From the NCBI GenBank assembly GCA_030765065.1, contig CM060977.1, positions 90,785,795-90,849,794 of the forward strand: a stretch of 64,000 nucleotides of DNA. The letters are read 5' to 3'. The notes under the pieces are model-generated. The model ran no database searches. It saw only the letters and a program-made list of their open reading frames with translations, and had not been told where the DNA came from. Each line of letters opens with the position of its first letter. The stretch's first letter is position 1. The position numbers and the translations under genes were made by a program. This DNA comes from Deroplatys truncata (Eukaryota; Arthropoda; Insecta; Mantodea; Mantidae). Below, piece after piece: positions 1 through 64,000 of the stretch.

Positions 1-579
1 ACTCACCAGAGACCCAGTTGTTTCCAATTTTATTACCAGTCCCAGTATTGTGTTTCTCTGGGGAGAATTCCGAACACCAATTTCTCTCTGGTATGCCCTT
101 TGAGTAGCTGTAATTGAATTCGTAATCCAGTATTGCTTTACAAGGAAGAGTCGTTCATTTAATGTGTACTCCATTTTCACGTTGACTGGAACAATATCTT
201 AAAAACAGTTGCCGACAATGAAACTAACAATTACGAATAAAACATGAACATCTGCGCATCTAGTGACAGGCAGTCGAAACTCCAGTACATTCCGCTTAAT
301 TTGGTGCTAAAATTGGGTCATTGAGTGAACTTCGAACAGAATAATTAAAGAAAGAAATTCGTCAGTTCTTCATAAATCACACTGTGTGCTTAAATCAATT
401 TTTTGTGTAGTAAGATTTTGTCTATCTCTTACAGCTTACCATTCAGCATGAAAAGGACTTCACAAGCTATTCCGAGAAAGTTTAAGATAAACGTTTCAGT
501 TGTTAAAAAAACATCTTAAATACATGGAATTTTAATCAAAATCGTTAGAGCCATTTTTGAGAAAATCAAAATTATCGAA

Positions 580-822
580 GCCTATCATTTTGGTGTAGGG
601 GTAGCGAATCTGCCTCACATTCAAAAGATCCCGAGTTCGAATCAAGGTTAGGGTGAGTTATCCGGATAACGATTTTTTCCGGGGTTTTGCATTATCCTGA
701 GAAGACGAATGTTCAATGACTCTTAAGCTTTATGGACTCTGGGCTCGTTTGAGCATCATTTTACCCATTTCATTCATTAAAACTTGTATATGGCCTAAAG
801 GAGGTTAAACTTCGGGTAAAAA
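580..822 (+). mobile_element. tRNA-derived SINE inserted in R830 copy 1
   Basis: The head resembles a tRNA gene: an A-box-like TGGTGTAGGGGTAGCG and a B-box-like GAGTTCGAATC about 30 bp later, the spacing of an RNA polymerase III internal promoter. An unrelated body of about 170 bp follows and ends in an A-rich stretch near 822. The flanks are the two halves of one R830 copy, which fixes the boundaries to within a few bases. It is not a functional tRNA gene because no acceptor stem can be closed around the head. SINEs of this kind depend on a LINE for reverse transcription; the partner is not identifiable here. Confidence 0.75.
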
Positions 823-968
823 AATGTTCTTATGGAAAACTTTTTCATATAAAGTTGGTGGGAGAATTTTCTTGAAAATCCTCGTGTCGCATCCTTAGAA
901 GACACTGAATTTAAATACCAAGTTCGGTATTTGTCAACTTTTCATTTTTTAAGTTACGTGTTCACACA

Positions 969-1491
969 CCGAGCGCAATGGCTCAGGTGGCAACGTGTGT
1001 AGCTTGATTTCGGGAGGTCCCGGGTTCGATCACCGGCGACCGCCCGCTCTGGCCCATGGTATTTTCGTTGTTTCCCCGGGTCGGCTGGCGATGGTTGGGG
1101 TGTTCATCTTCTACCAGGGCTCTCCTTCCTCTCCTTTCCTGTACCCAGGTGACGGCGGCTGCGGCTGGGCGATGGCTGTGCGCTCTCTAGAGGTTTCTCT
1201 CTTGGCGTCGCTCAGTTAGGTCTCTCCTCCGAGTGGGCTCCGCCCCGGGGGTACTGCCGGAGGTTCGATGGCTTATGGGTAACACCGGGGAACGTAGGAT
1301 GCATTCAATCTCGAAACATTAGGGACCCCATCTGTGCTTGCGCCCGTCGTCATCCGGATCTGGTCGCCCCTCGGGTCTCTCCCATCACCCTTCCCTCCCG
1401 GGGGTTACAGGTAGAAGCACAAGGGGCCGCTTGGCCTGCGTGCGGTGCTCTCACCCGGTTTCGTTCGTATCTTTAACTTTATCTATGGCTC
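969..1491 (+). mobile_element. GC-rich tRNA-derived SINE, family B
   Basis: A GC-rich island of about 520 bp in AT-rich surroundings. It begins with a tRNA-like head (A-box-like TGGCTCAGGTGGCAACG, B-box-like GGGTTCGATCACC). It interrupts R830 copy 1 inside the CA microsatellite. TTCACACA occurs immediately before (961-968) and after it (1492-1499), as expected for a target-site duplication. A related copy lies at 3828-4315 and a head-only fragment at 54930-54995. Short open frames in it carry no recognisable protein. Confidence 0.75.

Positions 1492-1492
<1 letters not shown>

Positions 1493-1540
<48 letters not shown>
1493..1540. repeat. (CA)n microsatellite inside R830
   Basis: About 24 CA units. 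The same position in other R830 copies also holds a short CA tract, so this is an expanded internal microsatellite of the repeat rather than an independent locus. Confidence 0.95.
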
Positions 1541-1545
<5 letters not shown>

Positions 1546-1674
1546 GACCTTCTTCTAAAAATACTGGGTTTTGTTTTATTCAGAGAACCTTAAAACGTGT
1601 ATTTACTGCGAAATCTCGGTATCGAATTTTGAGTGGAATACAATACCCCTACTTCCCTTCCTTACTATACGTAA

Positions 1675-2109
1675 GTAAAGAGCATCGCTATTACATGCTG
1701 TCAGTCTGCAATGTGTTGAGCGATGCTGTTCCCTTCATTTACACAGGAACAGCTGTTGACTTAAATGCCAGTGTTACGAGGCTACAAGCGAATGAAAAAA
1801 GCTTAATAAATATGCGATACAGGTACACTATGGTGACGCATTTAAACCACAATGTCCACTGACTACTCAACCTTGAACACGTAATGGTTACGCAATTTAT
1901 ATAATCCCCCCCTTCAAGGTTTAGGCAGCTCTACAACAATCTTATTCACTTGTTTACCAGCATTCTGTTTTATTTATAATTTTACAGATTGTACACACAT
2001 GTATTGCATAGTATCTTTTGCCGATCGTGAGTTTTATTATTTTGAATTATTATTTTGAATTATTATTATTATTAGTAGTAGTAGTAGTAGTATTAGTATT
2101 AGTATTATG

Positions 2110-2157
<48 letters not shown>

Positions 2158-2964
2158 TACTGACGCACTGAGATAACTAGGACAGCGCGTCTACTACATT
2201 GAAGGTTTAAAATTCCAGAATGTGTTTATTACAATTTGCCTTATCCTATGTTGAACAGGTGTCATTTTAAATCTCTAATGCCATTTAATTTAAAACTTCC
2301 ATGCTAGTCATAATGATGGACAAAATATTCACCGATATTCACATAAATGTGAATGAAATTAAAGCACAATTTGTATTTCTTATCTTCGCCCTCCTCCGCA
2401 ACTATCTTCAAAACACTGAAAATGTGTAAAATGTTAGGGGTGAAGCATTATTCAAAACTTTCAGCAATTTTTACATAATATGAAAAAATATGAGACAATA
2501 GATATCATGCAAAGCCGTAACATTCAAAATAATACTTATTTAATTAACAAGATATTCCAAGAAGTAGTCTGAAATAAATCAATATTGTATGGATATTCCA
2601 TCGAATGTTTCCAGTATGTAATCACTGATTCCAGCATATTCAGTTTGTAAAAAAAATCAAGTATCAGTAGACGCCCCATAGGAGCTCCTTAACGTCTATA
2701 TACAACAATATTTTATTATTGAGGACATTAACTTATTATTGTATTTAATTGTTTAGTATTTATCAATTTGATTATGCATTAAGAACGGAGTGATATAAGC
2801 AGCAGTATACCGAACTTGGTGACGGTGACTTTGAATACATTTATCTTACTTTTTTTCATGCAAAGCGGTATTTTTATCCCTTTTGATCTGCTTTCTTACT
2901 CTGTGTATTATCAGAGCATGTGTCGTCTATAGATCCATGCGACTGTTAGGGAACAATGTGTATA
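1675..2964. other. Unassigned AT-rich stretch with an (ATT)n tract
   Basis: No gene or known element recognised. The only clear structure is a trinucleotide tract at about 2036-2157, mostly ATT with an internal run of AGT units. Short open frames look like chance. Confidence 0.6.
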
Positions 2965-3625
2965 TTTTTACTTTCTCCACCAAAACGAAAAGTGGGATAA
3001 ATCCAAACTTGCTATTTGATTTTATATCTTTCAAAGATGTGATACGAAGATTTTCAAGAAACTCCCCCACCCCAACTACTCTTTAGACGGAACCTTTTTG
3101 TAAATTTTAATTTTCTAAAAAATGGCTGAAACGATTTTGATTAAAATGCCATATATGACAGATATTCACATGGCAAATAAAATGTATATCTTCAATTATC
3201 TGTGAATAGCCTAGGAAGTCTCTTCATTCGGAAGGAACTTTGTATAATCTTGTATAACTTATAAACGTTAAGCGTATATCTCTTTAAAACACATAGTTTA
3301 CTTAAAATAAGCTTTTTTGTGGAATAAGCAGTTATTAAAGGTTCGAATTGTTCAATACTTCGTCTTTCTCTTAAGTCCTATCAACATTCAGTTGTTTGTC
3401 GCGATGTCATGGAAACAGTATGGAATTTTAATGCAGCATACAGTGTCCAGTTGTTAAACATGCGACTATCGCTGTTCCCTTTGTATCTATAATGAAATGT
3501 GTAATGTAGCTATTTCTGTAAAGATTTATTTGTATTAAATGAAGTAGATCGAAAAATAAGCTTTAGTAAGAACACTAATAAAGATAGAGGGTAGAGAAAG
3601 TCATGTCAATGTATCACATTCACAT
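2965..3625 (+). repeat. R830 copy 2 (internal deletion near its start)
   Basis: It starts TTTTTACTTTCTCC, skips about 150 bp of the usual first block and resumes at ACGAAAAGTGGGATAAATCC. It then follows the family to GGTAGAGAAAGTCATGTCAA and the final T-run. It has subfamily A diagnostics (GAAATGTGTAATGTAGC; CAGTTGTTTGTCGCGATGTC). Confidence 0.85.
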
Positions 3626-3631
3626 TTTTTT

Positions 3632-3727
3632 TATTTATTCAGGGAGTTCCAATTCGCGTACCTCCATTGAAATCTAAGTATCGAATTTGTTAGCGAAATA
3701 CAGTACTTCCTAGAGAAAGTAAAAATG
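3632..3727 (-). repeat. R830 terminal fragment, head-on to copy 2
   Basis: It begins at the T-run that ends copy 2 with TTATTCAGGGAG and ends CTAGAGAAAGTAAAA, so it is only the last ~100 bp of a minus-orientation copy. The junction with copy 2 falls in an oligo-T run. Confidence 0.75.
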
Positions 3728-3827
3728 TACTGCAAATATAAGTACTGTGCCTACAATTATAATATACATATCAAATTAAGACGAAATCCCAATCAATAAG
3801 AATGAATAAGAAAACATCATTGCTCTC

Positions 3828-4315
3828 CCCATAAGTGATATATCTGTCTCAAGATCGATTCCCGGTGACCATCCACTCTGATCATGGGGGATTTTGGTGG
3901 TTTACCCCTGGTTGTCAAGGCGAATGCCGGGGTGGCGTATTTTACCACGATTTCTCCTTTCCCCCCATTTCCTCTCATTTCATCTCCATTTTACCTTTCA
4001 GGTCCTGTGGTGCTGGCGGTACCGGGAAGATGGCGTGGATGTATGCGTCTTGGTAAAGATTTCTCCCCGTGAACGTCAGAGCTAGCTGTCCCGCCTGTTA
4101 GGGTCGCTGCGTCGCCCTCTTGGGATTCCTCGCCACTGGTGCACGGGTGTTCAAGCTGAAAATGTTAGGGATTTTTGGGCGTCTCTGTGGGCCTGTCCGC
4201 CTGCGGAACGACTCCTTCACCTCATCCCTGCCTTTCGGAGGGGTGTAGCCACAATAGATAAAGCTGGTCGCAGTGCGAGGTGTCCCCCTCCGTTTACACG
4301 TCCTATATCCTGTAT
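3828..4315 (+). mobile_element. GC-rich SINE, family B copy 2 (A-box region missing)
   Basis: Homologous to 969-1491. It retains the B-box-like region (GATCGATTCCCGGTGACC) and the long GC-rich body with many CTCC/TCCC blocks, and ends near TATCCTGTATTTCAAG. The first ~40 bp of the tRNA-like head are lost or diverged. Overlapping small open frames at 3835-4085 are by-products of the GC-rich sequence. Confidence 0.6.
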
Positions 4316-4687
4316 TTCAAGAGAAGAAACTTAAAACCAAACCTGCATTTAACACTTATAGCAATAATTAATTGCGACATGTATAAAAATGAAGTTCTAT
4401 GGCTTCTTTTCTAGATAATGATATCGTCGTGACAGGAATATCATGACAGCTGACGGAAATAACTATGCAGCGCGATAGGGAACTGGTAATTTCCACAAGA
4501 GCCTATTTCTGTGTTAAGGCTGCAAGCGATTCAAGTTCGCTTGGATGACATTCTTTTCCTGGTTCTTGTTTCTCCTATAATTTCACAGCTTCCTGAGGGA
4601 CCGCATCTTCATCGTCACTTGGGATCTGTATGTTCATCTCGCTGACGTTTCTGAAGATACAACCACACTGCAACCTAATCTCTATCT
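4316..4687. other. Unassigned stretch
   Basis: Nothing recognised between the SINE and the next R830 copy: no long open frame, tandem repeat or tRNA-like structure. Confidence 0.6.
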
Positions 4688-4783
4688 TCTAAGTAGGGGA
4701 AGTAGGTATTACATTCCGCCCGAAAAGTCGATACCGAGATTTAACCAGGAATACACGCCATTGAGGCTCCCTGAATTAAAAAA
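4688..4783 (+). repeat. R830 5' fragment abutting copy 3
   Basis: It contains AAGTAGGGGAAGTAGGTATT, then the block GTCGATACCGAGATTT, and breaks off in the A-run after CCCTGAATT. Exactly there a minus-orientation R830 starts, suggesting that one copy inserted into the A-run of another. Confidence 0.75.
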
Positions 4784-6010
4784 TCGTATGTGTTACATTC
4801 ATATGACTTTCTCTACCTTGTATCACGCATTAATGGCTGCAAAAACTTACCTTGTGAAAGCTTATGTTTTTATCTACTACATTTAAATTCAAATAAATCT
4901 TTGCAGAAATAGCTACATTACACATTTCGTTATAGATAAAAAGAGAACAGCGATAGTCAAATGTTTAACAACTGGACGTTATGTGCTGGACTTGTGTACT
5001 CTTTCCATGCAATCATGAGAAACAACTGAATGTCGACAGGACTTTATGAGAATGACAAAGTATTGAACAATTCGAACTATTGTGACATGTGAGGTGTTAA
5101 TATGTTTAAGTTGGCAACACGAACCGGAATATAATGTAATAGTAGTGGGGGTTGAAAACCGGTTCTTCAGTAGTAGCGTCTGACGCTAAGTGAGTCTCTT
5201 GGAATGTAGTGAGCAGTGCAAAATGTAGGAAGGGACGCTCCGCCGTCAGCAAAAGGTACTCTGTATCTCTATTTATTCAATATATATACTTACCATCTAA
5301 ACTTTTACTATGTAGATTCTTTAAGTAGTTAGATCCTTCTTTTCTTTCACACCGTGATTTAGGCATATTTTTAGGAATTTCAGGTATTTAAGAACTTAGT
5401 TGAGCTCGCCCCTGTCGGACCTCGTGTAGTTTGTGATGTGTTTGTAAACCGGTACCTCACTCTACCCCCCGTGAGTTGTTAAAATGTAGAGGTTATCTAG
5501 CAAAAAAGTTATTTGAAATAAATTGTGTATTTTAAAGATATTCACATTTTTGTGTAGTACGTTTTCGTCTATCGCTTAATGCTTATCACACAAGATTATA
5601 CAAAATTCCTTCCGAATGAAGAGGGCTTCACAGGTTATTCCCAGAACATTCAAAATATACATTTTATTTGTCATGTAAATATCTTTATTATATGGTATTT
5701 TAGTCAAAATCGTTAGCGCCATTTTTGACAAAGTTTAAAATCGAAAAATAATTAGTAAATGCTATTTGGGGTTCAGAGATTTTTAAAAAACTTTGTGTCG
5801 CATCTTTGGAGGGTGCAGAACTTAAATGCCAAATTTGGTATTTATGCAACGTTTCATTTTTTGAGTTATGCTGTTTATAGACACACGCACACGGATCTTT
5901 TTCTAATTGTTTTTTCTTCAGGGGGCCTCAAAACACTTATTTCAGTGAAATCCCGTTATTGAATTTTTGGGTGGAATACAAGATTTCCCATACATACTTA
6001 AGTAGAAAAG
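4784..6010 (-). repeat. R830 copy 3 (nearly complete, interrupted)
   Basis: It starts TCGTATGTGTTACATTCATA and continues through GCAGAAATAGCTACATTACA and AGCGATAGTCAAATG to about 5083. It is replaced by unrelated DNA to about 5503, then resumes with AAAAAAGTTATTTGAAATAA and runs to TTAAGTAGAAAAGAAT. Without the insertion it would be about 800 bp. Confidence 0.85.
5084..5503. mobile_element. Unclassified ~420-bp insertion in R830 copy 3
   Basis: This segment is absent from all other R830 copies, so it entered copy 3 after that copy was made. It begins TGTGACATGTGAGGTG and ends near GTAGAGGTTATCTAGCA. It holds a TATA-like TATATATACTTACC and two GGTTC/CCGGT motifs. TG at the start and CA at the end would suit a solo LTR, but I see no target duplication, so the class is open. 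About 30 bp of R830 seem to be missing at the site. Confidence 0.4.
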
Positions 6011-6206
6011 AATCTAAAAATTTTTACCTGAGGCGAGGTATTAAAATCCAGCCATATAGTCCAGAATATTACTTGTCTATATGCTATAAGCCATCAATTT
6101 ACGAACGTAATTTTCTCATATCCGGTTGATTTCGAACTCAAATTTGTTGTCCAACTAAAATGATACAAAGTGCAAAGCAAGTGAACATGTCCATGAACAG
6201 TCAGGC

Positions 6207-6252
<46 letters not shown>

Positions 6253-6526
6253 ATCTATCTATCTATCTATCTCTCATACACACACACACACGACATACAA
6301 AATAAAATAAACATTACATCATCAGAAAGGTCCTCAAGATACTTATCAACAGGTAAATGGCTCTATTACGCAATAGTTTCATCAAACTTTATTTAAATTT
6401 AGCAGTTGCTAGAGTATTTTTTTAGGTTGGATGGAATTTTGTTAAATAGTTTTGGTCCTACGCAATTAGTAAGGAGACACCTTGTGCTAGCGTGGATGTC
6501 TTTTAGGTTTTTTTATTGCCTGTCTA
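6011..6526. other. Unassigned stretch with compound microsatellite
   Basis: The compound tract at about 6211-6292 is (CT)n, then (ATCT)n, then (CA)n. The rest is AT-rich without a recognisable gene or element. Confidence 0.7.
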
Positions 6527-6638
6527 TACAGGATATTTCAGAACCTCTGCGACAAACTCTGAGGAACGATGAATCTCGCAGAGAGGAACATTTTTTGTCA
6601 AGCAACCACCATCCTCTGATGCATCGTTACGGAGTTAT

Positions 6639-7890
6639 GGCCCATTCACAATGAAATGTAAGCGCATACGTAGCATAAGCGCAAGACTTTGCATTCATGT
6701 CATTTAATGGAAGCATTCACATAGAGTCACGCAACGCAAGAGTTTGCAAACTCCAAACTTTATGCTTGCGTTGCGTGCATAGAGGAAGAATTCAGCACTT
6801 CTTTCTCTTTGCATTGCCTGCTGTTCAACAGCAGACGATCGCGATGCGAGATTTTAGCCGATAATGTACATGCGTGCACTCTTCCATTAGGCCGTGCCAC
6901 ACAATTGTGGGTCACGATCTCTCATTTCTCTCAGGAGGTTATGGTAGTGTCCTTACTGAATCCTCTTTCATTTAGTGGATGAACCCGGCATCTGTGCCTA
7001 GATGACTTGGCTCATGCACAAAGAGATAATGAACATTGCATTAATATAACTTGTGCAGCTGTATCATCACATGTATAACTTGCTGCAGTTTCCGGACATT
7101 ATTCCGTACGCGGGAAGGAGGTATGAATTTTTAAGAAACTTACGGAATCGGGGTTTTTTAATACGCAAACTTTATTGTGTAGTATCCTTGGTTCTTAAAT
7201 TCTGTAGGAGTTGTTGCTTTATCGAAAACATTGTGCCCTTCTTGGCTTTTGCGGAAATCTTGTCAGAAGATATTGCGAACGTGATGAAAAAAATATGGCT
7301 AATAAAATGTCGCGAAGCAAGGAAAATGTAGCTTAAGTGGATCATTTGAGTTTAGACGCGCAGATCCTACGGCTGTTCTGTGCCTACGGCTACGCCCTGT
7401 CGTCGCTCCGTTGCTGCGGCTCTTGCGGCTTAGGACCCATGATGTTGCAATGTTGGCAGCAGAATGCCAACGACAGCAACGCTAACATGATGAAAGTGCG
7501 TGTGTTATATATTGATAGCGAAAGTGCTCACTACCCACATACGGAATAATAGCCGCTTGCATAGTACTTACATAACTACTTTCAATGTTTTGAGTAAACA
7601 GTCGTGATGTCACTAACGCTACGGGCGGCTGTTGGGTGTATGTATGTAATTTTGTTGTCATCTATTTATTTATAAAATATTGGGTGAACTTTCTTATTTG
7701 GCATTGTTGGTTATATTATTCAATTTGAAACTTACAGTGCACTCGGAACATTTCCACGATTAGTTTAAGGATCTAGAAGCCCGTGCAAACTTCTTGCGTT
7801 ACGCCTACGGCTGCATTGTGAATGGTGTTCCCTCACGCCTGCGCTTATGCTACATTACGTTAGCGCTTAAATTTCATCGTGAATGAAGAC
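6639..7890. mobile_element. Harbinger-like non-autonomous element nested in the left TIR arm
   Basis: A 1252-bp insertion with imperfect TIRs of about 45 bp. The left end has GGCCCATTCACAATGAAATG. The reverse complement of the right end has GTCTTCATTCACGATGAAAT, and both continue into GTAGCATAAGCGCA. TTAT flanks it on both sides (6635-6638, 7891-7894). The intact opposite arm of the host element reads GCGTTATTCACCCC, a natural empty site with one TTAT. A 3-4 bp TA-rich duplication and GG-CATTCAC termini suit PIF/Harbinger; the family call is inference. A 92-codon open frame at 7053-7331 matches nothing I recognise. Confidence 0.65.
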
Positions 7891-8094
7891 TTATTCACCC
7901 CTACTTGAAGCGTATCCGGTAGGATAGGTTTGAGAGGCACAGCCTTACACTTCGACTCTGTTTACAACCTCTGAATCAAGTGACATCGCCTCTTTCTTGT
8001 TCCTTATGTCTGATTAGGTTGATAAGTCTGAGACGCACAGCCCAATGTAACTCAAACGTGTTGGCAAAACGAAAGGTACCAGCAGATGATACCA

Positions 8095-8345
8095 ACTATT
8101 CCAGCCCAGATGTTTACGGAATACTTTTGTTGGTGATGTGTAACGAACACTGGATGAGGGTTCTCAACGTCCCAGATGTGACTGTTCTTGCTGTTGAAGT
8201 ATCCGTCTCGGCCTCATCGGTAAACAAGACGTGCGCGGGGAATGTAGGATCTGCGATACGTTGCCGAAACCACTGGACAAACTGAACACGAGGGTGGAGT
8301 CATTGGGCCACAGTCCCTGTACTTTCTGGAGGTGGTATGCGTGGA
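8095..8345 (-). pseudogene. Tc1-like transposase fragment (central DDE region)
   Basis: In shifting minus-strand frames I read FVQWFRQRIADP, then FTDEAE, NSKNSHIWDVENPHP and KYSVNIWAGIVG. This order (Trp/Phe-rich run, T-D-E-A with the first catalytic Asp, 'W..ENPH', 'VN-W-G/A-I') is that of DDE-domain Tc1-like transposases that carry a DUF4817-type N-terminus. The second and third acidic residues are gone. It fills nearly all of the core between the two TIR arms, so the element is a deletion derivative. Confidence 0.65.
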
Positions 8346-8628
8346 GCTGTTGTTCACAAACATCGAGTTAAATTGGGCTGTGCGTGTCAGACCTACAGAC
8401 CTAACCAAACGTAAGGACAGAAAGAGGCGATGTCACTGATACAGCGGTTGTAAACAAACACAGAGTCAAAGTGCCTCTCAAAGTTATCCTACCGGATACG
8501 CTTCAAGCAGGGGTGAATAACGCCGTAACGATGCGTTAGAAGATGGTGGTTGCTTGACAAAAAATGTTCCTCTCTGCGAGATCTATCGTTCCTCAGAGTC
8601 TGTCGCAAGGGTCCTGAAACATACTGTA

Positions 8629-9529
8629 TTGGTCATGGACGCCAAAGGTACTGTGATGTGAAAGGAAAGGGAACCTGTTTGTGCTACGTCGAGGAACTCC
8701 GTAAGTTTTATTTGTTTAGGATTCGATTCCTGGCTATTCAGTAGTGTGTAAAATAAAGTTGGTTTCAATAGCGTAGACAATATTGTTTATTTTAAATATG
8801 TACGTGTAACGTACGATGTCGAGTGAGCGTTGTCGCAGTACAAGCCTGTTTTTAGTGAAAAGAGATGGAGTTTCACTTTTTCATACTTCAAAATACACAT
8901 TGTTATACACTATAACGGAATACTCTTGTATCAGAATCATATACACCCGGTCAATTTAAAACTGACCGGCGTCTGAGAGACAGAGCCTCGAATAGGGTAC
9001 TTCCATGAGTGCTCGAGAAAGTTAGGCTTTGTTCACAATACTGCGTATTTTATTGTAGTAGTTATTTTTGTGTGTGTAGATTGTACATGTGGTCTTCTTT
9101 CTCCCCACAGTCTGTGAAGCTTTCCATGTAGACCTTAGTGCTAACTTTTATCATCACATTTTTAGACGATTTGTAGAGAATACATACACAGTTTTTATGC
9201 TTTCTTTTTTTTAATCGAGATTTTTTTTACTAACTCTTTCTACATAAAAAATGCAGAGCTCGGTGTTTTTAATCCTAAATATTACTTCATTTAAGCGCTA
9301 TCTTCATCCTAAAAATGTGAAACATTAATAGATAGCATTTTAAGTGCTATACAATGTTGTTTTTCTCAAGCTTTTCATCTATTATTTTATGTTTATAACA
9401 GATGTCGAAGGGTTTGTGTAGGTCATCCCCATCAGTTTGTAACATAGGCCACTTTCTTTTAATATTGGGATTTCGGTAAAACAGCATTAATTAGTAACAT
9501 AAACACGTGAGATAAAGGGCTGCCTTGAG
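8629..9529. other. Unassigned stretch
   Basis: AT-rich with no open frame above about 65 codons that looks coding, no tandem array and no R830 sequence. I see nothing to annotate. Confidence 0.6.
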
Positions 9530-10180
9530 CAGATGAATCCAGACTTTATTAGCTTCCACCGTTCAGCCGAACCATTCCGCCCTCTTTGCCACATTGCCGA
9601 CATTCCGTTTAAAGATCCAGTGTAACGTTCCCGTTACCAACCAAACCACACAGTGTTGGAGGGCCATATTCTGAAAGTGAAATTCCAGGCGCTGCAGTTC
9701 CTCAAGTCATGGCGGGGCCCCCGGTTGGCACCATCTTCATATGTAGTTCCTGAGCACCATCCAGATATCATCAACCTGCCGACGGAAGGCAATGCGGTGC
9801 TCCAGGGTATCAAGTCCCGAGCAGATTACACACTGATTTGATTGTGTTCGTCCATGTCGCCAGAGTTTTTTGACGTCGGTACGGTCTCGTTTAAGACTTC
9901 ATAGGTCGTCTCTTGCCAATCAGTTGGAACATATTTACAGCACATTCTCTCAGATAATCTTCCACCTCCGACTAGGCTTCTCTTCAATCCTAGGAGTAAA
10001 AGGAAACAAAGTTAACAGGCGATATTGGCTCCAGGTACACTCAAACGTTGAGATCTCAGCGCTGGTATCCAGCATGCGCTGAAGATGATGAACCATGTGC
10101 TTGAATCTTGGGAGTACCATATGCGGGTTATGAACTTGTTCCTCCCAGAACTTTTTGTCCATGGTTATAGTGGGGAACAC
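9530..10180 (-). pseudogene. Decayed non-LTR retrotransposon ORF, C-terminal part
   Basis: Reading the minus strand from about 10180 downwards, a 76-codon frame includes WEEQVHNPHMVLPRFK. Further down, in other frames, comes CVICSGLDTLEHRIAF followed by VDDIWMVLRNYI. The C-x2-C ... D-T-L-x-H-R pattern followed by 'IW' is typical of the cysteine-rich tail downstream of reverse transcriptase in insect LINEs. Several stops and frame changes intervene, and the last Cys of the motif is not seen. I infer a LINE tail; the clade cannot be named, and the reverse transcriptase itself is not present. Confidence 0.4.
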
Positions 10181-10342
10181 AACTGTAGTAACAAAAGTCT
10201 TCCGAGAAAATATTTCATATACGAGATTTCAAACAGACAGATGTTTCAGAGTGTTTGAAAACTAAATATTTGCAAACACAACACACTATTGAATTATGGT
10301 CCTCAAGTGGAGTATGAATAAAGCTCGTTACAATGCCACGCT

Positions 10343-10600
10343 CACTACAGCACTCTTAGCTCAGCGGTAGAGTTAGCTTACCGGTCCTGAAGTTGTTAGA
10401 TGAAATCTCCGTGGAGTTACTCAACGCTTTCCACCTTTAATTTTAAATACACAAGTAAAAACTTATCGGTTTCACTCACTTTGTGTGTACCTGGCGTTTA
10501 TTTAGTAGTTCATCACACCGGCAGATGGCAACCATAACATTAACTTATCGGCCGGGAGGAGGGTTCATACTCAATCAATTTAATAAATAACCACAAGTTT
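10343..10600 (+). mobile_element. Probable tRNA-derived SINE remnant
   Basis: A canonical A-box-like TAGCTCAGCGGTAGAG is followed about 40 bp later by a degraded B-box region (TTAGATGAAATCTCC). The downstream body has no further match in the window. The right end is a guess. Confidence 0.4.
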
Positions 10601-11250
10601 CACAATTATTGAGTTATATTTGTAAGTAAAATGAAGTAACACAAGCAATATTATTTAACTATATTACAGTAATACAGAGTTAAAAAAATAAAAATAACAA
10701 TTCATTAAGCAAAATCGAATTCCAGCTGCTTGCCTAGCAGTATCTTAACGTCAAGCAAATTTCTTGGTGTCCCACTCGACCGCGGGCTCATTTTCGCTCC
10801 ACTCATCAGGGCAAAGGTCGGCCTTGGCCACGCCGCATTCAGGTAGTTGTACCCTGTTTTTCGCTCCAGTATGCCTAACTACATAAAACTACGTCTATAT
10901 CAAGCTATCATCCCGCTCCTGAATCTGTATGGATGCGAGGTATGGGGATCGGTAGCAGCGACCGACATCCGCAAACTGCAGACCGTTCAGAAAGGGCATT
11001 AAGGATGTTCTATGATACTGGGCGTAGATTCCTGTCTCATATCTACATACCCGTTCCGGACTCAAATAAATCGTAAACATGGTGCGCGAGAGATCTCGCA
11101 TCATGCACACGAAACTTGCAACCCATCCAAATCAGCTGTTGAATGCCCTGGGACATCATAATCACAGGATCCCCAAGAGGGAAGACTAACCGTCTACCCA
11201 AGGACGCCATGGAGCCGCTGATATAAGGGCTACCAATCCATCTCTTATAT

Positions 11251-11312
11251 TCCCCAAGTTAAGCTGTATTGGGCCTGGTCACTAGTTGGACGAGTGACCG
11301 CTCAGCAGTGAT
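11251..11312 (+). repeat. 5S-rRNA-like module 1 in the LINE 3' region
   Basis: CCAAGTTAAGCTGTATTGGG and then TTGGACGAGTGACCGCTC align in order and spacing with the 5S box A (AAGTTAAGC...GGGC) and box C (TTGGATGGGTGACCGC) regions. The outer halves of a 5S gene are absent, so this is not a 5S gene. Confidence 0.65.
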
Positions 11313-11410
11313 CCGCCCTCTTATTAACCTGGTTAATCCAAGACCCAATACCCATATCCTATCTTGCTTCGCTGGTAACCGGCCTGCTTAATTTCACAAC
11401 CACGCAAGCG

Positions 11411-11470
11411 GTTGTTAAGTTAAGCAGCATTGGGCTTGCTCGCTACTTGAACGCTCGTCCGCTCGAGTGG
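11411..11470 (+). repeat. 5S-rRNA-like module 2 in the LINE 3' region
   Basis: GTTAAGTTAAGCAGCATTGG, then GCTACTTGAACGCTCGTCCG, has the same layout as module 1 about 160 bp downstream, but a more diverged box C part. Confidence 0.6.
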
Positions 11471-11945
11471 TTCACCAAGACTCAACCAATGACAGCATAG
11501 GAAGCGAAACTCCGCCCGTAGACACACGACACAAAAGCTTGCGTAAAACTGAAAACCTATTTTATCACACAGGTAAAGCCGCATTAGCGGCTAGGTACTG
11601 TGGCGATTTTACATTCAGTCCAGGTAAACCTGGGCGAGCTGCTCTCGATTGCTGGATTCCTGGGCGGTGTGGAGGTAGCCCAAATCAGTGCATTGTGGCT
11701 TGTATTATAGTCAGCCAAGGTGACGAACAGAAGTTGGCGATTATGAATCCGCGCGCTCCCTCAAAAGGATGTTGAAAGAAATCCGGCCACTTTATTTGAC
11801 GGTGTGTAATGTGACTAATTCATCTGTTTTATATATGGTGGTGTGAATATGTATAAGTAATATCGTAAACATATAAATAATAAGTGGCATACGCTACGCG
11901 CACACATATATGCCAGTGGTAACCTGTAGAAAGTTTGCATATTGT

Positions 11946-12229
11946 GCTCCGTGGTCTAGGGGTAGCATGCTAGTCTTTAGTTCCCGAGGTCGCGGTTCTA
12001 AATCCATCGGAGGAGGATGGATTTTTTTTTCAGGCGTAAAAATACTTTACATGACTTCCTTCGGAAGGGCAGTAAAACCGGTGGTCCCGTGTCGTAGATT
12101 TACGGCACCTAAAACAACCTCAAGCCTGATAAAGATGCCTCTGAGCATAATTACCTATCTTTCACCCCCAATGTAGAATGGAAAGCTAAGAACCACAACA
12201 GTTAAAGAGCGTCCATAAATAAAATTCAA
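11946..12229 (+). mobile_element. tRNA-derived SINE, family A, copy 1
   Basis: The head has A-box-like GTGGTCTAGGGGTAGCATG and a decayed B-box-like GGTTCTAAATCC. The family body follows (TTCCTTCGGAAGGGCAGTAA, GGTGGTCCCGTGTCGTAG, AAAGAGCGTCCATAAATAAA). Five copies of this ~285-bp family occur in the window, in both orientations. In better copies the B box is GGGTTCAAACCC. Confidence 0.85.
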
Positions 12230-12984
12230 TTTTCAACGTTGCATGTTTTCTCCTCCGATCTAATCAGCGAACAGTCACGTGCTGTCGATGAACTGATCTT
12301 ATCTACCAGTAAACATAAATACACTCGACGCCAGTATCCGTTAACCTCGCGGCGAACTGGGACAAAGTGCCGTCTCAGGTAATCAGGCTTGCATTCGAAT
12401 AGCTTCAATCTGTGCCCTTTAACAATATAATCATTTCTTCCTCTAGTCTCGTAATTATGTATAACAGAATTTGTATTTATTTTGTTGCTGTAGTATTGTT
12501 CGCAGAATCAATATGCAAGGGAGGGTGAGTATATCAAAGTCACAGAGGTCGTAAGAAACATATTTTATTCTGCGCATATTGGAGGTTTGAGTTGTAGGTT
12601 TTCCTTGCCAGCTCGGTCTCATAGTTGAAGATCGATTGGTGACGCTGGCACTGAAAGACACGCAACTTGACATTGATGCGAGTGACCTTGGGTCAAGCCT
12701 AATGGACGGAGCGCCGTATGGGCTGGCCCTTGGCATCAATATTACAACCACTTGCATCGATCTATGGGTGCTTGTCAGGCAGTACTCTCAAGAATAACAA
12801 TATCTTATTGTCATGGTAATTATACACATGCTTTCACATTTAACATTTAAACTCCTATCCAGTTCGGAAGGTTTTCGGCGTCTTCACTTTAAAAACTTCT
12901 AACAGCCAAATTAGTGGAGGTAAAATTCGCTTTTTTAATACACGAAAGGACAAATGGTATTTCATTTTAATGTTGTTGCGTTTT
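12230..12984. other. Unassigned stretch
   Basis: A 100-codon minus-strand open frame at 12455-12757 shows no recognisable domain and sits in otherwise featureless sequence, so I do not call it a gene. No repeats seen. Confidence 0.5.
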
Positions 12985-13291
12985 TAAACTGTCAATGGTT
13001 CGAATTGTTCATTGCCTTGACATTTTTAAGTTCTTTCAACATTCAGTTGTTTCTCGCGATGTCATGGAAACAGTATGGAATTTTAAGGCCAGCATATAGC
13101 GTCCAGTTGTTAAACATTTGACTATTGTTCCCTTTGTATATATAACGAAATGTGTAATGTAGCTATTTCTGCAAGGGTTTATCTCTATTAAAATTAAGTA
13201 AACAGAGAAATAAACCTTCGTAAGAATAATTTGTGTATCCAGTAATAAACGGTAGAAGGTAGAGAAAGTTACGTGCATATAACACATCAGA
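12985..13291 (+). repeat. R830 copy 4 (3' third only)
   Basis: It runs from AATGGTTCGAATTGTTCATT through TTTCTCGCGATGTCATGGAA and AGCATATAGCGTCCAGTTGT to the usual end AACACATCAGA plus T-run. Subfamily A; the first two thirds are missing. Confidence 0.9.
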
Positions 13292-13962
13292 TTTTTTAAG
13301 TTTACCCTGACTTCTATTTCTCACATTTTAATGCATTTTTGCCTGTCTATTTTGATTTTTATAAATGCCTAAACTTCTGGGCTCTACCTATGACCCAGTT
13401 ACGTAGAATGCTAAAGATCTCCCTCAACAAGGCAAGCGATTCGCATGATATGTAGTGCTCCCCGTGGGCGAAGGTACCTCGTGTCACGCGAGGTATCCTT
13501 TGTAATATTCATAACCAGTGCAACCCCTAACCTTACCTTATCCAAGTTCGTTTACCTGCTTCTCCGTGCGTGCCACATGTTCATATCGGAAAATAACCTC
13601 AACATGTTTAATATAAACACACGTGTGCATATAAATATTAATAAAATCATAGGGCAGACCAACAGCGTACAGTATCACATGATTCTGTCATCACGACAGA
13701 ATCCTTCAAGCCAAACCACTCAAAGGCACGCTCTAAATATACATTAATATTATAAAGAGAGAACATTTATATGAATATGAGTGTCCGTAGGGTAATCTCA
13801 AAAACCACTCAACCGCTTTTGATAATTCTTTCTCCATTGAAAGCCCCTGTTCTTTCTGATGGGCATGTGCTATAAAACACCTGATTTCAATTCATAAATC
13901 GCTACAACACTAAAAAGTATTTAAAAAGCCTTCGTTGTGAATACATGGATCAGGAAATAGTT
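13292..13962. other. Unassigned stretch with small hairpin
   Basis: It holds a short inverted repeat at 13473-13498 (GGTACCTCG / CGAGGTATCC, 7-nt loop). At 13790-13830 is the phrase TCTCAAAAACCACTCAACCG, a wording that recurs in various insect transposons. No gene recognised. Confidence 0.45.
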
Positions 13963-15001
13963 GCTGTACTCCACAGAGAATGTGTGTAGAAACAAAAGTC
14001 GATAGCTGTACTTCACAGTGAATGTGTGTAGAAACAAAAACCGTAGCTGTATTCCACAGAAAATGCGTGTAGAAACAAAAACTGGTAGCTATATTCCACA
14101 GAGGATGTGTGTAGAAACAAAAACAGGTAACTGTATTCCACAGAGAATGCGTGTAGAAACAAAAGCTGGTAGCTATACTCCACAGAGGATGAGTGTAAAA
14201 ACAAAAACCGGTAGCTGTATTTCACAGAGAATGCGTGTAGAAACAAAAGCTTGTAGCTAAACTCCACAGAGGATGTGTGTAGAAACAAAAACCGGTAGCT
14301 GTATTCCACAGAGAATCTGTGTAGAAACAAAAGCTGGTAGCTCTACTCCCCAGAGAATGCGTGTAGAAACAAAAGCTGATAGCTGTACTCCATAGAAGAT
14401 GTGTGTAGAAACAAAAACCGGTAGCTTTATTCCACAGAGAATCTATGTGGAAACAAAAACCGGTAGCTCTACTCCACAGAGAATGCGTGTAGAAACAAAA
14501 GCTCATAGCTGTACTCCATAGAGGATGTGTGTAGAAACAAAAACCGGTAGCTGTATTCCACAGAGAATGCGTGTAGAAACAAAAGCTGGTAGCTATACTC
14601 CACAGAGGATATGTGTAGTAACAAAACCGGTAGTTGTATTCCACAGAGCATGCGTGTAGAAACAAAACCGGTAGTTGTACTCCATAGAGGATGTGTATAG
14701 AAGCAAAAACCGGTAGCTGTATTCCACAGAGAATGCGTGTAGAAACAAAAGCTGGTAGCTATACTTCACAGAGGATATGTGTAGAAACAAAACTGGTAGC
14801 TGTATTCCACAGAGCATGCGTGTAGAAACAAAACCGGTAGCTGTACTCCATAGAGGATGTGTATAGAAACAAAAACCGGTAGCTGTATTCCACAGAGAAT
14901 GCGTGTAGAAACAAAAGCTGGTAGCTATACTCCATAGAGGATGTGTGTAGAAACAAAACCGGTAGCTGTATTCCACAGAGAATCCGTGTAGAAACAAACG
15001 C
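13963..15001. repeat. 42-bp minisatellite, about 24-25 units
   Basis: The unit reads GTGTAGAAACAAAAACCGGT followed by AGCTGTATTCCACAGAGAAT and GC, 42 bp. Units tend to alternate between a type with TATTCCACAGAGAATGCG and a type with TACTCC(A)CAGAGGATGTG, giving an 84-bp higher-order period. Because 42 is a multiple of 3, stop-free frames of 80-190 codons appear on both strands with a 14-residue period (minus strand: SVEYSYRFLFLHAF). These frames are a consequence of the period, not evidence for a protein. Flanking DNA does not share the unit. Confidence 0.95.
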
Positions 15002-15383
15002 CGGTTAGTTCGTTCCAAGCAGTACACATAGATGGACATGATGTAACACTTAAACAAAAGAAGACGGGCCTTAAAAAGCGACCATTGATCGTGTTTATAA
15101 CGGTAATAATGGCATGTTGTATTTATTTCTTTGCTATTTACGAAATACTGTGGATAAGTGTGCAATGAAACAGTGTCAGAATCTCTGAATGGTCGTTATT
15201 CTAATTCTGTCGATATATGCACTGTAGTTTCTGGATACTAAAACCTTCTAATAACGCTCATGTAAGAAGTTTTGCTTTATTTCCTTTGTGCTTATGTTGT
15301 AATCAAATTCGTTGACAATGCATGCTAAATAATTATGTACAAACGGAAAATTGTTAACATTAGAAATCAGTGAATCGGTACTA
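15002..15383. other. Unassigned stretch
   Basis: Nothing recognised between the minisatellite and the long-TIR element. Confidence 0.6.
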
Positions 15384-15385
15384 TA

Positions 15386-17272
15386 CAGGGTGAATCACAT
15401 AAAATTCGCATCGTAAATATTTCGGAAATGCAAAGTGCTATTGATGTACAGTTTTCACAGCATTGATTGGTAGTCAGGGGTTTGTACATTTAGCCTATAA
15501 ACAGATTTTAATAATACTGAGAAAGTGTATTTCTTGAGCAAACATGCCATTTTTTTAAATGGAACAATGCCTAGTTACATCAACAGAATAAAGATAGGAC
15601 ATATTAGAATGTCAGTGGCGTTTGTTGCAAGATTCTAGTGCAAGTGGTTTACGTGATCTTATTTTGAAACTTTTGCGCACCGACACTTGTACAACCTGTG
15701 GTAGCACAAACTAAAGAAAAACACAAGCTAATTACAATACTTCTGTGGATTCTTACAAGTAAAAGAACATAGCCCTTCAAAGGTTGTGTTCAAAATGACC
15801 ACCGACAGCTTCAATACACGCTTCCAATCTGCTATAGAAAGACTGCTGCACACGTTCCAGCATTTCAGCGGAAATTTTAGAGCAGGCAGCAGTAATACGT
15901 CGTTTCATATCGTCCGGTGTAGTTGGTACATCCTTGTAGACAGTGTCTTTCAGCCTTCCCCACAGAAAAAAGTCTAAACGGTCAGATCCGGTGAACGGGC
16001 CGGCCAAGGTACAGATCCTCTTCGTCCAATGCAACGATTTGGAAACAATCCGTTAAGACAAGCTGTAGTACTTTGTGCACTATGGGCTGGACAGCCATCA
16101 TGTTGGTACCACAGCTTCCTCCTAGTCTACAAAGGAACGTCTTCTAGCATCTGTGGCAGATGATCTGTCAGGAGGCTGCGATATTTGTGCGAGTTCATTG
16201 TTTCTTCTATGAACAAAGGGCCTATGAGCTGATGGTTCACTATCCCACACCACACGTTTAAACTCCATGGACGCTGACGTTCCACCTGACAAAGCCAACG
16301 GGGATTGTCAACAGACCAATAGTGCATGTTTTTGCGGTTTACCTGGCCATGATTAGTAAATGTTGCCTCATCACTAAACGAGATACATGATGAATCTGGA
16401 GTATCAGGTCTTAATGCCCATGTACAAAATTTAACACGATTCTCAAAATCGTTTCCATGCAGCTCTTGATGGAGAGAGGTGTGATAGGGATGAAACCTAT
16501 GTCGATGGAGAATGCGCAGTACACTTGCCTGACTTATGCCACTTCTACGTGTGATTGTGCGGGAACTAATTTGCAAATCTGCTGCAACGGCAGCCAAAAT
16601 ATTAATTTCTGCCTTTTCTCTAGTCATTTGCTTGTTTCTGTTACCTTGTTTTGGTTGTTACAGTACCACTTTCACGTAATTGGTTGAAAAGGTTGATAAA
16701 TAATTGCCGAGATGGTTGACGTCTATTGGGATACGTTTCCGTATACACCGTACAGGAACGAACTGCATTCTTCCTACACTCTCCATACACCATAAGCATG
16801 TCGGCTTTCTATGCATTAGTAAACCCCATCTTCCACTCACGACTTACTGCTTGAACTGTCAGAAACTAACTGACCAGAAAATTGCAATGCAATCAATGAA
16901 CAGAAAACACAATGCAAACAAACATAACAACATCGTACCTAGCAACTAAGCAGGTTGAATGGGACAAACAATTGTCGGGGTGGAAACTTTTCAAAATACG
17001 ATTTCTCGTAAACCGCTTGCACTAGAACCCTGCAACAAAGACCATTGACATTCTAATTTACCCTACCTTTATTCTGTTGATGTAACTAGGCATTGTAACA
17101 TTCAAAAAATTGTATGTTTGCTCAAAAAGTACCCTTTCTCACTATTGTTAAAATTTATTTGTAGGCTAAATGTACGAGCCCCTGACTACCAATCAATGCT
17201 GTGAAAACTGCACATCAATAGCACTTTCCATTTCCGAAATATTTGCTGTGCAAGTTTTAGATGATTCACCCT
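15386..17272 (-). mobile_element. Tc1/mariner-type element with ~300-bp terminal inverted repeats, full length
   Basis: TA occurs at 15384-15385 and at 17273-17274. The left end starts CAGGGTGAATCACATAAAA; the reverse complement of the right end starts AGGGTGAATCATCTAAAA. The two arms match at roughly 85-90% for about 300 bp (landmarks AAATATTTCGGAAATG, CAGCATTGATTGGTAGTCAG, GCCTAGTTACATCAACAGAA). The 1.89-kb element carries one transposase pseudogene on the minus strand and nothing else. Long arms of this size are unusual for Tc1/mariner, whose TIRs are mostly 20-60 bp, although long-TIR lineages exist. Confidence 0.9.
15777..16829 (-). pseudogene. Tc1-like DDE transposase with DUF4817-type N-terminus (broken)
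   Basis: About 350 codons long, the family's normal size. In order: an N-terminal helix-turn-helix region (MVYGECRKNAVRS...ETYPNRRQPSRQLF) with one in-frame TAG after the start; a frame change near 16630; then a second HTH region (LQISSRTITRRSGISQASVL). The catalytic domain has the first Asp in FSDEATF, WSVDNPRW, VWCGIVNHQLIGPLF, the second Asp in YQHDGCPAH, and the third acidic site in RLDFFLWG. All three catalytic positions survive, but a TAG follows LEDVPL and a frameshift near 15977 splits the end. It would cut and paste its own element by binding the TIRs. It lies centrally between the two long arms. Confidence 0.85.
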
Positions 17273-17514
17273 TAATATTAAAAAATGAGAAAATTGTTTT
17301 TCTCGATGGTCGCAGGCTGTCTTTTCCAAAGAGCTTAACTTGGTTGGTTTGGCAGTGGAGAATCCGCATATTCACCAGTTTCACCTCTATTTCGTTGTAT
17401 ATCTTAACAGTTTCTGTATTTTTTAAAACTATGTACGTATTATGTTATCAAATAACTATAGTACCAAGGAGAATGCAAAGTTTAAAATTTCACCCACTGT
17501 AATTATCTAAAAAA

Positions 17515-18331
17515 TCTGATGTGTTGCAATTGCATGAGTTTCCCTACTCTTGTACAAACTATTTTCACAAAAGCTTATTCTCCATTTACTTCATATTAAT
17601 CGAGATAAACATTTGCAGAAACTATCTTATTGCTAATTTTCTTGTAAGTGCAAGGGGAATATGGTAGGCTTTAAGCGATAGTCAAATCTTTTAAGAGCTA
17701 GTTGCTATGTGGAGCATTCCATTCTCTTTGCATGTCCAGGACATAAAAAAATTAATAACGAATTTCCATTTGAGAAAAAGTATAAGTATTGGAAAATTCA
17801 AACAAATAACAAGGAATATCTCGGAAATCGTTCCCTCCCCCCCCCCCAGAAAATGTATATAACATAAATTTTGTGTTTTAACGAGATCTAAATTTTTTGT
17901 GTAGTAAAGTTTTGTCTACCTCTTACGGTTAACTAGTTATGCAAAAGTCATTCAGAAAGAAGAGGGCTTTTGAGGACATTCCCAGGAAATTCAAGACATA
18001 GATTCCATTTGCCCTAAAAATATCTTAAACATATGATATCTGTTATGAATATCCGTGGTCTGGGGTGGGGGATTTTCTTGACGATCTTCGTGTCGCATCC
18101 TTGGAAGATACTAAACTCAAATACCAAGTTTGGTATTTATCCAACTTTTAGTTTTTGGGATATAGACAGACAGACAGACACACACACACATACACACAAC
18201 GGACATGTTACCAAAAATGCTTTATTTGGATTCAGGGCACCTCAAAACATGCATTTCCGGTGAAATCTGGGTACAGAACTTTTGTTTGGAATACAGTAAT
18301 ACCCATACTTACTACACTTAGTAGAGAAAGT
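17515..18331 (-). repeat. R830 copy 5 (full length, subfamily B)
   Basis: It starts TCTGATGTGTTGCAATTGCA after an A-run and ends CTTAGTAGAGAAAGT before AAAAC. It carries the subfamily B block (GGGGAATATGGTAGGCTTTA; TCTTTGCATGTCCAGGACAT) in place of the A block, a C-run at about 17830-17848 and a short CA tract. Confidence 0.95.
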
Positions 18332-19299
18332 AAAACATGCTCTAACATTCCTACCGATGATGGTTCCACCACCAAAGGGTACTTATAGGGTACGCAAAAT
18401 TTCCAGAGCTTGGAAAATTGTCGGGGGAGGTTAAGGAAGTCAGACGTTCCGCCGATGTTTCACATGCTTTTGCATGAATGTAGGGATGTTTCATCCCTCA
18501 TTAAGAATAGCCGGCATTGCGTTCCACCCAAAAATTCTATAACAAGATTTTAATGTGAGGCAGTATTTTAATACCTGAATAATTTCAATTGTATTTTATA
18601 ATAAGTAAATTCAATAACAGCCCGCCTTGAAACAATATGTATGTAATAATTATTTGAATTGATGTGACAGTCATTGCAAATGCTTATTTTTATTGCAAAC
18701 ATCTTTAATAATGTTATGTGAATACATTACATACTCTAATAATGCAAGAGCTGTGAGAATAACAAGTTTTAAGTTGCTAACAATGAGGTAATAATGAGTT
18801 ATTCTTGTAGCAATAATGAGTTTGGGAGTTTGAAAGTTACTAGTCATGATTAAAGAAACGATAATGTAATTTCTGTGACAGTTTAAAATTAGACAATCAA
18901 CAGCAAAGAAAAGCTTTAAGTAAAATGCAGATATTCTATTGGTCTAGAATTAGCCCATCAGAGACTTGAAATACCGAAGCTTACAGGTTTAACGGTAGAA
19001 ATAATGTTCAGTTGCTGGCAAACCTTGGTAGTGACCAGATGGAAGATGTGTTCTCTACAGAAATATTACGTGTAAAACGTAAAATATGTTTACGCGTTAG
19101 CTAAGTGAAAGTATTAAAGAATCTCACAGCTCTTAAAAAGTGTAGTGATATTTAACTTGTGCAAAGATAAATAAAAAAGAAGTTAAATTTAAAAAATTAA
19201 AATTTGTGTATGTCTACAATAATTGTCGTACTGCACCCTGCCTAAGAAATACATGACTCCACAAACATTACTGACGCAGCCGAGGCAAATTCAAACATA

Positions 19300-19351
<52 letters not shown>

Positions 19352-19639
19352 GCAGTCCTTAATAACAAAGTTAAATAATATAGTGTAAAACTTGGAGTGT
19401 AACAACATAAAATACATCTTAAAATCAGCTTCTCATACGTAGCAGCATATTGCGTAACAACAGTAACTATTACGTAATCAACAAAATTCAAACCGACGCC
19501 CAAAGCGTGTGGCAAACTTCTTAAACAAAGTAAACTCCAAGAACAATACTTCTTCAAATAGGCTTCCAATGCATGAAGCTTAATAAATTACGTAAAAATA
19601 TTACGTAATAAATCATCTACATCAAATGAAAATGCACAT
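18332..19639. other. Unassigned AT-rich stretch with (AT)n tract
   Basis: A scrap of R830 (GCGTTCCACCCAAAAATTCT, near 18508) is the only element sequence. An (AT)n microsatellite lies at 19304-19348. No coding signal; the nearby 92-codon frame merely ends in the AT tract. Confidence 0.6.
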
Positions 19640-20350
19640 TTTCAGGCTTCCTGAATAAAACATTTCTAGGAAAAGGTGCGCGCGTGTGTGTGTTATGTAG
19701 GTGTGTCCGTCTGCGAACAACATAACTCAAAACGAAACGTCTTTAATTACCAAACTTGGTATTGAAGTTCAGCATTCAACATGAATCAAACATGAAGACA
19801 TTCAAGAAAATCACCCCACCCCAAACTAACCATTACAAAGAAAACTTTTTCTTACCTTTGAATTTTTCAAAAATAGCTTTAACGATTTTTATTAACATAT
19901 TATGGGTTGAAGTCCACTTTATTCGGAATGACTTTTGTATGGTTTTTAAACCGTAAGTGATAGACAAAATCTTACTGCATAAATAATATAGTTGTCGTTA
20001 AAGTTCTGGATTTATGTCAAATACAAATTGTTGTAGCTTTAACCACTCCCGAGATATTGTTTGTGTATGGTTTGATTCTTATGCTTTTTTTCAGGTGTGA
20101 TGTTGCTATGCATTTCTCTAGTTGCCATGTGTAGAACATGTGATTTCAAAGACATCACATAGCCACACGCTTTTTAAAAATCTGACTGTCGCTTTGACCT
20201 ACTCTATCCTTGCAATACCTAGAAGGGAATGTGACTGTGAATGTGTAATGAAAGATTATCTCTATTAACAAGAAGTAGATAAAATAATAACTTTTGTATG
20301 ACTATATTGTTGAAGAGTGAGTAGAGAAAGCTGTGTGAATGCAACATATT
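19640..20350 (+). repeat. R830 copy 6 (diverged)
   Basis: It retains the family order: CTTCCTGAATAAAACATTTC, ACATAACTCAAAACGAAACG, ACCAAACTTGGTATTGAAG, CCCCACCCCAAACTAACC, ATAGCTTTAACGATTTTTAT, and the end GAGTGAGTAGAGAAAGC. It is the most divergent copy here and fits neither main subfamily. The first ~100 bp are missing. Confidence 0.75.
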
Positions 20351-21280
20351 GATGAAATGCATAGAAGCTTTTGGAAATGGAAAGTAAATTGACCCGTTTA
20401 ATCAAATTTAACCAAAGCCTAAGGCAACAAAACTTTCTTAAGTTAATCAAGCAATAATGACAGACGCGAAGCGGAAACGGAGAGAACGCGAAACGAAAGT
20501 GGGTAATAATTGCAAATCTTTAAGGAACGTAGGCTGTGCACAGGAAAATAATACTGTTGTAACACATTTATCACTATGGATCTTTGTGGCATCGTCTCTA
20601 AACTCAGTTTACAAACCATGTTCAGATAATACATTAAGCTAAGTTAATCCTGTTCAAACAGCTAGAAAGCATGTTCGACTTTTCATTAAATTGAATATAA
20701 ATTAATACTAAATGTAATTCGTTTCGATATAGGTTTCGTCCATGAACTCAATACGTTCAAAGTTCATCTTGGAAAATATAATTCTGCAAAATAAAACTTT
20801 TGGTTATAAAATATCATAAAATTTAACTACGTATATAATAGGAACATTACGACGAACATTAAAAAACCAAGGCAAACACCTGATTCGCTAGTTAAAATAC
20901 ATAAGTCTATGGCGATAACCACAATCACTTATGGATCCAAATACAAAAACAAATGTCTTGAATTCACTCTTCTACAAAACTATAGCTGTAGAGGTTAGAA
21001 TATACGAGAGGTTACTAAAGTGTAGCTTTGACATTTTCCCACCATTATGTGATAAGTACTAGAATCTAGTGATATTCGGGTTGTTAGGTTCGATTTATAA
21101 CCGGCAATTTCTCCGCCAATACACGCCTATTACATGTTGGGAAGGTAGGTTACATCATTATATACATCTGTTACATTGGCACCCTGGTTTTATATTCGCT
21201 GGTGTTCAAACTTTGCACGCCGACCATTTAGTCACCAACTGACACAGTGATTATAAAATTAATTACATTACTATGTATAT
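20351..21280. other. Unassigned stretch
   Basis: AT-rich, no gene, repeat or tRNA-like structure recognised up to the hAT target duplication. Confidence 0.6.
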
Positions 21281-21288
21281 TACATTAG

Positions 21289-23605
21289 CAGGATTAGGAG
21301 TTTTAGGTGCGCACCTTTTTTCTTAGGGTAAGTCAAAGCTGTGCGGAAAAATATCACAGTGTGAAATGCTGTTTCTACTTGCGAAAAGAGGCCTTTTTTC
21401 TCGCACCTTTTTCCCTTTTTTGGGACCTTTACCCATTTTTGGCACCTTTATCCAATTTTCCCCAACCATGCCCATAATCCCCTTTTCCCTCCTTTTTTTC
21501 TTTTAATCATTCCAATTTATTCTTTAACTTTTAATTAACGTCTCCTCAGCTTGCTGTGTACGTGCGAATAGTAAGCCTACCATTTTCAGTAAACGCCGCG
21601 CGGGAATTGAAAGCACACCCGCAACAATGGAAAATAATTGAGTGTTCGACGAAAACCTCTTTCTCTCGCTTTACCGCTATAAAGTAGCCCGCAATAATGC
21701 AATTGACAATAAGTGATTCTATCCCACCAGAATCAGTAGCCTGCTGTTCGTGAATGTGAGTTAGTTGCTGTGAAAGACGTCATCTGTTTGCGTGGAGGCG
21801 AAGGCTGGGCACGCAGAGACGGCAGTAACCTCACCCGCGCAGTTCCGAGAATTATTAAGACTGGGTTCTGCTCGAAACTACTAGAAATCGCTGAGACTGA
21901 AACTCCAGCATGAATGAGAACATTCTGGTAATTGTCGCGGTGTTATAAGAGAATGTGGACAGCGAATGGGCGCAAGAGTGAGTTGTGTGACAGTCGCATT
22001 GTGTTAGCAAGTGAACTAGTGTTAGCTCTCCAAACGAGTGTACTAGAACTAGATTTTATCATGCCAAAGGTGTCCGGTGCTCGATTTATTGCTCTGGCTG
22101 AGGAATTCAAACAAGATTTAATAGACACTGGTGAAACTGTTATGCGATGTACTATTGGATTCAGGAATTTTGTTAGATGAAAAACGCCAGCGAGATCGCA
22201 TCAAACAACACATTTCCAGCTCTAAGCATCAAATGAACAAGACTCTTCAAGCAAACAAATCACGGCAACCTCTATTACGAAATGCGTTTCAAAAGAGTTC
22301 TTCAAAAAGCCAAAATTTGAAGGAATTAAACATTGAAGTGTGTGCAGCTCTTACACAAGCAGAAATTCCACTCAATAAGGTGAACCATCCAGCCTTCAAG
22401 GGATTTCTTGAAAAATACACAAATATGTCAATGACCAATAGAGTACTTTAAGAAAAAACTACATGGAGCCTGTTTACCAAGAAACCATAGCAAAAATCAA
22501 GGAGAAAGAGTCTGATTGCGATGTGGGAATCATTGTAGATGAAACCATAGACTCAATGGAACGATATGTTTTGAACATTTTAGTTTTTCCCTTAGCAAGA
22601 AAGAAAGTTAAGCCCATGTTGTTAAAAATGTACGAGTTGCAGAAAGCCAATGCCAGTACAGTAATGCAATCCATTATGGACTTCTGCCAAAAACTCTGGC
22701 CTACTGGTATCGAGTTTGAACAACTTCTTCTTGTGGTTACGGACCAGGCTCCACACATGGTTTCAGCTGTTAACCAATTGAAACCTTCATTTCATAACTT
22801 GAAGCATGTGACATGCTTGGCTCATGCCCTTCACAGGGTTTGTGAATCCATAAGGAACGAATACGACATCGCAAATCAATTCATCTCTGCCCTGAAGAAG
22901 ATTCTACTGAAAGCTCCGAGCCGTGTTGTTTACTACAGGGAAATCACTGGTCTGCCACTTCCAAATTTTCCGGTCATTACCCGCTGGGGATCTTGGATTG
23001 AGTGTGCTGCTATGTTGTGTGGGAATTTTGACAAAATTAAAGAGTTTGTGCTTTCTTTGGATCCATCCGACGCAGGTAGAATTTCCAAGGCACAGCAATT
23101 TCTGTTACCGGAGAAAATACATAATTTGCAGACAGAACTATATTGTGTCCATAGTTACAAGTACCTGTCTGCAGCTATTAAACGATTGGAAGAACAAGGT
23201 CTGGAAAAGGAAAAACAATGGGATATTTCTACTTCCGTGAGGGAGCAGTTAGATGGCTTGGCCAAAGACAAACTTGAATGTAGTCTTCAGAAGAATCCAG
23301 ACATTGAGGAATTCGTCACATCTGTAGAGTTGCCATTCCGAGTGAAGGTTTGCCCCACTGGTTTCTGTGGATTTTGAAAGAAGTTTTAGCATCTACAAAG
23401 ACATTCTATCTCCTAATAGAAACAGACTTACTTTTAAAAAGGTGGAGATGCTTAATGTCTTGAAGTACAACAGCTTCATGTTTTTTCCTTCTTTTGATGA
23501 GTGATAATTTGATATACTTGTTTGTAGCTCAATAAATTAGAATAGAGGAAAGAGAAATCGTTGAATTAGTTAAGGAAATACACAATTGAAATTAACCCAA
23601 AATCT

Positions 23606-23649
<44 letters not shown>

Positions 23650-24376
23650 CAAAAAATTCTCCATTGCTTGTAGTTTCAGAATCCACTTTTATTTTTGACC
23701 TAGTGAACGCTTGAGGAACGTTAGGAGACGTTTTAAATACCCTTGCGCACTTGGTTGCTAGCTGTTTATATTTTTAAAACTTGATTTTAAGGCGCTTCTT
23801 ATTTTCAGCATTTCTGATATTCAAAATGTTCCACGCGATGTAGTTTTCATCCATTCATATTGTCACTTTTATGCTTATTTCAAAAACTCAAATAAATAAA
23901 ACTGTCATATAATTTTTCTGTGTAATAAATAGTTTTTGCACTACTAGTTTTTGAAGATAACAATGTATACAAAAAAACAAAAAAATGCGAATACAAAACT
24001 GCAAAACTTGTTTTCTCTTAAACTAAGAATGGTAGAAAAAATCAAATGATTGTAGTTCCTTGATATAGAAGCAACATAAGATTTTTTTTAAATGCATCAT
24101 GTGTTGCATTTTCCATATAACCATAATTTTATATTTTGAAAATGAATAACTTGAAAAATAATTAAGATTTTGGATTGAAATTCACAAAACAATTATATCT
24201 AAAGAAGACTGACATGTGGTTAAAATTTCATCCTAATTGAATCGATAGTTTAAAAAAAATAGCAATTTCAGTTGTGCATCCCCTTAAATAAACCAGCATC
24301 TTATTGTTCCTTTTTTCACCTTATTTGAGCACCTTTTCCCTTCCTTCTTTCATCTGAAATTTGCACCTAAAAATCC
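21289..24376 (+). mobile_element. hAT element (CGGBP1-like transposase) with 8-bp target duplication
   Basis: TACATTAG flanks the element exactly at 21281-21288 and 24377-24384; 8-bp duplications are diagnostic of hAT. The left end reads CAGGATTAGGAGTTTTAGGT and the reverse complement of the right end reads GGATTTTTAGGTGC, so short imperfect TIRs share GGATT and TTTTAGGTGC. The element is 3.09 kb with one transposase pseudogene in the first two thirds and an AT-rich 3' part with an (AT)n tract at 23608-23648. Subterminal T-rich 'CACCTTT' copies occur near both ends. The undamaged duplication implies a fairly recent or well-preserved insertion, although the gene is broken. Confidence 0.9.
22062..23504 (+). 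pseudogene. hAT transposase, CGGBP1-like (frameshifted)
   Basis: I start at the Met of MPKVSGARFIALAEEF, because N-terminal regions of CGGBP1-like hAT proteins begin this way. Domains in order: a BED/CGGBP1-like N-terminal region (DLIDTGETVMRC, then LLDEKRQRDRIKQHISS in another frame); a linker with HPAFKGFLEKYTN; and the catalytic region with VDETIDS, VTDQAPHM, THCLAHALHRV-like CLAHALHRVCE and a conserved TRWGSWIE. The C-terminal dimerisation motif SVDFERSFSIYKDILSP lies in a third frame and ends at a TGA. About 480 codons with at least two frame changes (near 22170 and 23350) and a stop near 22451. One or two single-base events account for each break. Confidence 0.85.
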
Positions 24377-24398
24377 TACATTAGTTACAGTTATATTA

Positions 24399-25267
24399 CG
24401 AGGGCCATCCAGAAAGTAAGGATACAAGGTGCGTGATGCCGGGGAACGTTTCTTTACGAAATTGGCGCACCTGGCGTATAGAGTGGATTCTAATGATCAG
24501 TTTGTTTGGTCCCGCGTGTTTGTCGGCCATTTTGTTCAGTCTCAGTAAATTCTTCCGATGGAGAGGTCGTCGCGCGCTCCCGCCACCTCCCGTCCGTGAC
24601 CGCCACTTGTGAATTTGTGTATCGTTTTGCACAGGAGGGAGAAGTTTTGCTGAACACTATCGTGGATGTGTCACTACAACCCCGAATCCAAAAGACAGTC
24701 ATTCATCTTCCCCAGCCAACAAAAAGTTCAAGACGACTCCTTCAGTCGGAAAAGTCATGGCATGCTTTTTTGGGTCCTTTTGGTGGATATTATCCTTAAA
24801 GGGACTACTATTAGTGCAGATGCTTACTGCAATACCCTAAAAAGAAACTCCGAAGAGCCATTCAGATCAGCAGAAGGGGAATGCTGACCCGGGGAGTCAG
24901 CCTCCTGCATGGCAACGCAAAGCCCCACACCGCTGAGCCGCTGACTCGTTAAGTTGGGGTATTCTCACCTACCGCACCCCATTCACCCGACTTGGCGCCT
25001 TCAGACTATCACCTTTTCTCCAAACTAAAAACGTTTTTGGGTAGGAAACGTTTTTCCAACGATCAGGAGATCGAGGATGCTGTGAAGAAGTGGCTGAAGG
25101 AGCTGACAGCGGAGGTCTACGACACTCGCATACAAAGGCTGGTGCCCCGGCGATTACATTCAGAAATATTTTAATATAATTTTAAAGTATCTTGTGAATT
25201 TTAATTAAATACAAGCATTTTTCGATCCTACATAAATGTTGTAACCTTACTTCCTGGATGGCCCTCG
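24399..25267 (+). mobile_element. mariner element, internally deleted, near-perfect TIRs
   Basis: TA lies at 24397-24398 and 25268-25269. The left TIR CGAGGGCCATCCAGAAAGTA and the reverse complement of the right TIR (CGAGGGCCATCCAGGAAGTA) differ at one base over 20. At 869 bp it is shorter than the ~1.3 kb of complete relatives, so it is a deletion derivative. It begins only 14 bp after the hAT target duplication. Confidence 0.9.
24590..25173 (+). pseudogene. mariner transposase remnant
   Basis: Pieces in order: YNPESKRQS (just after the first catalytic position); LVDIILKGTTISADAYCNTL; a short decayed stretch where the 'HDNARPHT' motif reads LLHGNAKPHT (the second Asp is Gly); and APSDYHLFSKLKTFLGRKRF with the third Asp intact, then AVKKWLKELTAEVYDTRIQR and LVPRR. 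The N-terminal DNA-binding half and the first Asp are deleted. It is inactive by deletion and by the D-to-G change. Confidence 0.8.
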
Positions 25268-25269
25268 TA

Positions 25270-25767
25270 ATTAGGCTAATTATACGATCATTTAATTATT
25301 GATTAGTGTTACGTTATTAGGTCTTACCTTTGCAGCTAAATAACTAAAAATCTGAATTGTTTTTGCAATTTTTGGTGTAAGCGCTGTCTGTTTGTATGGT
25401 GAAGAAGATATGCGTAAAAGAAAACGAAAACTTTAATTGTTTGGTTTAATAGTAGTAGAAATCACATTAAAACGTAACTACGAGTTGTTCAACTATTGCA
25501 GTACAGTAATATGCAGCGTTTAATAACATACGCGTGTTATATAAATTAAGTATAGCACGGTTCAATGCTTAATTTAACGCTTAAGGTACATCCAGGTTAT
25601 AGATAATCAGTAGGCTTCGGACACGGTTGCTGTTTCGTTGCACTTTGACTGCGCACAGGGTTTCATGGAAACCTGCCTCTCCCCAAGCACTGCCAGTTAT
25701 TCACTCTAAGCAAGCGATCAGTATATATACAGCCTGTTCTGAAGTTATAAAGTTGATAGCTGTCAAA
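25270..25767. other. Unassigned stretch
   Basis: AT-rich; probably includes the 5' part of the following hAT element, but I cannot find its terminus. Confidence 0.45.
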
Positions 25768-26460
25768 ACATGCCGAAAACAACCAGTAAGAAAAGTATCC
25801 TACTTGTAAATGAATATGGACGTGAGTATTTTGATGTAAGAGGGGAAAATATATTTTGTAAAGTATGCCACATTTAAATCAAAGGAGAGAGAAGGGTTTT
25901 TATTGCAAGACACAAAAATCTAAAAAAATCACTCACAAAATATTACGTTGCTTCCTAGAAATGAGGTGGTGAAGATATATTATCCACATCAGAAACCACG
26001 TTCTCATGTTACCAAACCGAAGCTTACAGGGATTCGTCTGACATGATTGTAAGCACAAATATCCCATTTAATAAGCTACTACAAAATTTTGCTTTCAAAA
26101 CGTTGAAAAGCTACGAAATTTCCTTGTGAATCTACTTTACGAAATTTTATTTGTCATAAATAGCAATACTTGAAACTTGTCGATAATTTGACACAACACT
26201 TTACAGAAGTAGACAAATGCTCTGCTGTTGAAATAGCACAGCAGAAACTGAAGAGTGTTTTAGATAAAAACCCAGGATATGGAATTATGTGCCGTATTAG
26301 GCATTAATAATAATAATATTACTAATGTTAAGAATAACATTATTCTAAATAATGAAAATACATGCGTTTCCCAGAGGTGTGTGACGTTCGTTTTGTACTA
26401 GTAACATCATGCGATGTGGAACGGAGCTTTTCAAGATATGAACTTTTTTCAGTTTGAGAA
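25768..26460 (+). pseudogene. Second CGGBP1-like hAT transposase, middle deleted
   Basis: It starts MPKTTSKKSILLVNEYGREY and reaches a zinc-ligand-like FCKVC before a stop. Scattered frames then give NIPFNKLLQNFAFKTLKSYE, ESTLRNF, EIAQQKLKSVLDKNPGYG, and finally the hAT C-terminal motif TSCDVERSFSRYELF. The order matches the gene at 22062-23504 but most of the catalytic core is missing. Sequence similarity is only moderate, so it is a different hAT lineage. The 3' flank is interrupted by a family A SINE. Confidence 0.65.
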
Positions 26461-26484
26461 GATGTTTTGTTTTTGATACATTCA

Positions 26485-26785
26485 ATTGATTGTTCAATCA
26501 AATTGAGTTTTTATTTATGGACGCTCTTTAACTGCTGTGGTTCTTAGCGTCCCATTCTATATTCGGCGTGAAAGACCGGTAATTTTGCTCAGAGGCCTCT
26601 TTATCAGGCTTGAGGTTCATTTACGTGCTGTAAATCTACGACACGGGACCACCGGCTTTACTTCCCTTCCGAAGGAAACCATGCTAAGGATTTTTACGCC
26701 GGAAAAACTCCGTCGCCCTCCGCCGGGTTTGAACCCGCGACCTCGGGAACTAGAGGCTAGCATGGTAACCACGGAGGACGACTGT
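26485..26785 (-). mobile_element. tRNA-derived SINE, family A, copy 2
   Basis: Full copy in minus orientation with B-box-like GGGTTCAAACCC, the palindromic TTCCTTCGGAAGGGAAG and the 3' end CATAAATAAAAACTCAATT. An 11-bp target duplication, TGATACATTCA, lies at 26474-26484 and 26786-26796. This is the best-preserved duplication among the SINEs here. Confidence 0.95.
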
Positions 26786-26796
26786 TGATACATTCA

Positions 26797-28121
26797 GAAA
26801 ATATATTGTAATCCATTGCAACAGCTGTCCAGGCATGTAAGTTACACATGAAACTGATTATTTCATCTGCCACAGTTCAAATTTATTATTTTGTTCATCT
26901 TATTTATTCTTTGTAATAAAAGCTTAAGTTTACTTCAGAATTGTATACTTGCTTCTGTGTCCACGTATACCTATAGCGTACAGAGTACTCAGCATAGCAC
27001 AAACTCAGTAGCGCAAGAGACTATTGCCTCTCCCCTCGCCGCTCGCTTGTAAACAAAGTAGCAGTATAATGGAAGTTAACTTACCCGCAGCCTAGTAATA
27101 AGTAATTATGACGGAGAAGGAAGGCGATGACCAAACCTTTGTACTGAAGAAAAGAATATTACAGAGCAGTATATATGACAATGACTCACAATATTAGCAG
27201 AAAATCGAAATAGTGTGAATAGATTGCCGGTGATTTCTCTGGTTATACCTTTTAAACTCTTAAGTTTAAAGTATCAATAAACAAAAGAATGTAACACTCC
27301 GCCAAGCACATGTCAGCACGACGTGGAGGATGAGGGGTACTAAGTACTCGTGAGAGGAAATTGCTTCGGACAGAATGCGAATACAGTATATTGCACAGCT
27401 TGAGGATCATTAGCTTTTAAACACTGTATGTTTTATTCCTATATTTTGCGTAAACTTCTAACACATAATACTAAGAGTAGACAAATAAAAGTTGTAACTG
27501 AACAGTTCAGCATATGGGATTAAAGGTACTGGATTAAACTGTTCTTAACTTCAGGTTTTAGAAATCACTCATTTAATGTAATATGAGTAACCTTTTATAA
27601 GTTAACAATTTAAGAAAATGATTAGCACTATACTAGGTTAGAATTAACAGAAAACAAAGGCGACCCAAGCAGTCCGATCAACAATTTTGCATCACTAACA
27701 AAGAAGTTCAATTATTGGTAAACAACAACCAACTGTATTCATTGTCGATTAACGATGGGTACTCTTCACAGAATTGATTAAAAGTGTTTAACATAAATGT
27801 CTTATTTATATTTTCTGCTTTTATGTTTTCCACAGTGGCAGAGGATTCTCAGCCATGACACTCTCGAGAGTAATATTTTCTCACCACGTGGCAAACAGTA
27901 CACAGGCGGCTTATCCAGAAATCGGAAACGAACTGCAGCGCCTGCGCATAGCCTCTTAAACCCTCAGCTATAACGGTTCATTTAGCTATAGGTGAATCAT
28001 ATCCTGTTTCATAAACTGAACTGCTACAATAACGTTTTTTTTAATTTGTCTGCACTAGAATAACCACAAAATGTTACTATCTGAATCGAACTGTTTTATG
28101 TACTTGAGAAGCAATCCAGCA
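26797..28121. other. Unassigned stretch
   Basis: AT-rich with short inverted motifs only; no coding frame, tandem array or known repeat seen. It ends at the 3' terminus of the next LINE copy. Confidence 0.6.
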
Positions 28122-28299
28122 ATCGAGAGCAGGTCGCCCAGGTTTACCTGGGCGGAATGTAAAATCGCCACAGTAGTTAGCCGCTAGCGCAGCTTTACCT
28201 GTGCGATATAGTAGGTTTTCAATTTTCGCAAACTTTTATCGGGTGTCGGTGGGTAGAGCTTCCCTTCCTGTGATGCCATTGGCTGAGTCCTGGCGAATC

Positions 28300-28355
28300 G
28301 CCCGAGCGGAAGTGTTCAGGTGACGACCAAGCCCAATACTGCCTAACCTCTACAG
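28300..28355 (-). repeat. 5S-rRNA-like module 2 (LINE copy 2)
   Basis: Minus strand reads GAGGTTAGGCAGTATTGGGC then TTGGTCGTCACCTGAAC; box A-like part good, box C-like part diverged. Confidence 0.6.
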
Positions 28356-28460
28356 CCACTTGCGTGCTTGTAAAAACAAACAGGCCGATTGGCAGCGAAG
28401 CAAGATAGGATGTAGGTATAGGATTTGGGGTTACAAAGCCAAGAGGAGGGCGGGTCCCTG

Positions 28461-28515
28461 CTGAACGGACACTCATCCAGCTAGCGACCAGGCTCAATAC
28501 AGCTTAACTTGGGGA
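28461..28515 (-). repeat. 5S-rRNA-like module 1 (LINE copy 2)
   Basis: Minus strand reads CCAAGTTAAGCTGTATTGAG then CTAGCTGGATGAGTGTCCG, matching the 5S box A and box C order. Confidence 0.65.
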
Positions 28516-28929
28516 AAGTGTGATGGATTAGTAGCACTTATGCAAGCGGCCCCATGGCGTCCTTGGATAGACGGCAGCTCTTCCGTCTTCTGGGGGCCCT
28601 ATGGTCGTAGCGACCCAGGGCGTTTACCAGCTGATTGGGATGGGTAGCAAGTGCGGGATCTCTCGCACACCATGTCTGCGATATATTTGAGGTGTGTAGA
28701 ATGTGTGACGGGAATCTACGCTCAGTATCATAGATAATCCTTAATGCCCTGTTCTGAACGGTCTGCAGTCTGCGGATGGTGGACTCTGGCACCGATCCCC
28801 ACATCTAGCATCCGTGCAGAATCAAGGGCGTAGTTGAAATGACATGCCAAGCGGGAAAACTTGTAGTTTGCTCACCAGCCAATGAGGTGCTCTCTTGTCA
28901 CATGGTTTTGTTTACATCTTCTTTAACCG

Positions 28930-29519
28930 TTAAATACTACTCTGGGTGAAAATTCAACCAGGACATTTTTTGTTTCTTTGTTGTTGGTTGCCTAACCGGT
29001 GCTGTCCCCCCTCCTTCCTGTTATGTTCTTCTCCTGATAGTTTCTTGTTCTTGAGCCCCATTAATGATTACAGCGACATCGTTTGCTGTGCGAAGTAGGT
29101 AACTATTCAGTGATGCATTTGCGTTACTATTTTAAAGTAATGTAGTCTTGCCTTTTTCATACATTTGATAAAAATCCGATTCAAAGCGGCTACTCATATG
29201 CATGCAGGTAAAGAAATCAGCGCAAGTGAAATGATAGAACTTATTTTGAATGAAGAAGTTAATGACAGTGCACTTAGCAGTGATTCAGAAATGGTGGGTT
29301 TGTGTGAAGAAGGTGATGTTGAGGAGAAGGTTATAAAACTATTACTAACACTGTTTTTATGGATTAAAACAGACACTTTTCAGTTATATGCATGTAGTGC
29401 ATTCTTATTTTCAATCTATTAGAATTAAAATTGTCAACAATCAACAATTGTTATACGTATATGTATATGCAAATACAAGGTGTGGGTGAAAATTCACCCA
29501 GTAGTGTACTTGAAATTAA
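28930..29519 (+). mobile_element. Possible piggyBac-like deletion derivative
   Basis: TTAA lies at 28930-28933 and 29516-29519. Near each end is an inverted CTACT(CT)GGGTGAA motif (left CTACTCTGGGTGAAAATTCA; reverse complement of right CTACTGGGTGAATTTTCACC). TTAA target sites suit piggyBac. A 45-codon acidic, Ser-rich frame (EMIELILNEEVNDSALSSDS) resembles the N-terminus of piggyBac transposases, which is weak evidence. No catalytic region is present. Confidence 0.45.
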
Positions 29520-29834
29520 GTGTTAAGACTAAACTTAAAGTGAAACCACTTTACTGACTCGAGTTAAACTGTATTCACTCTTAAGTTGATCCGCGCCAAA
29601 ACAAAACCCAGGTGACCAGTGCACTGTTATAATGTATCCTACCGTCATTCGCGCCAGAAATAGTCATACCTGCACTACCACGTGGCAAGTACTCTACTAA
29701 ACTGCTCACTCGTGCTCTAATACAACCTGGCAACGCACTTCTCCGCTTAGGGTGACGTTTCAGGAGTCGCAGTTGTTTAAATGGCACTGTATACGTTTTT
29801 TCACAAAATATTGTAGACGGTTCGTAACGAATAT
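29520..29834. other. Unassigned stretch
   Basis: Nothing recognised. Confidence 0.5.
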
Positions 29835-30154
29835 CAAGAAAATTAAGAATAATAAACCTGTGGCGCTACACCCCACGAAGGGCCTGGGTCTGCCAGTCTC
29901 ACGCCTACGTGCGCACAGCAGAGGTGGGCGATCATCCAACTGATACGGGGAGGTGATGTGGCCAGCATTACGCATCCCCCAGCCGGAAAGTTGGCTCGCG
30001 AGGCCAGGACCGCTGTCTATCGCAGCTCCTCACTTTCCTCACGATGCTGAGTGGGCACCGGTCCTAAAATCCGCACTACCATGGGTGGGATCGAACCCGG
30101 GAGCATTGCGTGCCGGGGCCAGCATACACGCTCCAGCCCACTGCGCCACGGCGC
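29835..30154 (-). mobile_element. tRNA-derived SINE, family C
   Basis: The minus strand begins GCGCCGTGGCGCAGTGGGCT (A-box-like TGGCGCAGTGGGCTGGAG) with B-box-like GGGTTCGATCCCA about 50 bp on. A long body follows, ending in a TTATTATT-rich tail. The head looks tRNA-derived but the acceptor does not close. It lies just upstream of a family A SINE in the opposite orientation. Confidence 0.6.
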
Positions 30155-30185
30155 AGGGCATTAAGGAGAGTGCTAAACGGAATTA

Positions 30186-30475
30186 CCTAATACGCCATCT
30201 AGGGGTACCACGTTTGCCTCTAGTTCCCGAGGTCAGGGGTTCAAACCCGGCGGAGGGCGCTAGATTTTTTCGGGCGTAGAAATCCTTAGCAAGGCTTCCT
30301 TCGGAAGGGAAGTAAAGCCGGTGGTCCCGTGTCGTACATTTACGGCACGTAAAAGAAACCTCAAGCTCCTGATAAACGGGGCTCTGAACAAAATGTCCGA
30401 TCTTTCGCGCCGAATATATAATGGGACGCTAAGAACCATGGGATTTAAAGAGCTCCATAAATAAAACTCAATTCA
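30186..30475 (+). mobile_element. tRNA-derived SINE, family A, copy 3
   Basis: The head has CATCTAGGGGTACCACG and a good B box (GGGTTCAAACCC). The body has TTCCTTCGGAAGGGAAGTAA and GGTGGTCCCGTGTCGTA. The 3' end is CATAAATAAAACTCAATTC. Confidence 0.9.
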
Positions 30476-31733
30476 TTTTATTTCTGTCGGTATGGAGTTC
30501 CCTTTGCAGCGTTGCTTAGGCAAACCTTTTGGCATCCGCGCTTTCCGGATAGACCAATTTCAACGAACGATGGCTCGTGTGGGCCACCTGCTATAATACA
30601 AATTCCAAAAAACTAGATAGAAAATGTTTACATCTTTTACCAAATTTCTTCTTCTTTAACGGATTACCCTTTTCTTTGTAGGACTTACACACCCGAGGAA
30701 TTGCAAGCCAATGCGTTGGGTTCGGTAGCCTGTCAAAGAGCAAGCAAACTCTGGATCATTGCTATCCAGGATGTGTGATCAGCCCAATGCCTGGTATGGC
30801 GGCGAAGAAGAAGGAAATGAAATGTAGTATGAAAGGAAGATTCGCAGATCAACTTATCCAACCCAGAATTCGTCTAGCGATCGGCGAAAACCGCGAAAAC
30901 CTTCGTTTAGATTGGTTAGTCCGGTGGTTTGAGCCCCGGACTTCCCGAATATGGGCCACACACGTTTCACCCTGAGCGATCCCGTTTTTACCAAATTTCA
31001 CTGCCCTAAAAACATAAAACACGAAAAGAATTACATGGAAATATGTAAGAGATGTTCCAAAATATTGGCGACCAAATAACAACATATGATTTGCCAATTT
31101 AGCAAATAGCTTACGTTTGTTAGGAAACGTAACGACCTGTTTAGAGAACGTAATGATACTTCTGTGATGTTGGAACCTTCAAACACTCAAGTGGTAGTCA
31201 CGCAAGTGGGAAAGGTACGGTCGATATTATTGCGTGTTTCTTCCTCCAGATCTGATCCTCCAGAATGGTCAGCGGCATGAAAATTATTGAATAAACAATG
31301 GAAGCCATGAAAACTTTTCTTCCCATTCAAGATTCTCTTTGCCCTAGATGCATACATGGCGATGAAAATCGACAGCAGCAGACTATTAAGATGACCGCGA
31401 AGAAAGCAAAGCAGCGTATGACCCCCTTTACAATGCGTTCAAGGCAAAAATCATGATGCGTTACATAGCTAATTGAAATGGAATGACATCCTTCCGTCCG
31501 TCCGTCTGTCCATAGCGAGCTGTATCTTGAGAGCTTTCCAATGCTATCGTATTTAAGGATATCCAACTGCGAAATTTCTAAAATCCACAATTTCGGTTCG
31601 ATTTATTTGCAGTTTTAAATATCGAGGCTTAATGCATAATAGGCACACAAAATTTCATGCATATTTCAAAATTAGTTCCCAGGATATTAATTTTTATTGT
31701 CTTTTCCAAAATTTCTCCACACGATGCAATTAT
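30476..31733. other. Unassigned stretch
   Basis: No gene or classified element. Short frames such as 30775-30975 and 30849-31097 overlap on opposite strands and show no domain. Confidence 0.55.
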
Positions 31734-31875
31734 TTTTACTTTCTCTACCACGTATATATTAGTTAGAGAAGGTATTACATTCCACCCAAAAATTCCATAC
31801 CGAGTTTTCACCAGATATATATGTTTTGAGGACTGATGAATAAAAAAGGCATTTTTAGAAAACGTTTCGAGTGCA
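31734..31875 (+). repeat. R830 5' fragment
   Basis: It starts ACTTTCTCTACCACGTATAT and contains TTACATTCCACCCAAAAATT. It stops after TTTTTAGAAAACGTTTCGAG and is joined to a minus-orientation copy. Confidence 0.85.
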
Positions 31876-32631
31876 TAAATAGCTACATTACACATTTTTA
31901 TAGATACAAAGAGAACAGCGATAGTTAAATGTTTTAAGAACTGGACGCCCTATACTCACCTTAAAATTCCATATTGTTTCCATGCAATCGCGAGAAACAA
32001 CTGAGTGTTAACAGGACTTTAAAAGAATGACCAAGAAATGTACAATTCGAGCTTTTAATAACGGATATCTCAGAAATGGTTTATGCCACAAAAAAACTTA
32101 TCTGAAATAAATTGTGTGTTTCAAAGAATTCTACATTTTTGTGTAGTAGGTTTTCGTCTTATCACTTAACGTTTACCCCTTTTTACAAGATTATACAAAA
32201 GTTCTTCCAGATGACTTAAGTGGACCTAACAGGCTATACCCAGAAAATTCAACATATGCATTTTGTTTGTTACGTAAATATCTTTAATTATGGTATTTTA
32301 ATCAAAATAGTTAAGAGGCATTTTTAGAAAATAAAAAAATTCGAAAAAACTTCCATGTAAAGGGCAGTCTGGGGTAGGGGAGTTTCTTGAAAATTTTCGT
32401 GTTGCATTTTTGGAAGCGATTGAACCTAAATACCAAGTTTGGTATTTATCCGACGTTTCACTTTAGAGTTATGCTATTCACAGACACATACACACGCACA
32501 CACAAAGGACCTTTTTCTAAAAAGTATTTTTTATTCAGGGGACCTCAAAACATATTTACGGTAAAATCTCGATATCGAATGTTTAGATGTAATACAAGAC
32601 TTGCACTGCTTACTACACAGAGTAGAAAAGT
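31876..32631 (-). repeat. R830 copy 7
   Basis: It starts inside the family at AGCTACATTACACATTTTTA and runs to ACACAGAGTAGAAAAGT. Subfamily A; its first ~120 bp are absent. Confidence 0.9.
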
Positions 32632-34037
32632 ATAAACGCCAAAAATTGCCAAAGTGCGTATGTGTTGTACAGCGATTTAAATGTCTGCATAAGCCTAGAT
32701 TGCTACAAAATTGCAGTAACAAGTTATAAGTGTTGCCAACTTTAGAGTGGACAAAATGATTCAAAGCTATCCATACCACAACTACTTCCGGCAGTGGCAG
32801 TCATTTCTCCGTTGAGGGCGTCTTCAAGGATGGAGTCTGCTGCTATTATTTGAAGTACCTTCCAATTCCAATATGGATTCCTCTTTGGATTGTACATACC
32901 TGCAGCAGAAAACAAATGAACCAGTTAATTTTTTTCTCCCTGTAACTATTACGCTCTCCAAAAAAATCAAAGAGCTGTGACTTAATTCAGAGGCACACCA
33001 TAAGCACACCCAATTGCTCCTCGGTTTTGCTGTTTTCCAGCGCGCTAGGAGACATCAATCCAGAGTGGTCCACAGGGGACGCTGTGAATTCCTACAAAGT
33101 CATAGCAGGTGGAAATCTCTAAGGAATGGGGACATGGTGAATTCCTGCAGTTTTGTGGATTCCTGAAACGTTCTCAGAAACGTTAATACAAGTTGGTGGT
33201 TAAAATGCAATCTTATTTCGTTGTTTAAAATTATAGCATTGTCAAACAACTGGGCATTTAGGCTTGGTGAACATTTTTAATAAATGTAAGAAAATTGTTA
33301 AATAGCGAGTGGATAACGTTGAAATTACTATCACAGAAGTCGAGAAAGCAGTACTTGGATTTATTTTTGCCAGGGCCTTTGAGACCGACTATTCTACTGT
33401 TAACATGCAACATAGCATTGCATATTAAACTAATATTATTAGAAGCATTAGAATTCAAATAATGAACGGAAAACAAGTTGTCCGCATTGTAAAATACATG
33501 AAATGGCATGTGCGCGAAAACGTGGGTCAGTTTCCCGAATACAATAAACCATCGGACGATAGATAAAGGCCGCCTGAGGGTTAGCTTCGGCGTCAGTATG
33601 TCTAGGCAGAGTTTCTTTGTACAGCATCCCTATGTGACACAAGCCAAACATGCACAGATTAGCTCGGGTTCGAAGTCTACGTGCCATATCTTAGATCTGA
33701 AATACCAGCCCCTCCGTGGGCGTATAATCAAATATAAACTGTCCAATTAGAACAAATTTAGTGATTTTGAGAAGCAAATAAAATTGTCAGGAAAATTTCA
33801 CGTGAATAGAAAAAATTAGCAAAGGAACGAAAGAAGGAGGAAGTTATATCATCCCGAAATACGTTTTCTTGGACACATGAATCCGCTAAAACACCTTCGC
33901 GAGTCAAGATGCCGTGCAACAGAGGGTGGGCCTCAAGTTTATAGAGGCTCCGATGTCAGACAAAGATGTCACGCGTTGCTCGTGACCAGGTAAAATATAC
34001 TATTCAAATTCGATACAATTTAGGTTTTATAAATTTT
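32632..34037. other. Unassigned stretch
   Basis: Two short overlapping frames on opposite strands at 33448-33750 have no recognisable domain. No known repeat found. Confidence 0.55.
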
Positions 34038-34046
34038 ATATCGGAC

Positions 34047-34340
34047 AAATGATTTGATTTTAGATTTATTTATGAATACTCTTTAACTAGTGTGTTCCTT
34101 AGCGTCCCATTCTATATTGGGCGTGAAAGACCGGTAATTTTGCTCAGAGGCCTCTTTATCAGGTTTGAGGTTATTTTACGTGCCGTAAATAACACGGGAC
34201 CACCGGCTTTACTTCCCTTCCGAAGGAAGCCATGTTAAGGATTTTTACGCCCGATAAAATTCATCGCCCTCCTCCGGGTTTGAACCGGCGACCTCGGGAA
34301 CCAGATGTTAGCATGGCACCCCTAGACCACGGAGGACGAC
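34047..34340 (-). mobile_element. tRNA-derived SINE, family A, copy 4
   Basis: Full copy. The tRNA-like head on the minus strand has GTGGTCTAGGGGTGCCATG and a B-box-like motif. A 9-bp duplication, ATATCGGAC, lies at 34038-34046 and 34341-34349. Confidence 0.95.
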
Positions 34341-34349
34341 ATATCGGAC

Positions 34350-35540
34350 GGGTACGGGTTGCTACGACGAGTGGACATTTCACTACTTAAGATAGTCAGA
34401 CCATCTGTACTATATTCACGCGGTGGCGAGTGTAACAACGACATTGATAATACATTTGTTATTACACATATAACGAACTCGCAGTGCATTCATCTAAATT
34501 GAGCAGCCAACCCAGACCCAGGAAGTACCCACACCTTGGAATATTCAGGAAGAAATCTCAGGCAAACCTAGACAAACCCCGGAACCATACAACCCATTGC
34601 TACCTCCCATCCGCCCCTGGTTTACCCTTGACTGTCATCAGAGTGTGAGGCGACGAATGCACCGTCTCATAATGGCGCCCAACGTGTTCGGTCACGAGTA
34701 CCTGGAGACGGTCACACCTTTTATATAGTATAGCATGTTGTTATTGGGTAAGTGATCATGCTATCAGCACTAGTGCTATGAAGGTCAAACAACAACGAAG
34801 GCCAAACAACAAGACTAGAGTTCATTGCGCGTGTCCAAATGTATACTGCTATTTCCACACAATTTTCAGCTGGATACTTTATAATTTAATATTCAGGGCT
34901 GTCTAAAAACAGTATATGACAACACAGGTTTAAAGTGGATTGCTACTCGTAAAATAAAAGTCCAATTTTAACACTTGTGTCATAAATATTATCTACTACT
35001 GTTATAAAACTGCAGATTAGTTGATCATGGCCAGGCAACAAAGCTAATCATAATATCGTTTGCCTTCAAATCGTGTTTTATCTTTATAAGTGTAACAAAA
35101 ATTTTATTAATTAGCGCATATATTTTATTTAACATTATTATATTATACTCCTTTGATGTAATTGTGATGTTGATTTACAATTCTTATAATCTGTTATATT
35201 AATTTCTTGTGCTGAGGAAGTAGTATTGGTATTGACAGCATCATTGATAACATTGTTTGGATTTGAAACAGTTAAATTCTTTTGAGGAATATATAAAGAA
35301 ACTTTCCTTTCCTTTTCTAAAGAAGTTTCAGTGTAGCCCTCAGCAACCGTACAAGATCGTGCAATCCTCCACGACGTTTAATACCTCCGTACAATATAAT
35401 TTCCATCGCAAGAAACAAGAGTAGTAACAATGGGGTGTTATAATCTTCAATTTGTAGTGTGAGTGGCTCTTGTTAAAATCTCTACTTTTAGTGCCTGCTG
35501 TCTAAGTACGTAATTTATACGACACCGCATTAGATAAGAA
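34350..35540. other. Unassigned stretch with a possible primer-binding-site-like motif
   Basis: At about 34672-34690, TAATGGCGCCCAACGTGTTC resembles the LTR/primer-binding-site junction of many insect gypsy-type elements (TGGCGCCCAACGTG). I find no LTR pair, gag or pol nearby, so it is at best a short remnant. Confidence 0.3.
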
Positions 35541-35889
35541 TCTGCTTTGTTGCACTCACATGTCTTTCTCTACTCTCTGTCGTTTCTTAGTGGGTGTGCA
35601 AACCATTCTTATAATCTAAGTAAACCTTTACAGAAATAGCCATATTGCAAATTTCGCTATAGATACAAAGGAAACGGCAATAGTCGAACGTTTAAAAACT
35701 GGACGCTATTTGCTGCTCTTAAAATTCCATAGTGCTTCCATGCAGTCGCGAGAAACAACTTAATGTTGACAGAACTTCAAGAGAGTGATCAAGTAATGAA
35801 CAATTCGAGCCATTAATAACGGATATCTCTGAAATGGCTTATACCACAAAAAATCATTTAAAACAAATTGTGTGTTTTAAAAATATATA

Positions 35890-37277
35890 TTGGGTTGTCT
35901 CATAAGTTTTCGTTTTGCTCGCAATTTCTATCTATAGCGCCTGAAAACCCTGAACCCTATGTACACTCAAGTTATCATTGTTGCCTAACCACCCCTGCGA
36001 CTTAGAGGTTAACAACCAGACTCGCCATTAGATATGTAAATGTGTGATTGTGACTGACGTTGGATGGAACAGCGCGAGCTTTTGTTTACAAACTATGGAA
36101 AGCAAAAAGGAACATTTCCGACATCTTATGCTGTTTTACTATCGTAAGGGTAAAACCGCCTCACAATGCCAGCAGACAATTTGTGCTGTCTACTGGAAGA
36201 TGCAGTAACGAATCGAGTATGTCAAAAGTGCTTTAGTCGTTTTAGAGTTGGGAATTTCTCTCTAAAAGACAAACCTCGATCTGGACGGACAATGGTTACG
36301 GACGTGGAAAGAATTCATGAAACGATAGTCAACAATCCACGAATACATCTAGGGTGTTGGCATTGGAGCTCAATTTAGCTCGTGCTACTGTAGCCAGAAA
36401 CTTGAAAAAACTAGGTTACGTAAATATTCGCGATGTATGGGTTCCTCACGAACTGAGTGAAGTGAATTAGATTCAGCGTGTTTCCATCTGTAACTCCTTA
36501 TTGAGACACAATCAGAATGATTCTTTTCTGGAACGGCTGGTAACTGGAGATGAGAAGTGGATTGTGTACAACAGTGCCCGAAAAGTAAATCATGACGCAA
36601 GAAAGGGCAGCCACCACGATCGGTTCCTAAACCAGGGCTGCATCCGAGAAAGGTTATGCTATGCATTTGGTGGGATTGCAAAGGAATCCTGTATTTAGGA
36701 ACTTCTTCCGAATAATGAGACTATCAATTCCGAGAAATACTGTTCTCAGTTGGATCGTCTCAAGGCAGCTATTGAAGAGAAAAGACCGGAATTGGGAAAC
36801 AATTTCGTCTTTCACCACGACAACGCCAGATCACATACCTCTATGGTGACCCGTCAAAAGTTGCGCAAATTTGCGCCGTATTCTCCAGACATTGCCCCAG
36901 CCAACTTTCATCTATTGCGTTCCCTGCAGAATTTCCTGAATGGCAAACGCCTCACTTCCTTGGAGGACTGTAGACTGAACTTCGAAGATTTCAACCAGAA
37001 AACCCCCACATTTTGGAGAAATGGCATGTATAAGCTTCCAGAGAAATGGCAATGTATTGTCGACAATAACGGTGTATACTGCAGGAAATAAATAGTTTGT
37101 TTACAGAACTTAACTGCCTAGTTATTTATCTTTTGAATGACCTTGAGTTTCAATTTTGTAAACGGAAAGTTCGGCAACTACGCTGCGGTAGCTGTGCTGC
37201 AGGCGAGGTATGTTCCCAGGCGTTCTTGGTGATTGAAACATAACGAAAAACGAACGAACTTTTATGAGACAAACCTA
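35890..37277 (+). mobile_element. mariner element in R830 copy 8, full length
   Basis: Flanked by TA (35888-35889, 37278-37279). The left TIR TTGGGTTGTCTCATAAGTTT and the reverse complement of the right TIR (TAGGTTTGTCTCATAAAAGT) match with few differences over ~23 bp. At 1388 bp it is close to the usual 1.3 kb of mariners. It contains one decayed transposase. Confidence 0.9.
36096..37091 (+). pseudogene. mariner transposase (third catalytic Asp lost)
   Basis: Start chosen at the ATG of MESKKEHFRHLMLFYYRKGK, the typical mariner N-terminus. In order: first HTH (TICAVY), then FSRFRVGNFSLKDKPRSGR, second HTH remnant (VLALELARATVARNLKKLGY in mixed frames), VPHELSE (a conserved mariner motif), first Asp in VTGDEKWIVY, second Asp in FHHDNARSHTSM, and YSPDIAPANFHL. 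In the last motif the usual S-D-Y/F reads A-N-F, so the third Asp is Asn. The HPP before YSPD is deleted and at least three frame changes occur. About 330 codons, near normal length. It once catalysed excision and TA-targeted insertion; it is inactive now. Confidence 0.85.
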
Positions 37278-37322
37278 TACATTTTTTTGTAATACGTTTT
37301 CATCTGTACCTTAACAGTTATA

Positions 37323-37965
37323 CGAGGGAGCTCCAGAATGTAACAGACGTTTTGAATTACGAAATTAACAAAATGATAAAAACATAAGTTTATTATATAC
37401 ATTTGAAAGGTACACTCTTAAGCTATTTTTTCTACATAATCGCCATTTAAATTAAGCACTTATCATACAGTGGCACAATTTTTTAATACCATCTATGTAG
37501 AAATCTGCCGCCTGCGATTTCAACCACTGGTTTACACCGGCACGCAGTTCGGCGTGTGAAAGCGTTGTGTGGCGAGCCATTTCTTCATCGCTGGGAAGAG
37601 GTAGTAGTCGCTCTGCACCAAATACGGGCTGTATGGTGGATGATCGAAACCTCCCATCCAAGAGCCCTCGGTACGAGGACGTTGTGCGTTGTCGTGAAAA
37701 ACAAACACGCATCACAAAGTTGGCGAGACATTTCAATTGGGTTGTGATTTTTACCAACAAGACCGCACCTCACAAGTGGCGTGGTTTTGTATTGCAGCAC
37801 ACATTTTAACTCGTCACAGAGAGCAAAGTAAGGGAGGCAGAATTCACGCGCTACCACAGCTGGATGCGTACTGAGTGTAAGAATGTTCTCACACCAAGAT
37901 GGCGGTTCTAGCCCCGCCCACCGCCGCGATAGACCAAAACGTCTGCTACTTTCTGGACGGCCATC
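37323..37965 (-). mobile_element. Second mariner-type element in R830 copy 8, internally deleted
   Basis: TA at 37321-37322 and 37966-37967. The left TIR CGAGGGAGCTCCAGAATGTA and the reverse complement of the right TIR (GATGGCCGTCCAGAAAGTAG) are about 75% identical over ~28 bp and end in a shared CAGACGTTTT. On the minus strand, different frames give FHDNAQRPRTEGSW (second Asp), GGFDHPPYSPYLVQSDYYLF (third Asp) and AGVNQWLKSQAADFYIDGIK. The N-terminal half of the transposase is absent. The TIRs resemble those of the mariner at 24399-25267, suggesting a related lineage. Confidence 0.8.
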
Positions 37966-38341
37966 TACAAGAGTATACAAGATTCCTTACGAATGAAGAG
38001 GGCTTCAAAGGCTATACCCAGATAATTCAAGATATAAACTGTATTTGGCGTGTAAATATCTTTAATATATGGTATATTAATCAAAATCGTTAGTCATCTT
38101 TCAAAAAATCAACATTTTACAAACGTGTTCCAGAGGGTAGTTTGGGATAGGGGAATTTTCTTGAAAATCTTCGTGTCGCAGCTTTGGAAGATTCTGAACT
38201 GAAACACAAAGTTTTCGTTTTTGAGCTATGCTGTTCAGACAGAGACGCACATACACGGACTTCTTGTATTTCCGGTGATATCTCCGTTACGAATTTTTGG
38301 TTGGAATGCGATACCTTCTATACCTAATACGTATAGAGTAA

Positions 38342-38929
38342 CAATCACACGACGCGCTGATTGTTCAATAGTTTGGTGTATTTAATGTAAAGGAAAATAT
38401 TTCAAACTGCTAAATCACCACAATGAGAAAAGGAAGTATCGCATTCACCGCAGCGGTGTTGTTGGCACCAGTTAAGGAATAGAAGTGCTAGCAAAAGTGA
38501 TGTCACTTTGTCACGTACCTACTTATTGCTCTTCTTTTGTCCGTCGTTTTTAATCACAAACATGTCGACTCATTAAATTATTTGCAACTAAATGGCTTAC
38601 CTGACGTTGCACCGGTAACTTTTTAAACTCGAATGACGAATTAATTTATTTTATTTGTCTCCCCCCCCCTTTTTATGAAATTATTGCACAACGATCTAAA
38701 AGATTTTGGCTAAATCCTCCACTTTACTCCATATAATCGACAGCCCCGCTATTCCTAATAACGATGAAAAATTCCCTGATATTGATACAAAAGAATGCGA
38801 AACATCGAGTAACGTCTGACTTAACTTAACCTCCCCGCGACAGTCTTCCAGGTTCTGGAAATGCTGCACAGCCTTAAGTATCCTTTGGTGGTGGACCAAT
38901 CATCGGAAGAAATATTTGAGTAACTTTTT
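38342..38929. other. Unassigned stretch
   Basis: Contains a C-run near 38661-38670; otherwise nothing recognised. Confidence 0.6.
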
Positions 38930-39773
38930 ACTTTCTCTACTACGTATAGCAAGTAGGAGAAGCATTGAATTCCACCCAAAAATTCGATACCGAGATTTCA
39001 CCGGAAATATACTCGTATCTTTTGAAGTGCCCTGAATCCAAGAAAAATCACTTCTAGAAAAAGGTACGTGTGTGAGACTGTGAACAGCATAACTCAAAAT
39101 CGAAAATTCAGATAAATACCAAACTTGGTATTAAGATCCAGTATCTTTCAAAGAAGCGACACAAAGATTTCAAGAAAATCCCCCCACCCAGACTACCCTC
39201 TGGAACATTATCCGAAAAATTTTATTTTCTCAAAACTGGCGTTAACGATTTTGATTAAAATATCATATATTTAAAATATTTTCATAAGAAATGGAATGTA
39301 TATCTTGAATTTTCTAGGAATATCCCCAAAAGTCCTATTCTTTCTGAATGACTTTTGTATAACTGGTAAACCGTAAGAGATATACATTTTTCTACACAAA
39401 GAATGTAGAGCTTGTTAAAGCACACAATTTGTATCATATACCTTTTTTATGGAGTCTGCCATTTCCGAGATATTCCTTGTTATTGTTTGAATTTTACAAT
39501 ACTTATACTTTTTCTCAAATGGGAATTCGTTATTCGTTTTTTTATGTCCTGGACATACAAAGAGAATGGAATGCTCCACATAGCAACCAGCTCTTAAAAC
39601 ATTTGACTACTGTTTAAAACCTACCATATTCCTCCTGTACCTACAAGAAAATTAGCAATAAGATAGTTTCTGTAAATGTTTATCTCGATTAACGTGAAGT
39701 ATATGGATAATGAGCCTTTGTAAAAATAGTTTGTACAAGAGTAGAGAAAGTCATGTGAGTGTAGTAAATCAGA
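38930..39773 (+). repeat. R830 copy 9 (full length, subfamily B)
   Basis: It starts ACTTTCTCTACTACGTATAG after a T-run and ends GTGTAGTAAATCAGA before TTTT. It carries the B-specific GAATGGAATGCTCCACATAG and ACCTACCATATTCC. A model full-length copy, 844 bp. Confidence 0.95.
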
Positions 39774-40019
39774 TTTTCTATATAATTACTGTACGTAAAA
39801 GTTTAAACCCTTCTACCCTCTCTTTGGCCCCATAGTTATTTAATAACATAAAAGCTATGTATCCAGTAGAATGTAGTTTCCGAGCTTGCAGGTTTACAAC
39901 TAGAGTGGCGCTGCAGTCGCGATTTCGAGCATGCGCGGTCACTTCCTCCATTCATTAGGAAGCCAAACGCGCTTGAGCGACCATCACTTTGTGTTTTCCT
40001 GTTGTTAGAACGTTTCGAA

Positions 40020-40410
40020 ATGTTCAAAATAATCGAAAGATCAGTCATTCGTTTTTTTAATGAGATAAATGTTATGCCAGAAAACTTTCATCGCCAATTG
40101 TGTGAGGTTTATGGGGAAACAATAGCAGTGACAATGCCCGGCCACACACAGCCAAATAATTTCAAGATGTGATCGCATTATTTGTTTGGGAGCAATTCGA
40201 CCACCCTCCCTACAGTCTGGATTTGGCACCAAGCGATTTTCATCTGAAGAAATTCCTTGGTGGAAAACATTTCAATGATAATGGCGATATGAAACAAGAA
40301 GTGCAGACTTGTCTTTCATCACAGATGGCATCATTCTTTGACGAAGGTAGAAGAACTGGTTTACCTTTGCCTGAATAACAACGGTGACTACGTGCAGAAG
40401 TAATGTAAGG
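40020..40410 (+). pseudogene. mariner transposase with central deletion
   Basis: The N-terminal HTH is well preserved: RSVIRFFNEINVMPENFHRQ, then LCEVYGE (frame 40020-40172). It joins within a few codons to the C-terminal region, GWEQFDHPPYS-like DVIALFVWEQFDHPPY, LDLAPSDFHL (third Asp) and KKFLGGKHFNDNGDMKQEVQ, ending NNGDYVQK in a third frame. About 190 codons of the middle, including the first two catalytic Asp, are gone. TIRs are not recognisable. Flanking 39774-40019 and 40411-40534 probably include the rest of the element, but I cannot delimit it. Confidence 0.8.
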
Positions 40411-40534
40411 TAATGAATGATAATAAAGTATTTGGAAAATAATGTTTTGTTATTTTCTAAAAATAATTATCGATACTTTATGTAAAAATACGCCTCGTAT
40501 TTAGACGGGAGGGACCGACCCCTCGAGAAGCTAA

Positions 40535-40800
40535 AAAACATCGAGCATTTTTGCATGTAAAGGATAGTTCGAGGTAGGAGAATATTCTTGAAAATGTTTG
40601 TGTCGTATCTTTGGAAGATGCTAGGCTTAAATAAAAGTTCTATATTTAGCTGACTTTATGTTTTCCAGTTTTGCTGTTCACACACACGCGGATTGAGCGA
40701 TTCTCAAAACCTGTATTTCCGGTGAAATCTCGGAATCGAATGTTTGGGGTAGAATTTAATGCTTCCCCTACTTACTATACATAAGTAGTAGAGAAAGTAA
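40535..40800 (-). repeat. R830 copy 10 (terminal third)
   Basis: It begins near TTTTTGCATGTAAAGGATAG and ends AGTAGTAGAGAAAGTAAAC, with CTTCCCCTACTTACTATACA before the end. The longer start is missing. Confidence 0.9.
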
Positions 40801-40949
40801 ACATTGTTTTCTTTTATTGTTTCGTTTATATACCCCTCTTTAACTTCTATGTTCATATCGGGGACTCTTGACTTCAGAAACAACTGGTGGTGTTGTCTTT
40901 CACTGAACTGTAGGTTTTACTTAACATTGGTTTTATCAGTATTTTACTA

Positions 40950-41105
40950 TTCAACACACACACACACACACATTCATACTTCCGGTCTCTAAGGGGGATC
41001 ACTCCGTGATTCTGGGTAAAGAAACATTCCCTACTCCAGCCGGGAATCGAACCCGGAACCTCTGTGTTGAGAAGCCAGGACGCTGACCACTCGACCTCAG
41101 AGGCA
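40950..41105 (-). mobile_element. tRNA-derived SINE, family D
   Basis: On the minus strand GCCTCTGAGGTCGAGTGGTC (A box) and GGTTCCGGGTTCGATTCCCG (B box) form a convincing tRNA-like head of ~72 nt. The 3' end of the head (GGCTGGAG) does not pair with the 5' end (GCCTCTG), and a short body ending in a (TG)n tract follows. A SINE fits better than a tRNA gene. Confidence 0.65.
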
Positions 41106-41391
41106 GTCAAACATCATTTTATGACGCATATTAAGGTAAGTTTTGGAGATAAGAAAAATGCAAGTTGGCTGTATTTCATTTTAGAATTTTCCGAATATAG
41201 ACAAAGTTAAAGCTTGTTTCTTATAACTAGGGCTGCGACATCGGAGTCGTTGCGTTTATTTAGATGCGTCCTGTAGTCCACTGTTTACAACTAGAGGGTT
41301 ACCTGTACAGTTGAGTCAAGTGTATTGCCGCACAGTGTTCACGTAGACGAAGTGCCAAAGGAAAGGCTAAGAAAGTCCACAACGTTGCAAA

Positions 41392-41542
41392 TTGAGTTTT
41401 ATTTATGAATGCTCTTTAACTGCTGTGGTCCTTAGCGTCCCATTTTATATTGGGCGTGAAAGACTGGTAATTATGCTCAGAGGCCTCTTTATCAGGCTTG
41501 AGGTTCTTTTACGTGCCGTAAATCTACGACACGGGACCACCC
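41392..41542 (-). mobile_element. tRNA-derived SINE, family A, copy 5 (head missing)
   Basis: It contains TTTATTTATGAATGCTCTTT, TTAGCGTCCCATTTTATATT and GTGCCGTAAATCTACGACAC. It stops after GGGACCACCCGC, so the tRNA-like part is lost (5' truncation, as expected for reverse-transcribed elements). Confidence 0.9.
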
Positions 41543-41741
41543 GCGGCGGATTCTGTCATTATGCAGTAATTACACGCACAATAAATGATCACTAATTCAT
41601 TTTCGTACACAGCAGTTCCGCCCAAGGGGGGGAGAACTTAGGTCATCAGGAACATTTTGGGGGGCATTCAAAGTTTTGGGAAATACAAAAACACTGACGT
41701 AGATTAACGCAGGTAATATAAAGACATTTATAGCAATTTTT

Positions 41742-42566
41742 ACTTTCTCTACCACGTACATAGTAGGTAGAGCAGGTATTGCATTCCAACCGAAAATTCT
41801 ATACCCAGATTTCACCGGAATCATAATTTTAGGCCCCTTGAATGAAAAAAGTATTTTTAGAAAAAGTTTCGTGTGTGTGTGTGTGTGTGTAAACTGCATA
41901 GTTTAAAAACGAAAAGTCGGATAAATATCAAACTTGGTATTTAGGTTCAGTATCTTCCAAAGATACGACATGAAGGTTTTCAAAAAACTCTCCCCATCCC
42001 AAACCACGCTTTACATGGAGCATTGTTCGAAATTTCTGATTTTCTAAGAATGGCCCTAGCGATTTTGATTAAAATTCATATACCTGTAGGAATAGTTTGT
42101 GAAGTTCTCTTCATTCAGAAGGAGTTTTGTGTAATCTTGTATAACTGGTAAACGTTAAGCGATAGACGAAAACACACTACAAAAAAAATGTAGTTCTCCT
42201 GAAAACCCACTATTTATTTCAAATAAGTTTTTGTAGCATCAGCCGTTTCCGATATATCCATTATATATGGTTCGATTTGATCAATACTTCGTCATATTTT
42301 AAGTCGTATCGATTTTCAGTTGTTTCTCGCGATGTCATGGAAACAGTATGGAATTTTAAGGCCAGCATATAGCGTCCAGTTATAAGCATTTTACTATCGC
42401 TGTTCTCTTTGTATCTATAACGAAATGTGTAATATAGCTATTTCTGCAAAGGTTTATTTCGATTAAAATGAAGTAGATCGAAAAATAAATTTTATATAAG
42501 AATAATTTGTGTACCCACTAATAAACAATAGCGGGTAGAGAACGTCGTTTGAATGTAACACGTCTG
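41742..42566 (+). repeat. R830 copy 11 (full length, subfamily A)
   Basis: It starts ACTTTCTCTACCACGTACAT, has a (TG)n tract at 41873-41891, and ends TAACACGTCTG before a T-run. 825 bp. Confidence 0.95.
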
Positions 42567-43085
42567 TTTTTTTAATCGAGTACTGTAATTGTTAACTGAG
42601 TTTGTATCTTTATGTTTGTTAATCTAAATGTGTTATATCCCCCAAAAAGTTAATGCTAAGTACAATTCATACAGTATTGTATAATGCGGCATATCAAATG
42701 ATACTTTTGGACACGTATAAAAGGAACTATAAACTTATAGGTAGCTATTTACTTGTTCAGAACATACAGCGGTATTATACATACTGGTCTATTTAGATAT
42801 GCCTATTAGGATACATTGAAATACCAAGCAATAAATTACACATCTGCCAAATACTTTATTTGTAATATTTTTATGTTCACACTACGACTTTTATTGATTT
42901 TTACTTCCCAGTTATTTATTTAAGCTTTTATTGAGCTCTCAGAAAAATTAGGGGGAAGATGATTTTTGTGGGAGGGATGCGCCATAGATTTTGGGGGCAA
43001 TGGGCACCCCTGGCACTCAGTACAGTACACCTTTGAATGGCGATGTGTGACAAGTCCTATGCACTGCAGGACGACAAAAACAATA
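42567..43085. other. Unassigned stretch
   Basis: AT-rich; nothing recognised. Confidence 0.6.
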
Positions 43086-43116
43086 CACCGTGTTGACCCG
43101 AAAATAAGCCACATTT

Positions 43117-43440
43117 TTGGTTGCTGTTAAAATCTATATCCATTTGCAACAATACAGCCAACCGAAACTGGCGGCACTTTATTACGCAACAGTGCTCACT
43201 TTTAGCGACGTTTTGAAGTTAACATTCTGTATATTGTTTCGTAAGCTTCTATCGTTAGATGGCAGCGAGGATGACGTATTGTGGGAGGAGAATGAAGAAA
43301 ACGGTGTGAGTGATGAAGTGAATACTGTAGTGATGATGGTAAATAACGCAAAATATGGGGATGTGTTTGGTGCTAATGTGACGTACCATATGCCAGGGAA
43401 AACGTTTATGTACAGTTCGGTGCAAAAAATGTGGCGCTGA
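43117..43440 (+). pseudogene. pogo-like transposase C-terminal fragment
   Basis: The 107-codon frame contains LLSLDGSEDDVLWEENEENG followed by an acidic tail. 'DGSEDD.(L)W/I' close to the stop is characteristic of the C-terminus of pogo/Tigger/jerky-type DDE proteins. No HTH or DDE residues remain. The end of the gene directly follows the left TIR, so everything between was deleted. Confidence 0.5.
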
Positions 43441-44188
43441 TTTTGGTTTCCTATGGTGTTTTTCTTTATTTAATGTTGACAGAATCTCCTTATCAGTTGT
43501 GTTCCACTCCTACCCGGATGAGTTAATCTCTTATTGGTTTGAACAAAGTGAGCGGCGAAAGCGGTGGGGAATGGAAGCATTTTACCTGAATGGCTGCAAG
43601 GTACTCGCCAGACATTCGCAAAATCTGTCCGTCTGTTATTGGTTTGATGTCAAAAGTCTGACACTCGAACACTAATCAATGGACAGGGGTCGATTTGTGG
43701 CTCAAGAGCGAAGGAAGCTGAGGGGAATAGTTAAGACAAACATTATGTGATGGATAGATATTTATTTTTATCTTGTAGAGCTTACAAAACATAAGTCATG
43801 TACCTTTACAACTTAACAGTAAGTGCATGCAAATCATAAGGACACATTTTAATTACAAGTAATTAATAAAGTGAAGTGGTTGGATGAAATTGACCTGTAA
43901 ACAATGCCTGTTTTTTGTATATGTTATTTGAAAGGAACGAATGATATAGACAACAAACCGAAAATCATTGCCCTTAGTGAGTAAGGCTATAGCGCAGTGA
44001 GGGCTATTAAGCTATAGTTAATGCTATCCGCATGGCACCAGTAGCTTCAAAAAAACATCACAATAGGATATAAAGCAAAACTAAAGGACATGTGAAAGAA
44101 GTAGTTTAACAAATAAAATGTTCAGGATAGATAAAAAATATATTTTAATTTGAATAACTCATTTAATAAGTTAGGACAGTATGGGAGG

Positions 44189-44190
<2 letters not shown>

Positions 44191-44273
<83 letters not shown>

Positions 44274-44274
44274 C
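44191..44274. repeat. (ATT)n microsatellite
   Basis: About 28 uninterrupted TTA units, inside the pogo-like element. The Tyr-rich open frame across it is an artefact of the repeat. Confidence 0.97.
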
Positions 44275-44519
44275 TAATAATAATTATTTGTAAAGCAGCA
44301 AGAGCAATATACATATTGATTTTGAGTCATAAAATATTACAAACAAGCATGTTAAATAACTGAGTTATACGAAATGAAGACGTAAAAGGAAAAAGCATTA
44401 CAAATAAATCGAAAAATATAACATCCTCGCATTACCTTAAAAGGGTTGGTAACTTTTTTATTTTTATTTTCTTGCAAAACTCTGATAATAAAATTTATGT
44501 AAGATAATATAATTCTGAA

Positions 44520-44632
44520 TTAACTATGGAAAGGTAGAATAAGAATAAAAACAGTTCAATGCCATATTCGGAATTCGAACCACCGATTTTATGCTTCAGG
44601 TACCGCTGCTCCGCCATCTGAGCATGTCAACA
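44520..44632 (-). mobile_element. tRNA-derived SINE, family E
   Basis: Minus strand: GCTCAGATGGCGGAGCAGCG (A-box-like) and GGTGGTTCGAATTCCGA (B box), then a short AT-rich body. Not a tRNA gene, because no acceptor pairing is visible. Confidence 0.5.
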
Positions 44633-45157
44633 CATAAAATTCTCCATGTGACTACAAATTTCCGGGGTAAAAACAAAGGCATCCTTAACTTCTTCTGAGA
44701 TAACATACCCCAATGTTGACTTACATACTCTTACCTTCTGATTCTACCTTTCCAGCCCACGGAAGAACAATTAATAAAGCTGAATTGATTATGTCTTCTC
44801 AACGAATCTAAAACTATCCTGGATCCTAGTCTCTTGTGCATATCCGCCATCACAAAAAAAAAAAAAGGTTATGCAAAAGCCGCCAATCAGCTTGGGTTGC
44901 TAGAACTAGGTAACGGATCGGGTGGAGCCATAAATGGGGAAGAATCCTTTACCAACTTAAAAACGAAGTTCATTTTATCGGTACGTTGTTTTACACCCAA
45001 GTTTACATGTACATACAAGAAAATAAACGTTTATACTCATGTTTCTTGTCGAAATTCAGATGCGGCTTATTTTCGTGCTAAACATTATCTTCTCCTTTCC
45101 CCTCTCAAATTTTAAGGGTGCGGTTTATACACGAGGGTGGCTTATTTTCGGCCCTGT

Positions 45158-46988
45158 TATGACTGATGATAGATGCACGTGCTGTCATCATCCTGAAAGG
45201 CAGGTTTGAAGCAAAGATCCTGTTTCATGATAATTTACACACATTCCTGTTGCATTAACTCTGTTATGTAATATATGTATATTTGATTCATACGGTTATG
45301 AAAATGAAAATTTATAACTATCTTCAAATATGTTAAGATACATTTGTATAGCACAACAACCTATTCCACGACGGCAGCAAACGAGAGGTGACTAGTGCCA
45401 TGACCATTAAGGGGGGATGTAAGTTGCAAGGTCAGCATTTTCGATTCTTTGAATTTGTTATCTTTTGAACATTCATGATGTTTTCCTCACTCTCCATAAA
45501 TTTTAACATGATATTCAAACTCTTAATGCATTAAAAAAATGCATACTAGTGCGCTGTGCTATATAGTACACCCTTCTTACACGAGGAGGCTACACAAGTG
45601 CACTATCTGGAGAGCACATGTTTTTGTTGAGGTTGGAATTGAAGTGGTGAATTTTTTTAAAGTAATTGTTTATACTTACTTACCTAGTGTATTTCACAAT
45701 AGTTGTGGTACTTTTTACAATACGAGGATCAAATAGAGTGTATAAAAAGATAAAACTTCATGGAAACCGTTTTAAAAAAACGTAAACAATCAGACTAACA
45801 CAACATAACCTATCAGCTTCATCTTCTAAAATTGATTCTGATCTGCAAGTTTTGAATAACAATGAAAATTTATCGATGTCAGGGCTAAGACTTATAGATC
45901 TAAACTTATTATGTAATGAAATAAACATACCATGTACCTGCTCAAATTGCACAAATACTCAGTGTGTCAAAATAATGAAAATAAGCAGAGTTGGCGTTGC
46001 TTCTGAGTTCAAATTTGTGTGCTAGAGCTGTAATTTTGAATTCGGGGCTGTTTTGATGGCAGAGTGAAGTTCAGCTCGTATACCACCCAGCAGCTATATA
46101 TAGAGAGTGGAATATCCAAAAAGGTCCGTGAGAATCAACTTATTCCGCGATAAAAAATTTGGTGCAAGGATATCGTACTACTCCCAAAGTGAAAAGATGT
46201 TCTTAGATAATTATAAAAAATTGAATATCATAGTTGAGTGAAAAAGAAAGCGATTTTAACAAGTTTTATGAGATACGGGGCAAACTTGGAACAGATCTTA
46301 GTAGTAATAACCTGTGATTAAATGCGTGCAGATAGTAAAATAAGGGGAGGGAGGGTTTAATCAATGTTGTGACAAATGTATGGAATGATAATTTTCCAAA
46401 ACTTAATTCGCTGTAATTTCACAATATTTACCAGTTTTAATGCGCGTAGTATTTTATTTAGCTGTTCATTAACAGGCTGAATGTGGTATACTAAATATGT
46501 AGGTGTAAACAGTTAAGAAAATAAGAATAAGACTGCAGTGCTTCGATATTATGGTTTTAGGTTTCTGGGGAAAATCAGCCCTCTAAGTCTCCCTCTGCGT
46601 ACCCCCTGCCTCAAAGTGACATCTATGAGCGTATTCACCGACAACTACATGCTAATATGACTGACAGCCACATGTTTTCGTTCATATTTTCTCTTTTGTA
46701 TAGGTGGTCTTATTGTTCGCAAACAAGAACATAAATAACGCTGCCAGAACTCGGGCTCTGACCTTCTCGTTTACATCTGAAGGGCTGCAACTCGTTTAAG
46801 ACTTCAGTCAACGCCCTTGAAGCTTCCTGAAGTGAGTGCTCAGCTGGTTTTAACTGTGGTCATATCTTTGCAACACTTAACAATAGAATATTATATCATA
46901 TAGCAGATCTCAAGGTTTACAACCTGAAAAAAAATGCAGTCCTGGATTTGATTCTTTGCAAGGCTATGGCAGTGCATCACTCCAGCTA
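45158..46988. other. Unassigned stretch
   Basis: 1.8 kb without R830, SINE or transposase similarity that I can see. It contains several short hairpins and oligo-A/T runs. The frame 45539-45736 has no recognisable domain. Confidence 0.55.
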
Positions 46989-48060
46989 AGGGGCGTTCTA
47001 AAGGTTTTCAGCCTGACTCATAGATGTTTAAATTACCCTAATAATTGCTAAGTATCGTCCTTTCAACAGCGCGTTGTGAAGTTTCAGGTCCGTAAGTGTA
47101 AACAATCCAGTGTTTACATTTTCAAAAAAAGATTCATAAAATCGAAATATGAGCTCTGAGAAAGTATTTCGTTTTGAAGGTATAATCCCAACCGAAATAC
47201 ACAAGTGGTTATATTCGACATTAAAGGATTCTTCCGCTTCGTTTTCAAGGGTTAAAAATGGGCTGCTGAATTTAAGCATTCTCGTATACCATTCAAGATC
47301 ACGAGCCCCCAAGGCGTCCCATAAGCGCTACGATCGATGATATTGTTACAAAAATTAACAAAATCGTACTCGTTGATCATCGACTTAAGGTACCCGAGTT
47401 GGCTGACATTAAAAGTACCTCAACAGGCCGTGTGCACTCCATTTTACACGAAAATTTGGATATGAGAAAGCTTTTGCTCCATGGATGCCGGTAGCCTGCA
47501 TGAAATATGGATTCATCACTACACGCCCGAGACGAAGGAGCAATCCAAATAGTGCGTGGCAACAGGTGAAAGTGCACCAAAGAAAGCAAAAACGGTTCTA
47601 TCTGCAGAAAAAAACCATGATTACAGTTTTCTGAGATTCTCATGGTGTGGTGCTCATATACTAGCTTCAAAAGTGTAGAACCATCTCCGGGGAGTATTAC
47701 GCTTCACTACTGAACCAACAGAATGCACTCAGGCTAAATGTCCACACCTTGCGAAAAAGTTGTGGACACCTTCACACACGTCTCGGATTGTTGGTGCAAA
47801 CCTGCATGACCTTCGCTTCCACATCCACCATATTTGCCAGATTTCGCCCCCAACAATTGCTATTTGTTCATAAAAATTTTAGAAATGTCTGGGTGGACGA
47901 AGATTCACATCAGTTGATGACGTTGAAGCTGAAACAGACATCTATTTTGTACAGTTGGACACATCTGTTTTACAGGGGGTATTAACAAGTTGAAAAGTCG
48001 TTGGTATAAATGCATTGATTTAAAAGGTGGCTGTACTGGAGAAAAAAAGGAATATTTGTG
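46989..48060 (+). mobile_element. Highly decayed mariner element
   Basis: The left end is set by TA at 46987-46988 followed by AGGGGCGTTCTAAAGGTTTT, which recurs at 63922 as the start of another copy. The right TIR is not found, and an R830 copy begins at 48114. Confidence 0.7.
47148..48045 (+). pseudogene. mariner transposase, all three catalytic Asp changed or lost
   Basis: Across three frames: GIIPTEIHKWL (first HTH), DIVTKINKIVLVDHRLKVPE, ELADIKSTSTGRVHSILHEN and LDMRK (second HTH). The first catalytic motif reads HEIWIHHYTPETKEQS where D-E-T-W is usual, so the first Asp is His. GESAPKKAKTVLSAEK follows; the HxDNA motif is deleted. HPPYLPDFAPNNCYLF has Asn in place of the third Asp. It ends INKLKSRWYKCIDLKGG. 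More than ten stops. The wording is that of the mariner group with 'LHE.LGMRK', 'IHHYTPETK' and 'YLDGIKKLEKRWTKCI'. Confidence 0.8.
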
Positions 48061-48113
48061 TTAAGGTAATTCAGCTGTGAAATTTGACCAAAAATATGAA
48101 AATATTGAGGTTT

Positions 48114-48963
48114 ACTTTCTCCACTACGTATAGTAAGTAGGGAAGGTATTGCATTCCATCCAAAAATTCGATACGGAGATTTCCCCGGAAATACAGGTTT
48201 TGAGACCCCTGAATACAAAAATATTTTTAGAAAAAGGTCCGTGTGTATGTCTGTGAACATAACTCGAAAACGATAAGTCGGATAAGTACCAAATTTGCTA
48301 TTTAACTTTAGTATCTTCCAAGGTTGCGACACAAGATTTTCAAGAAAATCCCTGCACCCCAAACTACCCTTTACATGGCAGATTTTTCGAAATGTTTAAC
48401 TTTCTAAAGAATGACTAACGATTTTGATTAAAGTACCATATGAAATATTTTTACATGACCAATAAAATGTGTATCTTGAATTTTCGGAGAATAGCCTGTG
48501 AAGTCCTCTTCATTCAGGAGAAATTTTGTATAATATTGTGTAACTGGGAAACGTTATACGATAGACGAAAACGTACTACAAAAAATGTAGATCTCTTTAA
48601 AACACACGATTTATTTCAAATACGTTTTTTGTGTGTCAAACCATTTCTGAGATATCCGTTACTAAAGGTTGGAATTATTCATTTCTTGGTCATTCACTTA
48701 AATTCCTTTCAACATTCAGTTGTTTCTTGCAATGTCATAGAAACAGTATGGAATTTTAAGGCAGCATATAGCGTCCAGTTAAACATTTTACTATCGCTGT
48801 TCTCTATGTATCTAAAACGAAATGTGTAGTGTAGCTATTTTTGCAAAGGTTTATTTGGATTAAAATGTAGGAGATAGAAAAATAAGCTTTAGTAAGAATA
48901 GTTTGTATACCCGCTCATAAACGATAGAGGGTAGAGAAAGCCATGTGAATGCATTACATCAGA
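48114..48963 (+). repeat. R830 copy 12 (full length, subfamily A)
   Basis: It starts ACTTTCTCCACTACGTATAG and ends GCATTACATCAGA before TTTTT. 850 bp. The 129-codon frame at 48440-48829 lies wholly within it and is not conserved in other copies. Confidence 0.95.
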
Positions 48964-49548
48964 TTTTTACGAAAAGGTGTGTGTGTATATGTATGTATTA
49001 TATTTATATTATATATTACATATTACACATAAAATACATATGTATTTTCCAAATTTCACAGATGCATTACCTTAATTTTTGTTTTCTCTTGGTCAGGCCG
49101 AGAGCTTTCAGTACACCGCTTGTATTTACCATGCTAACTAAACACGGAGCATATGCAGATTCTGTTACTTCACGTTTTCGAGGATGTGTGAAATTGCACA
49201 TTCTTGAGAAATACATTCCCTCAGCATTAATTGTTATTAGTATTAGGTTACAATGCTAAATTATAACCAAAATATACATGCTATTTTTAAAAACTTAATA
49301 GTTCAATAATTACATCGATTTAGAGTAATATTCCTGTATTAGGCTTTTATATACCTTTATAGTAATCTGTATACATTGATTCTAAAACTGAAACTTGTTT
49401 AATCGTATTACTTATCGCGTTTATTTCGCGCGCGCGCACACACACGCACACACACTCAATCACAAAAACAGAGTGGTCGAAATCGAAAGATAAATTCGTA
49501 TTTTGAATTATAATTTATAAACATTCCAATAATAGTAATAAAGAAAAA
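48964..49548. other. Unassigned stretch with CG/CA-rich tract
   Basis: Short alternating (GC)n(AC)n tract at about 49428-49456; otherwise featureless. Confidence 0.6.
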
Positions 49549-50041
49549 TTGGATGTGTTACATTCCCATGAAGTTAATCTACTTGTTACTTAGCTTGTAC
49601 AAACTCGTACAAAACTTTATTTTTCCATCTACTTCAGGTTAATCCCCATAAATTTTCACAGAAATAGTTTACTTACACGTTTAATTTTAGTTAAAGTGGG
49701 ATAAAGGAAACCGAAGCGATAGTCAAATGTTTAAAAGCGGGTCGCATATTTTGGTCTTGAAATTCCCTACTCTTTCCACGACATCGCGAGAAACAACTAA
49801 ATGATGACAGCAGCACTTAAAATGATAAAAAGTATTGAAAAACTAAAACCAATAAACAAGTGTATCTCGGAAGTGGCTAATGCCACAAAAAAGACTTATT
49901 CGAAATAAATTGTGTGCCTTAAGGAAATCCACATTTTCTCTGTTTTTTTTCTATTTCTTATGGTTGATTATTGTGCAAAATTAAAGAGTTCATTCAGAAT
50001 GATGAAGACTTCACAGGCTATTCCCAGAAAATACAATAAAC
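49549..50041 (-). repeat. R830 copy 13 (first 60%)
   Basis: It starts GGATGTGTTACATTCCCATG and breaks off after GCTATTCCCAGAAAATACAA. It mixes A-like and B-like features (CGACATCGCGAGAAACAACT with GGAAACCGAAGCGATAGTC) and is relatively diverged. Confidence 0.8.
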
Positions 50042-51316
50042 ACGTATTGGAGCAAAGAGCTCTACTTCTGGGCTATACTTAAATTTCTAGTCCATATTTT
50101 ACACTTCATAATATTAACTGTCACAAAAAAATGGTAAGCTAACATCCTGTAGTCATAGAATTCGAATAAGATATACAGTGAGGGAGTTGACTTTATAGTT
50201 CACGCCGTCTATTACTGAATGTTCGCGCCCTGCTGGATACTTAACGGACGCTAGTGGTACAACATTTAAATCGGCACGTTATGCATTTTGTTGCAGCCCA
50301 GTGAAGGGGAAGCGTCATCGTGATGGATAGACACACATATAAGCCCTGTCTATCCTAGCACTGTATAGCATTCAGTCCGTAATCGTAAGTTAGGATATAA
50401 TGCAATAGAATTTAATGCTTTGTCATCACCGTACGAAAATCTTTTGGGTCTGTCCATAGATCCGTAAAAATGCCTCAACTCTTGTACATTTTACGGCCAA
50501 ACCGTAAAAGTTGGCAAGTATGCCAGCGGTAGTCAAACGATAGAAGGTAATTTATCACCAACAAGCCCAAAATAAAATGATAGGGCGTATGAAATAATAT
50601 AAGTAATATAATATAAAGTAGTTCTGAGAGGGAAGGATGCGGATCAAGGAATGAGAAGTATACATATGTTTTGCTTTCAGAAACTCAAAATACAGTTGAC
50701 ATTTCGCTGTTCTTTTGTTTCACAAAGATAGTCCTGCCAACTCAGGCTGAGGCAGAGGGCAGTACTTTTGTTCACGTGTTGCGCATACAGAGTGCTCGAC
50801 CTCGGTGAATTTCTTATTCAAGGCAAGTGAGAGAGAGGCAGAAAGTTCGAGCAAAGGTTTCGGGATCATATCCGTCTGGGGGCGTAGTCTACTTGTCTTC
50901 TGATTTCAACATCAGATATTATCATACTCAACAATTGGTGACAAAAGTCCTTCCACTTCAATTGTGCATTCTTAAAAGCACCCATGGTATTCTCTGGTTT
51001 CTCTGTGTCTTTGAAATGAGGAACTTATTCATTAATTTTTCGACGATGGTGGAAAGTAGAAATTCTTGCATTCAGTACTGGTAACCTACCTACCGGCGTG
51101 TTTTGTTTATTTTACCGCACGTATGTGTATGAACTATAATAAATCCAATGATTTTTATGTATTTATTATTGCAGACATGGAATATAACCATATATCATAG
51201 CTGAATTTTACCATTTAAATATTTCCTGGATCTTCTGTTCCTTTTTATTTGTTAATATTTACTTACGATTTAATTTACACCGCAGGCAAGTCTGAGCTGC
51301 AGGTTATTCACGTTTT
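50042..51316. other. Unassigned stretch
   Basis: Nothing recognised. Short frames (50827-51084) show no domain. Confidence 0.55.
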
Positions 51317-52131
51317 ACCTTCTCTACTGTCTATAGTAATTAGGGAAAGTATTGTACTCCACCCAAAAACTCGATGTCGAAATTTCACCGGAAATGTATG
51401 TTTTGAGGCCCCTGAACCCCCCAAAAAATCATTTTTAGAAAAACGTCCTTGTGTTTGTATGTGAACAGCATAACTAAAAATCGAACTGTCGCCTAACTAC
51501 AGAACTTTTCATTTAAGTTCAGTATCTTCCAAAGATGCGACACGAAGTTTTTGAAGAAAATCTTCCCCTTGATTTTCTAAAACAAAATGACTAGATTTTT
51601 ATTAAATGTCATATATTAAAGATGTTTACATGGAAAATAAAATTATATCTTGAATTTTCTGGGAATAGTCTGTGAAGTCCTCTTCATTCGGAAGGAGTTT
51701 TGTATAATCTTGTATAACTGGTAAACATTAAGCGATAGACGAAAACGTACCATATAAACATGTATATCCGTTAAAACACGCAATTTATTTCAAAAAATTT
51801 TTTGTGGCATAAGCCATTTCTGACATATCCAGTATTCGTGGTTCGATTTGTTTTCAATGCTTGGTCATTCTTTTAAAGTCAATATCCAGTTGTTTCTCGC
51901 GATTGCGTGGAAATTTTAAGGCCAGCACATAGAGTCCAGCTCTTAAACATTTGACTATCGCTATTCTCTTTGTATCTGAAACGAAATGTGTAATGTAGCT
52001 ATTTTCGGAAAGATTTATCTGGATTAAAATGAAGTACATAGGAAAATAAAATTTCATAAGGATAATTTGTATATCTGCACACTAATAAATGATAGAGGGT
52101 AAAGAAGGTCATGTGAATATAACACATCAGA
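51317..52131 (+). repeat. R830 copy 14 (full length, subfamily A)
   Basis: It starts ACCTTCTCTACTGTCTATAG and ends ATAACACATCAGA before TTTTT. It lacks the short block between GAAAATCTTCCCC and TTGATTTTCTAAAA. 815 bp. Confidence 0.95.
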
Positions 52132-52523
52132 TTTTTAGGGCAAAATTCAAGAGTGGGCAATCGATTAGTTGGCCACCAATGTTTATGTTGGTGAATTTTA
52201 TACTGCAACCTCTATGTGGAACAGCTATTAGTCAATTATTAATGCAGTACACATATGTTAGGTGCAATAGAGAATTTCGGAAGTAAACAAATACTCCCTT
52301 TCGTCTCGTTCTCCAATGATGCACTTACAGCATTTGTGTCTCAATATATTATTTCAGTATAATAATTATCTGCGTGTAAGAGGACGGAAGCATAGATTGG
52401 TGGGTGGCTATACAAAATACTGCACTGTAAATTTTAATATAAGATTTGGTTTGCCATATGCCACTGATGCAGAATTCACAGTACAAAACCGCAAATACAG
52501 TGTCATTTCTAAACAAAATAAGA
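52132..52523. other. Spacer between two inverted R830 copies
   Basis: 392 bp with no recognised element. Copies 14 (+) and 15 (-) form a large inverted pair around it, 3' ends facing each other. Confidence 0.6.
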
Positions 52524-53222
52524 TCTGATACTTTCACATGACCTTCTCTACCCTCTAAATTTATTAGTGGGTATAAAAATTATTCTTACTAAGACGTATT
52601 TTTCTATCTACTAAATTTTAATCCAAATAAACCTTTACAGAAATAGCTACAGTACACATTTCGTTATAGATACAAAGATAACAGCGATAGCCAAATGTTT
52701 AACAACTAGACGCTATATGCTGGCCTTAAAATTCCATACTGTTTCCATGACATCGCGAGAAACAACTGAATGTTGACAGGACTTTAAGAGAGTGACGAAG
52801 TAATGAACAATTCGAAGCATTAATAACGGATATCTCAGAAATGGCTTATGCCATAAAAAACTATTTGAAATAAATTATATCCTTTAAAGAGATACACATT
52901 TTTTTGTGTATTACGTTTTCGTCTACCGCTTAGCGTTTACCACTTATACAGGATTATACAAAATTCATCCCGAATGAAGAGGACTTCACAGGCTATTCCC
53001 AGAAAATTCAAGATATATGTTTTATTTGCCATGTAAATATCTTTAATATATGGGTTTTATTCAAAATCGTTGATCATTTTTAGAAAATCAAAAATTTCGA
53101 AAAATGGTCCATGTAAAGGGTAGTTTAGTGTAGGGGGATTTTCTTGAAAATCTTCGTGTCGAATCTTTGAAAGGTACTGAACTTAAATACCAAGTTTGGT
53201 GTTGATCCAACTTTTCGTGCTG

Positions 53223-53291
<69 letters not shown>

Positions 53292-53367
53292 CCGGTGAAA
53301 TCTCGGTATCGAATTTTTGGATGGAATGAAACTACTTCTCTGCCTACTAGGTACTGTTAGAGAAAGT
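52524..53367 (-). repeat. R830 copy 15 (full length, subfamily A)
   Basis: It starts TCTGATACTTTCACATGACC and ends CTGTTAGAGAAAGT before AAAAG. It carries the longest internal CA tract of the family (53226-53288). 844 bp. Confidence 0.95.
53226..53288. repeat. (CA)n microsatellite inside R830 copy 15
   Basis: About 30 CA units with one CTTA interruption. Confidence 0.97.
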
Positions 53368-53985
53368 AAAAGTGCATAAAAATATAAGTAATGTGCCTAA
53401 TGATATATATATACAGAAGAAACAATTGTCTGTTTTGACAATTTAGTCTTCCCAAAAACAGAATTCCCAGCTGCTGTTCGCATATTTCTCGTGCAATAGC
53501 CTTAATGCTTCTTTTTTTTCCTTTAGACAAAAGAGTTCACAGGTTTCATTCATGCGGTAGCTACGTGAAGTCAATGACAGTCAGGAAGAGAACAGAACCA
53601 TAAAGTGTTGATGTAAGATCTCTGTGGCATGTGCGATAGTAAACACCGTGCGTGGACCTGCTAATTACTGCGAAATGTCTGTCGCAAGGCGAGTCTGTAG
53701 GTTACAACAGAGGATTCGCAAATAGAACGCGATTTGTGACACTTCTCACTGACGTAATCTACGGAAGAGAGAATGTGCTTGCACGTGAGTGAGTTAATTT
53801 TTAGACGATCATTTTAGCGTTATTAGTGGACCTCAAATAAACCAGCGTCAGATTCTCTGAGAGGATGTAAGTTAACGGATGGCGAAAATTGTGCGGTGGG
53901 ATTAATTGGGAATTACTATTTAATTTCACATGTTTTATCATTGTACGCACAATTAAATATATTTTTAAAAGCCTGATGCGATAAA
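53368..53985. other. Unassigned stretch
   Basis: Nothing recognised. Confidence 0.55.
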
Positions 53986-54126
53986 TTCACATGTCTTTCC
54001 CTATCCGCCATCGTTTATTAATGGGTATACAAACTATTCTTACTAAAACTTAGTTTTCTATCTACTTCATTTAATACAAATAAACCTTTGCAGAAATAGC
54101 TACATTACACATTGCCTTATAGGTAC
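53986..54126 (-). repeat. R830 copy 16 (first ~140 bp)
   Basis: From TTCACATGTCTTTCCCTATC through CTATCTACTTCATTTAATAC to ACATTGCCTTATAGGTACAA. Confidence 0.9.
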
Positions 54127-54220
54127 AATCTAGAATTGTGCACGTAAAATAGGATACCACTGCATGTGCAAAAATGTAATAAACTGATATACACACCTCC
54201 TCATTACTGTAGATACATAC

Positions 54221-54301
54221 TCCACTTGTGAAGGCCAGTAGCATGCCTCCCAAAGCTGCGGTGACGGTATAAATGGGAGCGAGTGTACCCTTCGACTCCA
54301 T
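54221..54301 (-). CDS. Candidate host first coding exon, transporter-like N-terminus
   Basis: The minus strand has an ATG at 54301 followed by 27 codons, M-E-S-K-G-T-L-A then PIYTVTAALGGMLLAFTSG, and directly afterwards a GTATGT splice-donor-like hexamer (54220-54215). The exon would be 81 nt, ending in phase 0. A short polar start followed by a hydrophobic 'AALGG.LLAFTSG' segment resembles the first membrane helix of insect sugar/trehalose transporters of the major facilitator family, whose first coding exons are often short. No second exon is identifiable within the window, and any short hydrophobic frame could look like this. Evidence is motif-level only; it may be chance. Confidence 0.25.
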
Positions 54302-54929
54302 ACCGGAATATCACGGCCACAACCCCCACTGAAGCAAACAGAGAGAGCCTTCCCCTTGCGTCTGGTTATACTGGGCGTTCGAACAGGCAATGAGACATAC
54401 TCGTTCGAGGTACCAAATGGAGCAGGAACTCCGGTATGCCCAACTCGCCCGTATACACGAGTTCATTTATGTTCAAAGGCACCTCAAATTATGTTCAAAT
54501 GACCTCAGAACATGCGTTTCGTTGTATCTCAGGAGTCAGAGTTTACACCACATGACCCCAGACAATGGACGATCTGAAGCACAGCATTACACAGGAGATT
54601 AGTGTTATTGACAACACAGTCCTCCAACAAGCGGCCAGTAATATGTAACCACGTGTTGAGTTATGTCTTTTGCAGAAGGGAGGACATTTTGTATAAAGAT
54701 TAATAATCCCCCAGAGACACTCTGCTTTTGATAAAGTATGACAAGCTGTGGCTAGCATCATTCCTTGTGAAATAAATAAATGAATACGTTAGTTCCGTAT
54801 AAATTACTCACTCTGTACAGTGCCACCAGTAATATTCTGCTTGAAAGATTGATAATAAGAGAGAAAGGAATTGTGCGGATGTTACAGTAGGTATAATGAA
54901 ATATAGTTATTATTATAGTTGACTGACAG
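54302..54929. other. Unassigned stretch upstream of the candidate exon
   Basis: More GC-balanced than its surroundings, free of R830 and SINE sequence up to 54930. If the exon is real this would be its 5' flank. No TATA or initiator motif is convincing. Confidence 0.4.
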
Positions 54930-54995
54930 AGCCGGATGTCTCTGCGGTAACGTGTGAGGCTCGCATTTGGGAGGTCCCGGTTTCGATTCTCATTT
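54930..54995 (+). mobile_element. SINE family B head fragment
   Basis: GAGCCGGATGTCTCTGCGGT (A-box-like) and GGGAGGTCCCGGTTTCGATT (B-box-like) match the head of 969-1491. The body is absent. Confidence 0.55.
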
Positions 54996-55433
54996 GGATA
55001 AGGTTACCAGACGTCCCCGACTATAACTTGTCCCCAGTTTTTAATAAACATCCAAAAATATCCCTGTTTTCGAACGCGATTTCGTTTTATCATGCCGCAA
55101 AGATGTTAAACCGAAAATCGTGTACATCGATTAAGACATCGGTGCCAGCAAACACAATTGACACTTTTTCCATTAGATGGCGAGATTATTGCGCGCGTAG
55201 TATTTCTATACATTTAATTTATCACTGCTTCCACTTTTCCAGGAAGTAATAGAGAGGGTGTTTTCAGCCAAGAGCTTGATGTGGACGCCCCATCGTACAA
55301 GGCTATGTGTTAAAACAGTTCAATCCGTGTCCAATGTCATCACAAATTTCCCCATGACATGTCAGGAATTTCCTACAAAACTGGCCTCTAGAAAAGACAT
55401 ACTAAAAAGAGATTCAATCGTCAGGGGAAAAAA
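54996..55433. other. Unassigned stretch
   Basis: Nothing recognised. Confidence 0.55.
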
Positions 55434-56292
55434 TCTTATGTTTTGCACTGACGTGACTTTCTCTACTCCTGTATAAACTACTTTTATGAACTCTTAGTCT
55501 CCATATACTTCATGTTATGAGATAAACATTTTCAGAAACTATCGTATTGCTATTTTCTTGGAAGTGCAAGGGGAATATGGTAGGCTTTAAGCGATAGTCA
55601 AATGTTTTAAGAGCTGGTTGCTATGAGGAACATTCCATTTTGTTTGCATGTCCAGGACATAAAAAAACGAATAACGAATTCCTATTTGAGAAAAAGTATA
55701 AGTATTGGAAAATTCAAACAAATAACGAGGAATATCTCGGAAATGGTTCACTCCACAAAAACAAATGCCACGTAAGTGTGTGTTTTAACGAGCTCTATAT
55801 GTTTTGTGTAGTAAAACTTTGTCTATCTCTTACGGTTTACCAGTTATGCAAAAGTCATTCAGAATGAAGGGGAAATTTGGGGACATTTCCAGATAATTCA
55901 TTATATACATTTCATTTCCCATGAAAATATCTAAAACATATGATTAATTTAATGAAAATCGTTAGAGCCATCTATGAGAAAATCGAAATTTTCGAAAAAT
56001 TGTACTTGTAAAGGGTAGTTCTGGGATGGGGTGATTTTGTTGAAAATCTTCGTGTCGCATCCTTGGAAGATACTAAACTCAAATACCAACTTTTGGTATT
56101 TATCCAACTTTTCGTTTTTGAGTTTTGCTGTTCACGGACAGAGGCACACAGACACACGCACGGAAATGTTTCCAAAAATGCCTAATTTAGATTCAGGGTG
56201 CCTCAAAACATCTATTTCCTGTGAAATCTCGATATCGAATTTTTGGGTGGAATACAGTAAGTCCCCTACTTACTATACGTAATAAAGAAAGT
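55434..56292 (-). repeat. R830 copy 17 (full length, subfamily B)
   Basis: It starts TCTTATGTTTTGCACTGACG and ends ACGTAATAAAGAAAGT. B-specific GGGGAATATGGTAGGCTTTA and TTTGCATGTCCAGGACATAA. 859 bp. Confidence 0.95.
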
Positions 56293-57020
56293 AATAAAAA
56301 CGAAACATTGAACAGTGACAACTGAAAAAAGTGACAGTTGAAAAACTGGACAGACACAATATGGATCTAATATGCCATTTCCAAGGCCCGGAAAAGCTTC
56401 CCGTTCATTATGAATGCTCGCATTAAAATACATTTATTTCAACTTTGTCGTTCTCGTTCTGGTCACTGTTCTCGGTTGTTGTTCAATCAAAAACTCCTTT
56501 TTTAGATCTCACTGGTGTTCTGTTTCACAAATCAAGAAGCAACAACAGAGTACAATGCACTAGAACCGTGCCTCATCTGAAATGCCACGTCACAATGAGG
56601 GAGGTGGTTATGGGCTCGTCCTTACTTGTCATTTTAACGTCGTGCATCCGCCACAACGTCGGAATTCCTGAAACGTGCGTCGAATTGCAACCGCCATCGT
56701 AATTTACATATGATTCAAGCCTTTTCTTCGCTGGGACATCCAGAAAATCTTCCCTCTTCCGTTTTCCAATATACGCTTTAATGTTCCGTTGTTCAAACGG
56801 GCACAATACATTCGCTGCATTAGAAGTTCATACAATAACTGTTTTCCGTCGAAAAGAAAGCAATCAAGAACTGAGGGAACATTCCGACCGTGCAGAACTC
56901 TTACTGGATGTCTGCGTGCGTGTTTGACCTTTAGCCGATGCCTTTATGACGGTGTTCACTTCCGCACATTTTCTATACTCACCCACTGATTTTCTATATA
57001 AATGGAACAAATAAAAAAAC
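56293..57020. other. Unassigned stretch containing one non-repeat open frame
   Basis: A minus-strand frame open from about 56840 to 56573 reads ...RNIKAYIGKRKREDFLDVPA and GGCNSTHVSGIPTLWRMHDV. It is rich in basic residues, outside all repeats here, and passes a possible splice donor (CAAGTAAGG near 56630). I recognise no domain; it could be an exon, part of an old element or chance. Confidence 0.3.
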
Positions 57021-57021
57021 A

Positions 57022-57822
57022 TACGATGTATTACATTCACATATTTTCTTCACCCTTTATCGTTTATTAGTGGGTATACAGACCATTCCTACTAAAGCTT
57101 GTTTTTCTATCTACTTCATTTTAATCGAAATAAACATTTGCAAAAATAGCTACATTAAACATTTAGTTACCCATACAAAAATAATTCCATAGTGTTTCCA
57201 TGACATCACGAGAAACAACTGAAAAACGACAGAACTTCAAAAGAAAAAAGTACTGAACAATTCGAACCGTTAATAACAGATATATCTGAAATGGCTTATG
57301 CCACAAAAAGGGTATATGAAATAAATTTCGTTTTAAATGATGTATATTTTTGTGTAGTACGTTTTCGTGCATCACTTAACGTTTACCAGTTACACAAGAT
57401 TATACAAAATTCCTTCCGAAGAGGACTTCAAAGACTATACCCAGAAAATTCATGATATACATTTTTTTCATATAAATGTCTTTAATATATGATATTTTAA
57501 TCCAAATCGTTAGAGCCATTTTAAGAAACTAAAACATTTCGAAAAATGTTGTTTGTAGAGGGTAGTTGGCGAATTTTCTTGAAAATCCTGATGTCACATC
57601 ATTGGAACATCTGAACTTAAATACCAAGTTTGGGGTCTATTCCACATTTCGTTTTTCAGTTATGCTGTTCACACACTCACAGACAGACGCACACACCAGG
57701 ACCTTTTTCTAAAAATGCTTTTCTTGGATTCAGGGGATCTCAACACTTGTATTTCCTGTGAAATCTCTATATGGAACTTTTGGGTGGAATGCAATATCTT
57801 CTTTACCTACTACTGAGAAAGT
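57022..57822 (-). repeat. R830 copy 18 (full length, subfamily A)
   Basis: It starts near GATGTATTACATTCACATAT and ends TACTACTGAGAAAGT. A ~45-bp deletion removes the AGCGATAGTCAAATG block. 801 bp. Confidence 0.9.
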
Positions 57823-57849
57823 AAAACTCGAGTCATATGTTAACACACT

Positions 57850-58643
57850 TTAAACAGAGATTTTACCGGAAATACATACTTTGAGGTACTCGAAATAAAG
57901 CATGTTTGGAAACATGACCATGTGTGTGTGTGTCTGTCAGTCTGTGAACAGCATAACTGAAAAAGGAAATGTCGAATAGACACCAAACTTTGTACTTGAG
58001 TTTACTATCTGCCAAGGATGTGACACGAAGATTTTCAAGAAAATTCCCCACCCCAGACTACGATTTACATGGAACATTTTTTTGAAATGTTGAGTTTCTC
58101 AAAAATGACTAACGATTTTGATTAAAATATCATAACTTTAACATATTTTCATGGCAAATGAAATGTATATCTTGAATTTTCTGGGAATGTCCCCAAAACC
58201 CCTTTTCATTCTGAATGACTTTCGCATAACTGGTAAACCGTAAGAGATACACAAAATTTTACTACACTAATAATATAGATCTTAAAACACACAATTTATA
58301 ACCTGTACACTTTTTTGTGGAGTGAACCATTTCCGAGATATTTCTTGTTATTTGTTTGAATTTTCCAATACTTATACTTTTTTTCAAATAGGAATTCGTT
58401 ATTGGTTTTTTTTTTACGTCCTGAACATGCAAAGAGAATGGAGTGCTCCACATAGCAACCAGCTCTTAAAATATTTGACTATCGCTTAGAGCCTACCATA
58501 TTCCCCTTGCACCTACAATAAAATTAGCAATAAGATAGTTTCTGCAAATTTTTATCTCATAACATGAAGTATATGGAGAATAAGCGTTTGTAAAAATAGT
58601 TTGTACAAGAGTAGAGAAAGTCATGTGAGTGGAATACATCAAA
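57850..58643 (+). repeat. R830 copy 19 (subfamily B, first ~60 bp missing)
   Basis: It begins at AAACAGAGATTTTACCGGAA and ends GTGGAATACATCAAA. Lies back to back with copy 18, separated by 27 bp. Confidence 0.9.
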
Positions 58644-59498
58644 TTTGTTTGTTTTTTTAACTTAAAATGTTTGATAGGTTTTCAATTTGCTACAATTTTC
58701 TTATTTTGTTACAAAATATTATTTGACATAAATTGTGGCAGAATTGACATAAATGTGTAACAAATAACCTACAGGACAAACAGCAAATAAGCAGGGGTAG
58801 TCTTAAACCCTTTTTCTGACCCTGGTGGAAATGGCACAAAGAGAAGTGAAAATAAAAAGAATAACAGGGAATTTTTGTTCGTTTGCCATACTTATTTTAT
58901 AGAGTTTCGAACGCCAGAAATTGCAACGTCAATGAAATACTGCATATCACCTGCAGCTGAACTCTGTATCGCTGCTAAATTGGAATTATGTAGAGCGCAT
59001 TGCAGGCGACAGGAAATGTTTAGAACTTTGAAGTGCGTGCCGTTTTTTGTGCTGTTATGTAAGCTGGGCCATAATACTACGGTCTCTGACAGTTTTTCGG
59101 TTCCCATTTTCAGGCTTAAGCGTTTTGAGATGTGGGGACTACGTGTCCAAGCGCTGTCTCAGGCATTAGTATTTGCCGCCACTTTGATCGAATAGGCAAT
59201 CCAAATGACATCATCAGGGAGGTAAACATTTTGTACTGTTTTATAACTACATTATATAGGACTGCTTGCTTCTGTTTAAAAGAGTTGTTCTGGATTGACA
59301 TTTAACTTTGATTCTTGCATCGACATACTGTGGTGTATTATTAATTGTATAGTATTATAATGTTCATAATGTGAATACTAATGTAATATTCCGTAACACA
59401 TTACAGTATAACAATAATAACATAATATTGATAGTAATAATTCGTCTCGACCGTCAGATATCACTAGATTACCTGTTAGGTAACTGCTTTGTCCCTTA
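58644..59498. other. Unassigned stretch
   Basis: A 106-codon plus-strand frame (58875-59195) is overlapped by a minus-strand frame and has no recognisable domain. Otherwise AT-rich. Confidence 0.5.
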
Positions 59499-59500
59499 TA

Positions 59501-60598
59501 CAAGTGTAACAAAAATGTACGGCACAAATTGCAGGACACATTCCTCACATGTAGGCAAAGTAATTATGTTATATGAACATAGGTCTGACAACGCTTTGTT
59601 TCCATGTTACAACTCATTTTCTCCAACTCATTAATCATGGGAAACACACACGAACAGAACGTTAGAACCATGGGGAATATGCACCCTTGGTTACGTCTGA
59701 TAACGTTGTCATTATGTAGGTGCACCGCCAGGGTGTGCAGGCACTATCAGTAGCTGATTTTTCTACACGGGCATGCTTCTGCGAATTGTTTATGCAACAA
59801 AGTGTCAACCCTAATTTTAGTGCAACGGTGCTGTTCATAGATGAGGCGTCCTTTCAACGGGATCAGATTGTAAACTATCACAATAGGCATGTATGGGCTG
59901 ACGTCAATCCTCACACAACTGTTGAAGCAAGTTATCAACAAAGATTTTCTGTCAATGTTTGGGCCGGCATTGTTGATGATTGTTTGGTGGAGCCTCACGT
60001 TTCTTCTACCCAGACTCAACGGACAAATTTCGTTCTAAAGTTAGATGTGCCTTTAGCTGTGCGACAAAACATGTACTTCATGCACGATTGAGCACCTCAT
60101 CATTTTAGTGTTAATGTCCGCCGGCTTCTAAATAATAGATTCCGTGACAGATAGATAGGTAGAGGTGGACCAATTGCCTTGCCTCCACGTCACGGGACCT
60201 AATTCCACTGGACTTTTATTTGCGGGGGCATTTGAAAGCTCTTGTGTACCGAACCCCAAAACCAGATGTTCAAAGTCTCCGTACCGGTATTATGGAAGGC
60301 TGCGAAACCACACACAATACTCCAGGGATACATCAGCGCATCCGGGATTCACTACGACGGCAGGTTGATGCATGTATCAATGCTCACGGAGGACATATTG
60401 AACATCTCCTGTGAGGAAGAGTCGCATGTGGTATGCTGGTACGTTCTATTGTTTCCCATTATTAATGAGTTGTAGAAAACGAGTTGTAACATGGTAACAA
60501 AGCCTTTGCAGACGCATGTTCATATAACATAATTTCTTCGTCTACGTGTGAGGAATGCGTCCTGCAATTTGTGCCGTACATTTTTGTTACACTCTGTG
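59501..60598 (+). mobile_element. Tc1/mariner-type element with ~145-bp terminal inverted repeats
   Basis: TA at 59499-59500 and 60599-60600. The left arm includes AGTGTAACAAAAATGTACGG and GCACAAATTGCAGGACACAT; the reverse complement of the right arm repeats these nearly exactly (GCACAAATTGCAGGACGCAT) and continues to AATCATGGGAAACA / AATAATGGGAAACA, about 145 bp per arm. At 1.1 kb it is shorter than 15386-17272 because the N-terminal half of its gene is missing. Confidence 0.9.
59720..60414 (+). pseudogene. Tc1-like DDE transposase, C-terminal two thirds
   Basis: In order: FMQQSVNPNFSATVLFIDEA (first Asp), NRHVWADVNPH, QRFSVNVWAGIVDD, then YFMHD followed by TGA where HDGA is usual (second Asp intact, Gly codon now a stop). 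Further on GGPIALPP, LIPLDFYLRGHLKALVYRTP (third acidic site) and the C-terminal RRQVDACINAHGGHIEHLL, ending in TGA. The N-terminal DNA-binding region is deleted. Same type as the gene at 15777-16829. Confidence 0.85.
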
Positions 60599-60602
60599 TA
60601 TC

Positions 60603-60670
60603 CGCAGCTGTGCTTTGTGTACAAGTAGTTAGGGCTGCGGGTTCCTAGTTCGAATCCCACTCTCTTCTGC
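60603..60670 (+). mobile_element. tRNA-like (SINE) fragment
   Basis: A B-box-like TAGTTCGAATCCCAC preceded by GTTAGGGCTGCGGGTTC; no clear A box. Weak. Confidence 0.3.
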
Positions 60671-60724
60671 AAGTTCTATATCGGCAATATATACTCTACT
60701 TTACGAGAGCGATATTAAATAATT

Positions 60725-61982
60725 TTAGAATGCCATGTTTTTAAAAACAAATGAAATTTGTTTGTACTTGACAGCTACTTTCTAATATTTTGCGAGTTGA
60801 TTGCCGTGTAGTATGTTCGATTTGCTCTAATGGTTTCTTAACCAACATCGTTTAAACATTATGATATTCACCCAAAAATGAATTTGATTAAAGAACATTT
60901 CCGGGCTATGATATTTTTACGATTTTAAAACGTCATTAACGCCTAAACAATGTGAACTTAGGCTTAGAAATGCATTTGAAAGAAGCCGCATCTAAGGTAA
61001 CAATTTATAATTGGTACAGCGAATTCAAAAGAGATTGATTTTGTTCTTAGTGATGAATTTCGTGAAGGACGCCCAAGAACTGCTGTTACTGATGAAAATA
61101 TTGCCGCTGTTCGAGCACTGCTTGAAGAAGATCGACGGTCATCTTATGAATTTATTCGGGCGACATTGGGCATTGGTACGAGCCAAATCCAAAACATTTT
61201 ACATCAACAGTTACCTACACGTGAGAAAACTTTGTTGTCGATGGATTCCACATAAACTGTCCCGCGATCAAAAACAACAACGCATTGATTGGTGGAGAAA
61301 AACTCTGGAAAAATTCAAGGCGGCACTTCAAATTTGGTTTGGAACATCGCTACTGATGATGAATCTTGGATTTATTGTTATGATCCTGAAAAGAAAAGTC
61401 AATTAGCTGTATGGGTATTTCGAACACAACCTAAGCCTACAAACGTCCGACGAATTTGCAATACTGGTAAAAAGATGGTTCCTAGATTTTTTCTATAACC
61501 ATATTGCTACTATATAGCATTAGAAGATAGACGTACCATTACTGTTGATTGGTACACAAATGTCTGTTTATAGCAAATTTTTGAAAAAGTTCGTGAAAAA
61601 CGCCCAAAAGAAAAAAATGTTACATCATGACAACGCATCGTCGCATACAGCAAAACTAACAACTGATATTTAGATTTCCTAAAGGTCTGCACCATGGACC
61701 CGCCACCATACAGCCCTGACCTAGCACCTTGTGATTTCTTCTTGCTTCCAAAAATTAAACATAAAATGCATGGAATCTCTTTTTCGTCATCAGGTAAACA
61801 TTATAAAAACCTGGTTTCTGAAGTGTCTCAGGAAGAGTGGTATCATTGCTTTAAGAACTGGTTTCATCGAATGCAAAAATGTATTAATATTAAAGGGTAA
61901 TATTATGAAAAACAATATTATCATTTAATTTTTTAAAACTAAACTTTGTTTGATTTTCTAAAAATGTTCAGTATCATCCTCG
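60725..61982 (+). mobile_element. mariner element, near full length
   Basis: The right end is well placed: the reverse complement reads CGAGGATGATACTGAACATT and is followed by TA (61983-61984). The left end is only approximate, with AATGCCATGTTTTTAAAAAC matching the right TIR poorly. It contains one transposase pseudogene of normal length. Confidence 0.75.
60878..61900 (+). pseudogene. mariner transposase (frameshifted; catalytic Asp residues retained)
   Basis: It starts MNLIKEHFRAMIF (first HTH). In shifted frames come NWYSEFKRD, REGRPRTAVTDENIAAVRAL and LGIGTSQIQNILHQQL (second HTH), then CRWIPHKLSRDQKQQRIDWW, IATDDESWIYCYDPEKKSQL (first Asp), HHDNASSHTAKL (second Asp), PPYSPDLAPCDFFLLPKIKH (third Asp) and FKNWFHRMQKCINIKG at the end. 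About 340 codons, the usual size. At least five frameshifts or stops. The 'GIG.SQ...ILH' and 'WF.RMQ.CI' wording marks the mariner group common in insect genomes. Confidence 0.85.
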
Positions 61983-61984
61983 TA

Positions 61985-62808
61985 CGTATACGTGTATATA
62001 CGTACAGAACAACTCGTAACTGATTAAGATTTGTACCACCCTTGAAACGGCTGTAACATACAACCAACATTACCGGCGCGCCTTGCACATTTTCGAGATA
62101 TAACTTCAGGAAGTCGGCTGGAATTAGGAAACACTGTGTGTGTGTGCGTGTGTATGTGTATCATTCGTATGAGTTCAAAAGACAACTCAATTTTTTCCAA
62201 ACACAATATGGTATATGATTCCACACGTTTCTCTAAAAATGCTATCTAGATACAGCATACTGGCTTCTATGACCTAAGACAGAATAGATCAAAAGTACAC
62301 CATGTTCGTAGTGCAAATTATTCTCGCTTTACACATATATTTGGTTTTCTTTTTTGCCTCGTGTAATAGACCTATTTTATATTTTTCTGGCACTTTATAC
62401 CTGTATTAATAATTGAATTTTGTGCAAGGAAAAACTACTGTCACTGCAACTGTGAGCTTAATTAGTCAATACAGGTGGAACAAAAGGCAATGTATACCAG
62501 TTACCAAAACTATGGCAGGCAGTGATAGAAGCATTTAGGTAATGATTTGAAATATGATTCTGCTATAAAGTAAACTTTCATTCAAATAGAAAATATGTTT
62601 ACGGTTGTCAGGTTTTGTTTATATTCGTACTGTATTGAAATAGAAAAAAAGCTGTTTTTTAATACTGAAAACATTCCTTTTGTGATATATCTGGCTTTTA
62701 AACTAAATTGACAAAATATGTGAAAACCAAAGCCGCAAAAGGTTCAGAAGCAAGAAGATAGAATTGCTGCATTCGATCTAAACCTCTAATGTGAAACTGT
62801 GGGAAAAA
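61985..62808. other. Unassigned stretch
   Basis: A short (TG)n run at about 62134-62152; no gene or classified element. Confidence 0.6.
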
Positions 62809-63639
62809 TCTGATCTGTTACATTCACAGGGCTTTCTCTACCTCTGTCGCTTATTAGTGGGTATACAAGCTATTCTTACTAAAGCTTATTTTCTATATAC
62901 TACATTTTAACTCAAATAAATGTTTGCAGAAATAGCTACATTACATTTCGTTATAGATACAAAGAGAACAGCGATAGTCAAATGTTTAAGAACTGGACGT
63001 TATATGCTGGCCTTAAAATTCCATACTGTTTCCATGACATCGCGAGAAGCAACTGAGTGTTGAAAGGACTTTAAGGAATAACCAAGTAATGAACAATTCG
63101 AACCATTAATAACGATACATCAGAAGTTACTGATACCACAAAAAAGTTATTTGAAATAAAGTATGTGTTTTAAAGGGAAATACTTTTATTGTGTAGTACG
63201 TTTTCGTTTATTGCTTAACGTTTGCTAATTATACAAGATTAAAGAATACTCCTTCCCAATGAAGAGGAGTTCAAAGGCTATTCCCAGTAAGTTCAATATA
63301 TAAATTTTATTTTTGATGTAAATGTCCTTAATATATGGTATTTTAATCAAAATCGTTAGAACGATTTTTTTAGAAAATTAAACATTTCGAAAAATGTACC
63401 ATATAAAGGGTAGTTTGCGGCGGGAGAATTTTCTTAAAAATCTTCGTGGCACATTCTTAGAAGGTGCTGAACATAAATACCAAGTTTGGTGTTTATCCGG
63501 CTTTACATTTATGTGTAATGCTGTTCACAGAGAGACGGAGCTTTTACTAAAAACTCTTTTTTTTTATTGAGGGTTCCCCAAAACATGTATTTCTGGTGAA
63601 ATCTCGGTATCAAATTTTTGTGTACGTGGTAGAGAAAGT
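62809..63639 (-). repeat. R830 copy 20 (full length, subfamily A)
   Basis: It starts TCTGATCTGTTACATTCACA after AAAAA and ends GTGGTAGAGAAAGT before AAAAA. The CA tract is nearly lost. 831 bp. Confidence 0.95.
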
Positions 63640-63669
63640 AAAAAGTATTTTTAGAAGAAAACCTATCCA

Positions 63670-63857
63670 CATTTTTAAACCTTTATTCAAAAATAATACT
63701 TTCAACAGCAGCAGATGGTGGCGTTAGTGGTCGCCGCTGTAAAATGCTAGATTCATATCAGCTTCGCCAGTGTGCAGGTATCTTATATGCCATGGATCGA
63801 ACTCACAACCTTGGGAATAAAAAGCTCGTGCTCAAACTATTGCGCTAGCCAGTACAA
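63670..63857 (-). mobile_element. tRNA-derived SINE, family F
   Basis: Minus strand: GGCTAGCGCAATAGTTTGAG (A-box-like) and GTTGTGAGTTCGATCCATGG (B box), then a body ending in TTGAATAAAGGTTTAAA. Not a tRNA gene: the anticodon and acceptor stems do not form. Confidence 0.55.
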
Positions 63858-63921
63858 CAAGCCTCAGCTTATGCAGGAATTCTATGTAACTGCCTAGCAT
63901 TGCGAAGAACTCCTGACAGTA

Positions 63922-64000
63922 TGAGGAACGCTCTAAAAGTTCTCGGCCTGATTCGAGAGGCATAAGATGACCAAATTGCCATGATAGTTGTTAAGTATTA
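63922..64000 (+). mobile_element. Left end of a mariner element, cut by the window edge
   Basis: After TA (63920-63921), TGAGGAACGCTCTAAAAGTT and CGGCCTGATTCGAG, then ATAGTTGTTAAGTATT, parallel the start of the mariner at 46989 (GGCGTTCTAAAGGTTTTCAG ... TAATTGCTAAGTAT). The coding region would lie outside the window. Confidence 0.6.

Follow-up and report, generated by a model that had tools for sequence, protein, structure and literature searches.

R830, an abundant interspersed repeat of the mantis Deroplatys truncata, can be named as a probable non-coding Helentron derivative

We analysed a window of 64,000 nucleotides from Deroplatys truncata (GCA_030765065.1, contig CM060977.1, positions 90,785,795 to 90,849,794, forward strand) and conclude that R830, the ~0.83-kb repeat that fills much of it, is with a probability of about 95% a HINE, i.e. 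a non-coding, non-autonomous Helentron (rolling-circle transposon), presumably mobilised by Helentron protein. The assignment is based on recurrent ends of Helentron type, on insertion into T-runs without detectable duplication beyond the Ts and on Helentrons in the same genome that carry the same terminal repeats. The class of the repeat, which a sequence-only reading of the window had left open, can thus be named, and R830 is akin in kind to DINE-1 of Drosophila.

Abundance and copies of R830

Searching the window with an nhmmer profile built from nine full-length copies, we obtained 29 matches covering 14,242 bp (22.3%), whereas ten dinucleotide-shuffled versions of the window gave none. 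The sequence-only reading had put the share at about a fifth; its count of twenty sites is slightly too low, but the observation itself stands. Also borne out are the nine full-length copies of 800-860 bp (796-858 bp by profile span), their occurrence in both orientations (four on the forward and five on the reverse strand) and the lack of a shared reading frame, the longest stop-to-stop frames of the nine copies (62-133 aa) lying on differing strands and at differing positions. The profile matches in the window, with further evidence in brackets, are:

382..977, -, R830 fragments, two matches (382-675 and 832-977)
1519..1680, -, R830 5'-end fragment
2970..3619, +, R830 with both ends, internal deletion right after the 5' repeat
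3629..3720, -, R830 5'-end fragment
4682..4792, +, R830 5'-end fragment
4785..6011, -, R830 in two blocks (5500-6011 and 4785-5080) with ~420 bp of other DNA between
12990..13291, +, R830 3'-end fragment
17515..18331, -, full-length R830, subfamily A; outer flanks in common with the 38930 copy (flank comparison)
18502..18550, +, R830 fragment
19630..20349, +, R830 without the first ~75 bp
31738..31874, +, R830 5'-end fragment
31861..32629, -, R830 without 3' end
35542..35918, -, R830 3'-half fragment
37257..37341, -, R830 fragment, weak (E 0.0028)
37966..38337, -, R830 5'-half fragment
38930..39773, +, full-length R830, subfamily A (alignment)
40520..40798, -, R830 5'-end fragment
41742..42566, +, full-length R830, subfamily B
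48114..48963, +, full-length R830, subfamily B
49552..50045, -, R830 3'-half fragment
51317..52131, +, full-length R830, subfamily B
52522..53367, -, full-length R830, subfamily B, long CA/GT tract (tandem-repeat finder)
53973..54128, -, R830 3'-end fragment
55435..56292, -, full-length R830, subfamily A
57023..57822, -, full-length R830, subfamily B
57851..58641, +, R830 without about the first 50 bp, subfamily A (grouped by eye in the alignment)
62809..63639, -, full-length R830, subfamily B

Across 40 genome samples of 1 kb taken at fixed positions, R830 covers 17.5% of the sampled bases (95% bootstrap 9.9-25.8%), in keeping with the earlier suspicion that it is a major component of the genome; a single non-coding rolling-circle family thus appears to occupy ~0.4-1.1 Gb of a 4.29-Gb genome. 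For the analysis of ends and flanks we used a genome set of 40 copies, which are the best-scoring matches to one subfamily-A copy (query included). Two genome searches gave 16,777 and 16,272 first-look candidates, of which 40 were scored in each, and these totals do not represent a copy number; the ends of subfamily B were checked in the window only. That R830 is a mobile unit and not a satellite, as had been proposed, is supported by boundaries that recur genome-wide and by nested copies that reveal pre-insertion sites. The question of a head-to-tail organisation had also been raised: the profile matches in the window include no such array (the tandem-repeat finder reads periods of up to 500 only), and a satellite was ruled out by copies interspersed on both strands. 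Outside the window, single head-to-tail R830 neighbours occur directly behind the 3' end of another copy at locus L019 and upstream of a Helentron (Y, see below). Exact R830 ends or core gave no match in viral and prokaryotic contig collections, and a search of literature text for the terminal 11-mer returned no transposon paper by title among those listed.

Ends, insertion sites and nesting

The two ends of R830 carry an 11-bp inverted repeat, which on the 3' side lies ~22 bp inside the end of the element, as exemplified by one copy in the window:

38930..38963, +, 5' subterminal repeat ACTTTCTCTAC, also one arm of the 5' hairpin
39741..39773, +, 3' subterminal repeat GTAGAGAAAGT, degenerate copy of the 3' palindrome, end CAGA, then Ts

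With at most one mismatch, the 5' repeat is found in 33 and the 3' repeat in 31 of the 40 genome copies (both in 27), compared to 0.4% and 1.0% of random places in the sample DNA, so that the fixed ends noticed in the window hold genome-wide. In 26 of these 31 copies, 21-22 bp separate the 3' repeat from the aligned end. The extreme ends read ACTTTC (5') and CAGA (3'), and the 22 bp outside the 3' repeat are conserved in subfamilies A and B as well as in Helentrons. The consensus 5' end folds as DNA into one hairpin (z -2.57; 4 of 200 shuffles fold as well), i.e. R830 has a 5' inverted repeat nested in the subterminal inverted repeat (subTIR) as in DINE-1. At the 3' end the consensus contains the palindrome ATGTG-7nt-CACAT, for which 82.5% of cells are paired across 16 ends, versus 11-51% when slid. 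Covariation was not found here (82.5% paired cells versus 83.2% in shuffles); decaying copies would give the same result, which lends the palindrome no support. Compared with shuffles, the short 3' end shows no excess of folding (z -0.53), although a more extended 3' stretch does (z -2.89).

R830 inserts into T-runs without a detectable target duplication beyond the Ts. All 31 genome copies aligned to model position 1 have T at -1 and -2, and in the 19 copies that align up to the model end, T has a frequency of 84-100% at each of the six positions right after the 3' end. Four or more shared flank bases occur in 1 of 30 matched pairs versus 6.9% of 870 mismatched pairs in the genome set, and in 1 of 10 versus 5 of 90 in the window, so that a duplication beyond the Ts was detected in neither. 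Within the window, joining the flanks produced no empty site, only the shared outer flanks of the 38930 and 17515 copies. In the genome set, 36 copies have both ends, and six of these lie nested inside another R830. When the flanks of these six are joined, they align to an uninterrupted copy; this gives six pre-insertion sites, three of them clean.

One T-run, at model position ~632 of R830A, lies directly behind the 3' end of four of eight Helentrons (X, L117, L118 and L120; both flanks were read for X only). The same holds for 3 of 40 R830 copies, namely L018, where both flanks show it, and L032 and L035, where it is seen in the right flank alone. Of 270 background T-runs with at least five Ts in the samples, 2 are this site. 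The right flanks of the four Helentrons are 8-22% different from each other, which suggests that each Helentron entered another R830A copy in an event of its own. We tentatively consider R830A to contain a landing site that its own family prefers, a reading whose chances we put somewhat below even. If it is true, the family builds its own safe target, self-nesting feeds its expansion, and composite units could be mobilised when the ends of nested copies pair wrongly. We had also considered X, Y, L032 and L035 as proof that a wrong 3' or 5' end had been used. This was dropped as unproven because the left unit of X matches that of Y (92.4%) no better than the two match some other R830 copies (up to 95.4% and 96.6%), and because L032 and L035 have visibly different right-hand pieces.

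Partner Helentrons and the class of R830

The same genome contains Helentrons of 10.2-10.4 kb with terminal repeats of R830 type and one long Rep/PIF1-helicase/endonuclease frame. The two that we read, X and Y, carry ACTTTCTCTAC and GTAGAGAAAGT; the 3' copy is present in 6/6 further Helentrons, and the last 33 bp are identical in all eight examined (X, Y and the six further ones at the predicted positions). X lies inside an R830A copy and has its start at X 1608, while Y starts at 1575; an earlier placement of the 5' end at X 928, which assumed a tandem duplication, was overturned by this nesting. BLAST matches to the first 680 bases of the intervals originally taken for X and Y belong to the outer R830A copy and were left out of the evidence on the Helentron. 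Helitron_like_N and PIF1 score well above cut-off. Exo_endo_phos_2 is marginal (cut-off 27.4 bits): a 264-aa piece of Y scores 27.9 bits, a 1,264-aa piece 23.8 bits, and a separate frame of X, whose long frame is interrupted there, 23.2 bits. The AP-like endonuclease domain is thus seen, marginally, in one (Y) of the two. The Rep motif reads RGSPHEH in both; in Helentrons, a rule in PMC4067079 expects S in RG(S/L)PH.H, together with a second signature, F/Y-w/l/y/k-R, near motif 2. X and Y have YQR before that motif, of which the first and third letters fit the signature and the middle one does not. Among the partner frames listed, 15 are at least 2,300 aa long; other Helitron_like_N matches exist in the genome, many with internal stops. 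In the window itself, a partner search of 10 of the 42 frames of at least 100 aa against Pfam gave DUF659 and Transposase_1 above cut-off, weak matches in two frames and none in six.

The R830 5' end stands at the start of X and Y, whose match to the model covers positions 1-703; a few inverted pieces extend it to 732. At the 3' end only the last 33-35 bp align (a profile match over 35 bp; BLAST identities of 88-94% over 33 bp in 4 of 9 listed R830 copies), and neither of the two Helentrons contains a match to model positions ~735-840 (~100 bp). R830 is therefore no plain deletion derivative of the X/Y copies. Its direct parent may be another Helentron subfamily that contains the 735-840 region and is perhaps dead, X and Y being cousins. 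We rate this at just under an even chance: it would fit the further Helitron_like_N matches, many of them with stops, but the first part of X is close to R830, with an identity to 45 copies of up to 95.1% (median 87.8%, gaps left out).

Three other classes share single features with R830. It does have inverted repeats, and DINE-1 was formerly filed as a MITE (PMC2374699), so that we considered a cut-and-paste MITE in which ACTTTCTCTAC would be the true inverted repeat, the outer 22 bp target or junk, and the target duplication short. Such an element is very improbable given that these 22 bp are conserved in both subfamilies and in Helentrons, that the inverted repeat does not sit at both extreme ends, that no duplication beyond the Ts is seen, that a Rep-helicase element has the same ends and that the pre-insertion sites of nested copies contradict it. 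Still less credible is a derivative of a canonical Helitron (5' TC, 3' CTRR, insertion between A and T): the rolling-circle class and a 3' palindrome would suit it, but ACTTTC and CAGA ends and a T-run target do not, and the partner Rep motif has S, the Helentron letter under the rule in PMC4067079. High copy number, lack of coding capacity and T-rich flanks would also be expected of a retroposon, e.g. a SINE or a LINE 3' tail; we give this as little credence, as we found no tRNA and no Rfam match at gathering score in the window, a T-run stands at both ends of R830, and these ends also occur on a Rep-helicase element.

For R830 as a HINE, features of the ends and partners suggest the following course. 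Helentron protein would recognise the terminal hairpin and repeat signals and nick R830 at its 5' end; one strand would be peeled off and copied by rolling-circle replication until copying halts at the 3' signal, and the product would be joined into T-rich DNA. R830 probably spread mostly in older bursts, since copies of one subfamily differ by about 14-24%, and the Helentron seems to have been active more recently, two copies being 97% identical over 9.15 kb. With dense R830 relics and seemingly recent partners side by side, end signals, target choice and self-nesting become testable.

Comparison with known systems

In grasshopper repeatomes, Helitrons are reported to account for 7-20% (PMC7486953), which is a class total over several clusters, whereas R830 is a single family. 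Helitron2 of algae and fungi (FoHeli), as described in PMC5148889, resembles R830 in its asymmetric terminal inverted repeat, its 5' hairpin and its insertion at Ts, given for Helitron2 as between TTTT and T or C; it is described as having no endonuclease domain, while Helentron Y has a marginal one. HINE-Mo and Helentron-Mo of the mite Metaseiulus occidentalis (PMC4067079) share with R830 and its partners the subterminal repeats 2-4 nt from the 5' end, a 3' palindrome (putative in R830), flanking Ts on either side, empty sites that show no duplication and the Rep/helicase/endonuclease partner. There the distance from the 3' subTIR to the end is 38-60 bp (~22 bp in R830), and HINE-Mo are described as simple deletion derivatives of their partner, whereas ~100 bp near the 3' end of R830 are absent from the two partners read.

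The Drosophila HINEs DINE-1/INE-1 (PMC4067079, PMC2374699) are likewise non-coding highest-copy repeats, with subterminal inverted repeats, a 5' inverted repeat in the 5' subTIR, a 3' stem-loop (putative in R830), an internal microsatellite and a preference for TT; their terminal repeat is 13 bp long, compared to 11 bp in R830. For D. yakuba and D. virilis, PMC2374699 reports no intact one among the ten best RepHel matches, whereas the mantis genome has long open partner frames. For DINE-1, stringent identification gave 334-6,297 copies per species across 12 Drosophila genomes (PMC2374699), against which stands the sampled R830 share of ~17.5% of 4.29 Gb.

Extent and abundance of R830

A profile built from the nine R830 copies named in the sequence-only reading found 29 matches in the window, with a total of 14 242 bp (22.3%), but none in ten dinucleotide-preserving shuffles of the window. 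R830 is real and sharply bounded, and the earlier estimate of about a fifth of the window holds. As had also been described, the nine copies are near-constant in length (796–858 bp by profile), occur in both orientations and have no reading frame in common. An identity comparison of these copies separates two subfamilies, A (38930, 55434 and 17515; within-group identity 83–84%) and B (48114, 57022, 51317, 41742, 52524 and 62809; 76–81%), which are 68.5–73.3% alike, but whose ends are the same. A further copy, 57851, falls with subfamily A when the alignment is judged by eye. Two subfamily A copies (17440–18514 and 38745–39851 with their flanks) also match each other outside the element, over ~185 bp on the left and 78 bp on the right, which points either to duplication of a larger unit or to a single other repeat that houses both copies. 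The window also contains coding fragments of mariner-like and other transposases.

Other features in the window
13963–15005, open reading frames on the minus strand: 42/84-bp minisatellite, 25 units, 81–87% matches
16130–16657, minus strand: transposase remnant, weak Tc3-type HTH match below the cut-off
22442–23374, plus strand: 311-aa frame with a Pfam DUF659 match (41.8 bits), which we take to be a hAT-like transposase
36699–37088, plus strand: transposase remnant, Transposase_1 match over the cut-off
11944–12241, 26499–26782, 30198–30483, 34047–34340 and 41380–41544, both orientations: second interspersed repeat of ~280 bp, copies 80–93% identical, one of the five pieces shorter

The assembly holding the window comprises 4.29 Gb in 818 contigs. 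We sampled it at twenty fixed 1-kb points and twenty more, all at round numbers on the sixteen large contigs. R830 was present in 16 of the 40 samples and made up 17.5% of their bases (95% bootstrap 9.9–25.8%), by arithmetic ~0.75 Gb (0.42–1.1 Gb) of the genome, so that the suspicion of a major genome component is borne out.

End anatomy and insertion sites

The 5' end of R830 consists of a T-run followed by the 11-mer ACTTTCTCTAC, which forms one arm of a hairpin that includes the following ~20 bases. At the 3' end (16 ends aligned) we find GTAGAGAAAGT, then ~22 bp with a small palindrome, ATGTG...CACAT, and finally CAGA and a T-run. Judged from these alignments the inverted repeat is asymmetric, as its 3' copy sits ~22 bp inside the end and its 5' copy directly at the T-run. 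The 3' palindrome draws no support from covariation. Its short end is no more stable in folding than shuffled sequence (z −0.53), whereas an extended 3' stretch is (z −2.89).

We scored 40 genome copies, the best matches to subfamily A copy 38930 (itself among them) rather than a random draw. A GT-rich tract is internal to 32 of the 40, and 36 reach both model ends; at least two Ts immediately precede the aligned 5' end in 31 of these 36, and TTT is found at the 3' end in 32. Six of the 36 are nested in further copies of R830, which allows a comparison of the joined flanks with an uninterrupted relative: three cases are clean (L008, L011 and L018), with the element inside a T-run and no duplication past the Ts, and three (L026, L029 and L037) are more diverged, with a less clear insertion site. 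Nor did target duplication beyond the Ts emerge from flank comparisons, either among genome copies (1 of 30 same-copy flanks alike versus 6.9% of 870 different-copy pairs) or among window copies (1 of 10 versus 5 of 90), where the single alike pair belongs to a copy with untrimmed 3' Ts. At one R830 locus (L019), and also upstream of Helentron Y (L073/L074), copies stand head-to-tail, immediately after the 3' T-run of another copy.

Helentron partners and a candidate landing site

We counted 152 matches to Pfam Helitron_like_N among those genome candidates that were scored. One group of them (model 8–190, ~105 bits) has long open frames, at least 15 of 2300 aa or more among the matches listed, and two of its members, X and Y, were read through (97% identity over 9.15 kb). 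Both begin with the R830 5' end (X 1608, Y 1575). Their first part aligns to R830 model 1–703, more R830-like pieces, some inverted, follow downstream up to model 732, and both terminate in GTAGAGAAAGTTATGTGAATGTAACACATCAGA plus Ts, giving lengths of 10 386 bp (X) and 10 158 bp (Y). The terminal 33 bp are identical in six of six further Helentron copies, examined solely at the predicted 3' end. X encodes Herpes_teg_N, DUF6570, Helitron_like_N, PIF1 and helicase C-terminal domains; both carry the motif RGSPHEH and fully fit the Rep signature with S before PH, while a second published Rep signature fits partially, reading YQR. In Y, whose domain scan covered the C-terminal half, the C-terminus matches the endonuclease Exo_endo_phos_2 with 27.9 bits (264-aa piece) or 23.8 bits (1264-aa piece; cut-off 27.4); the X frame is broken in this region, and a separate frame matches at 23.2 bits against the same cut-off. 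The Helentron frame (L071–L074) also holds a charged tandem repeat with a period of 63 bp (21 aa), and several of the listed frame lengths (2261, 2324, 2345, 2387 and 2408) are spaced at multiples of 21 aa. Further Helitron_like_N matches (G000, L041–L060) score as high as 196 bits, but the majority of the best ones contain internal stops; they hint at one or more additional, older groups of Helitrons.

Four of eight Helentrons (X, L117, L118 and L120) are directly followed by subfamily A sequence (R830A) from model position ~632; for X, the one of the four whose left side was read, the left flank is the matching R830A part. Their right flanks are 78–92% alike, which argues for separate insertion events. 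As background, 2 of 270 T-runs of at least five in the 40 samples were the position-632 site, perhaps an undercount given the short windows. In L018 an R830 copy is nested at this same site with both flanks seen. In L032 and L035 the right flank alone shows R830A ~630–876 directly behind R830, next to unrelated left DNA, an arrangement that would result if replication ran on beyond the 3' end or if R830 inserted adjacent to a fragment; Helentron Y has R830A on its left side only. Given the small sample and the choice of the eight Helentrons for their long frames, we regard the T-run at R830A ~632 as a lead to a self-targeted landing site.

Class and relation to known elements

According to the published description (PMC4067079), Helentrons and HINEs are defined by terminal anatomy plus a partner. 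Since the end anatomy and partner of R830 match this definition, R830 is most likely a HINE. Its ends and targets, the partner and the termini common to both are observed directly; we infer that it is moved by this Helentron protein, which would nick at the 5' signal; rolling-circle copying would follow and halt at the 3' hairpin signal, and the product would be inserted in T-rich DNA. R830 model positions ~735–840 are absent from both X and Y, so that the direct parent may be another subfamily. A text search for the terminal 11-mer gave no paper on transposons among the titles listed, and searches of the Helentron/Helitron literature, with repeat libraries outside their scope, gave no such family among the matches listed. 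For specialists, the interest lies in the scale of R830, in the presence of long-frame partners beside it and in a landing site that may exist. Under the published rules R830 and X/Y are of the same family (11-bp identical subterminal inverted repeat) and probably of different subfamilies (criterion: 80% over the last 60 bp, of which the final 33–35 bp align here).
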